The notes beneath the pieces are model-generated. The model saw only the letters and a program-made list of their open reading frames with translations. It was not told the origin of the DNA and made no database searches. From Ramlibacter rhizophilus (GTDB lineage Bacteria; Pseudomonadota; Gammaproteobacteria; Burkholderiales; Burkholderiaceae_C): DNA of 64,000 nucleotides. Both the position numbers and the translations under genes were made by a program. The stretch covers positions 1-64,000 of the forward strand of contig NZ_SMLL01000005.1 of NCBI RefSeq assembly GCF_004681965.1, in the 5' to 3' direction. Positions 1 to 64,000 of the stretch are shown piece by piece. Positions within the stretch are counted from its first letter, which is position 1; the number at the start of each line of letters is the position of its first letter.

Positions 1-832
<832 letters not shown>

Positions 833-1154
833 GAAACCTCCCTGGACCGGTGCGTTCGAGCGCGTCCCGGCAGGGACCTGGCGCGCACGACACGATCCCT
901 GCATTTCATAACGACGAGCTAATCCGAATCGACACACGGCGTAACAGGGCCAGCGCCAGCGCCGCGACTGGCGGCGACGGGCGTGGCGGCGAAGAAGCCG
1001 CCTGGGCGGTGCGCAACACCGCCACCGCCACTGCTGGACGCGCTCTGCGCCCGGGCGCCTGCCTCAGCGGTATGCGCACACGGTTCTTACGATTGCGCTA
1101 CCCGGAAGAGGTGGAAAAAGATCGACTTTGCCGCGAATTCGGGCCCATCCACCT

Positions 1155-1577
1155 TCACTGCCCTGCCATCCGTGCGCGCAACTGCTCTTCCTGCTCGCGC
1201 AGCTCGGGCGTGAAGGACTCGCCGAAGTCTTCCGCGGCGAAGATCTGGCGGACCTCGATCTCCGAGTCGCCCGGCATCGGGTTGGGGCAGCGCCTGACCC
1301 ACTCGACCGCCTCCTGCAGCGAGGCGCAGTTCCAGATCCAGAAGCCCGCGACCAGCTCGCCGGCCGGCGCGAACGGACCGTCCACCACCTCGCGCTGCGG
1401 GCCCGAGAAGCGCACCCGGGCGCCGCGCGAGCTGGGATGCAGCCCCTCGCCGGCCTCCATCACGCCGGCCTTGACCAGCTCCTCATTGAAGCGGCCCATT
1501 TCGGCAAACTGTTCTTCGGTGGGCATGCGGCCCGCTTCGCTGTCGGCAGTGGCCTTGACCAGGATCATGAAACGCAC
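1155..1577 (-). CDS. YciI family protein (DGPF domain)
   Basis: A 140-residue protein of the YCII/DGPF family, small alpha-beta barrel proteins often found near ECF sigma factors; the biochemical role is not established. The family core is visible, including the segment VVDGPFA around residues 75-82 and the conserved opening RFMILVKA. I chose the GTG at 1577 because an AAGGAG ribosome-binding site lies at normal spacing before it and because homologues usually begin VRFM or MRFM. No ECF sigma factor lies beside it here. Confidence 0.85.
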   Translation of the reverse strand: MRFMILVKATADSEAGRMPTEEQFAEMGRFNEELVKAGVMEAGEGLHPSSRGARVRFSGPQREVVDGPFAPAGELVAGFWIWNCASLQEAVEWVRRCPNPMPGDSEIEVRQIFAAEDFGESFTPELREQEEQLRARMAGQ

Positions 1578-1665
1578 GGAGTACTCCTTGGTGTGATGGA
1601 TGGGGATGGAAGCCGGGTGCTTCACGTGCTCGACGAGCGAGGCCCCCCGGATTCGACACTCGGCT

Positions 1666-2460
1666 TCAGAACGGATACGGCCCCTCGAATTCGCCCGAGG
1701 CCGCGACGTGCGAGACCACCCGTCCGCGCCCATCCTGCGCCAGCACGCGCAAGCCGGGCGGCTCGAACATCCACTGCGCCGGCGCGCGCGGGTCCAGGTC
1801 CAGCGTGATCTGGTGCGCAGGCGATGGCGTCGTGCAGGCGATCGTGCCGCCGAAGCGCACGTCGATGGCCCGGTGCAGGTGGCCGCAGATCACCCGCTCC
1901 ACGTTGGCATGGCGCGCCACGAGCGCCTCCAGCTCGCCCGCGCCCTGCAGCAGGCCGATGTCGTCCATGTGGCCGATGAGCGTCGTGAACGGCGGGTGGT
2001 GCATGGCGATCACCACCGGCCGGTCCCGGCAGGCCTGCAGCTGGCGTTCCAGCCACGTCAGGCGCGGCGCGTCCAGCCGGCCGTGCGAGGCGCCCGGCTC
2101 GCTGGTGTCCAGCGCGATCAGTCGCAGGCCACCCACGTCCACGGCGTACTGGATGAACTCGCCGCCCTCGTGCAGCCACGCATGCCCGGGAAAGCTGCGC
2201 CGCAGCTGCCCGCGCTCGTCGTGGTTGCCGGGAAGCAGGTAGAGGGGCAGGTCCAGCGGGGCGAGCAGCTCGGCCAGGTGCGCGTACTCGGCCGCCCGCC
2301 CCGATTCGACCAGGTCGCCGGTGATGACGACGGCCCGGGGCCGCTGCCTCAGGCGCAGCACGGAGGCGACGGCCGTGCGCAGGAAGGCGGCGGTGTCGAT
2401 GCGTCCGCAGGCCAGTTGCCCCGGCTCGCAGATGTGGAGGTCGGTCAGTTGGACGAGCAT
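1666..2460 (-). CDS. Metallophosphoesterase, CpdA-like (class III cyclic nucleotide phosphodiesterase)
   Basis: A 264-residue calcineurin-type metallophosphoesterase. All metal-binding blocks are present in order: TDLH at residues 6-9, GDLVESG near 48, GNHDERG near 78, HH near 155 and GHLH near 190. This matches the CpdA/Icc class, which hydrolyses 3',5'-cyclic AMP and related phosphodiesters; substrate specificity cannot be read from sequence. It lies downstream of no obvious partner and appears monocistronic, divergent from the coiled-coil gene at 2561. Confidence 0.85.
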   Translation of the reverse strand: MLVQLTDLHICEPGQLACGRIDTAAFLRTAVASVLRLRQRPRAVVITGDLVESGRAAEYAHLAELLAPLDLPLYLLPGNHDERGQLRRSFPGHAWLHEGGEFIQYAVDVGGLRLIALDTSEPGASHGRLDAPRLTWLERQLQACRDRPVVIAMHHPPFTTLIGHMDDIGLLQGAGELEALVARHANVERVICGHLHRAIDVRFGGTIACTTPSPAHQITLDLDPRAPAQWMFEPPGLRVLAQDGRGRVVSHVAASGEFEGPYPF

Positions 2461-2560
2461 GGGCGGACGGCGGTGCGGCGGGCGCTGTGGTCGACGGATT
2501 GTCGGCCCGGCGCGATGTCCGCGTTAAGCTCATCGGCCCACGCTCTGCCGCTTGCCTGCC

Positions 2561-2821
2561 ATGACCGAACCCGAACTGCGAATGATCGAGCTGCTGTCGC
2601 GCATCGAGGACAACCAGCGCCAGGCGCTCGCCCTGCAGCAGGAGCACCTGCAGATCGCGCAGCGCCAGCTCGAACGGTCGAACAGGAGCGTGGAAGAGAG
2701 CATCGAGCTGCAGCGGGTGGCCGTCTCGCGCCAGGCGCAGGTCACCCGCTTCGTCCTCCCGCTGATCGTGCTGCTGGTCTTCCTGCTGGTCTACCTGGTG
2801 GTGAAGTGGCGCATCCTCTGA
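2561..2821 (+). CDS. Small coiled-coil protein with C-terminal membrane anchor
   Basis: Eighty-six residues from the ATG at 2561; an in-frame ATG at 2552 is a less likely start. Residues 1-60 are charged and glutamine-rich with heptad-like spacing, predicting a coiled coil. The C-terminal 20 residues form one hydrophobic helix followed by KWRIL, so this is a tail-anchored type protein. No known family recognised; codon usage matches the neighbours. Confidence 0.65.
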   Translation: MTEPELRMIELLSRIEDNQRQALALQQEHLQIAQRQLERSNRSVEESIELQRVAVSRQAQVTRFVLPLIVLLVFLLVYLVVKWRIL

Positions 2822-2893
2822 GCGGTGCCGATGGCGCTTCGCGCCACCGCCGCCCCGGCGCCGGCGTGTCGCCGTGCGCCGGGACGCGGTGCC

Positions 2894-4078
2894 TCAGGGG
2901 CCGAACTGCAGGTCGACCACTGCGTTGGCCGTCGAGACGTCGGCGGCCTGCGTCACGCCCGTCGTGAAGCCGGGCGCGGACGCTTGCACCGTGTACTTGC
3001 CGGCCACCGGCACATCGGCCGCGAACACGGGCGTGCCGCCGAGCGTGTAGCTCGCCTTCACCGGCGCGGCCGCGGGCAGGTCGAAGCGGTAGGTCCCGTC
3101 CGTCGCATCGACGGGGGTCGCCGCCACCTGGATCACCGGGCCTCCCGTCAGTGGCTGGGTGGCTCGCACGTCGGCGGTGGTGACCGTGGTCGGCGTGACG
3201 GTGCCGGTGCGGGCCGTGCCGCTGACCTGGCGCATGGCCGAGGTCGGCGGCAGGAAGGCGGTGGCCGTGCCGTTGAGGGTGGTGGTGGCGGTGGACACCG
3301 GCACGCTGGTGAGCACCGCCGTGGCGCGGCCGGCGGAGGTGATCACGACGTCGTAGTTGCCCGCGCCGAGGAAGGGCAGCACGAAGCGGCCGGTGGCGTC
3401 GGGGGCCGAGGAGCGGACGACCACGCCGTTCTGCTGGGCGGAGACCAGCGTGCTGCCCAGGGTCATGGTGGTCGAGACGTAGCCCTGGATGCCGGTCTGG
3501 ACCCGCTGGGCCAGCGACAGCACGGGCTTGAGGTTGTAGGCGCCCGAGTTCCCGGCCTTCACGACGGAGCGGCAGGCGTCGAAGTCCAGCACCAGGTCGG
3601 CAAGGCCCGCGGGCTCGACGTCGATGCGGGTCTTGAGCTTCAGGCCGCTCTGCTGGGCGCTGGGCGTGCGCAGCGGCACCAGCGCACCGCCGGTGGGCTG
3701 GACCGCATTGGCCAGCGGCGCGCCGGCCTGGTTCTCGGCCAGCACCAGGCGGACCTGGCGATAGCTGCCGGACGGCACCTCGGTCTGGCCGAGCTCCTCG
3801 AGCGTGCCGTTGGTCAGTTCCAGCAGGTCCAGCCGCTTGGGCGTGGCCAGGACGATCTCCTCCCATCCCCCCTCGGACTCCGCGGCCTCGTCGGATTTGT
3901 GCAGGCGGACCTTCTCCACGGTGACGTACACATGGTCGTAGCCGCACGCCGGTGCGTCCGTCAGGGCCATGCGCACCGTGCCTTGCGCCTCGCCGCCCCC
4001 ACCGCCGCCGCAGGCGGTGACGAGCAAGGTCGCGCCCAGGGCGGCGACGGGGAACAGCGGTCTGACTTTCGTATGCAT
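2894..4078 (-). CDS. DUF4382 domain lipoprotein
   Basis: A 394-residue exported lipoprotein: signal peptide with lipobox VTAC and a following glycine run, then a DUF4382 domain (about residues 33-180) with the typical opening VRMALTDAPACGYDHVYV. The C-terminal half looks like carboxypeptidase-regulatory or transthyretin-like beta repeats (segments such as GTYRF and GKYTVQASAPGFTTG). The family is found on bacterial surfaces and has no assigned activity. It is transcribed alone. Confidence 0.8.
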   Translation of the reverse strand: MHTKVRPLFPVAALGATLLVTACGGGGGGEAQGTVRMALTDAPACGYDHVYVTVEKVRLHKSDEAAESEGGWEEIVLATPKRLDLLELTNGTLEELGQTEVPSGSYRQVRLVLAENQAGAPLANAVQPTGGALVPLRTPSAQQSGLKLKTRIDVEPAGLADLVLDFDACRSVVKAGNSGAYNLKPVLSLAQRVQTGIQGYVSTTMTLGSTLVSAQQNGVVVRSSAPDATGRFVLPFLGAGNYDVVITSAGRATAVLTSVPVSTATTTLNGTATAFLPPTSAMRQVSGTARTGTVTPTTVTTADVRATQPLTGGPVIQVAATPVDATDGTYRFDLPAAAPVKASYTLGGTPVFAADVPVAGKYTVQASAPGFTTGVTQAADVSTANAVVDLQFGP

Positions 4079-4245
4079 CTCTTCTCCTCGTTTTGGGGGA
4101 GCCGCGATGCTCAGCTGTTGCGATCCGCGCGGCTGTCTCCGAACGTAAGAAGTGACTCAGGAGGCATCCGCGGCGCTGCGCAGTTGACGTCTCGTTGCAG
4201 GACGTCGGCATTTACCTAGGCCGGGGTGGGTGCCCCGCGGCGGCC

Positions 4246-5175
4246 TCACTCACCGGGCGACGACCCCGACCGGTTGCCCCGCTCGCGCAGCACGCCGTTG
4301 ACCTCGGCCCCGTAGATCAGGGTCGAGGCGCTGATGTAGAGGAACACCAGCGTGGCCACCACGCCCGCGAAGCCGCCGTAGAGCAGGGCCAGCTTGCCGG
4401 CGGTGCGCAGGGTGTAGGAGAGCGTGGCCGCCGCGCCCACCCACAAGGTCGCCCCGACCACGGCGCCGGGCAACACGGTGTAGAGCCGTTGGCGCACGTC
4501 GGGCAGCCAGCCATAGAGCACCGCGTACACGGCCGTGAGCACGAAGAACGCACTGGCGTAGCGCACGCCGAAGTGCAGCCACAGCCGGTCCTGCGGCGAC
4601 TCGGCCGTCGCCTCCACCCACATGCGGATGTAGGGAACGATCACCACCGAACTGAACGCGACGAGCACGGCCGTCCCCGTGATGATCGTGAAGATCGTGA
4701 CCTTCAGGCGCGCCTTCCAGAAGGACATGCCGCGCTGGATGCCATAGGCCCGGTTCAGCGCGGTGCGGATGGCCTGCAGCCCCGAGGAACCGGTCCACAG
4801 CGTGATGACGATGCCGATGGCCAGCAAGGCCTGGTTGCGCTGCGCCAGCACCTGCTGGATGACGGGCCGCAGCGCCTCCTGCACCAGCAGCGGCGAATAG
4901 CCGATGACGCGTTCCACCAGCGCCGCCGCGTCGCCGGGATTGCCAATGTAGGCGGCCGAGGCGGACAGCAGGATCAGCAGCGGGAACACGGCCAGCACCC
5001 ACGAGAACGCGAGGCTGCCGGCCTGGTTGGCGCTCTGGTGCATGACGTAGTTGCGCACGGCCTGCAGCAGCACGCCCAGGCCCGGCGTGGCGAGCACGCC
5101 GGAGGCGATCCGCCGCACCGCCTCTTTCAGGCGCTTCAGCGACACGGCGTTGGCCCGCGGCACGCCGGCCGTCAT
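4246..5175 (-). CDS. YihY/BrkB family inner-membrane protein
   Basis: A 309-residue polytopic protein with about six membrane segments and the family signatures SLAFSWVLAVFPLL (about residues 45-60) and LWTGSSGLQAIRTALNRAYGI. It belongs to the YihY/virulence factor BrkB family, once mis-annotated as ribonuclease BN; its transport role is unproven. The ATG overlaps the stop of the upstream AsmA-like gene by four bases (ATGA), so the two are probably translationally coupled and may act together in the envelope. Confidence 0.88.
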   Translation of the reverse strand: MTAGVPRANAVSLKRLKEAVRRIASGVLATPGLGVLLQAVRNYVMHQSANQAGSLAFSWVLAVFPLLILLSASAAYIGNPGDAAALVERVIGYSPLLVQEALRPVIQQVLAQRNQALLAIGIVITLWTGSSGLQAIRTALNRAYGIQRGMSFWKARLKVTIFTIITGTAVLVAFSSVVIVPYIRMWVEATAESPQDRLWLHFGVRYASAFFVLTAVYAVLYGWLPDVRQRLYTVLPGAVVGATLWVGAAATLSYTLRTAGKLALLYGGFAGVVATLVFLYISASTLIYGAEVNGVLRERGNRSGSSPGE

Positions 5176-7469
5176 CGGCGCAGCCCCCTGAGCAGGTCAC
5201 CGAGCCCCTTGCTGCCGCCGAGCTGCTTGTCCAGTTGCTCCTCGACGCGCTTGCGCACCTGCTGCTTGGCCAGCTCGCCGGCCAGGGCGCCGAGCTCGAG
5301 CCGGTACGACGGATCGTCGAATGGGCCCGTGAGCCGCACCGGGATGGTCAGGCCGCGCAGCTCATCGAGTTCGCGTCCATCCTGGCCCCTGGAGCTCGCG
5401 ACCACGGTGGCCTTGGCCAGGTAATCGATGCGCTCGCGCGGCAGGTCGAGCGTGCCGGCGCCCGTGACCCGCAGGAAGGGCGACTTGGCATCGAGGTCGT
5501 CGTTGCGCGCGACGCCGTCCTGGATGCGGAACGAGGCCGTGAGCTCGGAGAAGTCGGTCTTCTCGGCCCGGTCGGCCGCGAAGGCCGCGTCGCGGGACTC
5601 GCCGCGCAGCGCCGCCCTCGCCTGCCGCAGCGCCTTGGCCAGGTTGATGCCCTTGATGGCGCCGTCGCGCAGCGCGAGGCTCGCGCTGCCGTCCAGCGCC
5701 CGCAGCATCGCATCCGCCGTGCCGCCGGCGCTGCGCACATCCAGCACCAGGCGGCCGCGGCCTTCGAGCACGTCCTTGCCCGCGGCGTCGCGCAGCAGCG
5801 GACCGACGGCGATCCCGTCCAGCGTCTGCCGCAGCGCGACGCGATTGCCCTCGGCCTGCGCGCTGAGCGCCGCGGCGAGCTTGCCTTGGTAGAGCTCGGC
5901 CGAGACCGGGTCCGCGTCCAGCCGTCCGTTCTTCACGGCCAGGGTGGCCGCCACCTTGTCGAACTTCAGCTGGCGGGCCTGCAGGGCGCCGATGCGCAGG
6001 GTGCCCGCGAGGTCGAAGCCCCGCAGGAAGGACAGGTCGATGGCGGCGGTGTCCGCGCCCGCCGGGGGCGCCTTCGCTCCCGGCGGCGGCGAAAAAGGGG
6101 CCTGGGCCGGCGCGGCGGCCTGTTGCGGCAGGTAGCGGTCCACGTTCAGGCGATCGACGGCGAGGTCGAAGCCGAGCGCCAGGGGCGAAAAGCGGCTGAC
6201 GCTGAACTTGCCCTGCAGCGCGCTGTCGTCCAGCCGCGTGGCCAGCTGGCCGGAGGCCTGCGAGCGGCCCCAGTCGGCGCGCAGCGACGCCTGCAGCGGC
6301 AGCTTGACCTCCTTCATCGGCAGGCTGGGATGGGCGACCTGCACCTCGCCGGCCAGGCCGGGCAGCGCGAGGACCTTCTGCGCCAGGTCGGCCTGCACCC
6401 CACCGGCGATGGTGCCGCTGGTGGCGAGCGGCCCCTGCCGCAGCGTCCACTGCGCCGCGAGCTTGTCCGCCGACCATTTCGCCGCCACGCCCTGCAGGGC
6501 CGAAAGGGTCAGGTTCGCATCGAGCTGGCGCTGGGCGCCCGCGAGCTTCAGGCCGGCGCTCGCCTGCGGCCCGCTGGCACGGCCCTGCGCCCAGGCCAGC
6601 TGCGGCAGGCTGGCACGCGCCTCGATGGCGTCCTGGCCTTGCCGCCCCTTCAGCGCCAGGACCAGGTCCCTGGCTTCCACGCTGCCCTGCGCGCCGCCAT
6701 ACGCGACATGCGCGGCCTTGAGCGAGGCGTCGAGCTGGCTGAAGTCCAGCACGTCGCCGCGCAGCGTGAGGGCGAGCTGGTCGAGCGCGAACTGCTGCTT
6801 CGGCAGCTCGTAGCGGTAGCGGCCGTCGAGCTGGACGCCGGCATCCAGGCGCGGCTGCTCGCCCCGGGCCTTGAACCCCACGCGCAGGGCGCCACTGCCC
6901 GCCTGGCCGAGCCGGTCGGTCCGCACTTCCACCTCGCTCAGCTGCAGCGACTGGCCGCTCTGCCGGTCCTGGAACGAGGCCGACGAGCGCGTGATGCGCA
7001 GGCCGGCGATGTCCACCTCGACCGGCGCTTCGCCGGCGGTGTCCGCAGACGCCGCGGCAGCGGGCTGCGGCTGGCTCGTGAGCAGGTCGTCGAAGTTGAA
7101 GCTGCCGCCCGCATCACGCACGATCCGCGCGCGCACGCCGTCGAGTTCGAGACGGTCCACGGCCACCTGGCGCGACAGCAGGGGCCACAGGCGCACCGAC
7201 ACGCGCGCCCGCTCGATGCTGGCGAACTCCTGGGGCGCGTTGCGCTCGCTGAGGCTGGCCTTGTTCAGCTCGATTCCGAGCGAGGGAAAGAAGGCCAGCG
7301 ACAGGTCGCCGTCGATCGTGAGCGTGCGCTGGGTCTTCTGCTGGACGGCCTGCACGAGCTTGTCCTTCGCCCAGGCCTCGTCGAAGCGCCAGGCGATCAG
7401 CGCTGCGGCGAGCACCAGCAAGGACAGCACGACCAACAGGACGACGCCGATCAGCTTGACGGGTTTCAT
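5172..7469 (-). CDS. AsmA family outer-membrane biogenesis protein
   Basis: A 765-residue protein with one N-terminal membrane helix (about residues 5-27) and a long periplasmic region of repeated beta-strands typical of AsmA and the wider bridge-like lipid-transfer family. The opening FDEAWAKDKLVQAVQQKTQR and the C-terminal DFSELTASFRIQDGVARNDDL segment (AsmA_2) are diagnostic. The start at 7469 places the helix directly at the N-terminus; upstream in-frame codons lack signal character. Likely co-expressed with the overlapping yihY-type gene. Family members influence phospholipid and LPS distribution between membranes. Confidence 0.88.
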   Translation of the reverse strand: MKPVKLIGVVLLVVLSLLVLAAALIAWRFDEAWAKDKLVQAVQQKTQRTLTIDGDLSLAFFPSLGIELNKASLSERNAPQEFASIERARVSVRLWPLLSRQVAVDRLELDGVRARIVRDAGGSFNFDDLLTSQPQPAAAASADTAGEAPVEVDIAGLRITRSSASFQDRQSGQSLQLSEVEVRTDRLGQAGSGALRVGFKARGEQPRLDAGVQLDGRYRYELPKQQFALDQLALTLRGDVLDFSQLDASLKAAHVAYGGAQGSVEARDLVLALKGRQGQDAIEARASLPQLAWAQGRASGPQASAGLKLAGAQRQLDANLTLSALQGVAAKWSADKLAAQWTLRQGPLATSGTIAGGVQADLAQKVLALPGLAGEVQVAHPSLPMKEVKLPLQASLRADWGRSQASGQLATRLDDSALQGKFSVSRFSPLALGFDLAVDRLNVDRYLPQQAAAPAQAPFSPPPGAKAPPAGADTAAIDLSFLRGFDLAGTLRIGALQARQLKFDKVAATLAVKNGRLDADPVSAELYQGKLAAALSAQAEGNRVALRQTLDGIAVGPLLRDAAGKDVLEGRGRLVLDVRSAGGTADAMLRALDGSASLALRDGAIKGINLAKALRQARAALRGESRDAAFAADRAEKTDFSELTASFRIQDGVARNDDLDAKSPFLRVTGAGTLDLPRERIDYLAKATVVASSRGQDGRELDELRGLTIPVRLTGPFDDPSYRLELGALAGELAKQQVRKRVEEQLDKQLGGSKGLGDLLRGLRR

Positions 7470-7615
7470 GGCTGTTCCTCGGGAGCGAACGCGGCCCGTC
7501 CGGCCGCGGCCTTGATTGTCGTCAAGCCCTTTTCGCCCGGCACGGTTAAGGTCGGCGCCAACGCTGTCACACACGCAGGAGACAAAACGATGAAATCAGG
7601 CACTGGAGCATTCGA

Positions 7616-7864
7616 ATGATGTGGGGATGGGACACCGGCGGCGCCGGCTGGGGTATCGGCTTCGCCGTGATGCATCTGCTGTGGTGGCTGGTGCTGGTCG
7701 GCGCCGGCGCGCTGCTGCTGCGGTGGATCCTGCGGGACACCGGCTCGCGCGGCGGCGATCAGCCCCGTCGGGCATCCGCGGAGGACGTCCTGCGCGAACG
7801 CTTCGCACGCGGCGAGATCGACCAGCGCGAGTACGAGGAGCGGCTGCGCGTCCTGCGGAGCTGA
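7616..7864 (+). CDS. SHOCT domain small membrane protein
   Basis: Eighty-two residues: one membrane helix (about residues 15-41) followed by a SHOCT motif (DVLRERFARGEIDQREYEER), a short C-terminal helix pair found on many membrane proteins and thought to mediate oligomerisation. ATG codons at 7616 and 7619 are both possible. It is divergent from the AsmA-like gene and convergent with the HAD gene. Confidence 0.85.
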   Translation: MMWGWDTGGAGWGIGFAVMHLLWWLVLVGAGALLLRWILRDTGSRGGDQPRRASAEDVLRERFARGEIDQREYEERLRVLRS

Positions 7865-7881
7865 AGCCAGGCGCGGTGCGT

Positions 7882-8673
7882 TCACGACCGCTGCATCGCG
7901 CCGAGGCCGGCGGGCGGAAGCGTCGCATGCGGCACGGCCGACTTGCCCAGCGCATCGCGCGACGGCAAGAGCACGGCCAGCAGGTCCGAGGTGGTGGGCA
8001 GGATGAGGTCGGCACCGGCTTCGCGAAGTTCCTCCTCGCGGCCGAAGCCGCAGAGGACGCCCACCGTCTGCGCGCCCGCCGCGACCCCGGTGTCGATGTC
8101 CACGCGCGTGTCGCCGATCATGAGGCAGGCCGAGGGCGCGACGCCCATGACCTCGGCCGCATGGAGCAGCGGCTCGGGGTGCGGCTTGAGGCGGCGCGTG
8201 GTCTGGGCGCCGATCACGGCGCTGAAGTGCCGACGCACACCGTAGTGCGTCAGGAAGCGCTCGATGCGCGGCACCGTCCCGGTGGAAATGGCGCACATGG
8301 GGTAGCGCGCGGCCAGGCATTCGATCATCTCCTGCACCCCCGCGACCATCTCGTGCGGCACTTCGTCGGCGGCCTGCGCGGTGGGCGCGTGGGCCGGCCC
8401 GGGGCTGGCCTGCCGCGCCCGCGCGGCCCTGGCGCGCAGCCGATGGAAAGGACCATCCAGATGCAGCCGGTCCAGCCAGCCGTAGGCCTTGTTCACGGGC
8501 AAGGCCGCCCCCATCACCAACTGCCGGGCCAGCCGCTCCGCACGGCGCCCGCTCATGAGCGGCACGGCGTAGAGGAGCCTGGCGACCTGGGTGACGAGGT
8601 GGTCGTCGGTGTCGGCAATGGTGCCGTCCACGTCGAAGCACAGGGCCTGGATGCGATCGAGGGCGAGCGACAT
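7882..8673 (-). CDS. HAD superfamily phosphatase
   Basis: A 263-residue haloacid dehalogenase-type hydrolase. Motif I is DVDGTIADT with catalytic D14 and D16, motif II is the ISTGT segment near 138, and motif III/IV is K...MIGDTRVDID near 185-195. An alpha-helical cap lies between motifs I and II. The arrangement resembles phosphoglycolate phosphatase-type subfamily IA enzymes; the substrate is unknown. The C-terminal 25 residues are low-complexity. Confidence 0.85.
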   Translation of the reverse strand: MSLALDRIQALCFDVDGTIADTDDHLVTQVARLLYAVPLMSGRRAERLARQLVMGAALPVNKAYGWLDRLHLDGPFHRLRARAARARQASPGPAHAPTAQAADEVPHEMVAGVQEMIECLAARYPMCAISTGTVPRIERFLTHYGVRRHFSAVIGAQTTRRLKPHPEPLLHAAEVMGVAPSACLMIGDTRVDIDTGVAAGAQTVGVLCGFGREEELREAGADLILPTTSDLLAVLLPSRDALGKSAVPHATLPPAGLGAMQRS

Positions 8674-8729
8674 CCGGCCAGTCTAGGCAGTCCCGGCGCC
8701 CAGCGGTGTCGGCCGGGAACCCGGAGGAA

Positions 8730-11117
8730 CTAGGAAGCCGGCGCCACTTCGTCCAGCCAGCGGGCCAGCACCTCCGGGTCCAGCGGCTTGACGAAATGGA
8801 CCATGCCGGCCGCGGCGGTCGCCGCCACGTCCTTGGGCTGTCCGTAGCCGCTCACCGCGGCCAGGATCACGCGCTCCATGCCGGGCAAGCCGCGCAGGCG
8901 GGCGCCGAGTTCGCGGCCGTCGGCATCCGGCAGGCCGATGTCCAGCAGGCAGACCTGCGGCAGGAAGGTGCGCGCGGTCGCGAGGCCGCGACCGGCGGTG
9001 TGCTCCACCATCACCTCGTGTCCCAGGTCTTCCAGCAGCAGCCCCAGCACGGTGGCCGCATCCTCGTTGTCGTCCACGATGAGCACGCGCGCGCCCGCCG
9101 GACTGGCCGCCGGTCCGGCGGTTTCCGGCGTGTCCGCGAGGGGTGCCGGAGACACCAGCGCGGGCAGCACCACCTCGAAACGGCTGCCCTGCCCCGGCCC
9201 GGCACTGTCGGCCGCGACCCGGCCGCCGTGCAGTTCCACCATGCTGCGCACCAAGGCCAGGCCGATGCCCAGGCCGCCCTCGCGCCGGTCCGCCCGGCGC
9301 TCGCCCTGCACGAAAAGCTCGAACACGCGCTCGATCAGCTCGGGCCGCATGCCCTGGCCGTTGTCTTCGACAACGATCACGGTGTCGCCGGGCCGCGCCT
9401 TCGCCGCGATGCGGATCCGGCCGCCCGCCGGCGTGTAGCGCGCGGCATTGTTGATGAGGTTGGCGAAGACCTGCACCAGCCGCTTGCGGTCGGCAAAGGC
9501 CGGCAGCGGGTCGGCCTCGAAGGCCTTGGCCACGGTGTGCCCCCGGCCGTCCACCAGCGGCCGGGCCTGCTCCAGGGCCTCGGCCAGCACCTCGCGCAGG
9601 TCCACCTCCTCCTGGCGCAGCGTGACCACGCCGCGCGTGACGCGCGAGACGTCCAGCAGGTCATCGACCAGGCCGCGCATGTGCGAGGCCTGCCGCTCGA
9701 CGATGTCGGTGAGCGAGCGCACGCGCTGCGCGTCGCCGGCCGCGCGCCGCAGCATGGCGACCGCCGAGGTGATCGGCGCCAGCGGGTTGCGCAGCTCATG
9801 CGCCAGCATGGCGAGGAACTCGTCCTTGCGGCGGTCGTCCTCGCGCAGGCTCTCGCGCGAGCGCACCTGGTCCTCGATCTCGGTGCAGGTGCCCATCCAG
9901 CGCACGATGGCGCCCGCGTCGTCGCGCACCGGCAGGGCCCGCCCGAGCATCCAGCGGTACTCACCGTGCCGGTTGCGCAGGCGGTATTCGATTTCGTAGG
10001 GTGTCCCGGTGGCCAGCGAGTGCCGCCAGGCATCGATGGTGCGCGCCAGGTCCTGCGAGTGCAGCACCTGCTGCCAGCCGTGGCCCTCGCTGTCCCCCTC
10101 GCACGCGCCGGTGAAGGCGTACCACTGACGGTTGAAGTACTCGACCCAACCGTCCGACCGCGTGGTCCAGACCATCTGCGGAATGGCGTCGGCGATGGCG
10201 CGGAACTTCGCCTCGCTCTCGCGCAGGGCCGACTGGCCGTGCACCTCCGCCGTGACGTCGTAGCCCTGGATCAGGATGCCGTCGATCCGGCCGTCGTCGC
10301 CGCGGATGGGCTGGAAGATGAAGTTGACCGACAGCTCCTCGGTCTCGCCGTGTTCGTCGCGGCGCAAGCGCACCGGGGCGCTGTGGCCGACGAAGGGCAC
10401 CCCGGTGCGCAGCACGTCGTCCAGCACCTGCCCGTACCCTTGCGCGATGGCCTCGGGGGCGACCTCGCGCACCGGCTTGCCCACGATGTGGCTGCGGCCG
10501 ACGAAATCCAGGTAGGCCTGGTTGGCATGGCGGAACACGTGCTCGGGGCCTTCCAGCACGGCGACGAAGCCGGGCGCCTGCTGGAACAGGAGCATGAGCC
10601 GATTGGCTTCGGCCGCCCGCGCCTGCTCGGCCTGCACGGCGGAGGTGGTCTCGAACGAGGGGCAGGAAAACCCCAGCACCTGGTCGTCCTCGTCCAGCAC
10701 GGGGTTCCAGGTGAAGGTGAAATACGCCGGCTCGTCGCGTCCGTCGCGATGCAGGCGGAAGGGCACGTTCTCGCCATACAGGCCCTCGCCCGCGAACACG
10801 CGCGCGAGCATGGCGTCCAACTGGGTTCCGATCTCGGACCAGACCTCCCGCAAAGGACGGCCGAAGGCCGCGGGATGCTTGTCGGCCAGGACGGTGGCGT
10901 AGTGCTCGTTGTAGAGGAGATGCGCCTGCTCACCCCAGCACACGAACATGGGGCCGCGCGAGCGGTTCATGGACCGCAGCAGGCTGGTGAGAATGGGCGG
11001 CCATTGCGCGGGAGGGCCCAGGGGGTGCTCGGACCAGCACTGCGCTTCCCACGCGGCCGCGAGGGAACCACGCGCGCCGAAGAAGCGCGAGGGGACGGGG
11101 GACTTCATGGACGACAT
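8730..11117 (-). CDS. Hybrid sensor histidine kinase: PAS-PAS-HisKA-HATPase-receiver
   Basis: A 795-residue soluble hybrid kinase with no membrane segment. Order: an N-terminal GAF/PAS-like sensory region (1-160), a PAS domain (about 170-290), a second PAS with PAC (about 295-420, YRLRNRHGEYRWMLGRA), a HisKA block with phospho-acceptor AHELRNPL near 437, an HATPase domain with N (NLINNAARYTP), G1 (DNGQGM) and G2 (GLGIGLAL) boxes, and a C-terminal receiver with acidic pair DDNEDAA and phospho-aspartate in LLDIGLP. The receiver has no output domain, so a separate partner is expected. I chose the ATG at 11117 because the longer frame overlaps upstream non-coding sequence. Confidence 0.88.
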   Translation of the reverse strand: MSSMKSPVPSRFFGARGSLAAAWEAQCWSEHPLGPPAQWPPILTSLLRSMNRSRGPMFVCWGEQAHLLYNEHYATVLADKHPAAFGRPLREVWSEIGTQLDAMLARVFAGEGLYGENVPFRLHRDGRDEPAYFTFTWNPVLDEDDQVLGFSCPSFETTSAVQAEQARAAEANRLMLLFQQAPGFVAVLEGPEHVFRHANQAYLDFVGRSHIVGKPVREVAPEAIAQGYGQVLDDVLRTGVPFVGHSAPVRLRRDEHGETEELSVNFIFQPIRGDDGRIDGILIQGYDVTAEVHGQSALRESEAKFRAIADAIPQMVWTTRSDGWVEYFNRQWYAFTGACEGDSEGHGWQQVLHSQDLARTIDAWRHSLATGTPYEIEYRLRNRHGEYRWMLGRALPVRDDAGAIVRWMGTCTEIEDQVRSRESLREDDRRKDEFLAMLAHELRNPLAPITSAVAMLRRAAGDAQRVRSLTDIVERQASHMRGLVDDLLDVSRVTRGVVTLRQEEVDLREVLAEALEQARPLVDGRGHTVAKAFEADPLPAFADRKRLVQVFANLINNAARYTPAGGRIRIAAKARPGDTVIVVEDNGQGMRPELIERVFELFVQGERRADRREGGLGIGLALVRSMVELHGGRVAADSAGPGQGSRFEVVLPALVSPAPLADTPETAGPAASPAGARVLIVDDNEDAATVLGLLLEDLGHEVMVEHTAGRGLATARTFLPQVCLLDIGLPDADGRELGARLRGLPGMERVILAAVSGYGQPKDVAATAAAGMVHFVKPLDPEVLARWLDEVAPAS

Positions 11118-11309
11118 GCTTCGCTGGAACCGGGGGCCCGGGGCGACGGCGTGCGGTTCCACACGGCGCAGGGCCTGCGCATCATAGGGACAACTCGGCA
11201 ATTTGCGCGCCGGCACGCGCCAGGCCCGGCTGGAAAGCAATGGGCGTGCCAAAAGTCGCGGTCGCCCCGCCCCCGCCGGGCTCGGAGCGACCGCCTTGCG
11301 CCCGGCGCC

Positions 11310-13607
<2,298 letters not shown>

Positions 13608-13686
13608 TTAGGCGCCAACGCGCGGCGCCGCGATTGGCCTTTCGGATGGGGGGAATAGGCGGAATCGAAGCGGCCGCCCTGCGCCT

Positions 13687-13773
13687 CTAGTCCCAGCCGT
13701 CGAAGAGTTCGGCCAGGAGTCCGGCCAGAAGCAGGCCGCAGAAAAACAGGAGCGCAAAAGGGTTGTCGTCCAT
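13687..13773 (-). CDS. Putative 28-residue membrane peptide
   Basis: A short ATG-initiated frame with an acidic start (MDDNPF), one leucine/phenylalanine-rich hydrophobic helix and an acidic end (ELFDGWD). The composition looks like a genuine small membrane protein rather than random translation, but there is no homologue I recognise and no strong ribosome-binding site. It lies between katG and crtE. Confidence 0.35.
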   Translation of the reverse strand: MDDNPFALLFFCGLLLAGLLAELFDGWD

Positions 13774-13850
13774 GGGGCTTGGCTCGATGTGCGAAGCCAT
13801 TGGACGCACGCCCCGTGTCGGCCGCGTGACTGAGCTGCTGGCTCAGCTTT

Positions 13851-14750
13851 TCAGCTTGCGACGCCGAAGTACGCCGTCATCAGCGCGGCCATGCGGTCCG
13901 GCGCGGGCAGGGCCTCGCACAGCTGCGTGCGCGCCCGCTCCACGCTGCGCCCGAGCATGGCCTGGGCCTGTGCGTGCCCCAGCAGGGACACGAGGGTCAC
14001 CTCGGCGCGCGCGCCGACGGCAGCGGCGTCGTCCAGGTCGTCGCGCAACTGGAAGGCCCGGCCGAGCGCAAGCGCCGCCTGCCGCAGGGCCGGCACCTGG
14101 TCCTCGCGTCCGGCGACGACGGCGGCCATCTCCAGCGCGGCGGCGAAGAGCACGCCCGTCTTGAGTTCGTTGAGCTCGTCACCGGCCTCGCAGCCGGTGG
14201 CGCCCAGGCGCAGGTCGCGGTACTGGCCCTGCACCAGTCCTGCGGGACCCACGGCGGCGTTGAGCACCTCCACCAGCCGGCAGCAGCGCAGCGCATCCAG
14301 CCCCGGCGCCCGGGCAAGCACCTGCGAGGCCAGCGCCATCAGGCCGACGGTCGCGAGCAAGGCCACGTCCTCGCCCACCAGCCGGTGCAGCGCCGGCTGG
14401 CCCCGGCGCAGCGCGGCGTCGTCCATGCAGGGCAGGTCGTCCAGCACCAGCGAGGCGCAATGAATGAACTCGACCGCGCAGGCGGCCTCCAGCAGCGCCG
14501 GCGACTCACTACCCAGGGCCTCGCCCGCCAGCAGCGTGAGCAGCGGCCGCAGCCGCTTGGCCGGCCCGAGCACCGCGACCCGCATGGCCGCGCCGACGGG
14601 GTCGCCCTCGCGGGGGGGAGGAAGCAGCTGCGACAGGCGCGCCTCGATGCGGCCCAGCAGCGGCTGCAGCCCTGCGTCGCCATCCGCGACCCTCGGGGGC
14701 GTCACGGGAGCCAGGTGCGGATCGGCCGTCGGACGAAGGGCTGCATTCAC
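13851..14750 (-). CDS. crtE: Geranylgeranyl (polyprenyl) diphosphate synthase
   Basis: A 299-residue trans-isoprenyl diphosphate synthase supplying the C20 precursor of carotenoids. The first aspartate-rich motif is LDDLPCMDDA (about residues 102-111) and the second is FQLRDDLDDA (about 232-241). In between lie the substrate-binding segments GPAKRLRP and LVQGQYRDL. The gene is divergent from crtXYIB with a 107-bp shared upstream region, which supports CrtE over the housekeeping IspA. Chain length is inferred from context. Confidence 0.9.
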   Translation of the reverse strand: MNAALRPTADPHLAPVTPPRVADGDAGLQPLLGRIEARLSQLLPPPREGDPVGAAMRVAVLGPAKRLRPLLTLLAGEALGSESPALLEAACAVEFIHCASLVLDDLPCMDDAALRRGQPALHRLVGEDVALLATVGLMALASQVLARAPGLDALRCCRLVEVLNAAVGPAGLVQGQYRDLRLGATGCEAGDELNELKTGVLFAAALEMAAVVAGREDQVPALRQAALALGRAFQLRDDLDDAAAVGARAEVTLVSLLGHAQAQAMLGRSVERARTQLCEALPAPDRMAALMTAYFGVAS

Positions 14751-14857
14751 GCGCCGGAGCCTAGCCGGGCCGGAGCCCTCATGAGGCGGGTGTCACACGG
14801 AAGCGGTGCCGTCCTACATCGCGCCCACTTGAGAATCCGCGGCGGAGGCAGCCGCCC

Positions 14858-16183
14858 TTGACCCACTTTGCCATCATCGCGCCGCCCTTTCCCAGCCATG
14901 TGCGGGCGCTCGAATCGGTGGCCAGCCACCTGGTCTCGCGCGGGCATCGCCTGAGCTGGCTCCAGCAGGCCGATGCACGCCAGGCCCTGCGCGATCCGCG
15001 CATCGGGTTCGTCGCGCTGGGCGCGTCCAGCCACCCGCCGGGCAGCCTGGGCGGGCTGATGGCACGCGCCGCCGCGCCCGGCTCGCCCTGGGGCCTGCGC
15101 CGCGTCATCCAGGACATGGCCGCGGGCACGCGCATGCTGTGCCGCGAGCTGTCCGGGGCGCTGCGCAGCCTCGGCGCCGAGGCCGTGCTGGCCGACCCCA
15201 TGGAAGCCGCCGGTGCGCTGGTGGCGCGCGGGCTGGGCCTGCCCTATGCGTCGCTGTCCTGCGCCATGCCCCTGAACCGCGAGCCGGGCCTGCCGCTGGC
15301 GGTGATGCCCTGGCGGCCCGCGCCCGATGCGCAGGACTGGCGCAGGCGCGTGCTCGACGAGAGCGAGCGCGTGTACGACCGCCTCATGGCGCCGCTGTAC
15401 GACGAGATCGAGCACCAGGCGCGCGGCTTCGGCCTGGGGCGGCTGCGCCGGCTGGACGAGCTGCTGTCGCCGCGCCTGCAACTGAGCCAGATGACGCGCG
15501 GCATCGAGTTCCCGCTGCAGGCGGCGCCGCGCGAGCTGCACTACACCGGCCCCTGGCGCCGGCCGGACGAAGGCTCGAGGGAGGTGCCCTGGCCCGCGCA
15601 CTGGCGGCGCCGGCCCGAGGCCCCGCTGGTGTTCGCTTCGCTGGGCACCATGCAGGGCGGGCGGCTGGCCCTCTTCCGCCGCATCGCGCGGGCCTGCCGC
15701 GCGGAGGGAATGCAGCTGGTGATCGCGCACTGCGGGCTGCTGGACGCGGCGCAGGCGCACGAACTCCAGCGCGCCGGCGCCGACTGGGTGACCGACTTCG
15801 TGCCCCAGCCGGCCATGCTCGCGCACGCCCAGCTTGCGGTCACGCACGCGGGCATCAACACGGTGATGGACTGCCTGGCCGCCGGCACGCCCATGCTGGC
15901 GCTGCCCCTGGCCTTCGACCAGCCCGGCACGGCCGCGCGGGTGGCCTGGCACGGCGCGGGGCTGCAGATGCACCCGCGCCTGGCCACCACCGGCCGCATC
16001 CGCCGGGGCCTGCGGCGCCTGCTGGAGGAAGCCGGTTTTGCCGAGCGCGCGCTGGCGCTGGGACGCGGGATCCCCGAGGCCGGCGGCGCGCCTCGTGCAG
16101 CGGACCTGATCGAGGCCATGGTGGTTTCACCCGACTCGCCGACGGCGGCACGCCCCGCCGGTCTCGCGACCGTGCTGGACTGA
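14858..16183 (+). CDS. crtX: Zeaxanthin glycosyltransferase (CrtX-like)
   Basis: A 441-residue GT1 family (GT-B fold) glycosyltransferase. The N-terminal acceptor domain begins THFAIIAPPFPSHVRALE, and the C-terminal nucleotide-sugar signature HAGINTVMDCLAAGTPML...FDQPGTA lies at about residues 330-365. CrtX adds glucose to the hydroxyl groups of zeaxanthin. The start is a TTG at 14858 preceded by GGAGG, an uncommon choice that could keep expression low. It is first in the crtXYIB run, and crtY starts one base after its stop. Confidence 0.88.
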   Translation: MTHFAIIAPPFPSHVRALESVASHLVSRGHRLSWLQQADARQALRDPRIGFVALGASSHPPGSLGGLMARAAAPGSPWGLRRVIQDMAAGTRMLCRELSGALRSLGAEAVLADPMEAAGALVARGLGLPYASLSCAMPLNREPGLPLAVMPWRPAPDAQDWRRRVLDESERVYDRLMAPLYDEIEHQARGFGLGRLRRLDELLSPRLQLSQMTRGIEFPLQAAPRELHYTGPWRRPDEGSREVPWPAHWRRRPEAPLVFASLGTMQGGRLALFRRIARACRAEGMQLVIAHCGLLDAAQAHELQRAGADWVTDFVPQPAMLAHAQLAVTHAGINTVMDCLAAGTPMLALPLAFDQPGTAARVAWHGAGLQMHPRLATTGRIRRGLRRLLEEAGFAERALALGRGIPEAGGAPRAADLIEAMVVSPDSPTAARPAGLATVLD

Positions 16184-16184
16184 G

Positions 16185-17384
16185 ATGGCCCGCCTGGAAA
16201 CGCCACCGGACGCCGACCTCCTCCTGGTCGGTGGCGGCCTGGCCAACGGCCTGATCGCCTGGCGCCTCGCGCAGCTGCGCCCCGCGCTGCGCGTGCGGGT
16301 GCTCGAAGCCGGGTGCACCCTGGGCGGCAATCACACCTGGTCCTTCCACGACGCCGACCTCACGCGCGCGCAGCAGCGCTGGATGGCACCGCTGGTGGGC
16401 TGGCGCTGGCCCGGCCACGAGGTGCGCTTCCCGGGCCTGCGCCGGCGCCTGGGCGGCGGCTACGCGTCCATCGCCTCCGAGCACTTCCACCGCGTGCTCA
16501 CGCAGGCCCTGGGGGATTCGGTGCGCCCGCGTGCGCAGGTCGTCGAACTCACGCCCACCAGCGTGCGCCTGGCCAGCGGCGAGCTGCTGCGCGCGCGCGG
16601 CGTCATCGACGCGCGCGGCCTGCCGCCGACGCACCACCTGCGCCTGGGCTTCCAGAAGTTCCTGGGCCAGGTGCTCACGCTCGCGCGGCCCCATGGCCTG
16701 CCCGTGCCGCGCCTGATGGACGCCACCGTGGACCAGCACGACGGCTTCCGCTTCATCTACTGCCTGCCGCTGGACCCCTGCACCGTGCTGGTGGAGGACA
16801 CCTGCTATGCCGACGGCGAAACGCTCGACGCGGCACAGCTGCGGCGACGCGTGGCCGACTACGCGGCCGCCCAGGGCTGGCAGGTGGACACCGTGCGGCG
16901 CGAGGAGCAGGGCGTGCTGCCCATCGCCCTGGACGGCGACATGCAGGCCCTGTGGCGCGAGGCCGCGGGCGTGCCCCGGGCCGGGCTCGCCGCGGCCCTG
17001 TTCCACCCCACCACGGGCTATTCCCTGCCCGAGGCCGTGCGCCTGGCCGAGGTCGTCGCCGCCCTGCCGGATCTCGCGGCGCCTGCGCTCTTCGAAGCGC
17101 TTCGCGCGCATGCGCTGCAGCGCTGGCGGTCGCAGGGCTTCTACCGCCTCCTCGGCCGCATGCTGTTCCAGGCCGCCCGGCCGCAGGACCGCTGGCGCGT
17201 GATGCAGCGCTTCTATGGCCTGCCCGAAGGACTGATCGAGCGCTTCTATGCCGGCCGCAGCACCCCGGCGGACCGGCTGCGCGTGCTGGTCGGCAAGCCG
17301 CCCGTGCCCCTGGCCGCCGCCTGGCGCGCCGCCTGGGGCCAGGCCGGTGCGCAGGACGATGCCCGCCGCGAGGTGCCCACGTGA
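16185..17384 (+). CDS. crtY: Lycopene beta-cyclase
   Basis: A 399-residue FAD-dependent lycopene cyclase of the CrtY type. The N-terminal dinucleotide-binding motif LLLVGGGLANGLIAWRL spans residues 12-28, followed by the family segments LGGNHTWSFHD and GLPPTHHLRLGFQKFLG and the C-terminal ATLFHPTTGYS-like block (ALFHPTTGYSLPEAV). It closes both ends of lycopene to give beta-carotene. The stop overlaps the GTG of crtI by four bases. Confidence 0.93.
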   Translation: MARLETPPDADLLLVGGGLANGLIAWRLAQLRPALRVRVLEAGCTLGGNHTWSFHDADLTRAQQRWMAPLVGWRWPGHEVRFPGLRRRLGGGYASIASEHFHRVLTQALGDSVRPRAQVVELTPTSVRLASGELLRARGVIDARGLPPTHHLRLGFQKFLGQVLTLARPHGLPVPRLMDATVDQHDGFRFIYCLPLDPCTVLVEDTCYADGETLDAAQLRRRVADYAAAQGWQVDTVRREEQGVLPIALDGDMQALWREAAGVPRAGLAAALFHPTTGYSLPEAVRLAEVVAALPDLAAPALFEALRAHALQRWRSQGFYRLLGRMLFQAARPQDRWRVMQRFYGLPEGLIERFYAGRSTPADRLRVLVGKPPVPLAAAWRAAWGQAGAQDDARREVPT

Positions 17385-18871
17385 GCGCCCTGCCCCTTCG
17401 CACCGCCGCCGTCATCGGCGCCGGCTTCGGCGGGCTGGCGCTGGCGATCCGCCTGCAGTCGGCGGGGGTGCAGACCACCCTGTTCGAGGCCCGCGACAAG
17501 CCGGGCGGGCGGGCCTACGTCTGGCATGACCAGGGCTTCACCTTCGATGCCGGGCCCACGGTCATCACCGACCCCACGGCGCTGGAGGAGCTGTTCCAGC
17601 TCTCGGGCCGGCGCCTGTCCGACTACGTGGAGCTGCTGCAGGTTTCGCCCTTCTACCGCCTGTGCTGGGAGGACGGATCGCACTTCGACTACGCCAACGA
17701 CCAGGCGACGCTGGACGCGCAGATCGCCACGCGCGAGCCGCGCGACGTTCAGGGCTACCGCGACTTCCTCGCCTACTCGCGCGCGGTGTTCGAGCACGGC
17801 TACCTGCGCCTGGGAAGCGTGCCCTTCCTGAACTTTCGCAGCATGGTGCAGGCCGGCCCGCAGCTGGCGCGCCTGGGCGCATGGCGCAGCGTGCACGACG
17901 TGGTGGCGCGCTTCATCCGCGACGAGCACCTGCGCCAGGCCTTTTCCTTCCACTCGCTGCTGGTGGGCGGCAATCCCTTCGAGACGTCGGCCATCTACGC
18001 CCTCATCCACGCCCTGGAGCGCGAATGGGGCGTGTGGTTCCCGCGCGGCGGCACCGGCGCGCTGGTGCAGGCGCTGGTGCGCCTGTTCCAGGACCTGGGC
18101 GGCACGCTGCGGCTGGACGCGCCGGTGGACCGCATCGAGGTGGAGGGCGGGCAGGCCCGTGCGCTGCGCGTGCAGGGCGAGTGCCTGGCCTTCGACCAGG
18201 TGGCCTCCAACGCCGACGTGGTGCACACCTACGATCGCCTGCTGGGCCACGTGCCCGAAGGCGCGCGCGAGGCGCGGCGGCTGAAGTCCAAGCGCTTTTC
18301 CATGTCGCTGCTGGTGGTGCACTTCGGCCTGGCGCGGCCGCAGCCGCAGCTGGCGCACCACACGGTGTGCTTCGGGCCGCGGTACCGGGCGCTCATCGAC
18401 GACATCTTCCATGGCAAGGAACTGGCCGAGGACTTCTCGCTGTACCTGCACGCGCCCTGCGTCACGGACCCCTCGCTCGCGCCGCCCGGCTGCTCCAGCC
18501 ACTACGTGCTCGCGCCGGTGCCGCACCTGGGGCAGGTGCCGCTGGACTGGTCGGTGGAAGGTCCGCGCCTGGCCGGCCGCATCCTGGACTACCTGGAGCG
18601 GCGCTACATGCCCGGCCTGCGCCGCGACCTGGTCACGCAGCGCATCTTCACGCCGGCCGACTTCCGCGACACGCTGGGCGCGCACCTGGGCTCGGCCTTC
18701 TCCCTGGAGCCCGTGCTCACGCAAAGCGCCTGGTTCCGGCCGCACAACCGGGACGACGCCATCCCCAACCTCTACATCGTCGGCGCGGGCACGCACCCGG
18801 GCGCGGGGGTGCCGGGCGTGGTGGGCTCGGCCAAGGCCACGGCGCGGCTCATGCTGGAGGCCAGCCCGTGA
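17381..18871 (+). CDS. crtI: Phytoene desaturase (lycopene-forming)
   Basis: A 496-residue CrtI-type desaturase converting phytoene to lycopene. The FAD motif VIGAGFGGLALAIRL lies at residues 11-25, and the C-terminal FAD-binding signature NLYIVGAGTHPGAGVPGV is near residue 465. The GTG start at 17381 overlaps the crtY stop (GTGA), indicating translational coupling. It also overlaps crtB in the same manner. Confidence 0.95.
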   Translation: MSALPLRTAAVIGAGFGGLALAIRLQSAGVQTTLFEARDKPGGRAYVWHDQGFTFDAGPTVITDPTALEELFQLSGRRLSDYVELLQVSPFYRLCWEDGSHFDYANDQATLDAQIATREPRDVQGYRDFLAYSRAVFEHGYLRLGSVPFLNFRSMVQAGPQLARLGAWRSVHDVVARFIRDEHLRQAFSFHSLLVGGNPFETSAIYALIHALEREWGVWFPRGGTGALVQALVRLFQDLGGTLRLDAPVDRIEVEGGQARALRVQGECLAFDQVASNADVVHTYDRLLGHVPEGAREARRLKSKRFSMSLLVVHFGLARPQPQLAHHTVCFGPRYRALIDDIFHGKELAEDFSLYLHAPCVTDPSLAPPGCSSHYVLAPVPHLGQVPLDWSVEGPRLAGRILDYLERRYMPGLRRDLVTQRIFTPADFRDTLGAHLGSAFSLEPVLTQSAWFRPHNRDDAIPNLYIVGAGTHPGAGVPGVVGSAKATARLMLEASP

Positions 18872-19920
18872 ACGCGCAGGAGCTGGATCACGCCCGCTTG
18901 CAGGTGGCCCTGGAGCATGCCCGCGCCAGCATCGCGCAGGGCTCGCAGAGCTTCGCGGCGGCCGCGCGGCTCTTCGATGCCCGCACGCGGGAGAGCGCCG
19001 TGATGCTCTATGCCTGGTGCCGCCACTGCGACGACCTGATCGACGGGCAGGTGCTGGGACACGCGACGAACGAGGAACGGTCCGTTCACCCTGAGCCCTT
19101 CGACAAAGCTCAGGACAGGCCCGTCGAAGCGTGTCGCCAAGGCCCCGCCACCGATCCGAGTCACGAAACGGCCTCCCCTGCCGACCTCGAAACCCGCCTC
19201 CTCGAACTCCAGGCCAAGACCCGCGCCGCCTGCGCGGGCAAGCCGGGAGACGACCCCGCCTTCCAGGCGCTGGCCGAGGTGGTCCGCCGCCACGGCCTGC
19301 CGGCGCAACTGCCCATGGAACTGCTGGCCGGCTTCGCGATGGATGCGCGCGGCACCGAGTACCGCACCCTCGCCGACACCCTGCTCTACGCCTGGCGCGT
19401 GGCCGGCGTGGTGGGCGTGATGATGGCGCGGGTGATGGGCGTCTCGGACGCGCGCACGCTGGACCGGGCCTGCGACCTGGGCATCGCCTTCCAGCTCACC
19501 AATATCGCGCGTGACGTCCTGGAGGACGCGGCGAACGGCCGCCTGTACCTGCCGGCCGGCTGGCTGCGCGAGGAAGGCCTGCACGGGCTGGCCGAGGTGC
19601 AGGATCCCGGTCGCCGCGAGGCGCTGGCCCGCGTGGTCGCGCGCCTGGTCGCGACCGCCGAGCCGTACTACCAGTCGGCACTGGCCGGCATCGGCGAGTT
19701 GCCCCTGCGCTGCGCCTGGTCCATCGCCACGGCGCGCGGCATCTACCGCGAGATCGGCCGCAAGCTCAAGCGGTCGGGCCCGAGCGCGCTGGAGCGGCGC
19801 GTGGCGACCAGCCGGGGCGAGAAGCTGTGGTTCGTGGCGCGGGGCGCAGGGGTGGCGCTGGCGGCCAGCGCCATCGAGCTGCCGGCGCGGCCGGTGCATC
19901 TGTTCCAGCGGCCGTTCTGA
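18868..19920 (+). CDS. crtB: Phytoene synthase with in-frame repeat insertion
   Basis: A 350-residue squalene/phytoene synthase condensing two GGPP molecules. The first aspartate motif is CRHCDDLIDG (about residues 51-60) and the second is LTNIARDVLEDA (about 210-221). The GTG start overlaps the crtI stop. Residues of about 70-95 (HPEPFDKAQDRPVEA) are encoded by a REP-like palindromic element and are foreign to the family; the frame stays open and both active-site motifs are intact, so the enzyme is probably functional with an enlarged loop. Confidence 0.93.
   Translation: MNAQELDHARLQVALEHARASIAQGSQSFAAAARLFDARTRESAVMLYAWCRHCDDLIDGQVLGHATNEERSVHPEPFDKAQDRPVEACRQGPATDPSHETASPADLETRLLELQAKTRAACAGKPGDDPAFQALAEVVRRHGLPAQLPMELLAGFAMDARGTEYRTLADTLLYAWRVAGVVGVMMARVMGVSDARTLDRACDLGIAFQLTNIARDVLEDAANGRLYLPAGWLREEGLHGLAEVQDPGRREALARVVARLVATAEPYYQSALAGIGELPLRCAWSIATARGIYREIGRKLKRSGPSALERRVATSRGEKLWFVARGAGVALAASAIELPARPVHLFQRPF
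19081..19129. repeat. REP-like palindromic element inside crtB
   Basis: The segment contains CCCTTCGACAAAGCTCAGGA with flanking partial complements, and matches half of the palindrome at 20488-20561. Such elements with a CTTCGACAGGCTCAG core are dispersed in many Burkholderiales genomes, normally between genes. Here it lies in frame in crtB. Confidence 0.7.
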
Positions 19921-19929
19921 ATCGCAAGA

Positions 19930-20430
19930 TCACCTGTCTGCGCGCCGCGCCGCCCCGCTGCGGCGCAGGCTTTCCCGTAGCCGCTCGGGCCGCGGAGCCC
20001 AGAGAAAGCCGAAGGCGACGCAGCCTTCGCGCGAGCGCACGGCGTGGTGCAGGCGGTGGGCGTCGATCAGGCGCCGGAGATAGCCGCTGCGCGGTTGCCA
20101 GCGGAAGAACAGGCGCCGGTGCACGAGGCCGTCATGCACCAGCAGGTAGAGAGCGCCATAGATCGTCATGCCCAGGCCCAGCAGCGCCAGCACGCGGCGC
20201 TCGGGCGTCTGGCCTGCGGCAATGAGCGCGATGGCGATGGCCGCGAAGACCAGCGCATACAGGTCGTTGCGCTCGAAGCGCCCCGCCCGCGGCTCATGGT
20301 GCGAGGCATGCCAGCGCCAGCCGAATCCGTGCATGACGTAGCGGTGCGCGAGCCAGGCCACCGCCTCCATGGCGACGACGGCGGCGAGGACCACGCCGGC
20401 ATCACGAAGCCAAGGGAGCAGCGATGTCAT
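19930..20430 (-). CDS. crtZ: Beta-carotene 3-hydroxylase
   Basis: A 166-residue membrane di-iron hydroxylase of the CrtZ type. All four histidine clusters are present: HRYVMH (about 29-34), HASHH (about 41-45), HDGLVHRR (about 99-106) and HRLHH (about 124-128), embedded in four hydrophobic segments. It converts beta-carotene to zeaxanthin, the substrate of CrtX. It is convergent with crtB with a 9-bp gap. Confidence 0.93.
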   Translation of the reverse strand: MTSLLPWLRDAGVVLAAVVAMEAVAWLAHRYVMHGFGWRWHASHHEPRAGRFERNDLYALVFAAIAIALIAAGQTPERRVLALLGLGMTIYGALYLLVHDGLVHRRLFFRWQPRSGYLRRLIDAHRLHHAVRSREGCVAFGFLWAPRPERLRESLRRSGAARRADR

Positions 20431-20487
20431 GGCTTCAGGCAGTCGGGAACAAGGCCCCGGCGGCCCTCGGCCCCGCCGCCACCCGAG

Positions 20488-20561
20488 CCGTTCGGGCTGA
20501 GCCTGTCGAAGCCCAGCGCCAGACGACCACGCGAGCCCTTCGACAGGCTCCGGGCGAACGG
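20488..20561. repeat. REP-like inverted repeat downstream of the carotenoid cluster
   Basis: Two imperfect complementary arms (20488-20512 and 20536-20561) share the core GAGCCTGTCGAAG/CTTCGACAGGCTC, separated by about 23 bases. It lies upstream of crtZ. The same core appears inside crtB. Confidence 0.75.
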
Positions 20562-20709
20562 AGGTGTTCGATCGGGCATGCGCTTCACCGGGGCGTCGCC
20601 GCGGTGAATGGAAGCTCAGGGCGAACGCTAGCTGGGCGAGACCACCACGCGAACCCTTGCCCGGAATGAACGTGAAGTCCTCGCAATGGATCAGGCCGTT
20701 TGAGCAAAC

Positions 20710-21369
20710 TCACTTCCCCGGCTGCTTGACCACACGCAAGTAGGGCTTGACCGTCTTCCAGCCGTCCGGGAACAAGGTCTTGGCCTCCTCGTCGCTCACC
20801 GAGCCCGCGATGATCACGTCCTCGCCCTGCTTCCAGTTGGCGGGCGTGGCCACCTTGTGCTTGGCCGTCATCTGCATGGAGTCCAGCACGCGCAGGATCT
20901 CGTCGAAGTTGCGGCCGGTCGTCATGGGATAGACCAGCATCAACTTGATGCGCTTGTCCGGCCCCACGACGAAGACCGAGCGCACCGTCTGGTTGGTGGC
21001 GGCGGTGCGCCCCTCGGAGCTGCCGGCCTCCTCGGCCGGGAGCATGTTGTAGAGCTTGGAGACGTTCAGGTCCCGGTCCGCGATGATGGGGTAGTTGACC
21101 TTGGCACCCTGCGTCTCCTCGATGTCGCCGAGCCAGCGCTGGTGGCTGTCCACCGGGTCCACGCTCAGGCCGATGAGCTTGGCATTGCGCTTGGTGAACT
21201 CCGGCTCGATGCGGGCCATGTAGCCCAGCTCGGTGGTGCACACCGGCGTGAAGTCCTTGGGATGCGAAAACAGGATGGCCCACTGATCGCCGATCCACTG
21301 GTGGAAGTCGATGCGGCCCTGGGTGGTCTCGGCCTGGAAATTGGGGGCGGTGTCGTTGATGCGCAGCAT
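20710..21369 (-). CDS. 1-Cys peroxiredoxin (Prx6 type)
   Basis: A 219-residue peroxiredoxin reducing hydrogen and organic peroxides. The peroxidatic cysteine is C44 in DFTPVCTTE, and the extended C-terminal domain of the Prx6/AhpC-TSA 1-Cys group is present (to KPYLRVVKQPGK). No resolving cysteine is evident. The ATG at 21369 follows an AAGGAG site; the longer frame upstream is not a plausible leader. Confidence 0.93.
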   Translation of the reverse strand: MLRINDTAPNFQAETTQGRIDFHQWIGDQWAILFSHPKDFTPVCTTELGYMARIEPEFTKRNAKLIGLSVDPVDSHQRWLGDIEETQGAKVNYPIIADRDLNVSKLYNMLPAEEAGSSEGRTAATNQTVRSVFVVGPDKRIKLMLVYPMTTGRNFDEILRVLDSMQMTAKHKVATPANWKQGEDVIIAGSVSDEEAKTLFPDGWKTVKPYLRVVKQPGK

Positions 21370-21584
21370 GGGGATCTCCTTCTGGCCAGAGGCGGTTTTT
21401 GCAGGGAAACGGACATGATGCGGCGGCCGTTTCGGCGGTGTCAACACACGCAAGCCAAGACGGTTACGGCTGAGCAGGCCAGGCGCCTGGACGCACACCG
21501 TTCTCAAAAACGACACGTTCGGGTGACTTGCAGGCCTGCGCGCGGGGGACTACATTGCGTCCCGGCTGTAACCGGACGTCACAA

Positions 21585-23072
21585 ATGCAAACGAATCCTT
21601 CTTCGCTCAAGCGCGTGCGGTCGTGGCCGCTCGCCGCCTCGGCCCTGGCCTTGTCGATCCTGGCCGCCTGCGGCGGTGGCGGAAGCGCGGACGGCGGCGT
21701 GGCGGGTGGCGGCTCCGGCAGCACGGCCAGCGTGCCGGTGGAGGAAACGAGCGGCTGGTGGGCGACCGCCAGCAAGGCGTCCAACCTGCAGGGAGCGGTC
21801 TACACCTCCACCCTGGAGCAGTGCGACACGGTCAACAGGAACCTTTATGCGCTCAAGTCGCAGGTCACCGTGCAGGGCGGGCCGCAGAACGAGAAGTCGG
21901 CCGGCCTGGTGCCCGAGGCGAAGTTCTACGTGCGCGTGACCAGCCCGTCCGGCAACGTGGTGCTGGGCACCAGCGTGGGCTCGCCCAATGAGCGGCCCAT
22001 CGAGACCGACGCCACCGGCAAGTTCACGACCTGCTACGTGCTGGTGGACATCCTCAGGCGCGGCTCGGACTCCAGCCGCGCGGGCTACGACGACACGCCC
22101 AACAACGGCAACGAGTACAAGCTCTGGGTCAGCCTGAGCCGCGACTTCGACCCGAACCTCACCAAGACCGATACCTTCAAGGTGGCCGAGCGCGACACGC
22201 CCCTGCCGCCCCAGCCGACCACCGGCTCCATCATCGTGCGCAAGTTCTACGACAAGAACGTGGACGGCCAGCGCAACGCCGACGAGGTCTACCTCACCGG
22301 CGCCGAAGGCGGCTGGCTGGTGGGCGTGAGCCGCGGAACCATGGAAGCCACCGCTCGCACCGAGGCCGTCTTCAACGGCCTGGCGCTGCAGGAGCACTCC
22401 GTCTGGGAGCTGATGCCCGACCAGCCGCAGTGGTACGCCACGAACGTGTATGCGGGCCCCTTCTCCACGAGCACACCCATCGTCGTCACGGCCGTCTCCG
22501 GCACCTACAAGATGAATACGCTCGGCGTCACGCCGACGGTGGCCGGGACCGCGGTGACGTTCGGCAACGTCTGCACCGGCGACGGCGGCCAGCTCGCCAG
22601 GACCATCGGCTACTGGATGAACAAGGGACAGTCGGAGATCGGCGACAGCGAACTTGCCGCCCTGCACGCCCTGAACCTGCGCAACGAAGACGCCTCCAAG
22701 TTCGACCCGACCACGGCCGCTCAACTGAGCACCTGGATCCAGGGCGCCCGCGCCAAGAACATGGCCTACATGCTCTCCGCGCAGCTGGCCGCGATGAAGC
22801 TCAACGTCATCACCAACAAGGTGTCGGCGTCCGCCATCCTCTATGCCCCCGCCGCCCAGTCCACCACGCACGTGAGCGGCTTTGCCACCGTGGCCGAACT
22901 GATGGACGCTGCCGACACCATGCTGGGCCGCACGGGCTCGGCCTTCGCCACCGCCGCCGAGCGCCAGCGCATGGGCCTGCTCAAGGACGCACTGGACCTG
23001 GGCAACAACCGCCAGAACTTCGTGATGGCCGAGCCCTGCCCCCTCAGCTTCGCCACGGCGACCGCGCCCTGA
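21585..23072 (+). CDS. Large surface lipoprotein
   Basis: A 495-residue exported protein with lipobox LAAC followed by glycines (cysteine at about residue 29). A beta-rich middle region contains a calcium-loop-like segment YDKNVDGQRNADEV (about residues 221-234), as in SdrD-B/Cna repeat proteins. The C-terminal third contains GYWMNKGQSEIG and helices typical of proteins annotated as surface-anchored. No enzyme motif is visible. Function unknown. Confidence 0.72.
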   Translation: MQTNPSSLKRVRSWPLAASALALSILAACGGGGSADGGVAGGGSGSTASVPVEETSGWWATASKASNLQGAVYTSTLEQCDTVNRNLYALKSQVTVQGGPQNEKSAGLVPEAKFYVRVTSPSGNVVLGTSVGSPNERPIETDATGKFTTCYVLVDILRRGSDSSRAGYDDTPNNGNEYKLWVSLSRDFDPNLTKTDTFKVAERDTPLPPQPTTGSIIVRKFYDKNVDGQRNADEVYLTGAEGGWLVGVSRGTMEATARTEAVFNGLALQEHSVWELMPDQPQWYATNVYAGPFSTSTPIVVTAVSGTYKMNTLGVTPTVAGTAVTFGNVCTGDGGQLARTIGYWMNKGQSEIGDSELAALHALNLRNEDASKFDPTTAAQLSTWIQGARAKNMAYMLSAQLAAMKLNVITNKVSASAILYAPAAQSTTHVSGFATVAELMDAADTMLGRTGSAFATAAERQRMGLLKDALDLGNNRQNFVMAEPCPLSFATATAP

Positions 23073-23105
23073 CCGCCCCGCGCAGCCCGGGCCGCGCGCC
23101 CGGCG

Positions 23106-23888
23106 CTACATCGGCCTGAAGCGCTGCGCGTACAGGCGGCTCACCGCCAGGCGTTCGGGCCGCCCGCGCAGCGCCAGCTGCAGCTTGCCGGCCTCGTCGC
23201 GATGCACCGCCTCGATGGCGGTGGCGCGCACGATGGTGCCGCGGTGCACCTGCCAGAACAGCTGCGCATCCAGCTGCGGCGCCAGGTCCTTTAGCGGCGT
23301 GCGGATCAGGTACTCGCGGTCCCGCGTCAGCACGCGCACGTACTTGTCGGCGGCCTCGAAAGCCAGCACCTCGTCCACCGGCACCATGTGGATGGTCGTG
23401 CCCACGCTGGCCTGGATCACCTTGAGCGTGGGCTGGTCCGAAACCGGCGCCGCGAGCAGCCGGCGCAGCGGCGCGAGGGCCGCGTCCAGGTCCGCGCCGC
23501 CGCGCCGCGCCAGCTGCTCCTGCACCCGCGCCACCATCCGGCGCACACGTTCGGGCTGGGGCGGCTTGAGCAGGTAGTCGATGGCCTGAGCCTCGAAGGC
23601 TTGCACCGCATACTGGTCATACGCCGTGACGAAGACCAGCGCGGGAAACGGCGGGCCCTCGGGCCATTCGTCGGCCAGCTGCACGGCCGCGTCGATGCCG
23701 CTCTGCCCTGGCATGCGGATGTCGAAGAACAGCACCTCGGGCCGCAGGGCCAAGGCCTCGCGCACCGCGGCCAGGCCGTCGCCCACGGTGGCCAGCACCT
23801 GCAGCGCGGGCCAGGCCTGCCGCAGTTCGTCGGCCAGCGCCTGCGCCAGCAGGGGCTCGTCTTCGGCGATGAGGGCGCTGGCCTTCAT
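23106..23888 (-). CDS. LytTR family response regulator
   Basis: A 260-residue regulator: receiver domain (about 1-120; acidic pair EDE near residue 9, phospho-aspartate in FFDIRMPG near 55, conserved K in LLKPPQ) and a C-terminal LytTR DNA-binding domain (about 155-258, with ADKYVRVLT and FWQVHRGTIV). It is controlled by the upstream kinase, whose stop overlaps its start (ATGA). The usual target is a pair of direct repeats in promoters, which I did not find here. Confidence 0.93.
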   Translation of the reverse strand: MKASALIAEDEPLLAQALADELRQAWPALQVLATVGDGLAAVREALALRPEVLFFDIRMPGQSGIDAAVQLADEWPEGPPFPALVFVTAYDQYAVQAFEAQAIDYLLKPPQPERVRRMVARVQEQLARRGGADLDAALAPLRRLLAAPVSDQPTLKVIQASVGTTIHMVPVDEVLAFEAADKYVRVLTRDREYLIRTPLKDLAPQLDAQLFWQVHRGTIVRATAIEAVHRDEAGKLQLALRGRPERLAVSRLYAQRFRPM

Positions 23889-24961
23889 GGCTGCCAGGGC
23901 AGTCGCACCGTGGCGCGCATGCCGCCTTCGGGATGGGCCGCCAGCTGAAGGCCGGCCCGGCCTGCATACAGCGCGTCCAGGCGCTCGCGCACCTGCGTGA
24001 GGCCGAAGCCGCTTGCCTCCGAAGGGACGGCCGCGCCCAGGCCGGTGTCGTCCACCTGCAGCAGCAGCGCGTCGCCCTCGCGCCAGGCGCGAACCTCGAT
24101 GCGTCCGCCCTCCAGCTTGGGTTCCAGGCCGTGCCGGATGCTGTTTTCCACCAGCGGCTGCAGCAGCAGCGCGGGGATCGGGTGCGAGGCGAGCGCGGCC
24201 GGCAACTCCAGCGCGTAGGAAAGGCGCGCACCCATGCGCACCTGCATGAGGGCGAGGTAGTCGCGCAGCCGCTCGAACTCCGCGGACAGGGGATGGCGCG
24301 TGGCGCGCGAGGCCTCCAGCGTGGCGCGCAGGTAGGCGATCATGTGGTCCAGCATCTGCTGCGCGCGCGGCGGGTCCACGCCGATCAGCGCGCGCAGGTT
24401 GGCCAGCGTGTTGAACAGCATGTGCGGTTCCAACTGCGCCTCCAGCAGCTTCAGGCGCGACTCGGCCGCGTGGCGGCGGGCCTGCTCCATCTCGCGCACC
24501 AGCCATTCGCGCCGGCCCCGGTTGTAGAAGTAGTAGCTGCCGGCGACGCCGGCCACCACCGAGATGAGGAGCGAGCGCGGCATCGCACCCGCGCCGGCGG
24601 CGCTGCCTTCGCTCCAGCCGAAAAGCTGCAGCAGGTGCGAGGCCGCGAACTCCCCGGCCGCCCAGCCCAGCGCCACGCCTGCAGCCACCAGCAGCACGCC
24701 CTGCAGGCCGGTCGGCCAGCCGGTTTGCGCACTGGAGGGGAAGGCGTGGCGGCCGAAGTCGATCAGCGACCAGGTGGCCAGGCCGATGGCCAGCGAATAA
24801 GTGGTCGATACGACGAAGGACTTGTCCGGCGAGAAGGCCACGTTCAGCACCGCGATGCCCAGGCAGAACACCAGCACCAGGAGGAAGTGGCGCAGCTTGA
24901 CCGGCCAGTGCAGGCGTCCCGCGCTGGCGGCCGGGATCTCGTGCGAGGCGAGCGTCTTCAT
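23885..24961 (-). CDS. LytS-type sensor histidine kinase
   Basis: A 358-residue membrane kinase of the His_kinase (HPK7/8) group. About four membrane helices occupy residues 25-150, followed by the phospho-acceptor block LEAQLEPHMLFNTLANLRAL (H about 181) and an ATPase domain (LVENSIRHGLEP, DDTGLG, GFGLTQVRERL). It overlaps and presumably activates the LytTR regulator. The signal sensed is unknown. Confidence 0.92.
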   Translation of the reverse strand: MKTLASHEIPAASAGRLHWPVKLRHFLLVLVFCLGIAVLNVAFSPDKSFVVSTTYSLAIGLATWSLIDFGRHAFPSSAQTGWPTGLQGVLLVAAGVALGWAAGEFAASHLLQLFGWSEGSAAGAGAMPRSLLISVVAGVAGSYYFYNRGRREWLVREMEQARRHAAESRLKLLEAQLEPHMLFNTLANLRALIGVDPPRAQQMLDHMIAYLRATLEASRATRHPLSAEFERLRDYLALMQVRMGARLSYALELPAALASHPIPALLLQPLVENSIRHGLEPKLEGGRIEVRAWREGDALLLQVDDTGLGAAVPSEASGFGLTQVRERLDALYAGRAGLQLAAHPEGGMRATVRLPWQP

Positions 24962-24986
24962 GGCCGGTCGATTCTAGAAAGCGCGC

Positions 24987-25397
24987 TCATAGCAGGCCCA
25001 ACCCGCCCCAGACCAGCTGGCCGAGATAGCGACCGGGCAGCAGCGTGAACACGCCGGCGAGCACGCAGGCGCCGTAGTACAGGCCGCGCATGACCTGCCG
25101 GTGCGCCGCCACGTTGCCGCGCGCGAGGTGCCGGAACGCACCGAAGAGCCCCAGGAAGGTGACGGGCACCAGCAGGTGGATGGGCGTGTAGCCCGCGATG
25201 TTGGGCAGGCTGAAGTCGCGGATGAACAGGGCGGAAATGGCCGTGATGAGCATGACCGTGACCCAGGCGTAGCCGAAGGCGCGGTGCAGGCGCGGTCGCG
25301 ACCGGTCGCCCTGCCGCGCCCACAGCGCGACGGGGCCGGTGAGCACGGCGGTGAGGGCGGCCGTCATGTGGACGGCGATGACGGGAGACATGTCCAT
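24987..25397 (-). CDS. DUF2306 family membrane protein
   Basis: A 136-residue protein with four hydrophobic helices and the family features HMTAALTAVLTGPVAL, RLHRAFGYAWV and AHRQVMRGLYYGA, which place conserved histidines within the membrane. Related proteins are sometimes annotated as DUF2306 membrane proteins; haem binding is a guess. It starts at the ATG at 25397 behind a GGAG-like site. Confidence 0.8.
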   Translation of the reverse strand: MDMSPVIAVHMTAALTAVLTGPVALWARQGDRSRPRLHRAFGYAWVTVMLITAISALFIRDFSLPNIAGYTPIHLLVPVTFLGLFGAFRHLARGNVAAHRQVMRGLYYGACVLAGVFTLLPGRYLGQLVWGGLGLL

Positions 25398-25516
25398 GGC
25401 GGGCTCCTTCGCTGCGGATGGAAGCCATGGTGTCCATGGACGCGCGCGCAGACCACCGGCGTGCGACGCAAGGGCCTGCGGACGGCGCGAACCGACGTGG
25501 GGGCGGTGCGGAATGC

Positions 25517-26572
25517 TCAGGCCCAGCCGGCGGCCAGCGCCCGCGTGACCTCGGCCGCCGGACGCTCGCTGCAGCCACTGGCGTTCTGGCCGGACCACAG
25601 CGGAGAAAAGTCGCTGCTGCCCCGCGCCTCGGCCGCCGCGCGCAGCACGCCCATGCGGGCGGTCGCCAGCGGAAAGGCCGGGGCCGCGGCGCTCATGGGG
25701 CCGAGCTCGCGCACCACGCGGTTGACGATGCCGCGCGCCGGCCGTCCGGTGAAGACGTTGGTGAGCGCGGTCACCCGCGCCGCCTCGCTGGCCAGGGCGG
25801 CGCGATGCAGCGCGCTGGTGCTCGCCTCCGGGCACAGCAGAAAGCAGGTGCCCGCCTGCACGCCGGCCGCGCCGAGCGCGAGCGCGGCCGCCACGCCCTG
25901 CGCATCGACGATGCCGCCGGCCGCGATCACCGGCACCGACACCGCCTGCACTACTTGGCGCACCAAGGCCATGGTGCCCAGCTGCGAGTTCAGGTCGGCC
26001 GTGAGGAACATGCCGCGGTGGCCACCCGCCTCCAGGCCCTGGGCAATGATGGCGTCCACGCCCCGCGCCTCCAGCCACTTCGCCTCCTCCACCGTGGTGG
26101 CCGAGGACAGCACGCGCGCGCCCCAGGCGCGCACGCGCGCGAGGAGCTGCGGTGAGGGCAGGCCGAAGTGGAAGCTCACCACCGGGGGCCGGAAGGCCTC
26201 CAGCACGTCAGCGGCCTCGGGGCCGAAAGGAAGACGCCCCGCGCCCGCGGGCACCTGCGTGTCCAGCCCCAGTTCCGCGAAATACGGCGCCAGGGCCTTT
26301 TGCCAGGCCTCCTCGCGCGCGGCATCGGGCGCGGGCGTTTCGTGGCAGAAGAAGTTGACGTTGAAGGGCTGCTGCGTGCCGGCCCGGATCGCCTCCAGCT
26401 CGCGGCGCATGGCCTCGGGCGCCAGCATGGCGCAGGGCAAGGCGCCCAGCCCACCGGCATTGCTCACCGCGATGGCCAGGGCACTGCCCTGCACGCCCGC
26501 CATGGGCGCCTGGAGGACCGGCAACTGGGTGCCGAGAAGCTGGAGCAGCGTGCGGGTGGCGTCGGTGGTCAT
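25517..26572 (-). CDS. Nitronate monooxygenase
   Basis: A 351-residue FMN-dependent (beta/alpha)8 protein of the nitronate monooxygenase/2-nitropropane dioxygenase family. Diagnostic segments are LQAPMAGVQGSALAIAVSNAGGLGALP at the N-terminus, AQGLEAGGHRG with the catalytic histidine near residue 188, and VIAAGGIVDAQGVAAALALGA for phosphate binding. It oxidises alkyl nitronates. It appears to be transcribed alone. Confidence 0.9.
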   Translation of the reverse strand: MTTDATRTLLQLLGTQLPVLQAPMAGVQGSALAIAVSNAGGLGALPCAMLAPEAMRRELEAIRAGTQQPFNVNFFCHETPAPDAAREEAWQKALAPYFAELGLDTQVPAGAGRLPFGPEAADVLEAFRPPVVSFHFGLPSPQLLARVRAWGARVLSSATTVEEAKWLEARGVDAIIAQGLEAGGHRGMFLTADLNSQLGTMALVRQVVQAVSVPVIAAGGIVDAQGVAAALALGAAGVQAGTCFLLCPEASTSALHRAALASEAARVTALTNVFTGRPARGIVNRVVRELGPMSAAAPAFPLATARMGVLRAAAEARGSSDFSPLWSGQNASGCSERPAAEVTRALAAGWA

Positions 26573-26635
26573 GGCGTGGGGCTCTCGATGGGATCCCCGC
26601 ATTCTGCCGACGCCGCCGGCGCCTGCGGCCTGGCG

Positions 26636-27187
26636 TCAACGCTTGCCGTGCGTGTGCTCCGCTTCGCCGAGCTGCCCCCGGATCGCGCCTGCCGGGAAGT
26701 CCGTGTTGTGCACGTTGATGTAGAAGGCACTCGGGTTGGCCAGGATGCGCTGCACGATGCCGGGCTCGCCCGTCGGGAACTTGGGGCCCGAGGGGTCGGT
26801 CTCTCCTTCGGTCAGGCAGTCCGCGGCCTGGCCGTCCTGCGGCCAGGCGAGGTTGGCCACCACCGGCCCGTTGGTTCCGCGCGCGCCCTCGTGGATGTGC
26901 GCCGCGCGGCCGCCACCGGGAGGCAGTTCGGTCTGGGCCAGCTTGCGGACGTCCACGATGAGGTAGCACAGCGTGCGCGGGTCGCCATCCACGCCGAACA
27001 CATAGGCCTGCGCGCGCGCGTTGGGGTCGCCCACCATGCGGCGGTCCGTGGCGTTGGCCGCGACTTCCTCCCTGCCGTCCAGCTGGGCTTCGAGCACGGG
27101 GTTCAGGTGACCGGCGGCGGCCGTCGAGGCCGCGCCGAACAGGATGGCGCCTGCAAGCGCGGGAAATGCCAGGTGATAAGTCTTCAT
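26636..27187 (-). CDS. Exported CHRD domain protein
   Basis: A 183-residue protein with a Sec signal peptide cleaved after AAA (about residue 25) and one CHRD domain (AAHIHEGARGTNGPVVANL, FYINVHNTDFPAGAIRGQL). CHRD domains were named from chordin and are common in exported bacterial proteins without assigned activity. The start at 27187 follows GAGG. Confidence 0.85.
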   Translation of the reverse strand: MKTYHLAFPALAGAILFGAASTAAAGHLNPVLEAQLDGREEVAANATDRRMVGDPNARAQAYVFGVDGDPRTLCYLIVDVRKLAQTELPPGGGRAAHIHEGARGTNGPVVANLAWPQDGQAADCLTEGETDPSGPKFPTGEPGIVQRILANPSAFYINVHNTDFPAGAIRGQLGEAEHTHGKR

Positions 27188-27379
27188 GAGGTCCTCGGTC
27201 GGTGTTGAAGAAGGCAGCCCGGGTCGGCTGCACGACAAGTACGCGCGCGATCGCAGGCTGGATGTGAAAGCGGGCGTAAGCGTGCGTCGGACCGCGGCCC
27301 AGCCTGGGCTTCAGACGACGTCGCAATCAGGCGACGGGCCACACGGGGCTGCGGCCGCTGGCCCTAGGGTTCACCTCCG

Positions 27380-27934
27380 ATGACTCGCACCCGCTCTGAC
27401 ACCGCCCGATTCGACGCCCCCCTCTGGCGCGGCTTCGCCTGCACCGGCGTGCTGCTCATCGCCGCCCAGCTGGTGCTGGCCTGGCACGCCCAGCGGATGC
27501 TCATGGTCACGGGCCTGGCGGTGTTCGTGCTCGCCGGCCTGGCGGCCGCGTGGGTCCCCTCGCGCCTGCCCAGCCTGCTGCGCCTGCTGCTGGTGCTGGC
27601 GGCCCTGCTCAACGCCGCGGGGGGATTCTTCAGGTGGTTCGACAACGTGCCCTGGTTCGATGAGCTGGCCCACGGCTACACGGGCTTCGCGGGCCTGGCG
27701 GCCATCGGCTTCCTTTACGCGCGCGTCGATGTTCTCAGGCGCGACAGTCTCGTGGGCTGGTGCGCAGCCATGGGCCTGGCCCTGGGGGTGGGCTGGGAGG
27801 TGCTGGAGGGCATGGCGGGCCCGCTGGGCCTGGTGGACACGCTCTCCGACCTGGTGATGGATGTGCTGGGTGCCGCCCTGGGTGGCGCCTTCGCCCGCCA
27901 TGTCCTGCAGGCGGTCGCGCCGGACGGCGCCTGA
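27380..27934 (+). CDS. DUF2238-like integral membrane protein
   Basis: A 184-residue polytopic protein with about five helices and the family signature DNVPWFDELAHGYTGFAGL (about residues 92-110) and DTLSDLVMDVLGA. These conserved acidic and histidine residues are typical of the DUF2238/YjdF family. The function is unknown. It is convergent with the DUF502 gene. Confidence 0.78.
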   Translation: MTRTRSDTARFDAPLWRGFACTGVLLIAAQLVLAWHAQRMLMVTGLAVFVLAGLAAAWVPSRLPSLLRLLLVLAALLNAAGGFFRWFDNVPWFDELAHGYTGFAGLAAIGFLYARVDVLRRDSLVGWCAAMGLALGVGWEVLEGMAGPLGLVDTLSDLVMDVLGAALGGAFARHVLQAVAPDGA

Positions 27935-27950
27935 CGCGGCACCGGGACGC

Positions 27951-28589
27951 TCAGAAGCCGGGACGCGGATGCTGCGTGGGCTGCGTGCGGGCCTGCTGCG
28001 CCGGGTCGGGCCGGGTCTGCATCCAGGCAATGAGCGAGGAGCGCATCGCCTCCTCCACCGACATGTTGATGGGCGTGACCCAGCTGGCCGGCACGAACAC
28101 GGTGTAGCCGCCGATCATGTAGCCCATGGGCAGGTACACGGCCACCCGCTCGCCCGGCAGGAAGCCGGCGGGCAGGTCCGCGAAGCGCCGCCGCGTGACC
28201 AGGCCGACCACTTCGAGCTCGTGGTCCGGCATGCGCAGGATGACCACCTGCTGGCTGTTGGCGCGGGTGCCCGGATCGAAATAGTCGGAAAAACTCTTCA
28301 GCGCGGAATAGATGCTCTTGACCACCGGCAGCCGGGTGAACGGCAGCTCGATGAACGCCAGGGCCTCGCGCACCTTCCGCTTGGACAGCACGGCCCCGAT
28401 GCCCACGATGATCGCCACCCCGGACAGCAGCCCCATGCCGGGCACGTAGAAGGACCCGATGACCGGCCCGAGCACGCCGAGAAAGAGCGACTCCACCCAG
28501 CCCAGGAACAGGAACAGCACGTACACCGTCACTGCCAGCGGCAGCACGGCCAGAAGGCCCCGGAAAAAATACTTGTACAGGCGCTTCAT
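27951..28589 (-). CDS. DUF502 family membrane protein
   Basis: A 212-residue protein with two N-terminal membrane helices and the DUF502 core (ELPFTRLPVVKSIYSALKSF, MPDHELEVVGLVT, AVYLPMGYMIGGYTVFVP, MSVEEAMRSSLIAW). Widely conserved in proteobacteria; no biochemical function is established. The C-terminal tail is proline/glutamine-rich. Confidence 0.9.
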   Translation of the reverse strand: MKRLYKYFFRGLLAVLPLAVTVYVLFLFLGWVESLFLGVLGPVIGSFYVPGMGLLSGVAIIVGIGAVLSKRKVREALAFIELPFTRLPVVKSIYSALKSFSDYFDPGTRANSQQVVILRMPDHELEVVGLVTRRRFADLPAGFLPGERVAVYLPMGYMIGGYTVFVPASWVTPINMSVEEAMRSSLIAWMQTRPDPAQQARTQPTQHPRPGF

Positions 28590-28698
28590 CGCGGCAATTT
28601 AGCATGCGCAGCACATGCGGCGCGGAGGGAAGCGACGGCCGCGGCCACGCCGCACCGGGCGGCGGGAACCGCGTTCGGTCGGCCGACGGAAGGCGGCC

Positions 28699-29046
28699 TC
28701 AGCCTTTCGCGTCAGCAGCGCACTTCTTCACGAAGCTGTTCCTGGCGGCCCCTGCCAGCTTCCGCTCGGTGGCCCGTGTCTCGCAGGCTGCCGTGGCACC
28801 GGCGGCGGACGCATCGGCCTCGCACTTTTTCATGAAGCTCGTCTTCGCGGCGCCAGCGAGCTTGCGGCTCGCGGCCTGCGCGTCGCACGTCAGGGCACCG
28901 GCCGGCGCGCCGGCTTCGCACTTCCTGATGAACGAGGTCTTGGCCGCGCCCGAGAGCTGGCGGGCCGTCGCCTGCGCATCGCAGGATTCTGCGGCGAATG
29001 CCGAGCCGCTCATGGCCAATGCCAGCGCCAAAAGTATCTGCTTCAT
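28699..29046 (-). CDS. Exported PsiF-like triple-repeat protein
   Basis: A 115-residue periplasmic protein with a signal peptide ending AFA. The mature part is three repeats of about 30 residues, each with C-x-A/T-x-A, then L-x-GAA-x-x-SF-x-x-KC. This is the PsiF repeat, first noted in a phosphate-starvation-inducible E. coli protein. Each repeat holds two cysteines that probably pair. Confidence 0.85.
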   Translation of the reverse strand: MKQILLALALAMSGSAFAAESCDAQATARQLSGAAKTSFIRKCEAGAPAGALTCDAQAASRKLAGAAKTSFMKKCEADASAAGATAACETRATERKLAGAARNSFVKKCAADAKG

Positions 29047-29137
29047 GACTGCTTTCCAGAAGTGATGGCGAATTGCCGATCGCATTGTGAGCGCCGGGAA
29101 ATGCAGAACCTGAGCCAGAGGCCTGGTGCGAGGCCGA

Positions 29138-30292
29138 CTACGCCGGCCCGACCTCCTCGGTGCGCCCGAGCGAGTGCGCCGGCAGTTGCATGGTGAACAC
29201 GCAGCCCACGCCCGGGAGGTTCCTCACGCTCAGAACACCTCCATCGGCCTCCACGCTCTGGTGGGCGATGCACAGGCCCAGGCCGAGCCCGGTGGTCTCG
29301 TCCAGGCGTTCGGAGAACGGCCTGAACATCCGCTCGATGCTGCCGGGTCGTAGCCCGCCGCACCGGTCCTCGACTTCGATCACCACCGAATCCTGCGCCG
29401 TCGTGACTCTCAGCTGAACGCGGCTGCCCGCATGGGTGAACTTGAATGCATTCTGAAGCAGGTTTCCGACAGCGGCCGATAACAGGCCCCTGTTACCCGC
29501 AATGGCGAGCCGTGGATCCACCGGATCGACCGCGAACTCGCAATGACTTGCTTTCGGATCGAGCCGCGCAGCCGCCGCCACCTCGGCGATGAAGTCGGCG
29601 ACCAGAAAGACCTCCGTCTGCGCCAGCGGCTGCATGTTGGAGCGCACCTCCGCGATGGCCTGCTCGGTAAGCGTCCTGAGGGTGGCGAGGCTGCGCTTGA
29701 GGACGGCCCCGGTGGCGCCCGAGACGGGCATGTTGCTCATCTCCAGAGCATTCAGGGCAAGGCTGGCGGTGCCCAGTCCATTGCGCAACTCATGCACCAG
29801 GAAGCCCATTCGCCGGTTCTCTGCCGCCGCGTGCGCGAGATCCCGGGAGACGTCACGCAGCGCGCTGAATTCCGTGACGGCGTCTGCGATGGCATTGTCC
29901 AGGCAGCGGTTCAGGGTCCGGAACTCGTCGATGGTGAAGGGGGCGTCGCGTTCAACCGCGAGATCGGTGATGGCCTGGCACAGGTCGCCATAGTCGTGGA
30001 CCACCTGGTCGACCGAAAACCCCAACTCGAGCAACTCCTTGCCGTGCGCCGCAGCGGTGACACCGATCTCGGACGCCGACAGAACCTGCCCGCCCGCCGC
30101 CCCCGAAATCCGCGTCCCTTCCGCGGCCTGGCCCTTCTCTTCGGCCTCCAGCGTTCTCGTCAACTGCTCCAGAAAAATCGGGATGCCGTGGACCAGCTGC
30201 TGCGGCGTCGCCGAGCGCTTCGGGCGTGCCGCCACCTTCTGCTTGCACCGGGCAATCAGCTCTTCCCGGTTGGCGGCAAGGAATTGGTACAT
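29138..30292 (-). CDS. Soluble sensor histidine kinase with RsbRD-like N-terminus
   Basis: A 384-residue cytoplasmic kinase. Residues 1-160 form an all-helical region resembling the RsbRD/RsbT co-antagonist N-terminal domain (LIARCKQKVAARP, ELLELGFSVDQVVHDYGDLCQAI). The phospho-acceptor block is MGFLVHELRNGLGTA near residue 170, and the ATPase domain has NLLQNAFKFTH, DRCGGLRPG and TGLGLGLCI. No adjacent response regulator is present, so its partner lies elsewhere. Confidence 0.85.
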   Translation of the reverse strand: MYQFLAANREELIARCKQKVAARPKRSATPQQLVHGIPIFLEQLTRTLEAEEKGQAAEGTRISGAAGGQVLSASEIGVTAAAHGKELLELGFSVDQVVHDYGDLCQAITDLAVERDAPFTIDEFRTLNRCLDNAIADAVTEFSALRDVSRDLAHAAAENRRMGFLVHELRNGLGTASLALNALEMSNMPVSGATGAVLKRSLATLRTLTEQAIAEVRSNMQPLAQTEVFLVADFIAEVAAAARLDPKASHCEFAVDPVDPRLAIAGNRGLLSAAVGNLLQNAFKFTHAGSRVQLRVTTAQDSVVIEVEDRCGGLRPGSIERMFRPFSERLDETTGLGLGLCIAHQSVEADGGVLSVRNLPGVGCVFTMQLPAHSLGRTEEVGPA

Positions 30293-30629
30293 GACGCACT
30301 CCTTTCTTCGCATCCGGAGTGGCTGGACTGAACTCGCTGAGAACCGAATGGCCGACACGCTGCGGCGCCGATCGTCCCATCATAGACCTCGCCCGCATGA
30401 ATGCTTGCTCGACCGGTGCCCGCTGTCGAGGTCAACCAGATCAGCGCCAGCACGCCGGCAAGAAGAAGCCGAGCTGCTCCAGCTTGCTGACCCACCCTCC
30501 TTGGAAACTCACCACCCTCCGATCCAGCGCGCACGCTTGTTTGCATCCGATGTCTGCGTCATTGCGTATCGATCTGCGAGGGTCGGCCATTCCGTCGGCC
30601 CCGAATTCGCAATCCGAAGGAGCTCTTCC

Positions 30630-31283
30630 ATGCACCGCACGCTGATCACCACGTTCGCCGCCTCCCTGCTCGCCGTTGCCGGCACTGCCGCCGCCGAAGG
30701 TTATGGGCGTGGCGTCCTGATCGACAGGAACGCCTCCGTGTCCGGCTCCATCATGGCCGGCAACAGCACTGCCATGGGCAGCAGCGCCATGGGCGCAGCC
30801 GGCACCAAGATGGTCGGTGGCGCCGAGATGTTCCCCAGCAGGGACATCGTGGACAACGCCGTCAACTCGCGCGACCACACGACGCTCGTCGCTGCCGTGC
30901 AGGCGGCCGGCCTGGTGCCGACGCTGAAATCCAGCGGCCCGTTCACCGTGTTCGCGCCGACCAACGCCGCCTTCTCGATGCTGCCCGCGGGCACCGTGGA
31001 CACGCTGCTGAAGCCGCAGAACAAGGCCAGCCTCACCCAGGTGCTCACCTATCACGTGGTGCCAGGGCACATCGACGCCAGGGCGCTGGCGCAGCAGATC
31101 CAGGCCGGCGGCGGCAAGGCCATGATGAAGACCGCCAGCGGCGGCACGCTGACCGCCACCCTGCGGGGCGACGCGGTCGTCATTACCGATGCGAAGGGCA
31201 ACGCCGCCGTGGTGACCGTCGCCGACGTGTACCAGTCCAACGGCGTGATCCACGTGGTGGACAAGGTCCTGCTGCCGGGCTGA
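30630..31283 (+). CDS. Fasciclin (FAS1) domain exported protein
   Basis: A 217-residue protein with a signal peptide ending AAA, a short serine/methionine-rich linker, and one FAS1 domain (about 72-216). H1 (GPFTVFAPTNAAFSML) and H2 (NGVIHVVDKVLLPG) motifs are clear. FAS1 domains mediate adhesion or small-ligand binding outside the cell. The start at 30630 follows GAAGGAG. Confidence 0.92.
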   Translation: MHRTLITTFAASLLAVAGTAAAEGYGRGVLIDRNASVSGSIMAGNSTAMGSSAMGAAGTKMVGGAEMFPSRDIVDNAVNSRDHTTLVAAVQAAGLVPTLKSSGPFTVFAPTNAAFSMLPAGTVDTLLKPQNKASLTQVLTYHVVPGHIDARALAQQIQAGGGKAMMKTASGGTLTATLRGDAVVITDAKGNAAVVTVADVYQSNGVIHVVDKVLLPG

Positions 31284-31294
31284 CTCGCCCCTCC

Positions 31295-31876
31295 TTGGCG
31301 CCGAGCTTTCTCACACTTTCTGGCGACCTGACACCGGCCCGCGCCCCCGTGCGCGGGAGCACGACGCTAAGGCTTGCACATCGCCCATGGTTCATCGTGA
31401 CCCGCGCACAGGAGAGCATCTCCGCGGCCCACACCCTCGCTGCCAGGTATTCACAGGCCGTCCATCCGCTGCATGCCGTCGTACGCCAGGTCGCTGAGCG
31501 TGGCCCCCAGGAAGTGCTGGCATGGCTTGCCACCAGCGCCCTGCTGGTCGGCTGCGGCGCGGAAGTGCCGCCGCCGCAGTTCGGCACGCAGGTCGAACTG
31601 CCGAAGCCGCAGCGCGGCCTGCTGCCCGAAATGGACATCGCCAATCCGGCCGCTTGGGGTGACCAGCGTCCGACGGTGCCGCAGGGCCATACCGTCACGG
31701 CCATCGCGACCGACCTGCAGATCCCGCTCCAGACGCTGCTCCTGCCCAACGGCGACATCCTCGTGGCCGAGGGCAAGGGCGGCAATGCGCCGAGCGTCAC
31801 GCCCAAGGACGTGATCGCCGGCTTGCAGCGCTCGATCAACGCGGTCCTACACCCGAAGGGCACATGGATGGCTTAA
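31295..31876 (+). pseudogene. 3'-truncated sorbosone dehydrogenase-like lipoprotein
   Basis: Within this frame, roughly residues 75-175 match the N-terminal part of PQQ-dependent sorbosone dehydrogenase-like proteins: a lipobox-like LLVGC, then WGDQRPTVPQGHTVTAIA and LLLPNGDILVAEGKGGNAP. Normal members exceed 400 residues, but here homology ends about 15 codons after GGNAP and the frame stops at 31876. The first 60 codons (TTG start) do not belong to the family. I read it as a fragment left at the border of the selenocysteine block. Confidence 0.6.
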
Positions 31877-32054
31877 GCTGGACCGTCGCGGGCGCGCCGT
31901 GCGCGCCGGGACTGCCTTGCGCAGACCGCCACCTTCTTCGAGCCCGGGACCCTATGCGCCGCGCCGCCATCCAGCCACCAGAACTTCAGGGCGATGACCG
32001 CCGGGGTTCCAGCTTTCACCGCGGGCGAACCTCGACGGCGGCCCGCTCCGGATC

Positions 32055-34073
32055 ATGATCGTCGCCACTGCCGGCCATATCGACCATGGCAAGACGCTGC
32101 TGGTGCGCACCCTGACCGGCATCGACACCGACCGGCTGCCGGAGGAAAAGGCCCGCGGGATCTCGATCGACCTGGGTTTCGCCTACGGTTCGCCGGCCGG
32201 GGGACCGCTGGTCGGATTCGTCGACGTGCCCGGCCATGAGCGATTCGTGCGCAACATGGTCGCCGGCGTCTGCGGCATCGATTTCGCGCTGCTGGTGGTC
32301 GCCGCCGACGACGGCGTCATGGCCCAGACCGTCGAGCACGTGCAGATCCTCGACCTCCTCGGTGTGGCCCGAGGCCTGGCGGTGATGACCAAGGTCGACC
32401 GGGTCGAACCAGCGCGGCGGCTGCAGGTGCGCGCCGAGATCGAAGCGCTCGTCGCCGGCACGGCCCTGCAGGGCCTGGACATTGTCGAAGCCTCCGCGGT
32501 GACCGGCGAGGGCATCGAAGCCATCGGTGCGCTCCTGCGCGCCGCCGCCGAGGCGATGCAGGCGCGCTGGCAGCCCGGGCGGCATTTCCGCTTTGCCGTC
32601 GACCGCGCGTTCAGCGTGGAGGGCAGTGGCACGGTGGTCACCGGCACCGTCTTCAGCGGGCAGGCGGCCGCCGGCGACCGCCTGCTCGTCTCGCCGGGCG
32701 CCGTGGCCGCCCGGGTACGGCGCCTGCACGTGCATGCCAGTGAAGTGGCCAGCGTGCGGGCGGGACAGCGCTGCGCGATCAACCTGGCGAATGTCGCGCT
32801 GGGCGACGTCGACCGCGGCGACTGGCTCGTCGCCGACCCGATCCACCGGCCGACCTCGCGGCTCGATGTGCGGCTGCGCCTGCTGCCCGGGGCGCACGTG
32901 CCCGGTCCGGCGGCCCGCGTGCATCTGCACCACGGCTGCCGCGACGTCATGGCACGGGTGCTGCCGATCGCCGGCCAGCGGCTGGTCGCCGGCCAGAGTA
33001 CCTGGGCCCAGCTGGTGGTCGACGAGCCGCTGGCGGCACTGCACGGCGACCGCTTCATCCTGCGCGACTCGGCGGCCGGGCGCACGCTGGGCGGAGGCAT
33101 GGTGCTCCATCCCTTTCCCACCGTCCGCCGCCGGGGCGCGGAACGCCAGCAGATGCTGGAAGTTCTCGCGGCAGGCCGCGCGCAAGACGTGCTGCCGGGC
33201 CTGCTGCAGTCACCGGGCGGCTGCGACCTCGACCAGTTCGACCGCATGTTCAACCTGGCGCCGGACGCAGCACAGGCGCTGCGCGAAGCTTTGGGCGTCG
33301 AGCTGCTCGGGCGCGACCCGCGCATCGGGATCACGCACGACCGGCTCACGGGCTGGGAACGCGCCACGCGCGACTGCCTTGCAGAGTTCCACGCGCTGCA
33401 GCCGGCCATGCCCGGCATGCGGATGAAGGATCTGCGCGACCGCGTCGCACCCGCGCTGCCCCTGCCGGCGTTCGAAGCGCTGCTGCACGGCGGGTCACTG
33501 TCGCGTGCGGTGGCCGTGCACCAGGGACGGGCGCGCCTGACCGAGCACGACGTGGCCGCCAATCCCGCTGACCGGCAGCTGTGGGACGCCGTCTATCCCC
33601 TGCTGCGTGGCTCAGCCGGCGGCATATCCACCGTGCTGCCGCGGGCGCGCGAGCTCGCGCAGGCCGCCCGCGTGGATCCGCGCGCCTTGACCGAGATGCT
33701 GCACCGCCGGCGCGTCGCCGGCACCGTGCACCGGGTGGGCGCCGACCGCTTCTGCCTGCGCACCACGCTGGCCTCCCTGGGCTCAACGGCCGCCACCCTG
33801 GCCGCCGCGTCGCCCGATGGCAGCTTCACTGTGGCGCAGTTCCGCGACGCGATCGGCACCGGCCGCGGGCTGGCCATCGAGATCCTGGAATGCCTGGACC
33901 GTGCCGGCGCCACCTTGCGCGTGGGCGAGGTCCGCCGCATGCGCGACGACCACCTGCAGCAGTGGGCCGCCTCATCGGAGGGTGGCGCCCCCCGTGCGGC
34001 GGGCCCCGTGGGGGCGGAAGAGGTGAGAGTCGAACTCACCGGAGACGCGCGACGCGCCTCCCGCCGGATTTGA
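32055..34073 (+). CDS. selB: Selenocysteine-specific elongation factor SelB
   Basis: A 672-residue translational GTPase that delivers Sec-tRNA to UGA codons followed by a SECIS hairpin. G1 is GHIDHGKT (residues 7-14), G3 is DVPGHERF and G4 is TKVD, followed by EF-Tu-like domains 2 and 3 and C-terminal winged helices (about 430-640) that bind the SECIS RNA. The last winged helix ends near residue 640; the remaining tail is low-complexity and is encoded antisense to tRNA-Sec. The stop codon TGA coincides with the complement of the tRNA anticodon. Confidence 0.95.
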
Positions 34074-34107
34074 AGTCCGGGCGCCCCACCAGGGACGTCG
34101 CTCTTCC
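34015..34107 (-). tRNA. selC: tRNA-Sec (anticodon TCA)
   Basis: A 93-nt tRNA reading GGAAGAG at the 5' end and CTCTTCC plus discriminator G at the 3' end. The anticodon arm CCGGACTTCAAATCCGG carries TCA at nt 35-37, and the T arm contains GTTCGACT. A long variable arm (GGAGGCGCG/CGCGTCTCC) and the extended 13-bp acceptor-T stack are typical of Sec tRNA. The CCA end is not encoded. It lies convergent with selB, whose 3' end overlaps it, and 17 bp after the selA stop. Confidence 0.95.
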
Positions 34108-34123
34108 TGGACGCGGGCGGCCT

Positions 34124-35581
34124 TCAGGCCTCGCCGCCCAGCGCGGCCAAGGATAGCAGCACGGGTTCGGCATCCTCGAGGCAGCGGCAGTCGAGCAGCA
34201 CGGCGCCATCCTCGAGCCTGCCGATGATCGGCAGCGGCAGGCTGCGCAGCGCCACCAGCAGGCGCACCGCCGCGCGGTCGCGCTCGCGGCGCGACCCGCG
34301 AGCCACGATGCGCACCCCCACGCTGCGCAGGCCGGCCACCGGAAGCGCGCCGCTGCCGATCATGCTGGCGCAGTCGACGACCTGCACCTCGGCCGAGCCG
34401 CGCAGCCGCGCCTGCAGCGCATCGGCCAGGACAGCCGCCACGCCGGCCATTTCCTCGCGCGGGCGGGCCAGCAGTCGCACGGTCGGCAGCCGCGCGGCCA
34501 GCCGGTCGGGGTCGCCGTACAGGCGCAGCACCTCGCCCAGCGCCGCCAGCGTCAACTTATCCACCCGCAGCGCGCGTTTCAATGGATTGCGCCGCAGCCG
34601 CGCGACCAGCGTCGCCCGTCCCGCGACGATGCCGCACTGCGGACCGCCCAGCAGCTTGTCGCCGCTGAAGCTGACGAGATCGACACCGGCGGCCAGCGTC
34701 TCGCGGACGGTCGGCTCGTGCGGCAGGCCCCACGCGCGCAGATCGGCCAGCGTGCCGCTGCCGAGGTCCGAGTACGACACCAGGCCCCGCTCGCGCGCCA
34801 GCTGCGCGACCCGCTCGACCGCCACGGCCGCGGTGAAGCCGCGGATCTCGTAGTTGCTGGGGTGCACCTTCATCAACAGCGCCGTGCGCGCGTCGATGGC
34901 CTCCTCGTAATCGGACAGGTGGGTGCGGTTCGTGGTGCCGACCTCGTGCAGCCGGGCGCCGGCGCGCGCCATGATGTCCGGCACCCGGAACTGCCCGCCG
35001 ATCTCGACCAGCTCGCCGCGCGAGACGATCACCGGGCGCCGCGCGGCCATGGTGTTCAACACCAGCAGCACCGCGGCGGCATTGTTGTTGACGACCAGTG
35101 CCGCCTCGGCGCCGGTCAGCCCGCACACCAGCGCTTCCACATGCGCGTCGCGCTCGCCGCGCTCGCCGTCCTGCAGGTCGAACTCGAGGTTGCAGGGCGT
35201 GCGCGCCGCGCGGCCCATGGCTTCGATGGCCTCTTCCGGCAGCAGGGCGCGGCCGAGGTTGGTATGCAGCACGGTGCCGGTCAGGTTGGCGACCGGCCGC
35301 AACGAAGGCGCCGCCGCGGCATCGAGCGCGTGGCCGAGCCCCAGCGCCAGCGTGTCGGCGTCGAAGGCCGAGGCAGGGTGGGAAGCCCAGCGGGCCCGCA
35401 GCACGTCCAGTCGCTCGCGCAGGGCATCGCGCACCCGGACCCGGCCGTGCCGATCGACGAGGGCGCGCAGCGGATCGCTCTGCAGCAGCCGGTCGATCGA
35501 CGGGATGGGCGGACGCTCCGCGGGCTGCGGCCCGTCCAGGCTCGTCGCGCAGTGCGTTGGTGCAGGAAGGTCTTGTTGCAT
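34124..35581 (-). CDS. selA: L-seryl-tRNA(Sec) selenium transferase
   Basis: A 485-residue PLP enzyme converting Ser-tRNA-Sec to Sec-tRNA-Sec using selenophosphate. Family segments are VANLTGTVLHTNLGRALLP (about 107-125), ALVVNNNAAAVLLVLN and the PLP-lysine block VDLVSFSGDKLLGGPQCGI (lysine about 298). The start at 35581 gives the usual N-terminus; an upstream in-frame extension would run into the divergent promoter region. It sits between tRNA-Sec and the selenoprotein gene it serves. No selD is in the window. Confidence 0.95.
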   Translation of the reverse strand: MQQDLPAPTHCATSLDGPQPAERPPIPSIDRLLQSDPLRALVDRHGRVRVRDALRERLDVLRARWASHPASAFDADTLALGLGHALDAAAAPSLRPVANLTGTVLHTNLGRALLPEEAIEAMGRAARTPCNLEFDLQDGERGERDAHVEALVCGLTGAEAALVVNNNAAAVLLVLNTMAARRPVIVSRGELVEIGGQFRVPDIMARAGARLHEVGTTNRTHLSDYEEAIDARTALLMKVHPSNYEIRGFTAAVAVERVAQLARERGLVSYSDLGSGTLADLRAWGLPHEPTVRETLAAGVDLVSFSGDKLLGGPQCGIVAGRATLVARLRRNPLKRALRVDKLTLAALGEVLRLYGDPDRLAARLPTVRLLARPREEMAGVAAVLADALQARLRGSAEVQVVDCASMIGSGALPVAGLRSVGVRIVARGSRRERDRAAVRLLVALRSLPLPIIGRLEDGAVLLDCRCLEDAEPVLLSLAALGGEA

Positions 35582-35703
35582 CACGAAAGGACCGCGGGTT
35601 GGACAGCAGGCCGGGGCAAGCTGCCCCACGGGTCCCATCTTTGTCGATATTATGAAATCGCTGTTGCATGACTGCGCGACAGTGCACACGCAGGGAACGC
35701 ACG

Positions 35704-38700
35704 ATGCAGAACATCTCTCGACGCGACTTCGGCCGTTTGCTTGCCGGCGGCGGCTCGGCGGCCAGCGCCCTGGTCGGTGCCGGCATGAGCCTCGCCCCCA
35801 GCGCCGCGCGCGCCCAGCAGCTGCGCATCCGCGATGCCAAGACCACGCCGAGCATCTGCCCCTTCTGTGCGGTCGGCTGCGCGACGCTGATCCATTCGGT
35901 CGACGGGAAGATCGTCAACATCGAAGGCGACGTGCGCAGCCCGGTCAACGAGGGGACGCTCTGCCCCAAGGGTGCGGCCACCTTCCAGCTGCACGTGAAT
36001 CCCAACCGCCCGACCCAGGTGCTGCATCGCTCACCGGGCGCGGCCGACTGGGAGGTATGGGACCTGGAGCGGGCGATGGCCCGCGTCGCCGAGCTGACCC
36101 GGAAGACGCGCGACGAGACCTTCATCGAGCGGCTGGCGGACGGCAAGCAGGTCAACTGCACCACCTCGATCTTCTCGCTAGGCGGTGCCACGCTGGACAA
36201 CGAGTGGAACCACATCCAGCAAAAGCTGATGCGCGGCCTGGGCATCGTGCCGATCGAAAACCAGGCCCGAATATGACATAGCTCCAGTGTCCCCGGTCTG
36301 GGGACCAGGCTGGGCCGCGGTGCGGCCACCTTGTATCCGCGTTCGATGGAGGAGTCGGACTGCGTGGTGATCATGGGCTCCAACATGGCGGAGAACCATC
36401 CGGTCGCCTTCCGCTGGCCGATGAAGGCCAAGGTGGAACATGGCGCCAAGCTGATCCACGTCGATCCGCGCTTCACCCGCACCAGCGCGATGGCGGACAT
36501 CCATGCGCCGTTGCGCACCGGCTCGGACATCGCCTTCCTCGGCGGCCTGATCCACTTCGTGCTGAACAGCGAGCGCTGGAACAGAGACCCGTTCTTCCGC
36601 ACCTTCGTCACCACCTACACCAACGCGGCCACCCTGGTTTCGCCGGAATTCCGCGACACCGAGGAACTCGGCGGCGTGTTCTCCGGCCTGGTGGAATACA
36701 CCGGCGACGCCAAGGAGTGGCCGTTCAACGGCTTCGTCGGCGAGTACAAGGGCGCGTCCTGGCAGTACGCCGGCCGGGACGTGAAGTCAGAAGGACGCAC
36801 GGCCGACACGCTCGGCTCCGGCGAGCAGCAGTCCGACCTGCAAGGCGCCGCGGGTGGCGAAGCGCGCGACCAGGGCGGCGGGCTCGGCGCCCAGGCGCAA
36901 CGGGCGCTGCAGGCCGCGGCGGGCGCGCCCTCGTACGAGCCGATGGTGCAGGCGCTGGTGAACGCGCCCGCCCCGCGCGACGAGAGCCTGACCCATCCGC
37001 ACTGCGTGCTGCAGGTCGTGCGCCGCCACTTCGCGCGCTACACGCCCGAGATGGTCGAGCAGGTGACCGGCTGCCCGCGCGAGACCTTCCTGCGGGTGGC
37101 CCAGACCATCCTGGACAACTCGGGGGCCGAGCGCACCACGTCCTTCGCCTACGCCGTCGCCTGGACGCAGCACACCTACGGCGTGCAGATCATCGGCTGC
37201 GCCGCGCTGCTGCAGCTGCTGCTGGGCAACGTGGGGCGGCCCGGCGCCGGCGTCATGGCCCTGCGGGGCCATGCCTCCATCCAGGGCTCCACCGATATCC
37301 CGACGCTGTACCACTCGATCCACGGCTACATGGCGCACCCGTCGGCGCTCAAGCCGCACGGGTCGCTGGCGCAGTGGCTGGTCGAGGAGACCACGCCCAC
37401 CGGCTACTGGGCCAACACGCCCAAGTTCATGGTGTCCTACCTGAAGTCCATGTACGGCGAGGCAGCCACCCGCGCCAACGACTTCGGCTACGACTGGCAT
37501 CCGAAGATCATCGGCGACCACTCGCACATGCCGATGTTCGTCGCCATGAATGCGGGGCGCGTCAAGGGCATGTTCTGCATCGGCCAGAACCCGGCGACGT
37601 CACTCAACGCCAAGCTCGAGCGGGCCGGGCTGCGCAAGCTCGACTGGCTGGTGGTCAAGGACAACTGGCTGCACGAGACGGCGATGTTCTGGAAGACCGC
37701 GCCCGAGGTGCGGTCCGGCGAGATCAAGAGCGCCGACATCGCCACCGAGGTCTTCTTCTTCCCCTCGGCCCAGGTGGCCGAGTACGCCGGCAGCTTCACC
37801 AATACCCAGCGCCTGCTGCAGTGGCACTACAAGGCGGCCGACCCGCCGGGCGACTGCCGTTCCGACCTGTACTTCACCTACGAGCTGGGCAAGCGGCTCA
37901 AGCAGCTCTACGCCGGCTCCACGCTGCCGCGCGACGAGGGCTTCAAGCACCTCGTGTGGGACTACGAATCCCCGGACCCGCACGAGCGCCGGCGCGGCGA
38001 ACCCTCGTCCGAGAAGATCCTTCGGGAAATCAACGGCACCTACAGCGCCGACCCGACGCGCCACCTCGGCGGCCCGGACGAACTGGCCGCCGACGGCTCG
38101 ACCAGCTGCGCCTCCTGGATCTACTGCGGCGTCTACCCCTCGCCGGACAACAACCGCTCGGCCAACCGCCAGGCCGACCCGCCCGGCGTGAAGGGCGCGC
38201 ACCTGGGCTGGGGCTTCGCCTGGCCGTCGAACCGGCGCGTCCTCTACAACCGCACCTCGGCCGACCCGCAAGGCCGTCCCTGGAGCCAGCGCAAGCGCTA
38301 CATCTGGTGGGACGAGACGCTCGGCAAATGGGTCGGCCGGGACGTGCCCGACTTTCCCCTGAACAAGGCGCCGACCGAGCCGGCCAAGCCGGGCGCCATC
38401 GGCATGGAGGCGCACTCGGGCACCGATGCGTTCATCCTCAAGCCGGACGGCAAGGGCTGGCTGTTCGTGCCGGAAGGGCTGGCCGACGGGCCGCTGCCCA
38501 CCCACTACGAGCCGGCCGAGTCGGTGGTGCGCAATCCGCTGTACAAGCAGCAATCCAGCCCGGTGCTCAAGTACTGGAAGATGGCCGGCAACGAGCTGGC
38601 GCGGCTGGGCGATCCGCTGTACCCGCATGTCATCACCACCTATCGGCTGACCGAGCACTACCTGTCGGGCGCCATGAGCCGCTGGAATCCCTGGCTGGTG

Positions 38701-39009
38701 GAGCTGCAGCCGGAGCTGTTCGTCGAGGTGTCGCCGGAGCTGGCGCGCGAAGTGGGCATTGCCAACCTCGACTTCGTGCGCGTGACCAGCCCGCGCGCTT
38801 CGGTGGTGGCCAAGGCCCTGGTCACCAAGCGCCTGCAGCCGCTGCGCATCGCCGGCCGCACGGTGCACCAGGTCGGCATGCCGTTCCACTGGGGCTGGGA
38901 GGGGCTGACCACCAGCGACGTGGTCAACGAGATGAGCGCGCTGGTGGGCGATCCCAACACCAGCATGCATGAAGGCAAGTCCTTCGTCTGCAACCTCCGG
39001 AAGGCCTGA
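35704..39009 (+). CDS. Formate dehydrogenase alpha subunit, selenocysteine-containing
   Basis: A 1101-residue molybdopterin oxidoreductase (FdnG/FdoG type) oxidising formate to CO2 in the periplasm. A twin-arginine signal (SRRDFGRLLAGG, residues 5-16) directs export; C52, C55, C59 and C87 bind a 4Fe-4S cluster. Codon 191 is TGA at 36274 in the context NQARI-Sec-HSS, the position of the catalytic Sec in E. coli FdnG, and a SECIS hairpin follows. Without Sec readthrough the product would stop at 190 residues. Downstream lie molybdopterin-binding blocks and the C-terminal dinucleotide-binding domain (TSDVVNEMS region). It heads an operon of at least six genes. Confidence 0.95.
36274..36312 (+). 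promoter_or_regulatory. Bacterial SECIS element in the formate dehydrogenase mRNA
   Basis: A hairpin just after the in-frame TGA: stem GTCCCC (36289-36294) pairs with GGGGAC (36300-36305) around loop GGTCT. Eighteen bases separate the TGA from the loop. As I recall it, the E. coli fdhF SECIS has the same GGUCU loop and the same spacing. SelB binds this loop. Confidence 0.92.
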
Positions 39010-39023
39010 AAAGGAGTATTTCG

Positions 39024-39815
39024 ATGGCTGAACCGATGGGTTTCTTCACCGACCCGACCGTCTGCATCGGCTGCAAGGCCTGCGAGGTCGCCTGCAAGCA
39101 GTGGAACCAGCTGCCGGCCCTGGACGACAAGCGCAGCACGCTCTCCGGCGACAGCTACGACAACACGCGCAAGCTCGATGGCACGCATTGGCGGCACGTG
39201 AAGTTCGTCGAGCAGTTCTCCGACGACCGGCGCGACGGCCGCTGGACCATGCTGAGCGACGTGTGCAAGCACTGCGTGAACGCGGCCTGCCTGGAGGTGT
39301 GCCCCACCAACGCCATCATCCGCACCGAGTTCGACACCGTGGTCATCCAGTCGGACACCTGCAACGGCTGCAAGGCCTGCATCGGCGCCTGCCCGTTCGG
39401 CGTCATCGACATCAACCCGGTCTCCAACACGGCACAGAAATGCACGCTGTGCTACGACCGCCTGCAGGTGGGCATGGAGCCGGCGTGCTCGCAAGCCTGC
39501 CCGACCGACTCCATCGTGTTCGGACCGATCTGGCAGCTGCGCCAGCGCGCCGGCCGCCGGGTGGAACAGCTGCAGGCAGCGGGCGAGACGCGCGCCAGGC
39601 TCTACGGCGCGGACGACACCATGCTGGGGGGCCTGAACGCCTTTTTCCTGCTGGTGGACAAGCCCGAGGTGTACGGGCTGCCGCCCGACCCGAAGATGCC
39701 CAGCCGCAACCTGCAGCCCGGTGGCTGGCTCACCGCGCTGGGGGCGCTGGTGGTGGGGCTGGTCAGCCTGTTCAACTTCCGAGAGCGTGGCGCCCGCGAG
39801 GGCAAGGATGACTGA
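39024..39815 (+). CDS. Formate dehydrogenase beta subunit (4Fe-4S)
   Basis: A 263-residue electron-transfer subunit. Four cysteine clusters are visible: CIGCKACEVACK (residues 14-25), CKHCVNAACLEVCP, CNGCKACIGACP and CTLCYDR...CSQACP, accommodating four 4Fe-4S centres. One C-terminal membrane helix (about 233-250) anchors it. It passes electrons from the Sec alpha subunit to the membrane subunit. AAGGAG precedes the ATG, 14 bp after alpha, and the stop overlaps the gamma start. Confidence 0.95.
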   Translation: MAEPMGFFTDPTVCIGCKACEVACKQWNQLPALDDKRSTLSGDSYDNTRKLDGTHWRHVKFVEQFSDDRRDGRWTMLSDVCKHCVNAACLEVCPTNAIIRTEFDTVVIQSDTCNGCKACIGACPFGVIDINPVSNTAQKCTLCYDRLQVGMEPACSQACPTDSIVFGPIWQLRQRAGRRVEQLQAAGETRARLYGADDTMLGGLNAFFLLVDKPEVYGLPPDPKMPSRNLQPGGWLTALGALVVGLVSLFNFRERGAREGKDD

Positions 39816-40725
39816 GATGCTCGACGCCCCCAGCAGCACCTGGTTCACCGTGCCCACGCACTGGGGCTGGCTGATCGTGCTGCATTTCTTCCTGAGCGGA
39901 CTGGCTGCCGGCACCTTCTTCCTCTCGGCCCTGATCGACCTGACCCGGCCCGAGGCCGACCGCCGCCTGGCCCGGCTGGGCTACCTGGCCACGCTGCCGC
40001 TGCTGGCGGTGGTCGGCGTCATCCTGATCGTCGACCTGAAGCGCCCCGAGCGCTTCTGGCACATGCTGCTGGCCAACCACACGCTGGAGCCGATGTTCAA
40101 GCCCTGGGTGCCGATGTCGATCGGGTCCTGGGCGGTGCTGTTCCTGGGCCTGTTCGCCCTGCTGGCCTTCGTCGCGTCCTTTGCCGAGTGGCGGCGGCCG
40201 CACTGGACCTGGGCCCGGCGCCTGCGCCCGCCCGGAGCGCTGGGCACGACGGTGGTGGTGCTGGGCGCCTTCTTCGCGCTGGTGATCACCGGCTACACCG
40301 GCGTCATGATCTCGGTGCTGAACCAGCCCGTGTGGTCGGACACGCCGCTGTTCGGCATGCTGTTCAACGTGTCCGCCGTCGCCATGGCGGCGGCACTGCT
40401 GGTGCTGGGATCCCGCTGGCTGGGCGGCGAGATACCGGTGGTGGCCGCACTGCAGCGCATCCTGGCCTGGCTGCTGGGGCTGCAGCTGCTGGTGCTGCTC
40501 GCGCTGTTCCTCAACCTCGGCGATGCCGCGCGCGGCTGGCTGAATGTGTGGGGGTTCGTGCTGGCGGTGGGCGTCGTCGTCGGAGTGGTTCTGCCGCTGG
40601 TCGCGGCGCTGCCGCGCAAGGCGCCGCGCCTGGCCAGCCTGCCGCTGGCGGCCGCCCTGGTGCTGGCGGGCGGCTTCCTCGTGCGCACCGCCATCGTGTT
40701 CGTGCCGGAGGCCAACCTGCCATGA
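39808..40725 (+). CDS. NrfD/PsrC-like membrane subunit of formate dehydrogenase
   Basis: A 305-residue protein with eight or nine membrane helices and the NrfD/PsrC signature near the N-terminus (WGWLIVLHFFLSGLAAGTFFLSAL, read in two parts) and DLKRPERFWHML. This family moves electrons to or from quinones without haem. It replaces the cytochrome b FdnI of E. coli and implies direct quinone reduction. The start overlaps the beta stop by eight bases (ATGACTGA). Confidence 0.88.
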   Translation: MTEMLDAPSSTWFTVPTHWGWLIVLHFFLSGLAAGTFFLSALIDLTRPEADRRLARLGYLATLPLLAVVGVILIVDLKRPERFWHMLLANHTLEPMFKPWVPMSIGSWAVLFLGLFALLAFVASFAEWRRPHWTWARRLRPPGALGTTVVVLGAFFALVITGYTGVMISVLNQPVWSDTPLFGMLFNVSAVAMAAALLVLGSRWLGGEIPVVAALQRILAWLLGLQLLVLLALFLNLGDAARGWLNVWGFVLAVGVVVGVVLPLVAALPRKAPRLASLPLAAALVLAGGFLVRTAIVFVPEANLP

Positions 40726-40946
40726 GACAGCTGCCGTGGATGTTGGCCGTGCTGCTGGCCGCCTGCGATGCCCCGGAGGCCGAGCGCGTACGCGGCGGCG
40801 GCCCGGGCGGCGATGTCGGCAACCGCCCCGAAGTCGTGCAGCTGCATGCCGGCTCGCGCCCCTACTACGACATCGAACGCGAGGCCAAGGGCGGCATGCA
40901 GGTGCTGGAGCCGGCGAACCACGCGCGCGGGTTCGTCCGGCCATGA
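40722..40946 (+). CDS. Small lipoprotein of the formate dehydrogenase operon
   Basis: A 74-residue protein with a lipobox (LAVLLAAC, cysteine 15) and a short acidic, glycine-rich mature part with no known domain. Its ATG overlaps the stop of the NrfD-like gene (ATGA), and it overlaps fdhE by four bases, so it is embedded in the operon. A role in assembly or anchoring of the periplasmic complex is an inference from position. Confidence 0.75.
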   Translation: MRQLPWMLAVLLAACDAPEAERVRGGGPGGDVGNRPEVVQLHAGSRPYYDIEREAKGGMQVLEPANHARGFVRP

Positions 40947-41854
40947 GCGCGGCGGCGGCATCCCCCCGGCGTCCCGCTGGCGCCGTCGCCCGGCTGGACG
41001 CACTGGCGCAGGTCCACGCCGAATGGGTGCCGTGGCTGCGCGTGGTGCGCGAGCTCCTCCCCGCGCTGTCCGACCCTGCCTGGGATGCGGGCCCGCCCGT
41101 TCTCGCGCCCGGCGTGGAGTGGGCGCCGCGACTGGCCGGCGCCGGACTGCGGCCCGATGCAGGCGCCCTCGCCCAACTGCTGCAGCGACTGTTTGGCGTC
41201 GCCCATGCGCAGGGCCTGCATGCGCTGACGGGCACGTCGGCCGGTGCGCACGACGCACTGGCCGAAGAGGCCCTGGCCGTCTTCCTGGCGTCCATCAACC
41301 ACGACCCGGCGGCGCTGGACCTGCAGGCTTCGCGCGTGGGCGCCACGCCCGAAGGCTGGCGTACCCTGGCCCGCCTGCTGCCCATGCCCTACCTGCATGC
41401 CTGCGGGCGGGGCTGGGCGGCCGAGCCCGATCCCATCTGGTCTCAGGGCTACTGCCCTGTGTGCGGGGCGTGGCCGGCGTTCGCCGAACTGCGCGGCATC
41501 GAACGCACACGCCACCTGCGCTGCGGCCGCTGCGGCACGGGCTGGCCGATGGCCATCCTGGCCTGCACCTACTGCGGCACCACCGACCACGACACGCTGG
41601 GCACGCTGGTGGTCGAGGGCCAGACATCGAAGTTCGCGGCCGAGACCTGCAGCGGCTGCTCGGGCTACCTCAAGACCTGCACCACGCTGCAGGCGACGCC
41701 GCCCGACGAGATCATGGTGACGGACCTCGAGAGCGTCGAGTTCGACCTGGCGGCGGTCGAGCGCGGCTTCCTGCGTCCGCCCGAGCCCGGCTTCGCGCTG
41801 GATGCCTCGCTCGCAGACCTTGCCGCGCCGCCGGCGATGCCGCGCCCGCAATGA
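40943..41854 (+). CDS. fdhE: Formate dehydrogenase accessory protein FdhE
   Basis: A 303-residue rubredoxin-like accessory protein needed for maturation of periplasmic formate dehydrogenases. Four CxxC pairs are visible in the C-terminal half: CPVC (about 169), CGRC, CTYC and CSGC, which bind iron. It overlaps the genes on both sides by four bases. Confidence 0.93.
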   Translation: MSAAAASPRRPAGAVARLDALAQVHAEWVPWLRVVRELLPALSDPAWDAGPPVLAPGVEWAPRLAGAGLRPDAGALAQLLQRLFGVAHAQGLHALTGTSAGAHDALAEEALAVFLASINHDPAALDLQASRVGATPEGWRTLARLLPMPYLHACGRGWAAEPDPIWSQGYCPVCGAWPAFAELRGIERTRHLRCGRCGTGWPMAILACTYCGTTDHDTLGTLVVEGQTSKFAAETCSGCSGYLKTCTTLQATPPDEIMVTDLESVEFDLAAVERGFLRPPEPGFALDASLADLAAPPAMPRPQ

Positions 41855-42189
41855 CCGAAACGCTACGCCCGGCCCGCATCTGCGTGGCCCTGCTGGCCGC
41901 GCTCGACGCGGCCGAAGGCCGCAGCCGCGCCCGCAAGCGCGACCAGACCGCGGACGCGATCGGCCTGTCGCTGAGGCGCGAGCTGCTCGAGCGCGTCGCG
42001 CGCGACGACCCCGAGCCGGAGGCATTCGAGCAGTGGCTCCTCGACCACGTGGAGGCCAGCGCCGCCCCGGGCGCGGCCCGCGCCACAGCCCGCGCCGTCC
42101 TCGACGAGTGGCGGCTGGCCCACCGGCTGGACTCGTTCGCGGCCTGGCTGGAGCTGGGGGCACCCAGCGCTGACGCGGGGACCGGCTGA
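41851..42189 (+). CDS. Small protein of the formate dehydrogenase operon, unknown
   Basis: A 112-residue hydrophilic, arginine- and glutamate-rich, predicted all-helical protein with no signal peptide. It overlaps fdhE by ATGA, so it is co-translated with it. I do not recognise the family; a cytoplasmic assembly role is suggested only by the operon. Confidence 0.7.
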   Translation: MTETLRPARICVALLAALDAAEGRSRARKRDQTADAIGLSLRRELLERVARDDPEPEAFEQWLLDHVEASAAPGAARATARAVLDEWRLAHRLDSFAAWLELGAPSADAGTG

Positions 42190-42211
42190 TCCATCCACCG
42201 CGCCCGCAGCG

Positions 42212-42516
42212 CTACAGCGACAGGATGTACGCGGCCAGGTTCTTGGCATCGGCCTCGGAGACCTGGGGTTGTGGCGGCATCGGCAACTGGCCCCACACTC
42301 CGACGCCGCCCTCGCGGATCTTCCTGGCCAGCTTGTCGGCGGCGCTGCTGTCGCCCTGGTACTTGGCCGCCACCTCCTTCAGCAACGGACCCAGGCGCTT
42401 CTGGTCCACCGCATGGCAGGCCAGGCACTTGGATTTCCTGAACAGGTCGGCATCGGCGAGGTGCCGACGGTCACAAGGAACACGGAAGCCACGGAGAAGG
42501 CGGCGGCATGGCGCAT
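42212..42516 (-). pseudogene. Frameshifted small c-type cytochrome
   Basis: The mature part has one haem site CLACH, a GPLL segment and an axial methionine in GQLPMPPQPQVS, as in cytochrome c551/c8 proteins that carry electrons in the periplasm. Its signal peptide (MRHAAAFSVASVFLVTVGT, start at 42516 after GAGGA) lies in another frame. One extra G near 42466 would join them as GTSADADLF. Either a recent mutation or a sequencing error; otherwise the gene looks intact. Confidence 0.8.
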
Positions 42517-42875
42517 GGGCAGGTCCTCGTACTTCATCGGACACGCCGCACGGCCCGGCCGGGCCGCGCGGCGCAGGGCGGGTTTCAGTTCGGCGTCATC
42601 TTGTGATGTCGCCTTCATCGGTGGCCACGTACAGGCTTGGTCCTGTCGCCTTGCTCGTGATTGCAACACCAAGGCAACGTTTTCAGGAACGTTCAGTCAA
42701 GGTTCAAGGTTCTTGCGCTGGCGCTCGGGGCAGGTCTGATCCCAGAGCGATCAATTTTGTAATTCACTTGCTCGTCGCACTTCGTTGCTCCCCGCGGCGT
42801 TCGACCTGGAGAACAGCCATCGCTTCGCTCAGAAGATGGTTGGATTATTAGCCCGTCCAACACCGACCGAACGCA

Positions 42876-42944
42876 ATGCCGACGACCATCAAGCAAGCCG
42901 ACCTGATCGAATCCATCGCCGCCGCGCTGCAATACATCAGCTAG
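42876..42944 (+). repeat. Island left junction 1: first 22 fumarase codons ending in a stop
   Basis: An ATG followed by 21 further codons identical in protein sequence to the start of the fumarase at 62272, then TAG created at the junction with the island. The upstream sequence (including GGATTATTA near 42840) differs from the fumarase promoters at 44250 and 62141, so this may be the original chromosomal start. It now encodes at most a 22-residue peptide. Confidence 0.9.
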
Positions 42945-43001
42945 GTCTGAGATTGGCGAAAGCGTCGGCCGGGGCTGCGTTCATCGCAGCGCGATACCTG
43001 C

Positions 43002-43601
43002 TCATTTCGAATCGCGTTTCGCCTGCTGCTGCCTTCCGCGCGAGGAGACATGTGCCAGTGGCCGCTGCTGTCCCATCGCCTGTGCCCGCTTGGCGTGCGG
43101 CGTGGTAGCGGGGCTCTGCGTCGCGGCCTTGCTGGCAGCGGCGCTTCGTGGTCCGTCGCTAGGCGCCTTGCTGCTGCGGCTTGCTTGAGGCTTGTCGCTG
43201 GTGCGACTCCTTGCCTTCGACTCCACTGCGAGGCGAACGGCGGATCGCACGGTCGTCTTACGTCCAGGCTTGCTGGCGGCTGGCTTTTCGGAATGTCGTT
43301 CGCGTTGAGCCTGCTGCTTCTCCAAGCGGCCAAGCGCCTCGGAAAACACCTGCACCTTCTGATCGGTCCGAGCGTTGGCGACTCCGCTGCGGCCGGATTT
43401 CGTCCCACTCCGCTCCCGCGTCGATACGCGTTGACGCCGCAGCAGGTCCTGGTACTTGTCACGCTCATTTCGAGTCCGCCGTATCGTGGCCTGCAGTTCC
43501 TTGTCGGCCATCTGCGGCGCCTGATCGCTCAAGCTGCTTTCGAAGAGTGCCATCTCCTTGGTGGACAGCAGGCGTGCTGCCTGGATGCGGTTCCATGCCA
43601 T
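43002..43601 (-). CDS. Basic, coiled-coil protein of unknown function
   Basis: A 199-residue protein. Residues 1-110 are helical and charged (ARLLSTKEMALFESSLSDQAP, IRRTRNERDKYQDLLRRQR). The C-terminal 90 residues are low-complexity, rich in Arg, Lys, Ser, Ala and Gln, suggesting nucleic-acid binding. I do not recognise the family. Start at 43601 after the AGGAGATTC site. Confidence 0.7.
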   Translation of the reverse strand: MAWNRIQAARLLSTKEMALFESSLSDQAPQMADKELQATIRRTRNERDKYQDLLRRQRVSTRERSGTKSGRSGVANARTDQKVQVFSEALGRLEKQQAQRERHSEKPAASKPGRKTTVRSAVRLAVESKARSRTSDKPQASRSSKAPSDGPRSAAASKAATQSPATTPHAKRAQAMGQQRPLAHVSSRGRQQQAKRDSK

Positions 43602-43737
43602 TGAATCTCCTGTTCTGTTGTCGAGCCATCTCAGATTGCCACCATAGGGCGATGCGGCGCGCAGGAGTGGCGGTTGAGTCCACGTGGGTGACGTCCCACG
43701 CACAGCTTCTGCCGATCGAACGGCCGCCCAAACTGCC

Positions 43738-43908
43738 TCACTTCTGCTTCGAGCGGGTCAGCTTTCGCCACAGCTGACCGAGCAGACCGCCCGGCGGGAT
43801 TTGTTCCCGGTGCTTGGCCCATAAAGCGTTGGACCATCTGTCGGCCGTAATGAACAGGGCCACAACGACAACCGCCAGTAAACATGCGCCGACAATTTCA
43901 ATGATCAT
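43738..43908 (-). CDS. Small single-pass membrane protein
   Basis: Fifty-six residues from the ATG at 43908: one hydrophobic helix (about 3-21, VGACLLAVVVVALFITA) followed by a basic cytoplasmic-type tail ending RKLTRSKQK. A longer frame to 43995 exists but adds an implausible leader. Unknown function. Confidence 0.55.
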   Translation of the reverse strand: MIIEIVGACLLAVVVVALFITADRWSNALWAKHREQIPPGGLLGQLWRKLTRSKQK

Positions 43909-43977
43909 GAAGCGCGTTTTATATGAAGACGGCCGCTGGGTGACGATGTTTGCAAGGCGCTTGTGCGCGGCCACAAC

Positions 43978-44238
43978 ATGGCCGGGCATCCCCATGCGTC
44001 ACGGGCTGGCGGGATGGCTGCCCACGTGGCCTTCGGCGCAAGAACGGCAGTCCTTGGCGTTGTGCTGTTCGTTGCTGGCATCCAGCTCGCAGCTCGAACG
44101 GGTGCACTTCCTGCGAGTCGCAGGGGCGGGATCGTTGTCCTTGTCTGTGCTGCGCTTTGCATCGGGAACGTTGCAATCGGCTTCGTCGTGGGGCTCGCAC
44201 TGGCCGTTCTGAGCAAGCGAGGACTGCTGCATCTTTAG
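43978..44238 (+). CDS. Putative membrane protein
   Basis: Eighty-six residues with two strongly hydrophobic stretches (AVLGVVLFVAGIQLAA and VVLVCAALCIGNVAIGFVVG) and a basic C-terminus. It overlaps no other convincing gene and ends just before the second fumarase 5' copy. The start codon (43963 or 43978) is uncertain. Unknown function. Confidence 0.5.
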   Translation: MAGHPHASRAGGMAAHVAFGARTAVLGVVLFVAGIQLAARTGALPASRRGGIVVLVCAALCIGNVAIGFVVGLALAVLSKRGLLHL

Positions 44239-44249
44239 AGCTGAGCGCG

Positions 44250-44466
44250 CCCAGCCGTTTTGTGCTGATTTGTGCAGGTGCGCAGCGTCGCAGCAGCGTG
44301 GCCCCGAGCGTTTGAAGTGCCGCCGAAGCGTGGCGGAAGGCGCCTCGACAGCCTTTGGGATAATCCCGCCCTGCCCCACCACACCGCCGGAACCCGCATG
44401 CCCACCACGATCAAGGCCGCCGACCTCATCGAATCCATCTCGGCCGCCCTGCAGTACATCAGCTAA
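44250..44466 (+). repeat. Island junction 2: fumarase promoter region plus 22 codons ending in a stop
   Basis: Bases 44250-44397 align with the region upstream of the intact fumarase (62141-62271), including CAGCGT, GCAGCAGCGTG and a CCTTTGGGATAAT block that carries a GATAAT -10-like hexamer. The ATG at 44398 opens 22 codons of the fumarase (one amino-acid change, several silent changes), closed by TAA at the junction. This looks like the right end of one element joined to the left end of the next. Confidence 0.88.
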
Positions 44467-44570
44467 GCCTGAGACTGGCGAGAGCGTCGGCCCAAGCGGT
44501 ATGGGCCAGCGTGTAGGGCAGCGTGCAGATAGTGTGCAACAGTGCCGGTTTTGACGGGCGCCGGCGAGAA

Positions 44571-44942
44571 CTAGCTTGTCACCGCCATGCTGCTGATGAA
44601 ACCGGCAGCAAGCAGCGCTTCCAGCGCCACGCTGGAGAGAATGCCGGGCTTCGCTCGCTTCGCGATCAGCTCGAAAATGCCAATGAGGGCTAGCAAGCTC
44701 AGCGCAACAGCAAATCCTGCAGCGATGCCCCACCGCGCTTCGGGTGCTGACGTCGCTCGCACCATGAGCAGCAACGCCGCGAGGCCAAGATAGATGCAGC
44801 CGATTCGCCTTCCAATCAGCAACCCGGTTGGGCTAGGTTCAATTCCCCAGCGACGCAACAGAAGGCCCCCAGCGAACAGCCAAGCCAAGCCCAGGAGAAT
44901 TGCCGCTACTGCGGTGACGACAGCAATGGTGGAAAAGGACAT
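44571..44942 (-). CDS. Four-helix membrane protein, unknown
   Basis: A 123-residue protein with four predicted membrane helices (about 5-29, 43-62, 71-94 and 99-120). No signature motif that I recognise. ATG at 44942; composition resembles chromosomal genes. Carried between junctions 2 and 3 with the EthD and hydrolase genes. Confidence 0.75.
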   Translation of the reverse strand: MSFSTIAVVTAVAAILLGLAWLFAGGLLLRRWGIEPSPTGLLIGRRIGCIYLGLAALLLMVRATSAPEARWGIAAGFAVALSLLALIGIFELIAKRAKPGILSSVALEALLAAGFISSMAVTS

Positions 44943-45153
44943 GAGTGACGATCCGGCTGCAGTTCACCAGCATTGTGGGCTGCTCGGACCAGTTTGCAAG
45001 TGGTGCGGACGGGTTTGACGGGAGCGTGGGGACGCTGCGGAAGCCGCTGCTTGGGCATTGCTGATGCCTGGGCCGCACAGCCGGGCGCGTGCACTGTTTG
45101 GGCAAGTTGCGCCGCGCACGGCCGGCGAACATTTTCCTGGGCAGTCCGACCGC

Positions 45154-45474
45154 CTAAGATCGCTCGATAACCACCTCGCTGACCTGCATGAGCGGCTGGA
45201 TGTCCGTGTAGTTGGGAATGTCCGCCATAATTTCTTTCGCGTGCGGACCGAAGGCCGTTTGAAAGCTGTCGACCGACTCGCAAAAGATGTCGCATCTGCC
45301 GACGTACACAGGCTCGGAACCAGGGGCTCCCCCGGCGATTCCCTTGTCAACTGTGTAGTAAAGGCATGCATCACCCATTCGACGCTTGACCAGCGGCATG
45401 TGCTTGTCCCGGTAATACGCATGGTCGAACCGGGCCCCCTTCGAATGAGGGTACATGACGCTCACCTTGATCAT
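45154..45474 (-). CDS. EthD family protein
   Basis: A 106-residue ferredoxin-like dimeric barrel protein of the EthD family: start MIKVSVMYPHSKGARFDHAYYRDKHMPLV (positions 1-29) and end DIQPLMQVSEVVIERS. EthD was found with ethyl tert-butyl ether degradation; homologues occur in catabolic and polyketide clusters and their activity is usually unknown. Divergent from the alpha/beta hydrolase. Confidence 0.9.
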   Translation of the reverse strand: MIKVSVMYPHSKGARFDHAYYRDKHMPLVKRRMGDACLYYTVDKGIAGGAPGSEPVYVGRCDIFCESVDSFQTAFGPHAKEIMADIPNYTDIQPLMQVSEVVIERS

Positions 45475-45646
45475 GGCATGTTCTCCTTGGAAACGAGCCA
45501 GGATAGGCAGCCAGCAAGCGCCGCAGTATCGGGTTTACCTGGGGTCGGCGTCGCCTGCACATTGCAAATACTCCGGGCTACCCTCCCTTGAAAAAGCGCG
45601 GGTCGCCGGCTAGCGCCCAGCACCAGCACAGGAACGAGGTTCGCTC

Positions 45647-46432
45647 ATGTTTCTGCAGATCGACGGACACAAGATTTTCGCCCTTAGCTTCGGAAGCGGG
45701 GAGAGGACGCTTTTGGCGCATGGCGGCTGGATCAGCAACTTCGAAGACTGGATTGACGTCGTTGCCCTGCTAAGTAGCTCTTGGCGCGTCGTGGTGTACG
45801 ACCACCGTGGTTCCGGTGAATCGCCCGTTCCAGTTGAAGCGATCACGTCCGAAAGTCTCGTTGACGATGTTTTCCGCGTGATGGACGCGATGCAGATCGA
45901 CCGCTGCATCTTGGGCGGCTTTTCGCGCGGGACGGCTACTGTCCTGCGCGCCGCCGTCCAGCAACCGCAGCGGTTCGACGGCTTGGTGCTCTTGAACGGG
46001 CATGGGGAGGTCCGCGACCCAAGCTTGCCCGTTGCGACTCGCATCGCTCCGTCCAAGTGGCCAGGCGAGACACACGAAGAACACTTGCGCTGGTTTATCG
46101 AGCGTTGCACGCCGGAAGAGGACGTGGATCACATCCGGCGTTGGGGCATGCACATCCTGTTCCGCTCCCCACCCGATATTGCCGATCGATTGTTCATGGT
46201 GGAATTTCAGGACAAGATCGACTGGCCAACCCGACTGGCTACCTTTTCCCTGCCGACGCTGCTGATACACGGGCAAAAAGATGCCCTGTTCGATGTGCGT
46301 AACTTCCACTACTTAGACTCGCTACTGCCGAACTCCAAATTCGTAGAGTTGGAGGGAAGCGGACATCTACCGGCCATGGTGCGACCCAAAGACGTTGCCC
46401 ATGAGATCAAGACGTTCTTCGAACGGACCTAA
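45647..46432 (+). CDS. Alpha/beta hydrolase
   Basis: A 261-residue alpha/beta hydrolase. Oxyanion strand HGGWISN near 26-32, nucleophile elbow GGFSRG (serine about 93), acid in HGQKDALFD (about 208-216) and histidine in GSGHLPAM (about 244) form a complete triad. It resembles serine esterases and haloperoxidase-like hydrolases; substrate unknown. Probably cargo of the second element, with EthD. Confidence 0.9.
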   Translation: MFLQIDGHKIFALSFGSGERTLLAHGGWISNFEDWIDVVALLSSSWRVVVYDHRGSGESPVPVEAITSESLVDDVFRVMDAMQIDRCILGGFSRGTATVLRAAVQQPQRFDGLVLLNGHGEVRDPSLPVATRIAPSKWPGETHEEHLRWFIERCTPEEDVDHIRRWGMHILFRSPPDIADRLFMVEFQDKIDWPTRLATFSLPTLLIHGQKDALFDVRNFHYLDSLLPNSKFVELEGSGHLPAMVRPKDVAHEIKTFFERT

Positions 46433-46462
46433 ATCGACTCCCCAAACGGGCTTGGAACCACT

Positions 46463-46510
46463 CAGTACATAAGCTAAGTCAGAAGTCAGCGGAAGCGTCA
46501 GCCCAAGCGG
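46463..46510. repeat. Island junction 3: degenerate target core plus left-end sequence
   Basis: CAGTACATAAGCTAAG differs from the target core at one base and is followed by GTCAGCGGAAGCGTCAGCCC and CAAGCGG, homologous to the island-end sequence after junction 2. No fumarase coding sequence precedes it, so the right end of the neighbouring element is lost or was never there. Confidence 0.75.
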
Positions 46511-46654
46511 CTTCGGCCAGCGTGCAGCGCAGCGTGCTGATGTTGTGCGGAGGCCGCGCGTACGCAGTAAGCTGGCTATACGACCCGAGCGCATCGCGCG
46601 AAGCCGGCGTTAACGACACAGGCTGGTGTGACGGATGCGTCATGAAAGCTGCTT

Positions 46655-46834
46655 ATGTCTGACACCATTTACCTCATCAACGGCGTCATCTATCAGATAG
46701 CGAGTAGGGATGCCCATCTTGTCGTTCTGACGTTGGTGGATGATCCGCACGACAACAGCCCGCCCGATCAACTGGAATACGACTCGAATGAGTTCGACCG
46801 AAAGATTGCGGCAGGTGATATTTCAGTAATGTGA
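46655..46834 (+). CDS. Small acidic protein
   Basis: Fifty-nine residues (MSDTIYLINGVIYQIASRDA at the start), acidic, no signal peptide or membrane helix. It resembles short island proteins with a beta-strand core. The stop overlaps a GTG that could start the next gene (ATGTGA), so coupling is possible. No family recognised. Confidence 0.55.
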   Translation: MSDTIYLINGVIYQIASRDAHLVVLTLVDDPHDNSPPDQLEYDSNEFDRKIAAGDISVM

Positions 46835-46854
46835 AAAAAGGCGCTGGAGCAGAC

Positions 46855-47256
46855 ATGGCGAAGCTCGGGATCAATGCAGCTTTCGCAGCGTACGGCGCCG
46901 TACTCAAAAATCCGCAATGGTCCGTATCCGCTTGGACGCCCTCAGGCGAACTGGTCGTAAGTCTTTGGGACCACCACTTCCGTAAGGGAGCGCCACCCGG
47001 AATGATGGACTTTGCTGATTCCTTTGCTCGGTGGTCGGGGCATGGGAACAAGGAGTTCCGGGAGAACTTGAGCAAGGCGTATGCTGCGGAAAGTCGCATT
47101 CGCTTAGTAGTTGCTAAGACGGATCAGATTGCGCATGTTGAAGCGGGGGAAGATGCGAGCAAGATTGGCAAGGAGTTCTTCCTGCGCGATGATCTGGTCG
47201 GCTTGGTCCACGAACTTACTGCCGATCGCTACGTCATTCGGTTCAAGCGCCAGTAG
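46855..47256 (+). CDS. Hypothetical protein, paralogue A
   Basis: A 133-residue soluble protein, closely similar over its whole length to the protein at 47714 (shared NPQWSVSAWTPSG, LVVSLWDHHF, APPGMMDFADSF and the ending DRYVIRF). An alternative GTG start at 46831 would add eight residues, but the equal length of the paralogue favours the ATG at 46855. Function unknown; conserved aromatic and histidine residues suggest a binding pocket. Confidence 0.8.
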   Translation: MAKLGINAAFAAYGAVLKNPQWSVSAWTPSGELVVSLWDHHFRKGAPPGMMDFADSFARWSGHGNKEFRENLSKAYAAESRIRLVVAKTDQIAHVEAGEDASKIGKEFFLRDDLVGLVHELTADRYVIRFKRQ

Positions 47257-47378
47257 TGTTCTCGCCCACGACTGTGCATGGCCACTCCATTCACATCGTG
47301 ACCGGAGCGTGCATCGTCTGCTGAATCCGTGCAACAAGGCACAGTCCTGCACATCTCTGCTTCGTATACAGTAGAGCT

Positions 47379-47711
47379 ATGAGCTGGCTCAAGATTCAGA
47401 TTGCTGCGGCACCCAAGCTTGCTCTTCTTGCTGGACAGTCCTTGTTCGCGCTTGGCGGCTTTCTGATCGTCAGCGGCTTAATCGGTCGGGTCACCACCAC
47501 CGCAATCAACTCAAGTCGTAGCCTCAGTAAGCTTCCGGCCCTGACTGGCTTGAGAGAGGCTTTCCCGACATACGCCTTGTGGTGGGTACCGGAAAGCCTG
47601 CTTGGCTACGCGCTCCCCGGGTTGCTCGCCATCGGTGGCATTTATGTTGGCCAGCCAGCCAAGCAGCTGCTGCAGGCACGGCGGACCGCGTTGAACAAAC
47701 GGCGCAGGTAG
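47379..47711 (+). CDS. Two-helix membrane protein
   Basis: A 110-residue protein with two hydrophobic segments (about 14-36 and 73-91) and a basic C-terminus (RRTALNKRRR). It lies between the two paralogues, and its stop is only two bases before the GTG of paralogue B. Possible membrane partner of the paralogues; inference from position. Confidence 0.65.
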   Translation: MSWLKIQIAAAPKLALLAGQSLFALGGFLIVSGLIGRVTTTAINSSRSLSKLPALTGLREAFPTYALWWVPESLLGYALPGLLAIGGIYVGQPAKQLLQARRTALNKRRR

Positions 47712-47713
47712 CC

Positions 47714-48115
47714 GTGGCAAAGCTCGCGATCAACGCCGCATTCGCAGCCTACGGCGCAACGCTAAACAACCCCCAATGGTCAGTTTCAGCGTGGACACCT
47801 TCGGGCGATCTGGTTGTTAGCCTTTGGGATCACCATTTCCTGCCCGGCGCCCCGCCCGGCATGATGGACTTTGCTGACTCGTTCGAACGTTGGGCTGGGC
47901 ACGGGAACAGAGAGTTTCGTGAGAACGTCGCCCGCGCTTTGGCCGCTGGAAGTCGCGTGAGAATGGTCATCGTCAAGACAGACCAGATTGGACGAGTGCA
48001 GGCCGGAGAGGTCGCGAGCAAGATCCGCAAGGAGTTCATCCTGCGCGATGACCTCGTAGGCTCAGTCCACGAACTCACCGGCGATCGCTACGTCATTCGG
48101 TTCCAGCGTCTGTAG
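47714..48115 (+). CDS. Hypothetical protein, paralogue B
   Basis: A 133-residue duplicate of the protein at 46855, differing mainly by conservative changes. GTG start at 47714 directly after the stop of the membrane protein, giving exactly the paralogue's length. The two 402-base genes are diverged enough that the duplication is not recent, or they came in separately. Confidence 0.78.
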   Translation: MAKLAINAAFAAYGATLNNPQWSVSAWTPSGDLVVSLWDHHFLPGAPPGMMDFADSFERWAGHGNREFRENVARALAAGSRVRMVIVKTDQIGRVQAGEVASKIRKEFILRDDLVGSVHELTGDRYVIRFQRL

Positions 48116-48562
48116 CGGGCCCGAATGGCGTGCGGCACTGTAGCTCGAAAGATCCAGAGAATGGGGGCTACACCGCCCAGGAGGGGAGGCAAATACCTCA
48201 AGAAGGACGGGCTGGGCGTCTACCACACGCTGCAGTCGCTCATGAGCTTCCGAACACGTGGGGCGACGGCTAGCTGCACATCAACGTACAGGCGGCGTCA
48301 CCATCAACAAGCAGGAGTGGAAGACCACCGTGACTGGCACCGCGTCATGTTCTACGGCGACGACACGCGCTACGACCTGCAGATGCACCCCATGGGTGTG
48401 GCGAGAACACCTAAAAGGAATACGTATGGGCTACAAACCTGACCACTGATGTGCCCATGTCTGCTGTTCACCTACATTGATGACAGGGGCCGACTGACAG
48501 ATGAGCAGCGGGGTGGACGACGCCTGCCAGGGACAATGCTGTGCATGCGTTGGAGGAACCCC
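48116..48562. other. No convincing gene; decayed coding sequence
   Basis: Several overlapping short frames exist in both directions but none has a clean start, membrane signal or family motif. A segment around 48360 (GACACGCGCTACGACCTGCA) recurs as a near copy around 49130, suggesting remnants of a duplicated gene. Confidence 0.4.
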
Positions 48563-48679
48563 ATGCCCAAATTCGACTGGCACAAGGAGCACCCCGGCTG
48601 GAAGCTGGCCGCATGGGCGCTGCTGTTGACGCCCACCATCCTGCTCGCGGCGGCAGCGCTCCTTAAAGCCCTCAAGTGA
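48563..48679 (+). CDS. Thirty-eight-residue membrane peptide
   Basis: A short protein starting MPKFDWHKEHPGWKLAAW followed by one membrane helix rich in leucine and alanine. GGAGGA lies six bases before the ATG, an excellent ribosome-binding site, which supports real translation. Unknown function. Confidence 0.6.
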   Translation: MPKFDWHKEHPGWKLAAWALLLTPTILLAAAALLKALK

Positions 48680-48781
48680 GTGATCTGCTCGCGGGTAGCG
48701 GTCCGGTGCTCTTCAATGGACCACGACGACGCCTGTCTGCCGGTGCAGAGATGAGTCGTCATACGTGGCACACCGATGGAC

Positions 48782-49114
48782 CTACTTGGTGAACTGGAAA
48801 TTGGCGCGGTAGGTCGATCCATCTTTGAACTTCATCGCTAACTGCCGGCATCCAGTCCACTTCTTGTCCGTCTTCCAAACATACGTGTATTGCATGGTGA
48901 GCGGATCGTACTGAAGTCCCGAACTACCAGCAGTGTTGACCGTTTCTTCAACGGGATCTACTTCCCCACCGGTACAATTCGTTGTGACTGCCTGCGGAAC
49001 ACCATCAAGGATGTCCATGAACATCCTGCGCATCACGGCCACACAGCCGCACAGGAAGATGGCCGTGAGCGTCCAGCCCCTGTTCAGCATCAAGCACGAC
49101 GACCCGCTGCCCAT
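48782..49114 (-). pseudogene. Remnant of a PxKF-domain surface protein
   Basis: The last 65 residues (GLQYDPLTMQYTYVWKTDKK, CRQLAMKFKDGSTYRANFQF) match the C-terminal end of PxKF domains, beta-sandwich modules usually found at the C-terminus of larger secreted proteins. The part before them is not recognisable and there is no signal peptide. Probably the surviving end of a deleted gene. Confidence 0.55.
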
Positions 49115-49544
49115 CTACAGCAAGGACAACACGCGCTACGACCTGCACGGCCAGGCGAATGTCCATTTTCTCTTGAGTTCAAATAAAAGGTCACCTGTGT
49201 ACCTTGGCAATGACTTACGCACCATTCGTACCAGTGTGAAGAACATCACCTAAGCTCTTGTGGCATCTGGTCTTTCTTGCCACATAGCCATAGCTGTTCT
49301 ATTGTTACGGTGCTCGCTGATGCCCACACTCAGGTGGCTGCCAAGTCAAGAGACATTCTTTTTGAACGGCATTGCTTGACCTCTTGCCAAGAATTCGGGA
49401 AACATAGAAGGCACTGGTCATTCACACCCTTTGGTTGCGAACTTCTACTTCAAGCTGTAGACAATGGTGATTCACCAGCTCTGGCGGAAAGACTTTCACT
49501 TCAGTATCCGCGAATAGTCGCCATCCTCATGGCGAACTTTCAAT
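49115..49544. other. No supported gene
   Basis: One 117-codon plus-strand frame (49277-49630) spans most of this stretch but has no start context, no recognisable family and overlaps the end of the minus-strand membrane gene. I see no promoter or repeat of note. Confidence 0.4.
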
Positions 49545-49793
49545 TCATGTTGGCTCGTGCCTTGCGCTCGGCCCCGCTGCTTGAGGCTCAACAGCGGACC
49601 TTTTTCCAAGCCGGTTCACCGCGTCAATGATGCCCCCGCCCGAAATGCAAATGGCGCCTAGTACCATGAACATGAGTGCCTCGATCTCGTGAATAGCGCC
49701 TTTGGAAGCGCCAAACACGCTCAGACCAGCGATAAAGGCTACCGCTCCGATGATGTATAGGAAGAAGGCCAAGGGGCCATCGTAAGACACCAC
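49545..49793 (-). CDS. Small two-helix membrane protein
   Basis: Eighty-two residues with two membrane helices (about 6-27 and 37-58) joined by a short polar loop and followed by a charged tail. The pattern is typical of small inner-membrane proteins. No family recognised. Confidence 0.65.
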   Translation of the reverse strand: MVSYDGPLAFFLYIIGAVAFIAGLSVFGASKGAIHEIEALMFMVLGAICISGGGIIDAVNRLGKRSAVEPQAAGPSARHEPT

Positions 49794-49877
49794 GTGTAAA
49801 AAGCGTAGCCTGAACAGTTAGTAGTTGCCCTAAGAAGCCCCGTACCTTGTCGCCACCTTGGTTCCGAAGGTTGGCGC

Positions 49878-50237
49878 CTACGTTGCTTGCGCAAAACCGC
49901 TCCTGACCCACGCCAGCCCTGCTGCTACTCCCCACAAGAACGCAGGCGGCAGCACCAGCAACATTCCGAACCGCACCCAGTCTGGAAGTGCTGTGTATGG
50001 GTACTGGGGGCTGCTTCCATGCTTAGTCAGCCAGTTTGTGTCAAACAGAGCAAGGGGATCACTCACCCAATACCAGAACACATAGCCACAATAGTCTCTA
50101 CCGCCGTATTCAACCCATGGCCCGAGGCCACAACCCAAGAGGTGTACCCGCTCCCAAGCAAAGAGGCCTACCACCGCTAGCAGCCAAAGCGTCGTGGCAA
50201 ACACTCCAAGTCTGAACCAACCTCTACTCATGTTCAC
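49878..50237 (-). CDS. Two-helix membrane protein, last gene of a three-gene operon
   Basis: A 119-residue protein with helices at about 9-28 and 86-110 flanking an aromatic, cysteine-containing extracytoplasmic loop (CGLGPWVEYGGRDYCGYVFW). The start overlaps the stop of the Rap1a-like gene by four bases. Unknown function. Confidence 0.7.
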   Translation of the reverse strand: MNMSRGWFRLGVFATTLWLLAVVGLFAWERVHLLGCGLGPWVEYGGRDYCGYVFWYWVSDPLALFDTNWLTKHGSSPQYPYTALPDWVRFGMLLVLPPAFLWGVAAGLAWVRSGFAQAT

Positions 50238-50554
50238 TTAATCCCGGCGCGTTGACGCAGCTCTTCGTAAAGCTTGTACGTACCGTCGTGAATGTTCTTC
50301 AGCGGATTGGCTTTGCAGTAGTTGTCCATCCAGAGAAGAACTTGATCCCCTTTAACTCCGCGCAGAGGGTCTTCTTTGACTTCGTGCCGAAGCGCCGAGT
50401 TGAGGCCGCTGATAAACCCTAGCAACCACCAGCGGTGCCCCGTAACGTCCTGCCGGACCCACGTGCCGCAGTCAGGAACCTCATAAGCCAGCGCAGCTTG
50501 GGCACTGCCCACGCTTGAAAGTGCGAGACCTAGAATGAGCGCCGCTGCTTTCAT
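50234..50554 (-). CDS. Exported Rap1a/Tai-like protein
   Basis: A 106-residue protein with a Sec signal peptide ending AQA and a small helical mature domain (W..GFISGLNSAL, VLLWMDNYCKANPLKNI). This pattern resembles the Rap1a/Tai family, which includes immunity proteins of type VI effectors, but many members have no such context and no effector is visible here. Second of three overlapping genes. Confidence 0.65.
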   Translation of the reverse strand: MKAAALILGLALSSVGSAQAALAYEVPDCGTWVRQDVTGHRWWLLGFISGLNSALRHEVKEDPLRGVKGDQVLLWMDNYCKANPLKNIHDGTYKLYEELRQRAGIK

Positions 50555-50733
50555 CACTTTTCTTTTACGTTGACGTCGAAGCCACCATATGTTAAGTTGT
50601 GGTAATGGTCGATACGGATGTTGAATCTGCCGTCCGACACACTAAGCAGCGCAAAGATGCCAGCGATGATCAGCAGTCGTAGCAGGGAATCTTTACTGAA
50701 GAGGAACTCGAAGAAGCGCTTTACCTTGTCCAT
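50554..50733 (-). CDS. Small membrane protein, first gene of a three-gene operon
   Basis: Fifty-nine residues: amphipathic start (MDKVKRFFEFLFSKDSLLRL), one hydrophobic helix (LLIIAGIFALLSV) and a polar end (YHNLTYGGFDVNVKEK). Its TGA overlaps the ATG of the Rap1a-like gene (TGATG). Unknown function. Confidence 0.55.
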   Translation of the reverse strand: MDKVKRFFEFLFSKDSLLRLLIIAGIFALLSVSDGRFNIRIDHYHNLTYGGFDVNVKEK

Positions 50734-50923
50734 GTTCTAGCTTCAATAGCAGAGCGCCGATCATGCCAGCAGCAGGGCATCCCGTCAATGATGAGCTACT
50801 AGCAGAGCACCAAGTCGCTACTTGTGCAGTTGAAAGTCTGCGGGGCAAACCAGCTATCGCTGTAGTGCTCTAGCTTCTAGTATGTTGCGTCCACTGGCAA
50901 AACATTGCTCTATGACCTGCTCG

Positions 50924-51415
50924 ATGAATTCGCCATTCTTGAAGCACGTATTTGCGTGCGGCCTCTTTGCCTGCTCCTTCGCCGCCTCTGCGCAAACCAT
51001 CGAAATTAAAGGCATCTATCTTGGAATGCCAGAAGCCGATTTCAAGCAGCTTCATCCGAACCTGAACGGGTTCACAGTTGCCGGCATTCAATCCAAGTAC
51101 AGCACGCCCTACGTGTATTTCAAAGATGGGGTGCTGGACTCATTTTCATTCTACTTCACCGCGAACGGGTACGACGACGTAAGAGCAGCGCTGTTGACAA
51201 AGTATTCGAGCCAGTTCCAATGCGAAGAAGAGATCGTCAGTACTCGCGCTGGCGCCTCTTTCAAACAAGAGCGATGCAGGTCGGATTCGCCGGCAGGCTC
51301 GGTCACTCTTTCTCGGTTCGTATCTGACATCTCGACCAGCAGCTTGAGCATGATGTCTCGCCGACTCATCGACGAGTTGAAAGAAAAGCAGAAGGCCAAG
51401 CGGGGCGACATTTAG
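50924..51415 (+). CDS. Exported hypothetical protein
   Basis: A 163-residue protein with a signal peptide ending ASA (about residue 23) and a compact alpha/beta mature part beginning QTIEIKGIYLGMPEADFKQL. This opening resembles many small secreted proteins in Betaproteobacteria that have no assigned role. I prefer the ATG at 50924 over 50882 because it gives a normal signal peptide. Confidence 0.7.
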   Translation: MNSPFLKHVFACGLFACSFAASAQTIEIKGIYLGMPEADFKQLHPNLNGFTVAGIQSKYSTPYVYFKDGVLDSFSFYFTANGYDDVRAALLTKYSSQFQCEEEIVSTRAGASFKQERCRSDSPAGSVTLSRFVSDISTSSLSMMSRRLIDELKEKQKAKRGDI

Positions 51416-51467
51416 GTGGTGGCCTTCCAAAGCTTCCCGTCAGCAAGTCCAACCCCATTGTGGGCGA

Positions 51468-51750
51468 TTAGGTTCCGCTTCTTTGCCAACGCTTTAATTC
51501 TTTTTGCACCGCTTGGAATGCTGCCCAGTGCGACCCGCTCCGTGCCCCCACAATTCCTGTCAGCAGATCAATGCGCGGTGGAAGGGCTAGATTCGCTTCG
51601 ATCAGCGGCTGCGCGATTGGGTCGCGGGGACAGTGCCGCAGCGTAAGTGCTGCCCTCAATAGAGCCAAACGCCATAACAAACCTGCCCACTTCTGCTGCC
51701 CATTTGGCGCGCATCTTCTCGTGGGAATCCCCTTCGTCCGCGTCTTTCAT
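51468..51750 (-). pseudogene. Frameshifted hypothetical gene
   Basis: The first 40 codons (MKDADEGDSHEKMRAKWAAE, then VGRFVMAFGSIEGSTY) and the continuation in the next frame (LRHCPRDPIAQPLIEANLAL) together resemble one conserved small protein of unknown function. A single-base shift near 51643 separates them, so a full product is not made unless this is a sequencing error. Confidence 0.55.
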
Positions 51751-51759
51751 TCTCGTAGT

Positions 51760-52263
51760 CTACCGCTGGGGCATGTCCAACCCATGCCAACCAGACTTGC
51801 ACCGGTTAAAGTGATGACGACGCATTGCCCCGCCCTGTCTGCCCGACTTGGAGCAGTGAGGGCAGCGGACGACGGGCAATGCCGAGTGTGCATCGGCGAT
51901 GCTGTCCTTGTGGTCCTGCGACTTTGCGACGCCTTCCCTACTCGCGCTCATCTTGTCGCGCGTGCAAGCGGAGTGGGACCTCCCTAGTTTTGCTTCCCGG
52001 CTGTTCTCCTCGCAGGCCTTGATTACCACGTTGCCGACTGCGTAGTCGCCAAGATCGTCCTTCCGCGCCATGCAGAACTTGCCGCGCCCATTCCCTCGCA
52101 AGTGCAGCTTGCCGCTTTCTATCCAGACCTGCAGCCATTCCTCAAAGGTCATCGTGACCTGGATGCGGTGGCCGTTGCGATCCGGTTTGCGGCGGGCCTG
52201 GGTTTTCTTCTGTACGTTGTACGCGTCGCGCACCTTGCGCAACTCTTGGTCTGCCAGCTTCAT
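51760..52263 (-). CDS. Phage-like protein with C-terminal zinc-binding motif
   Basis: A 167-residue protein. The N-terminal part (VTMTFEEWLQVWIESGKLHL, MARKDDLGDYAVGNVVI) resembles phage proteins related to HNH-type homing endonucleases, although a full HNH triad is not evident. The C-terminus has CPHCSKSGRQGGAMRRHHFNRC, a C2H2/C2HC-type zinc motif for DNA binding. Suggests past phage contribution to the island. Confidence 0.65.
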   Translation of the reverse strand: MKLADQELRKVRDAYNVQKKTQARRKPDRNGHRIQVTMTFEEWLQVWIESGKLHLRGNGRGKFCMARKDDLGDYAVGNVVIKACEENSREAKLGRSHSACTRDKMSASREGVAKSQDHKDSIADAHSALPVVRCPHCSKSGRQGGAMRRHHFNRCKSGWHGLDMPQR

Positions 52264-52515
52264 GCTGATCTCCTCTTAATGTCGGCCTACGCTGGACCGA
52301 ACTCCAGTCTGCGTTCGCAGCTGCTTTCTCGCAATATTTACTTGGGTCGCCCGGCCTGCACTGCGCGCCCATGCGGCCTACAGCCCCATAGGCACGTCTG
52401 GCAGCCCCATGGCTTGACGATCGGTGCGGTCGTCGCCTCAAACGTTATCGTCGCGCTCACACAACAGCAAGTCACACATTGATTTCATTCGAATCGCCCC
52501 GTCATTCCGTAGTTG
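52264..52515. other. No supported gene
   Basis: About 250 bases between the phage-like gene and the H-NS-like region. I see no frame with a start site or family motif, and no obvious hairpin. Confidence 0.4.
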
Positions 52516-52761
52516 TTAGTAGCGCCTTCCGGCGTTCGCTTGCTGCACCTGCTCGAATTCATCGCGCAGCTCTGGCGGAATGTAGGATCGCCCGTTTCGG
52601 TTATTGACGTACCATTCGTACCCGCTGAACGTATAGCCTTCATCGAAGCGATAGCGCTCAGCGGGATTCCACTCGCTGGGGTCCTCGCCCGTCCACAAGG
52701 GCCGATCCGACTTCCTTACGTACGACGAGCTTTTTTTTTCAGCGATTCGCGCCAGTGCCAT
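52516..52761 (-). CDS. Frame-shifted C-terminal extension of the H-NS-like gene, or separate small ORF
   Basis: An 81-codon frame that starts inside the 3' end of the H-NS-like gene, in its -1 frame. Its first ATG lacks a ribosome-binding site. Downstream of the A9 run it reads SSSYVRKSDRPLWTGEDPSE and a charged, aromatic segment (NPAERYRFDEG, YEWYVNNRNG) that looks like genuine protein. It is best explained as an extension reached by slippage, or as a gene end lost by a frameshift. Confidence 0.5.
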   Translation of the reverse strand: MALARIAEKKSSSYVRKSDRPLWTGEDPSEWNPAERYRFDEGYTFSGYEWYVNNRNGRSYIPPELRDEFEQVQQANAGRRY

Positions 52762-53258
52762 ACGTCTGCCTCGGTGAAAGGATCCATCACGTCGTAGCGG
52801 ACCTTGTTGTCGGCGTCTAGAACATACTTCGCATTGACTTTCATCCAGTCAGGCCGCTTACCCCGGCTCTGAGCATTGCAGTAGTAGGTCACGCCGCTTT
52901 CCGGGCTGGTCCACTTATGCGTCGGCTGCATCTCACCGGGCTTCTTACGCGGCACCTTGCCGTTGGCATCCTGCGGCTGCTGCTTAGGCGCAGACTCGGT
53001 CGTGTTCTCACCGGCGGGCTTGGTGAGGTCGTGCCACACGTCTTGCGGCTTCAGGCCCAGCGCTGCGTACTTGTCTCGGTCCTGCTGCCGCAGCGCAGCG
53101 ATGATCTTGCCCTTCTGGTCCGCCTGCTTTGCGAGCTGATCTTCGATGGCCTTTTGCTGGCTGATCAGCTGCTGCCGTTCCGCGATCAGTTGGTTGATGT
53201 CGATTACTTGCCCGTCCGATTGCGTACCGTTGGAAGCGATTGCAGTTGCCGTGCTCAT
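52716..53258 (-). CDS. H-NS-like nucleoid-associated protein
   Basis: A 180-residue protein. Residues 20-70 form a coiled coil (LIAERQQLISQQKAIEDQLA) followed by a flexible linker and a segment (THKWTSPESGVTYYCNAQSR, then GKRPDWMK) resembling the DNA-binding loop of H-NS/MvaT-family proteins. Such proteins silence A+T-rich foreign DNA, fitting an island. The end runs into nine adenines (KKK) and stops five codons later. Confidence 0.6.
   Translation of the reverse strand: MSTATAIASNGTQSDGQVIDINQLIAERQQLISQQKAIEDQLAKQADQKGKIIAALRQQDRDKYAALGLKPQDVWHDLTKPAGENTTESAPKQQPQDANGKVPRKKPGEMQPTHKWTSPESGVTYYCNAQSRGKRPDWMKVNAKYVLDADNKVRYDVMDPFTEADVWHWRESLKKKARRT
52731..52739 (-). other. A9 slippery run at the end of the H-NS-like gene
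   Basis: Nine consecutive adenines on the coding strand (CTG AAA AAA AAA GCT). One inserted A, or a -1 ribosomal shift, moves translation from the short end (ARRT stop) into the frame of the 52516-52761 ORF, adding about 70 residues. Runs of nine or more adenines are known sites of transcriptional slippage. Confidence 0.6.
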
Positions 53259-53499
53259 GGTTGGTTCCTTTCAGAAAATTAAAACAAAGTCATCCCCTCT
53301 CGACGGCACACAGACCTGAGATTGCAATGGGCAAAGCTAGCGCTCGACTCGGATGCTTCCGCACTCGAGCGATTGATTCGCGTCGCTGGGATGGACACAG
53401 ATTACGGAACGCCCATTTAAAAGGCAAGCGGAATCCGTTGACGCCACGTCGCGCTTCTGGCAGGAGTTTCCGCGCCGATCCTCGAAAGTTTGGAGGTTT

Positions 53500-53660
53500 T
53501 CACTCGGGAGGCACTTGCCAAATTGATTTGGCGCATGCCAGTTTCCGGCGAGCAAAGCAATCGCCTTGTGTTGCCGATACGCAACAGCCAAGCATTTTTT
53601 CAGTAGCTGAACGGCCGCGACATGCCTCCACCCCAAAGTTCGAGAACTTAAGTTGATCCA
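53500..53660 (+). pseudogene. Possible decayed fragment
   Basis: A short frame contains FTREALAKLIWRMPVS, resembling the start of small helix-turn-helix proteins of the REALYDLVW type, but it runs into stops and continues only in other frames. Weak evidence. Confidence 0.25.
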
Positions 53661-53713
53661 CGTGAGACCAGAACGCATCCTCCGTCTGCATCGCACGCAT
53701 GCAAGAGGATCCG

Positions 53714-53863
53714 ATGTATCTCCCGCAAATCAAAGCACCATTTGCCGCCGAGTACCTGGCATTGATTGCGGTCGGGGCAACGCATCAAGAAGCAGTCGCA
53801 CAGATCGCGCAGTCGAATGAAATCGACCCCGTTCAAGTGGAGGCCGAATGCGCGTCCAACTAG
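53714..53863 (+). CDS. Forty-nine-residue hypothetical protein
   Basis: Starts MYLPQIKAPFAAEYLALIAV and is predicted to be mostly helical. Its 3' end overlaps the start of the next gene by 16 bases, and GAGG precedes the ATG. Likely co-transcribed with the 53848 gene. Family not recognised. Confidence 0.5.
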   Translation: MYLPQIKAPFAAEYLALIAVGATHQEAVAQIAQSNEIDPVQVEAECASN

Positions 53864-54117
53864 GCCGCGTAGTCGCCACGCGCAACTGCCTCGATCATCT
53901 CGTCTCAATTGGCGCAAGCGCCGTGCCGTACCTAAAGCGGCACCAGCGAGGCGACTGGGGCAACCTGGGAAGCTCCGACAAGCAAGACAATGAGCAAGCG
54001 CTGCTGCACGGCGGAAGAATTCTTTCCAAGTATCTGTTGAAAGACGGGACGCCGATTTATGTGATTACAGAAGCAGACCGAAGCTACACGACGGTGATGC
54101 TGGTCGGCGACTACTAG
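53848..54117 (+). CDS. Conserved plasmid/island hypothetical protein
   Basis: An 89-residue protein with the recognisable pattern RVVATRNCLDHL, KRHQRGDWGNL and YVITEADRSYTTVMLVGDY, seen in many plasmid and integrative-element proteins of Proteobacteria. The function is unknown. It supports a mobile-element origin of this segment. Confidence 0.82.
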   Translation: MRVQLGRVVATRNCLDHLVSIGASAVPYLKRHQRGDWGNLGSSDKQDNEQALLHGGRILSKYLLKDGTPIYVITEADRSYTTVMLVGDY

Positions 54118-54218
54118 CCACTCTGCAACGCAGCGTCATTCTTTTGTTGATTCATCATGCAGGTGAACCAATCATTGGCTATACGGCGATTGCGCCGCGT
54201 TCCACAGGTGAATCGAAC

Positions 54219-54644
54219 ATGTCCAAGGTCAAGAACCTGATCAACCCAGCTGCGCAAGCCGACTCCCAGGGATTCATGGCCGAACTCGGCAAGCTGGCGC
54301 AGCCGTTTACTAAGCCGGAAACCCCGGCCGATCCGGTCGAGCGCATGCGTGCCAAGTTCGCAGCCCACGTGGACGCCACGGTCAAGGCGATCGCCGATGG
54401 GGCCGACAAGGGCAAGTGGTTCCGCAAGCAATCTGACGGGACGTTCGTCTTGTCCTTCCGCAACGCCAACAGCGCCCTAACGTTGAACGGCGCCAAGCAG
54501 TTCCAAGTCCCCGATGCCGAAGCCGCCATCAAGCTGCTCGAAGCAGCCAAGACTGCAGTTGATGCCGGCGAACTTGACGACGCGCTCAAGGCTACCCAAC
54601 GCAAGCCCCCCGACCGAATGAAGAAAGAGCCGCAGTCCGTGTAA
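54219..54644 (+). CDS. Hypothetical island protein
   Basis: A 141-residue soluble protein, start MSKVKNLINPAAQADSQGFM, with a central segment (KGKWFRKQSDGTFVLSFRNA) and a helical alanine/lysine-rich end. Codon usage is closer to the chromosome than its neighbours. The ATG at 54219 fits better than an upstream in-frame start at 54144. Family not recognised. Confidence 0.7.
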   Translation: MSKVKNLINPAAQADSQGFMAELGKLAQPFTKPETPADPVERMRAKFAAHVDATVKAIADGADKGKWFRKQSDGTFVLSFRNANSALTLNGAKQFQVPDAEAAIKLLEAAKTAVDAGELDDALKATQRKPPDRMKKEPQSV

Positions 54645-55833
54645 CCCGAAAAGCCGGCGTAACCGTTCGTGGCTTGCCATCCCTATCGGACGATCTCTCG
54701 CGCGGTGCTGTCGTTGTGTCGTTCCTCGTGAGCATCATCCGTCCGTCTGCCATCCATAGACAAAGCCGTAGGGTGAAGAGGACGGAACGGACGAACTTGG
54801 CAAGCGCCTGGAAAGACCTGACGAATACCATTGGTAAGTACGACGACCACCTGACACACTACGGCGATCATGAACAGAGTTCATGAAGCTCTTGAAGGAC
54901 TCCGTGATGATCTGGGAGACATGACACGTAAACACGTGAAGCTACGACCAGACGAAACGAGCAGAAAATGCAGACTGCTTGTTCCAGCGCTTTGCGCCAT
55001 CCGTACTACCTTCGCATCCCTAACCAACTTATCGACCGAGTTTTCATCTAGCTGGCGCTACGGAGACTCCAAGCTGCATGGGCAGTGCAGCAACTCCGGT
55101 TGTCTTCACCCTTTTCAGGAGGTCGTTTACTGATCGCATCGGGAGAACGCGATCACCTGCGGCTTTGTTATTTTCCAGGCTGGTTGCAAGGTCGCTTTAC
55201 GGGTCATATGCCAGACCGTTTTGCACAGAACCACCTTGCGTGGAAACTGACCCCTATTGCCTGCACAGCAGTCAGGATGGACTGCGTTCGGAAGTGCAAC
55301 TACCGGCAGCAGCGATCAGGTCGAAAAGGAAGAAGCCCCGTGACGGATCATGCATCACGGGGCTTCACATCTATGAGCGCACTGCATGTGCTCACCGCTG
55401 AAAACTCACGCAACCATGATCGCTGCTTGCAATCTATTTAGCAAACGGCTACCAACGACGCTTGCCGAGTCAACCTGCACACGAGCCATCCCGGCGTCTG
55501 CTTAAAGTACGCATTTCCTACGGAAATCCGCTCAACTCTGCACGAATTCTGCGCAAATACAATTCATTCACGGAGACCGCATGCCTTCTGGCTTGGCCGC
55601 ACCCATTTAATACAGCTTATATTCCATGGCACCGCTTTCTATTTTCGTGAGTCGCGACCCACATGGGGTAAGCGCAGCGCCAATCGGAGCCAACGCCGGA
55701 GTGACCGCCCAAGCTGGCGTTGCTCACATGATGCCTGGCTGACAGCGGCAGTGTTGGCTTTCGCTTAGATTACGAGCAGATTTGCCGGATTAATCGTACA
55801 ATAAAGATCCAGGCTCCTATGCGAGAATCGATT
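54645..55833. other. Gene-poor stretch
   Basis: Nearly 1.2 kb with only short overlapping frames (for example 54674-54886, 54870-55133 and 55462-55650) that lack ribosome-binding sites and family motifs. It contains one strong inverted repeat at 55332-55366. It may hold decayed genes or non-coding RNA; I cannot tell. Confidence 0.45.
55332..55366. terminator. Perfect 12-bp inverted repeat, terminator-like
   Basis: Arms GAAGCCCCGTGA (55332-55343) and TCACGGGGCTTC (55355-55366) enclose an 11-base loop. The stem is G+C-rich; no long T-tract follows on the plus strand, though AAAAGG precedes it (giving CCTTTT on the minus strand), so it may act mainly on minus-strand transcripts. Confidence 0.55.
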
Positions 55834-56085
55834 ATGGCGGTTGTAATAAGCGTTGAAGAGCAGCGCCTCATCAACGGAAATTCAGAGCTTATTTCGAATG
55901 ATCCAGTTTACGACGAGTTTATAGACTGGCTGGGCTCAATGGGGTTCCTGTACGTCTACTCAGAGACTAGCGACACGAGCCTTCACTATGAAGTCCACGA
56001 GCTGTTATTCGAGCATGACAGCGAAGCCACCCAAGCCTATCTGACGTGGGGCACTAGGCTCAACATGGAAATGTACAAAGAGTAG
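55834..56085 (+). CDS. Hypothetical acidic protein
   Basis: An 83-residue acidic protein (MAVVISVEEQRLINGNSELI at the start, then DWLGSMGFLYVYSE) without signal peptide or membrane helix. A+T-rich coding sequence unlike the flanking chromosome. An ATG at 55819 is an alternative start. Family not recognised. Confidence 0.6.
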   Translation: MAVVISVEEQRLINGNSELISNDPVYDEFIDWLGSMGFLYVYSETSDTSLHYEVHELLFEHDSEATQAYLTWGTRLNMEMYKE

Positions 56086-56155
56086 TTAGTAACGTTCCAC
56101 GGCCACTTAATTGCAGGGCGTTCAGACTGCTTGACTCCGCTTGAGCTGAACCGCG

Positions 56156-56356
56156 CTACGAAACTGGCGTGCGGTTGATCTTAGAGAGCGTCTCTTGGCT
56201 ACGCTTCTGCTTCAGTCGAAGGTCGGCTTGCTTGGCAAGCTCCTTTTGCCGCCTGGCATTCTTCAGCTGCACTTGCGCGCGTTGCTTTTGCGCCTTAATG
56301 GCCTGCTTTTCCGAATCGACTGCTTCGGAGAACGTTGCAAATTCGTAGTATCGCAT
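56156..56356 (-). CDS. Small basic coiled-coil protein
   Basis: Sixty-six residues starting MRYYEFATFSEAVDSEKQ, then a lysine/glutamine-rich helix (AQKQRAQVQLKNARRQKELA). It resembles small phage or island proteins. GTAAATAC direct repeats surround its upstream region. Function unknown. Confidence 0.6.
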   Translation of the reverse strand: MRYYEFATFSEAVDSEKQAIKAQKQRAQVQLKNARRQKELAKQADLRLKQKRSQETLSKINRTPVS

Positions 56357-56429
56357 CGGGTAAATACCTCCACCAGTATTTACCCGGCGAGCACATGCGA
56401 AACGTTCACCCGCTGTCTTCGTTTAGCAG

Positions 56430-56543
56430 CTACTCGAACAGCTTGATCAGCAAACCCAGCGCAAACAAGCACAGGAACAGCTTGAAGGCGGCGGTCAACA
56501 GCCATTGCATAAAGCGCAGCAGGTGCGGCAGCAACACGATCAC
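56430..56543 (-). CDS. Putative 37-residue membrane peptide
   Basis: A GTG-initiated frame encoding an almost continuous hydrophobic helix (IVLLPHLLRFMQWLLTAAFK, LFLCLFALGLLIKLF). No ribosome-binding site is obvious. Such peptides are common near integrases in islands, but this one is weakly supported. Confidence 0.35.
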   Translation of the reverse strand: MIVLLPHLLRFMQWLLTAAFKLFLCLFALGLLIKLFE

Positions 56544-56576
56544 CGCGACTTAGAATAGGAGGCGCTGCATGTCGGG

Positions 56577-57652
56577 TTACCTCACGACGGATAGCTTCGG
56601 AGCGGAACTGCCCTTCCCGTGCGCCTGCTGCATGCCGTCAAGGACGCGGGCGGCCTTCTCCGCGACTGCGCCGGTCTCTACGTGGCTGTAGACCATCGTG
56701 GACTGAATATTCTTGTGCCCGAGCAGCCCTTGCACTTCGACCAAAGACATGCCGTTCTGTAGCATGCGCGACGCGAACGTGTGGCGCGCCGTGTGCAAAG
56801 TAATCTTGCCCGCATCACCGGAAATGCCGGCTCGCTCAAGTGCATTTCGCAGCCAAGAATAATTATTATTATGGCGGCGCTTGCTAGGGAACACCCGTCA
56901 GCTGCTTCGGCCTTTCAACGCGAAAGCATCGCTTCGAGCTGATCGCTCATCACGAGCGTATTGTCCACACCGCCCTTCTGCCGGTGGATTCGGAGCTTGC
57001 GTCTTTCCAGGTCTACTTGGGCCCACGTCATCCGGGCGATCTCACGATACCGACAACCCGTATGGATCAGGGCCAGGAGGAGATCCGTGTTGTCTTGCCG
57101 CGCTTTGTCCGTCCTGGTGCACTTGCCGGGGTACTTGGCCTTCGGATCAATCGCGGCGAACAAGGCCGCCTCTTCTTTCGCAGTCAGGTACCGTAGCCGA
57201 GTCTTCTCCGGGTACATGCGCGGGAGCTTCACTGCGGTCGCCCACTTCCGTTCCTCCGCGAACTTCACGACCGCGTTCCAGTAGCTGACGGACACGACTA
57301 GCGTGTTGCGGGACACGCCAGCATCGCGTCGCTTCTCGATGACCCCTTGCAGCTGCGCAAGGGTCAAGTCGCCCATGCGTATGTTGGGCAACGCAAGGAA
57401 GTGCCTTAGGTGGACTTGCGCATTGGCGTGCCCTGCCGTCCCCTTCCTTGCGTCAAGAAAGGCCTTGATGACCGAGTGCAGCAGGACGGGCTTGGTGCCC
57501 TTGAGAATGACATCTTTGATCGCTTCCGCTTCCCAAAGGGCTGCGATCTGTTCGGCGAGCTTCTTGTCGCCAGTCTTGGTGCTGCGCGCGAACGTGTGGC
57601 CCTGGACGACTTTGCGCCAGTGCCAGATTCCGTTGCGTTCTGTGAGAGCCAT
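56577..57652 (-). pseudogene. Tyrosine-type site-specific integrase, disrupted
   Basis: A phage-type integrase of about 355 codons. The N-terminal part (57652 to about 56916) has a SAM-like core-binding domain and catalytic arginine in HTGCRYREIARMTW. The C-terminal part (56894-56577) has HTARHTFASRML and LGHKNIQSTMVYSHV with the histidine-arginine pair and tyrosine nucleophile. Between them, SRTGA (a TGG-to-TGA type stop) at about 56915 and a one-base loss about ten codons later break the frame, so full-length enzyme is not expected. It is the likely agent that inserted the island. Confidence 0.85.
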
Positions 57653-58047
57653 TGCATCCTCGATGTCGTTTAACACGACGGAGGATGCGTTCAGGCGGCC
57701 ATGGCATCAACCTGGTCGGCAGAAGTTTTCATCACAACGGAACGGCAGCTGCTAGTTGAGCAGCATGCAGTCCAGTTCATCCACAGCATCAAGGAATTGG
57801 AAGCTCATGGATTCGCTCGCTGCTCGGTCCATCCCTCGCTTTAACTATGGACGGCTGCTCCGCGACTGTCTGACGATCACCTCTCCTGCTTCGCGGGAGC
57901 TCATCAAATGCGTAAGCTTCAAGCGATAGTCCGTGTAAGTGCAGACGCGCACCGCGCGTACTACGCTGCTGATGAGCAAAGCGAGCCTCAACCTTTTAGA
58001 GGCTCATCTACTTTCTGGCCCGACAGAGTTAGGTGAAGGAGTTTTCA
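57653..58047. other. Intergenic region upstream of the integrase
   Basis: About 395 bases with no supported gene. A short inverted repeat near 57978-58006 (GAGCCTCAACCTTTTAGAGGCTC) could be a terminator or regulatory hairpin. Probably holds the divergent promoters of the integrase and the lipoprotein operon. Confidence 0.4.
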
Positions 58048-58164
58048 ATGAAGCTATTGCTGAGTGTCTTTGCCGCAGCGCTCCTAGCTGCGTGTGGGGG
58101 AGGTGGGGAGGAAATCCCAGCTCAGAAGCGTGGCCAGGCCGAACAGGCCCAACGCATCTCTTAA
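58048..58164 (+). CDS. Thirty-eight-residue lipoprotein
   Basis: Starts MKLLLSVFAAALLAAC, a textbook lipoprotein signal with cysteine 16, then GGGG and a short charged tail. GAAGGAG lies about eight bases before the ATG. It is first in a run with 58171 and 58457. Resembles small entericidin-like lipoproteins in size; function unknown. Confidence 0.7.
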   Translation: MKLLLSVFAAALLAACGGGGEEIPAQKRGQAEQAQRIS

Positions 58165-58170
58165 CCAATC

Positions 58171-58446
58171 ATGGAGTTCACTTTGAAAGTTAAATCTCTC
58201 ATCGGGGTGGTTCTCGGGAGCGTAATCGCTTGGTCAGGGAATTCAACATTTGCACAGACTGAAGACTGCAATGCGGTACTAACTCGAGTAGATAGCCTGC
58301 TGGCAATTCACGCGCCGCACTACATGGGAACTGCAATGCAAGCCAAGGCCTTAAGAGACGCTGGCGCAAATCACTGCAAGCTGGGCGAGAACACACAAGC
58401 TGTGAGCGCACTCACACTCGCCGAGAAAATGTTGTCCTCAAACTAG
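58171..58446 (+). CDS. Small exported protein
   Basis: A 91-residue protein with a signal peptide ending TFA and a helical mature domain (CNAVLTRVDSLLAIHAPHYM, AVSALTLAEKML) containing two cysteines. The ATG at 58171 has no clear ribosome-binding site; a TTG at 58183 is preceded by GGAG and is a possible alternative start. Six bases follow the upstream lipoprotein stop. Confidence 0.7.
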   Translation: MEFTLKVKSLIGVVLGSVIAWSGNSTFAQTEDCNAVLTRVDSLLAIHAPHYMGTAMQAKALRDAGANHCKLGENTQAVSALTLAEKMLSSN

Positions 58447-58456
58447 GGAAATAGAG

Positions 58457-60244
58457 ATGCTCAAACACTTAGCTGGGCTCATGCTTGCCTGTGTCATCCC
58501 ATGGCAGGCTAATGCGGCCGTCGTGAATACTCTCCCTGGTGGGACCCCGATCCCCATACCAGCGAACAACCAGATTACGAGCGGACCAGTCGTCACGTCT
58601 GATTTCAAGTGGATTAGTACCCACTCTAACTCAGCGTTTGGTTGGACTGGTGGGTACGGGTTTTGTGACCGAGGTCAGTGGAATACTACACCAATGCTCG
58701 GCTTGAACACGGGCGTTGGTTACATGACCTTGAGTTTTCCAGAACGACGTTCCGGATTCCTTGCTGAAGTCAATTGGGTTGGTGCCTGCAGCAGCTACAC
58801 AACATCCATCCAAGCATTAGATGCGAGCGGAAACGTAATCGAGACGATTAACCTACCCAACAACGCAACTTACTTACCCGCACCCAGCTATATCGGCTTC
58901 TCATACTCCACAGCACAAATAGCCGCGATTCGGTTTTCTGGTGGCTATATAGGTGTCCGAAATATGACGCAGACCGGAGAAGTTCAAGTACCCATAGCAG
59001 ATGCTGGTTCGGACCAAACGGTAGATTCAGGACAACCAGTCCAGTTGAGCGGGCGGGGCTCTAGCCCCAGCAATCTATCGTTGTCCTACCTGTGGAGTCA
59101 GACCGCCGGGCCAGAAGTACAGATAGTCGACGTTAATAACGCATCAGCGTCATTCATCGCCCCAGTCGTGAATGCGAATACAACGCTGACCTTCCAGTTG
59201 ATTGTTAAGGACTCACGCGGAGTTACAAGCCAACCAGACACCGTAAACGTGACAGTTGTCAAGCAGAACAACCCTCCAATTGGTGATGCTGGTGACGCAA
59301 CTGGTGTTCGCGAAGGCGCTACGAAGACGCTCAATGCGAGCGCAAGCTACGACCCTGACGGTGACGCCATCACGTCATACTTGTGGCAGCAGGTTGGTGG
59401 ACCAACAGTCACGTTGAGTCCTGGCGCGAACGTAGTGTCTCCAAGCTTCCTTGCTCCAGTCGGGGGTGGTAGCGTCTCGTTCAAGGTGACGGTCTCTGAC
59501 GGCAAGTTGAGCGGCACGTCACCTACAATCACAATCCCGATCACGGCCAACAACCCACCCGTAGCAAATGCAGGCGTGCCAGTCACCACTGACGAGGGCA
59601 CGCCAGCTACGTTGAACGGTGGCGCAACGACTGATCCTGATGGTGATCAGGTTAGCTTCTCCTGGACGCAGCTTACTGGGCCGACGGTGACGCTCAACGG
59701 CGCAAATACTGCTACTCCGTCCTTTACTGCTCCATGGGTCAACGCAGGGGGATCAACGCTGACGTTCCGTATGACAGCAACGGACAACTACGCTGCGAAT
59801 CCCAGGTCTGCAACGGCAGATGCAACGGTCAACGTGCTGAACGCCAACGATCCGCCCAACTGCTCGCTCGCGATGCCTAGTGTTCCGAAGCTGTGGCCGC
59901 CCGATCACCGCATGGTGCCTGTGACGATCAAAGGCATCACGGATCCCGATGCAACGGCCTTCACGCTCCGCATCACTGGTGTGACGCAAGACGAGCCGAT
60001 CAATGGCACGGGTGATGGTGACACGGCACCGGATGCAACTATCACTGTCGGTGAGAAAGCTGATACGGTGAACCTGCGTTCTGAACGCGCGGGTACGGGT
60101 GACGGTCGCGTGTACACGATCCACTTCCGCGCTACGGACCAGGAAGGTGCCTGTACGGGCTCCGTCAAGGTACAGGTACCGCACTCGCGCACTGGCAACG
60201 CGGTCGATAGCGGGCAAACGGTGAACTCAGTGGCGCAACCGTAA
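58457..60244 (+). CDS. Exported PKD/REJ-type repeat protein
   Basis: A 595-residue secreted protein with signal peptide ending ANA. Residues 20-180 form a jelly-roll-like N-terminal domain. Three PKD-like repeats follow (about 183-270, 275-365 and 368-460), marked by VADAG-type openings (PIADAGSDQTVDSGQPVQLS, VANAGVPVTTDEGTPATLNG) and DPDGD. A C-terminal domain contains PKLWPPDHRMVPVTI, common at the end of such surface proteins. A+T-rich relative to the chromosome. Likely adhesin-like or matrix protein; no enzymatic motif. Confidence 0.82.
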   Translation: MLKHLAGLMLACVIPWQANAAVVNTLPGGTPIPIPANNQITSGPVVTSDFKWISTHSNSAFGWTGGYGFCDRGQWNTTPMLGLNTGVGYMTLSFPERRSGFLAEVNWVGACSSYTTSIQALDASGNVIETINLPNNATYLPAPSYIGFSYSTAQIAAIRFSGGYIGVRNMTQTGEVQVPIADAGSDQTVDSGQPVQLSGRGSSPSNLSLSYLWSQTAGPEVQIVDVNNASASFIAPVVNANTTLTFQLIVKDSRGVTSQPDTVNVTVVKQNNPPIGDAGDATGVREGATKTLNASASYDPDGDAITSYLWQQVGGPTVTLSPGANVVSPSFLAPVGGGSVSFKVTVSDGKLSGTSPTITIPITANNPPVANAGVPVTTDEGTPATLNGGATTDPDGDQVSFSWTQLTGPTVTLNGANTATPSFTAPWVNAGGSTLTFRMTATDNYAANPRSATADATVNVLNANDPPNCSLAMPSVPKLWPPDHRMVPVTIKGITDPDATAFTLRITGVTQDEPINGTGDGDTAPDATITVGEKADTVNLRSERAGTGDGRVYTIHFRATDQEGACTGSVKVQVPHSRTGNAVDSGQTVNSVAQP

Positions 60245-60257
60245 GTTGCGACGTGCT

Positions 60258-60292
60258 GAAGGTGAATGACGCCTGTGGCGTCATTCACCTTC
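60258..60292. terminator. Strong bidirectional hairpin terminator
   Basis: A perfect 16-bp inverted repeat (60258-60273 and 60277-60292, core GGTGAATGACGCC) with loop TGT. It lies 14 bases after the PKD-protein stop, and the end of the convergent LuxR remnant reads into it. Confidence 0.85.
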
Positions 60293-60946
60293 GTGCCGAT
60301 GCGGATTGAAACAGGACTCGTCTCTCGCGCGATGGTTCCATGGAAATCAAACTAGTTAAGTGCTTACCCAACTTCGTCAACACCTCGCGCTGGGAATGGC
60401 AGCCAGTCTTTTGCAGCAATGATGCCAGCTGCGCCCGAACGGTGTACGGAGAGCAAGAGCGTTGCTGAGCAATTGCTTTCACCACCATCCCTTCAGCGAG
60501 TAGGCCGAGCACTTCGGTTTCCGCAGGCGTCAAGCAGCGGTTAGCGGCGAACCGCGCAAGTCGTGCAAATGCGCTCTCCTCCCTCCTTTCACCGTCACGA
60601 GGAACAGACGCCGATCCCGCCGTGACTCATTCTCAAGCAGCCAGCGGGAGCCATAGAAAATGAGGAATTCTTGGTAGTAGGGATCAGAAGCCACGAACCT
60701 CTCGGAGAAATGATGTGGCTCCGCAGAAGGGTGCTTATCAAGCAGCAGAACGAGCAGCCCGAAACTAATTCTAGCCTGGCCCCAGCATCCGTTTGCTCGC
60801 CGATTTGTCGTTTGCATCACATCAGACGAGCTTTCGACGCCTTTTTGGCGGTGGTCGGGGGACTGCGACATGAGTTGACGATGAGTTCGGTGGCTGTTAA
60901 GCCAGCAGCATGGATTGCCCCTCTTGTAATTGACGGCTATGCTCAA
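60285..60946 (-). pseudogene. Decayed LuxR-type regulator
   Basis: The C-terminal part (60533-60285 and preceding codons) is a LuxR helix-turn-helix (LTPAETEVLGLLAEGMVVKA, SPYTVRAQLASLLQKTG). The part upstream, in another frame, reads HHFSERFVASDPYYQEFLIF, a segment typical of the N-terminal domain of the same regulator type as 60982-62088. A frameshift near 60600 and loss of the N-terminal sequence make a working regulator unlikely. Confidence 0.65.
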
Positions 60947-60981
60947 CGTGTTCCAGCCCCGTGTCGCAAAGGGTAGTTAGC

Positions 60982-62088
60982 ATGCCGACTCATCAGAAGT
61001 TGATGGACTCCACTATCTCTGCTTTATATGAGGCCGTATCGCACGATGAGCAGTGGCCCGCGGCACTAGCTGGGATCAGCAGGGCCTTCGACAGTCCGCG
61101 AGTTGCAATCCTTCGCACGACCGCGAACCTCGACGGTGTTTTCGAGATTCGCGCGCTGAACCACGACCCAGAAGCACAAAAGCTGTACCGGGACTATTAC
61201 TGGGCAATTGACCCAACTCTCCGGGTCACGCGGACAGCGCACCCCGGCGCCTGGTTCGACTGCGAGTCGGTAGTGGATCCGGCCACAACGCCCGAACCCG
61301 AATACATGGATTTCGCAGTACGGCACGGAATTCGATACGTCGCGGGCGGCAAGGTGCACGTTGATAAAGTGAGCTGTACGGCTCTTAGCCTGCAGCGTCC
61401 CGCTGACCACCGGCGCTTCGATCACAGCGCCGGATCGACATTCCGGCGACTGGCGACGCACATCGGCCGCGCCTCTGCGTTGTCATCGGATTTGCGGCAG
61501 GCAGAGCTCGCGAAGGGGCTCTCTATCGCCGCTCTTGACGCTTTACAGTGGCCCGTATTCGCCGTCAGTTCGACGGGCAAGCTTCTCCTGGCGAATCAAA
61601 AGGGAGAAGCCCAGCTCAAACTCGGCACGCCATTCGAACTGCACGCTGGGAGTTTGCGGTCTCGTGACCCCGAAATGGATCTGGTTCTGAGGCGGGTTTT
61701 GAGTGCTGCCGCGACCCGCACAGGCACATCTATAAAGGTGAAGGCCGGACGTTCTCAGTGGTGGCTTCGCGCCGTTCCTATCACGATGTATTCCGGGGTC
61801 ACGCTGCTCTACTTGAGCCGAATCGATGGGCAACGGCCCTCGCCGGATCTCATGCAGGAGCTGTTGAACTTGTCCCCTGCCCAAGCTGACGTAGCGTGCC
61901 TTCTTATGGATGGTCACAGCGTCAAGCAGATCGCGAGCGCACGTGCGGTCAGCGTCTGGACAGTGCGAGCCCAGTTGCGAGAGATCATGCACAAGGCCGG
62001 AGTACGCCGGCAAGTTGATCTCACGCAGATGCTTCTGTCGCTACCCGCGATCTCGATGGGCGCGACCAATCAGGAACAAGCTCAATAG
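60982..62088 (+). CDS. LuxR-type helix-turn-helix regulator
   Basis: A 368-residue transcription regulator. The N-terminal 290 residues form a sensory region with GAF/PAS-like character (WPAALAGISRAFDSPRVAIL, DYYWAIDPTLR) and the C-terminal 60 residues a LuxR DNA-binding domain (LSPAQADVACLLMDGHSVKQ, VSVWTVRAQLREIMHKAGV). Ligand and targets unknown. The last gene before the island's right end, ending 53 bp before the copied fumarase promoter region. A GTG at 60961 is an alternative start. Confidence 0.85.
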   Translation: MPTHQKLMDSTISALYEAVSHDEQWPAALAGISRAFDSPRVAILRTTANLDGVFEIRALNHDPEAQKLYRDYYWAIDPTLRVTRTAHPGAWFDCESVVDPATTPEPEYMDFAVRHGIRYVAGGKVHVDKVSCTALSLQRPADHRRFDHSAGSTFRRLATHIGRASALSSDLRQAELAKGLSIAALDALQWPVFAVSSTGKLLLANQKGEAQLKLGTPFELHAGSLRSRDPEMDLVLRRVLSAAATRTGTSIKVKAGRSQWWLRAVPITMYSGVTLLYLSRIDGQRPSPDLMQELLNLSPAQADVACLLMDGHSVKQIASARAVSVWTVRAQLREIMHKAGVRRQVDLTQMLLSLPAISMGATNQEQAQ

Positions 62089-62140
62089 CGCACCTTGGCG
62101 CTCTGGGCGACCCATGCGGCAGTCGCACTCGGTTTGTGCT

Positions 62141-62339
62141 GGTTTTGTACAGGTGCACAGCGTTGCAGCAGCGTGCCCCCAAGCGTTCCAAGTGCCGTCG
62201 AAGCGTGGCACGGCCAGCCCGACCGCCTTTGGGATAATGGCGCCGAGCCCCTCCATCACCGCCGGAACACCATGCCGACCACCATCAAGCAAGCCGACCT
62301 GATCGAATCGATCGCCGCCGCGCTGCAGTACATCAGCTA
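62141..62339 (+). repeat. Island right junction: fumarase promoter and first 22 codons supplied by the island
   Basis: Bases 62141-62271 align with 44250-44397, and the coding part 62272-62339 aligns with the short copies at 42876 and 44398. A GGGATAAT block (62229-62239) is a -10-like promoter element about 35 bases before the ATG. The recombination core CAGTACATCAGCTA ends at 62339, after which only this copy continues into the fumarase. Confidence 0.88.
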
Positions 62340-63813
62340 CTACCACCCCGCCGACTACATCGCCCACCTGGCCCGTGCCTACGAACGCGAGCAGAGCCCC
62401 GCGGCCAAGGATGCGATTGCGCAGATCCTCACCAACAGCAAGATGAGCGCCATGGGCCACCGGCCCATCTGCCAGGACACGGGCATCGTCAACGTGTTCC
62501 TCAAGATCGGCATGGACGTGCGCTTCGAGGGCTTTTCCGGCAGCCTGGAGGACGCTATCAACGAAGGCGTGCGCCGCGGCTACAACCATCCCGACAACAC
62601 CCTGCGCGCCAGCGTGGTGGCCGACCCGCAGTTCGAGCGCAAGAACACCCGCGACAACACGCCGGCCGTGATCTTCACGCAGCTGGTGCCCGGCAACACG
62701 CTGGACGTGACCGTGGCGGCCAAGGGCGGCGGCAGCGAGAACAAGACCAAGTTCGTGATGCTCAACCCGAGCGACTCCGTGGTGGACTGGGTGCTCAAGA
62801 CCGTGCCCGCCATGGGCGCGGGCTGGTGCCCGCCCGGCATGCTGGGCATCGGCATCGGCGGCACCGCCGAGAAGGCCATGCTCATGGCCAAGGAGTCGCT
62901 GATGGAAGACATTGACATGTACGAGCTGCAGGCGCGCGGCCCGGCCAGCAAGGCCGAGGAACTGCGCCTGGAGCTGTTCGAGAAGGTCAACGCGCTGGGC
63001 ATCGGCGCGCAGGGCCTGGGCGGCCTGACCACCGTGCTGGACGTCAAGATCAAGATGTACCCCACGCACGCGGCGAGCAAGCCCGTGGCCATGATCCCCA
63101 ACTGCGCCGCCACGCGCCACGCGCATTTCGTGATGGACGGCTCCGGCCCCGTGTACCTGGACGCGCCGAGCCTGGACCTGTGGCCCGACGTGCAGTGGAC
63201 GCCCGACACGCAAAAGAGCAGGCGCGTGAACCTGGACACCCTCACGCGCGAGGAAGTCGCGAGCTGGAAGCCGGGCGACACGCTGCTTTTGAACGGCAAG
63301 ATGCTCACCGGCCGCGACGCCGCGCACAAGCGCATCCAGGACATGCTGGCCAGGGGCGAGAAGCTGCCGGTGGACTTCAGCAACCGCGTCATCTACTACG
63401 TGGGCCCGGTCGATCCGGTCAAGGACGAGGCCGTGGGCCCTGCCGGCCCCACCACCGCCACGCGCATGGACAAGTTCACCGACATGATGCTGGCGCAGAC
63501 CGGCCTCATCGCCATGATCGGCAAGGCCGAGCGCGGGCCGGTCGCCATCGAGGCGATCAAGAAGCACAGGAGCGCCTACCTCATGGCCGTGGGCGGCGCG
63601 GCCTACCTGGTGTCCAAGGCCATCAAGACGGCGAAGGTCGTCGGCTTCGAAGACCTGGGCATGGAAGCCATCTACGAGTTCGACGTGCAGGACATGCCCG
63701 TGACCGTGGCGGTGGACGCGGGCGGCACCAGCGCGCACATCACCGGCCCGGCCGAGTGGCAAAAGCGCATCGCCACGGGCGAGTTCAAGAACATCCCGGT
63801 CGCGGCAGCCTGA
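62272..63813 (+). CDS. Class I fumarate hydratase (iron-sulfur)
   Basis: A 513-residue class I (FumA/FumB-type) oxygen-sensitive 4Fe-4S fumarase, interconverting fumarate and malate in the TCA cycle. Characteristic segments are MSAMGHRPICQDTGIVNVFL (cysteine ligand), KGGGSENKTKF, CPPGMLGIGIGGTAEKA, and the C-terminal PAGPTTATRMDKF and VDAGGTS. The ATG at 62272 is the family start. The first 22 codons and the promoter lie on the island side of the recombination core, so expression depends on island sequence. Followed by murI. Confidence 0.96.
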   Translation: MPTTIKQADLIESIAAALQYISYYHPADYIAHLARAYEREQSPAAKDAIAQILTNSKMSAMGHRPICQDTGIVNVFLKIGMDVRFEGFSGSLEDAINEGVRRGYNHPDNTLRASVVADPQFERKNTRDNTPAVIFTQLVPGNTLDVTVAAKGGGSENKTKFVMLNPSDSVVDWVLKTVPAMGAGWCPPGMLGIGIGGTAEKAMLMAKESLMEDIDMYELQARGPASKAEELRLELFEKVNALGIGAQGLGGLTTVLDVKIKMYPTHAASKPVAMIPNCAATRHAHFVMDGSGPVYLDAPSLDLWPDVQWTPDTQKSRRVNLDTLTREEVASWKPGDTLLLNGKMLTGRDAAHKRIQDMLARGEKLPVDFSNRVIYYVGPVDPVKDEAVGPAGPTTATRMDKFTDMMLAQTGLIAMIGKAERGPVAIEAIKKHRSAYLMAVGGAAYLVSKAIKTAKVVGFEDLGMEAIYEFDVQDMPVTVAVDAGGTSAHITGPAEWQKRIATGEFKNIPVAAA

Positions 63814-63852
63814 GAACCCGGGCGCGCTCGTGACGGTGCGCCTATTTCCTCC

Positions 63853-64000
63853 ATGTCCGGCACGCGCGCTCCCATCGGCGTCTTCGACAGCGGCATCGGC
63901 GGCCTGAGCATCCTGCGCGCCTTGCGCGCCGCGTTGCCCGCCGAGGACTTCGTGTACTTCGCGGACACGGGCCATGCGCCTTACGGCGAGCGGACCGAAG
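63853..64000 (+). CDS. murI: Glutamate racemase (5' part)
   Basis: The first 49 codons of MurI, which makes D-glutamate for peptidoglycan. The N-terminal signature [17 protein letters not shown] and [13 protein letters not shown] contain the catalytic-region aspartate/serine motif. Runs off the right edge of the window, 39 bases after the fumarase stop. Confidence 0.93.

Follow-up and report, generated by a model that had tools for sequence, protein, structure and literature searches.

The window analysed here, a stretch of 64,000 nucleotides of Ramlibacter rhizophilus, contains the start of the class I fumarase gene (fumA) three times, at 42876, 44398 and 62272 (starts a, b and c in Table 1). 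The first codes for MPTTIKQADLIESIAAALQYIS (42876-42941) and then TAG, the second for MPTTIKAADLIESISAALQYIS (44398-44463) and then TAA; in both the frame ends at codon 23, inside an island-end sequence, and the block that follows the stop is common to the two. The third continues into a fumarase of 513 aa with the PF05681 and PF05683 domains, and the core at 62329-62339 within it is the right attachment site. An earlier, sequence-only reading of this DNA had described two starts stopped by an island end and a third that is intact, and all three were found where it had placed them.

Table 1. Features of the fumA locus in the window; G801 is a genome of the same genus.
Feature	Coordinates	Strand	Remarks
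Displaced fumA start a, 22 codons + TAG	42876..42944	+	core TACATCAGCTA at 42933-42943
Segment 1, 1.5 kb, CIME-like, without integrase	42944..44465	.	left end 42944-42970
Segment 1 ORF, 200 aa	43002..43604	-	no Pfam, NCBIfam or PHROGs family match
Putative element-borne promoter region b	44256..44397	+	GGGATAAT box at 44357 (-41)
Displaced fumA start b, 22 codons + TAA	44398..44466	+	core at 44455-44465
Segment 2, 2.0 kb, without integrase	44466..46476	.	left end 44466-44550
Fourth att-like junction	46466..46550	+	core TACATAAGCTA at 46466-46476, with the left end of segment 3
Segment 3, integrase-bearing element	46477..62339	.	collinear inner blocks with G801, 77-83% nt
Backbone protein, 167 aa, phage-type	51760..52263	-	89% identical over 157 aa in G801
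Backbone protein, 141 aa	54219..54644	+	84% identical over 137 aa in G801
Tyrosine integrase, C-terminal piece	56580..56894	-	79% to residues 255-359 of the intact G801 integrase
Tyrosine integrase, N-terminal and middle piece	56915..57676	-	PF00589; 88% to G801 residues 1-252
Cargo: protein with PKD/Ig-like domains	58457..60244	+	domain matches
Cargo: LuxR-type regulator adjoining the right end	60961..62088	+	domain match
Putative element-borne promoter region c	62130..62271	+	GGGATAAT box at 62231 (-41)
Element-borne fumA start c	62272..62339	+	22 codons and first bases of codon 23
Class I fumarase, complete gene	62272..63813	+	only intact fumA found in the genome

Start a, presumed to be the original chromosomal one, equals the start of the genus member G722 at 64 of 66 nt. 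Starts a and c are identical at 63 of 66 nt and their three differences are all silent; the same number of random substitutions changed on average 2.2 residues (P = 0.014 for the observed number or fewer). Starts b and c share 56 of 66 nt and differ in seven codons and two residues, compared with a mean of 6.8 residues changed by random substitutions (P = 0.002). The search of Burkholderiales for the core joined to the left end, proposed with the original reading, matched only at starts a and b when up to 3 mismatches were allowed, in an order sample of 399 genomes of which only 12 (this one included) are of the same family. Among 399 genomes of the family a DNA pattern for ALQYIS-stop also matched only at starts a and b, and its reversed control gave 0 matches; this pattern is no census, because it missed the displaced starts of two genomes in the sample (G173 and G748).

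The regions upstream of starts b and c had been taken for homologous, diverged copies, and they do align, over 214 columns with 83% identity (E 3e-57). The region above start a aligns with them only in the last ~25 bp before the start, and it is without the GGGATAAT box. An exact box is found at -60..-10 in 30 of 40 relatives and in 1 of 10668 control windows; with a looser, box-like pattern applied to both sets the counts are 31/40 and 6/10668. It lies at -40 to -42 in b, in c and in the working copies of G801 and of a Polaromonas MAG. This conserved box is the whole of the promoter evidence at the borne regions, a simple sigma-70 scan having found no promoter at b or c. The Polaromonas, G801, b and c starts each have 3-5 arm-like TGTGCAG repeats within 220 bp (background 0.9). 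This is only suggestive, as 3 such repeats occur at the native start of G787 and none at the working starts of G173 and of a Xylophilus MAG.

The whole interval had been interpreted as one integrative island (42930..62339). That reading does not stand: a fourth att-like end (46466-46503), which matches the left end in G801 at 87% over 86 bp and has no fumA start before it, divides the interval into three stacked segments (42944-44465, 44466-46476 and 46477-62339), and only the last of these has an integrase. Segment 1 has both ends, the right one bearing promoter and start b; the right end of segment 2, which contains an alpha/beta hydrolase gene (45647-46432), consists of the core only. The G+C content of segment 3 is 0.564, versus 0.705 for positions 30000-42000. 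Its integrase frame is broken at about 56895-56915, and the C-terminal piece presumably holds the catalytic R, H and Y region. The 167-aa backbone protein has PHROG matches and a weak homing-endonuclease match, and the PKD/Ig-like cargo protein is probably secreted. The scan of segment proteins, which covered part of the ORFs, showed no mobility genes and no conjugation or mobilisation genes; PADLOC gave no defence match in ten proteins.

Relatives of the integrase, a family with PF00589 and phrog_1 matches, lie near fumA in four other genomes (36-88% identity): G801, the Polaromonas and Xylophilus MAGs, and G173, an uncultured beta-proteobacterium. All 5 genomes with an integrase of at least about 35% identity, a line drawn after the results were seen, have it near fumA together with a displaced start, the present genome included. 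The displaced starts end at codon 22-29 (in the Xylophilus MAG the stop comes only at codon 29), and the working start is an open frame in all five. The integrase is intact in G801 (359 aa), the Polaromonas MAG (a 367-aa frame) and G173 (361 aa), and has an internal stop in the Xylophilus MAG. Its place is the left end in G173, whereas in the other four it lies near the right end; the architecture of attP would therefore not be uniform. The left end in the Polaromonas MAG, with fumC beside it, is 83% identical to the window at 46463, and that locus has a second left end, also without a fumA start. The elements of G801, G173 and Polaromonas are each split over contigs. Second fumA-start matches turned up in 14 family genomes, and one of them, that of G173, is a displaced start with a stop; the other matches are in long open frames or near contig ends (G055, G138). 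A second match in G831, of the genus, was set aside, as both copies, which differ by 1 nt in 66, are at contig ends. An accessory protein seemingly common to G173 and the present genome (22% identity, E 0.001) was dropped as a claim.

These observations make it very probable, in our judgement, that we are dealing with a family of integrative elements that cut fumA and supply it with a new promoter and start, such that the gene stays readable. The proposal that an element cuts the gene after codon 22 and brings both with it is thus upheld by the five genomes, by their displaced starts and by the uninterrupted sites described below. In the mechanism that we envisage, a tyrosine integrase would recombine at a core of about CTGCAGTACATCAGCTA, which spans codons 18-23 of class I fumA. 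In a circular form of the element, released by excision, attP would have a promoter and roughly the first 22 fumA codons on the left side of the core, and on the right side the left end of the element, the source of the stop. On integration the host's own promoter and start would end up at the far left, in a frame that closes after a short distance; the fumA body would receive the promoter and N-terminus of the element, by which fumA would stay expressed. Later elements would re-insert at the recreated site adjoining the gene, and old starts would therefore accumulate to the left; here the stack would have been built in succession from two segments that lack an integrase and one element whose integrase is broken. 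In its simple form the model calls for a deletion or a secondary site, because neither the end at 46466 nor the second left end in Polaromonas has a fumA start, and it must assume gene conversion or a close donor, because starts a and c differ at only 3 of 66 nt and the Polaromonas pair also look alike.

A different view is that the array is dead: an old insertion with relic starts and an accidental spare promoter. The broken integrase frame and the segment proteins, among which the scan found no mobility genes, fit this description, and support for mobility is indirect, since no phage, plasmid or viral carrier and no circular form or excision was seen: a search with the aligned integrases yielded 27 viral loci, none of them near fumarase, and the G801 integrase had no close match among phages, plasmids or viral contigs. 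Against it stand the intact integrases near fumA in G801, Polaromonas and G173, and the constraint at the protein level on the borne starts, above all in G173. There 9 of the last 14 codons differ between the working and the displaced start with 0 residues changed, while in random sets (n = 1500) the mean is 7.4 changes and the minimum 3. Whatever the mobility of the array, the fumA of this genome now starts in a borne copy, and we regard decay as an unlikely account, though one with a real claim. The displaced copy in the Xylophilus MAG has itself decayed (11 of 14 changed codons alter the residue), so the suggestion that each copy evolved under selection fits copies that serve fumA now or did so formerly, and not displaced ones in general.

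Uninterrupted sites, which the sequence-only reading had advised looking for, were found in three relatives (G837, G809, G830), where fumC and fumA are divergent and 94-101 bp apart. It had also named as evidence against itself relatives with the upstream region 62141-62271 and no island, in which the extra starts are absent or lie in unrelated contexts. This was half borne out: in G097, G826 and G822 the region upstream of fumA is homologous to 62141-62271, with no integrase or left end detected, the stretches available being only 5.5 kb in G826 and 5.4 kb in G822. G822 has a degenerate second fumA start. These three genomes, and the near identity of starts a and c, could suggest that part of the genus had the b/c promoter ancestrally, as a host promoter, that elements captured it, and that the starts in the present genome multiplied by homologous recombination or duplication. 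On the fumA tree, however, this promoter type is spread no differently from randomly assigned labels (4 changes for its 4 tips, against a mean of 3.9 in shuffles), and the nearest groups of the present genome, G826 and G097 (support 0.72, 0.94 and 0.87) each have a partner without it; moreover other genomes show this left end again, and related integrases, together with displaced starts, which duplication would not lead one to expect. Ancestry of this kind is therefore quite improbable. A third option, that the exchange takes place upstream of the ATG so that only the promoter is replaced and the displaced left codons belong to the element, agrees with the likeness of a to c and of the paired Polaromonas starts, which are so alike that the codons cannot tell the side in these two genomes, but is scarcely credible given that in G173 the sequence is AT-rich all the way from the borne promoter to the core, codon 22 included (G+C 0.397 in the first 63 nt of fumA, 0.642 in the next 1400) and that in the Xylophilus MAG the left copy has decayed and the right one has not. 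In G801, Ser is coded by TCG in the displaced start and by AGC in the working one, which puts the point of exchange on the right-hand side of codon 22.

Returning to replacement by the elements, we read the promoter regions of G097, G826 and G822 as probable scars left by them, because the distribution of this promoter type disagrees with the fumA tree and the type was not seen at the displaced native start of G801 or at the compact sites; in the genus sample, all but 12 of the 54 genomes with a fumA match of at least 90 bp were read far upstream. A broader thesis, which we advance tentatively and would not yet back at even odds, is that elements have changed the fumA promoter and N-terminus repeatedly and for good, with G097, G826 and G822 still using a borne promoter, and that an integrase target switch, away from tRNA-Gly and to fumA, gave rise to the clade. 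If so, elements would be vehicles of cis-regulatory change in core metabolism.

The elements at fumA resemble the dusA islands, which also use a tyrosine integrase, in their 5'-end insertion, their direct repeats and their borne 5' coding end and promoter. The dusA-specific islands and prophages are described as inserted within the 5' end of a conserved gene, with semi-conserved direct repeats and a new 5' coding end and promoter provided by the element; a dusA'-lacZ fusion was still expressed, though less strongly, once integration had taken place (Farrugia et al. 2015, PMC4482086; IMEVchUSA3, PMC8409611). The fumA elements differ in their target, an enzyme of the citric acid cycle cut at codons 18-23, in their stacked displaced starts, and in being known here from sequence alone. 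Integration in dusA defines the dusA-associated integrase (DAI) family, and in all five carriers the gene is fumA; their integrases seem to form a clade of their own. The SXT ICE at prfC, as cited in PMC8409611 (Hochhut and Waldor 1999), likewise occupies the 5' end of a coding gene and brings a new promoter and N-terminus; SXT is conjugative, whereas no conjugation genes were seen among the fumA-element proteins scanned. Of the parallels offered originally, prfC is thus apt, as is dusA, and guaA is not, the IME review placing elements at its 3' end (PMC5704250). The same review describes CIME/IME accretion, in which integrase-less segments with att sites are stacked by a later element at the same target (PMC5704250), and the fumA stack, with integrase-less segments beside a later element at one target, is similar; as it sits at a 5' end, each step of accretion would also alter the promoter and start in use.

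No description of integration in class I fumA was found in searches of an open-licence library, outside which most subscription journals lie. A passage of PMC2605562 concerns prophage remnants in Xylella that are flanked by a fumarate hydratase gene and a second gene, close to a tRNA-Cys, and one of PMC5027557 names fumarase only in connection with metabolism. Replacement of a gene's 5' end is a known strategy; class I fumA is new among its targets, and a gene of central metabolism thereby joins those whose 5' end integrative elements swap. The recoded start of G173 is a clean natural record of selection keeping a host enzyme intact, and in this system one can test directly if core genes retain new promoters brought by mobile elements.

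The same scan found more distant integrases (25-26% identity) in Rhodocyclaceae (L046), Limnohabitans (L047) and Comamonadaceae (L048). Each of these relatives of the fumA integrase lies in a locus with a tRNA-Gly(CCC) gene, and none of the three loci has fumA; a 15-mer search near the integrase of L047 gave no direct repeat, and nine weaker integrase loci were checked for fumarase only. With one clade at fumA and distant kin in loci with tRNA-Gly, target switching is open to study. An integrase of 31% identity was also noted in G791, on another contig. In L046 and L048 a direct repeat lies within the tRNA-Gly(CCC) gene.

The first 22 codons of class I fumarase (fumA; PF05681 and PF05683 matches) are found three times in the window, as copies a, b and c of the table below, where the sequence-only reading had placed them. 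Copy c is the start of the sole intact fumA found in the 12-contig Ramlibacter rhizophilus genome (G000), while a and b run immediately into a stop within an island-end block common to both, again as claimed. The upstream regions of b and c are indeed diverged homologs (83% over 214 aligned columns), and that of a is unlike either. The single island of the same reading is not borne out: because of the island ends, including a fourth of the same kind without a fumarase start ahead of it, positions 42944-62339 are three stacked segments, 1.5, 2.0 and 15.9 kb long. An integrase is present in segment 3 alone, and its frame is broken. Two neighboring ORFs, the first without a match in Pfam or PHROG, look like a duplication inside the element.

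Coordinates of features in the window and in related loci
Feature	Sequence	Position	Remark
Parts matching the G791 fumC-fumA gap	window	28007-31823	
selB, tRNA-Sec, selA, molybdopterin/4Fe-4S oxidoreductase pair	window	32055-39815	tRNA-Sec 34013-34107
fumA start a	window	42876	displaced
Three-segment stack	window	42944-62339	
fumA start b	window	44398	displaced
Fourth end	window	46466-46503	
Neighboring ORFs	window	46831-47256, 47690-48109	76% identical
Integrase	window	56580-57676	minus strand; broken near 56895-56915
fumA start c	window	62272	working
Second att-like core and left end	L173 (Polaromonas MAG)	about 1677-1768	
DUF4062 domain	L044 (Polaromonas)	8703-9119	between integrase and fumA
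Short inverted copy of fumA codons 28-65	L045 (Xylophilus MAG)	9791-9898	between integrase and fumA

An integrase near fumA was found in all five carriers: G000, the same-genus genome G801, Xylophilus, Polaromonas and the uncultured beta-proteobacterium G173. In G801 it lies on the fumA contig, 2.2 kb upstream of the gene, and the displaced start is on a separate contig, with a left end 87% like that at window 46463. Xylophilus has both element ends on one contig, with the displaced start 6.7 kb upstream; its integrase gene, interrupted by a single internal stop, is about 0.3 kb away from the working start. In G173 the displaced start is followed by the integrase, and the working fumA is on a different contig. 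The Polaromonas integrase is 1.5 kb from fumA. A search for the displaced start of this genome located it on a second contig; it ends in a TAA stop, has fumC just upstream and carries a left end that matches window 46463 at 83%. Among the displaced frames, the stop falls at codon 22 in Polaromonas (one codon shorter), 23 in a, b and G801, 24 in G173 and 29 in Xylophilus. A little over 100 bp past the Polaromonas displaced start is a second left end which, like that at window 46466, has no fumarase start. The DUF4062 cargo protein of Polaromonas had no match in PADLOC.

As the earlier reading held, differences between the starts of the window are largely silent: a and c differ at 3 positions, all silent, and b and c in 7 codons, with 2 residues different. 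The clearest case is G173, in which 9 of the last 14 codons to Ser-22 differ from the displaced start, at 12 positions, with 0 residue changes; in 1500 randomized sets with 12 substitutions each, residue changes averaged 7.4 and were never fewer than 3. The first 63 nt of the G173 working fumA have a G+C content of 0.397 and the 200-bp upstream region of 0.43, against 0.642 in the next 1400 nt. G801 shows 9 codon and 4 residue differences between its two starts (P 0.0007); the displaced copy ends in TACATCTCGTA and the working copy in TACATCAGCTA, and therefore the exchange is to the right of codon 22. In the Xylophilus displaced start 11 of 14 changed codons alter the residue (P 0.17), a pattern resembling unconstrained drift.

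Identity to the intact 359-aa G801 integrase is 88 and 79% for the window pieces, 80% for Polaromonas, 63% for Xylophilus and 37.5% for G173. Among 60 genus genomes the window piece matched three at E <= 1e-25 (G000, G801 at 88% and G791 at 31%), and among 399 family genomes the G173 integrase matched two at E <= 1e-40 (G173 and G748). When three aligned integrases were used to scan the named genome collection, 15 loci were recovered, three of which reach at least about 35% identity: G173's own contig, Polaromonas MAG Bin2_6 and a Xylophilus MAG that appears to be G748. Nine others are partial or weaker, and three are at 25-26% (L046, Rhodocyclaceae; L047, Limnohabitans; L048, Comamonadaceae). 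Each of the latter has a tRNA-Gly(CCC), with a direct repeat inside it in L046 and L048, and no fumA near the integrase; this tRNA gene is a possible ancestral target before a switch to fumA. The fumA-associated clade was found here at no gene other than fumA.

In the mechanism we consider most likely, attP would comprise a promoter, about 22 codons, the core and the left end, and the integrase would recombine this core with that of fumA. The gene body would receive the new start, and the old one would be displaced and run into a stop. Later elements would use the recreated site beside the gene, so displaced starts would accumulate leftward by age, first a, next b and last the bare end at 46466; for that end, a subsequent deletion or the use of a secondary site would have to be assumed. 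We infer both the order of insertion and the circular step. The dusA islands work in the same manner (PMC4482086), with a different target gene; accretion, in which later elements come to lie beside decayed ones at a single site, is described in PMC5704250. Class I fumA as an integration site was not found in the literature searched, in line with the sequence-only reading; start swapping and accretion being known, fumA is thus a new target gene, with its own integrase clade, for systems of known working.

The exact GGGATAAT box is present in 30 of 40 relatives versus 1 of 10668 control windows, and a GGGATAAT-like box at -60 to -10 in 31 of 40 versus 6 of 10668 with the same pattern. For both b and c the latter is at -41, for the G801 working copy at -40, for Polaromonas at -42 and for the G801 displaced start at -32; Xylophilus has GGATAAT at -35. 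None was seen at the G173 working copy or upstream of displaced start a and those of Xylophilus and G173, and a simple sigma-70 scan of the borne promoter regions was negative. Among 40 promoter regions, homology extending past -90 groups b, c, the G801 working copy, G826, G097, G822 and, weakly, Polaromonas, and a larger number of relatives share a shorter homology that stays within about -85. The earlier reading had counted against itself empty-site relatives with an upstream match to 62141-62271, no island, and the copies at 42876 and 44398 absent or in unrelated contexts; half of this is seen, as G826, G097 and G822 have the homology and neither an integrase nor a left end was found in them. 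On a short, 415-bp fumA tree with some weak deeper nodes, G822 being too short to include, this promoter type takes 4 changes for 4 tips, as many as with shuffled labels (mean 3.9). G097, G826 and G000 each group most closely (local supports 0.87, 0.94, 0.72) with partners that lack the type. We hold with moderate confidence that the promoters of G826, G097 and G822 are scars of past elements.

In 40 genus genomes besides G000 and G801, we read the sequence upstream of fumA for up to about 16 kb. In 37 of them fumC, the class II fumarase (TIGR00979), lies divergent to fumA inside the stretch, with gaps from 94 bp (G837), 100 bp (G809) and 101 bp (G830), three sites without the GGGATAAT box, up to 14.8 kb (G791). 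As these three most compact sites lack it, the box may have been introduced by early insertions. These gaps (L120, L124-L163) are mostly without a second start; among the 40 there were a degenerate one in G822 and a chance-like match in G788 (E 1.3). Judged from these sequences, the intergenic region is a wider insertion hotspot. On contig 1 of G000, fumC lies 7.2 kb in from the contig start; the stretch beside it and parts of the window match the G791 gap. The window's left part is therefore probably within a much enlarged fumC-fumA gap, given the contig join that we infer. The selB to oxidoreductase region, which had no blastn match to the G791 gap, would seem to lie inside it as well, and is perhaps a selenoprotein formate dehydrogenase cluster.
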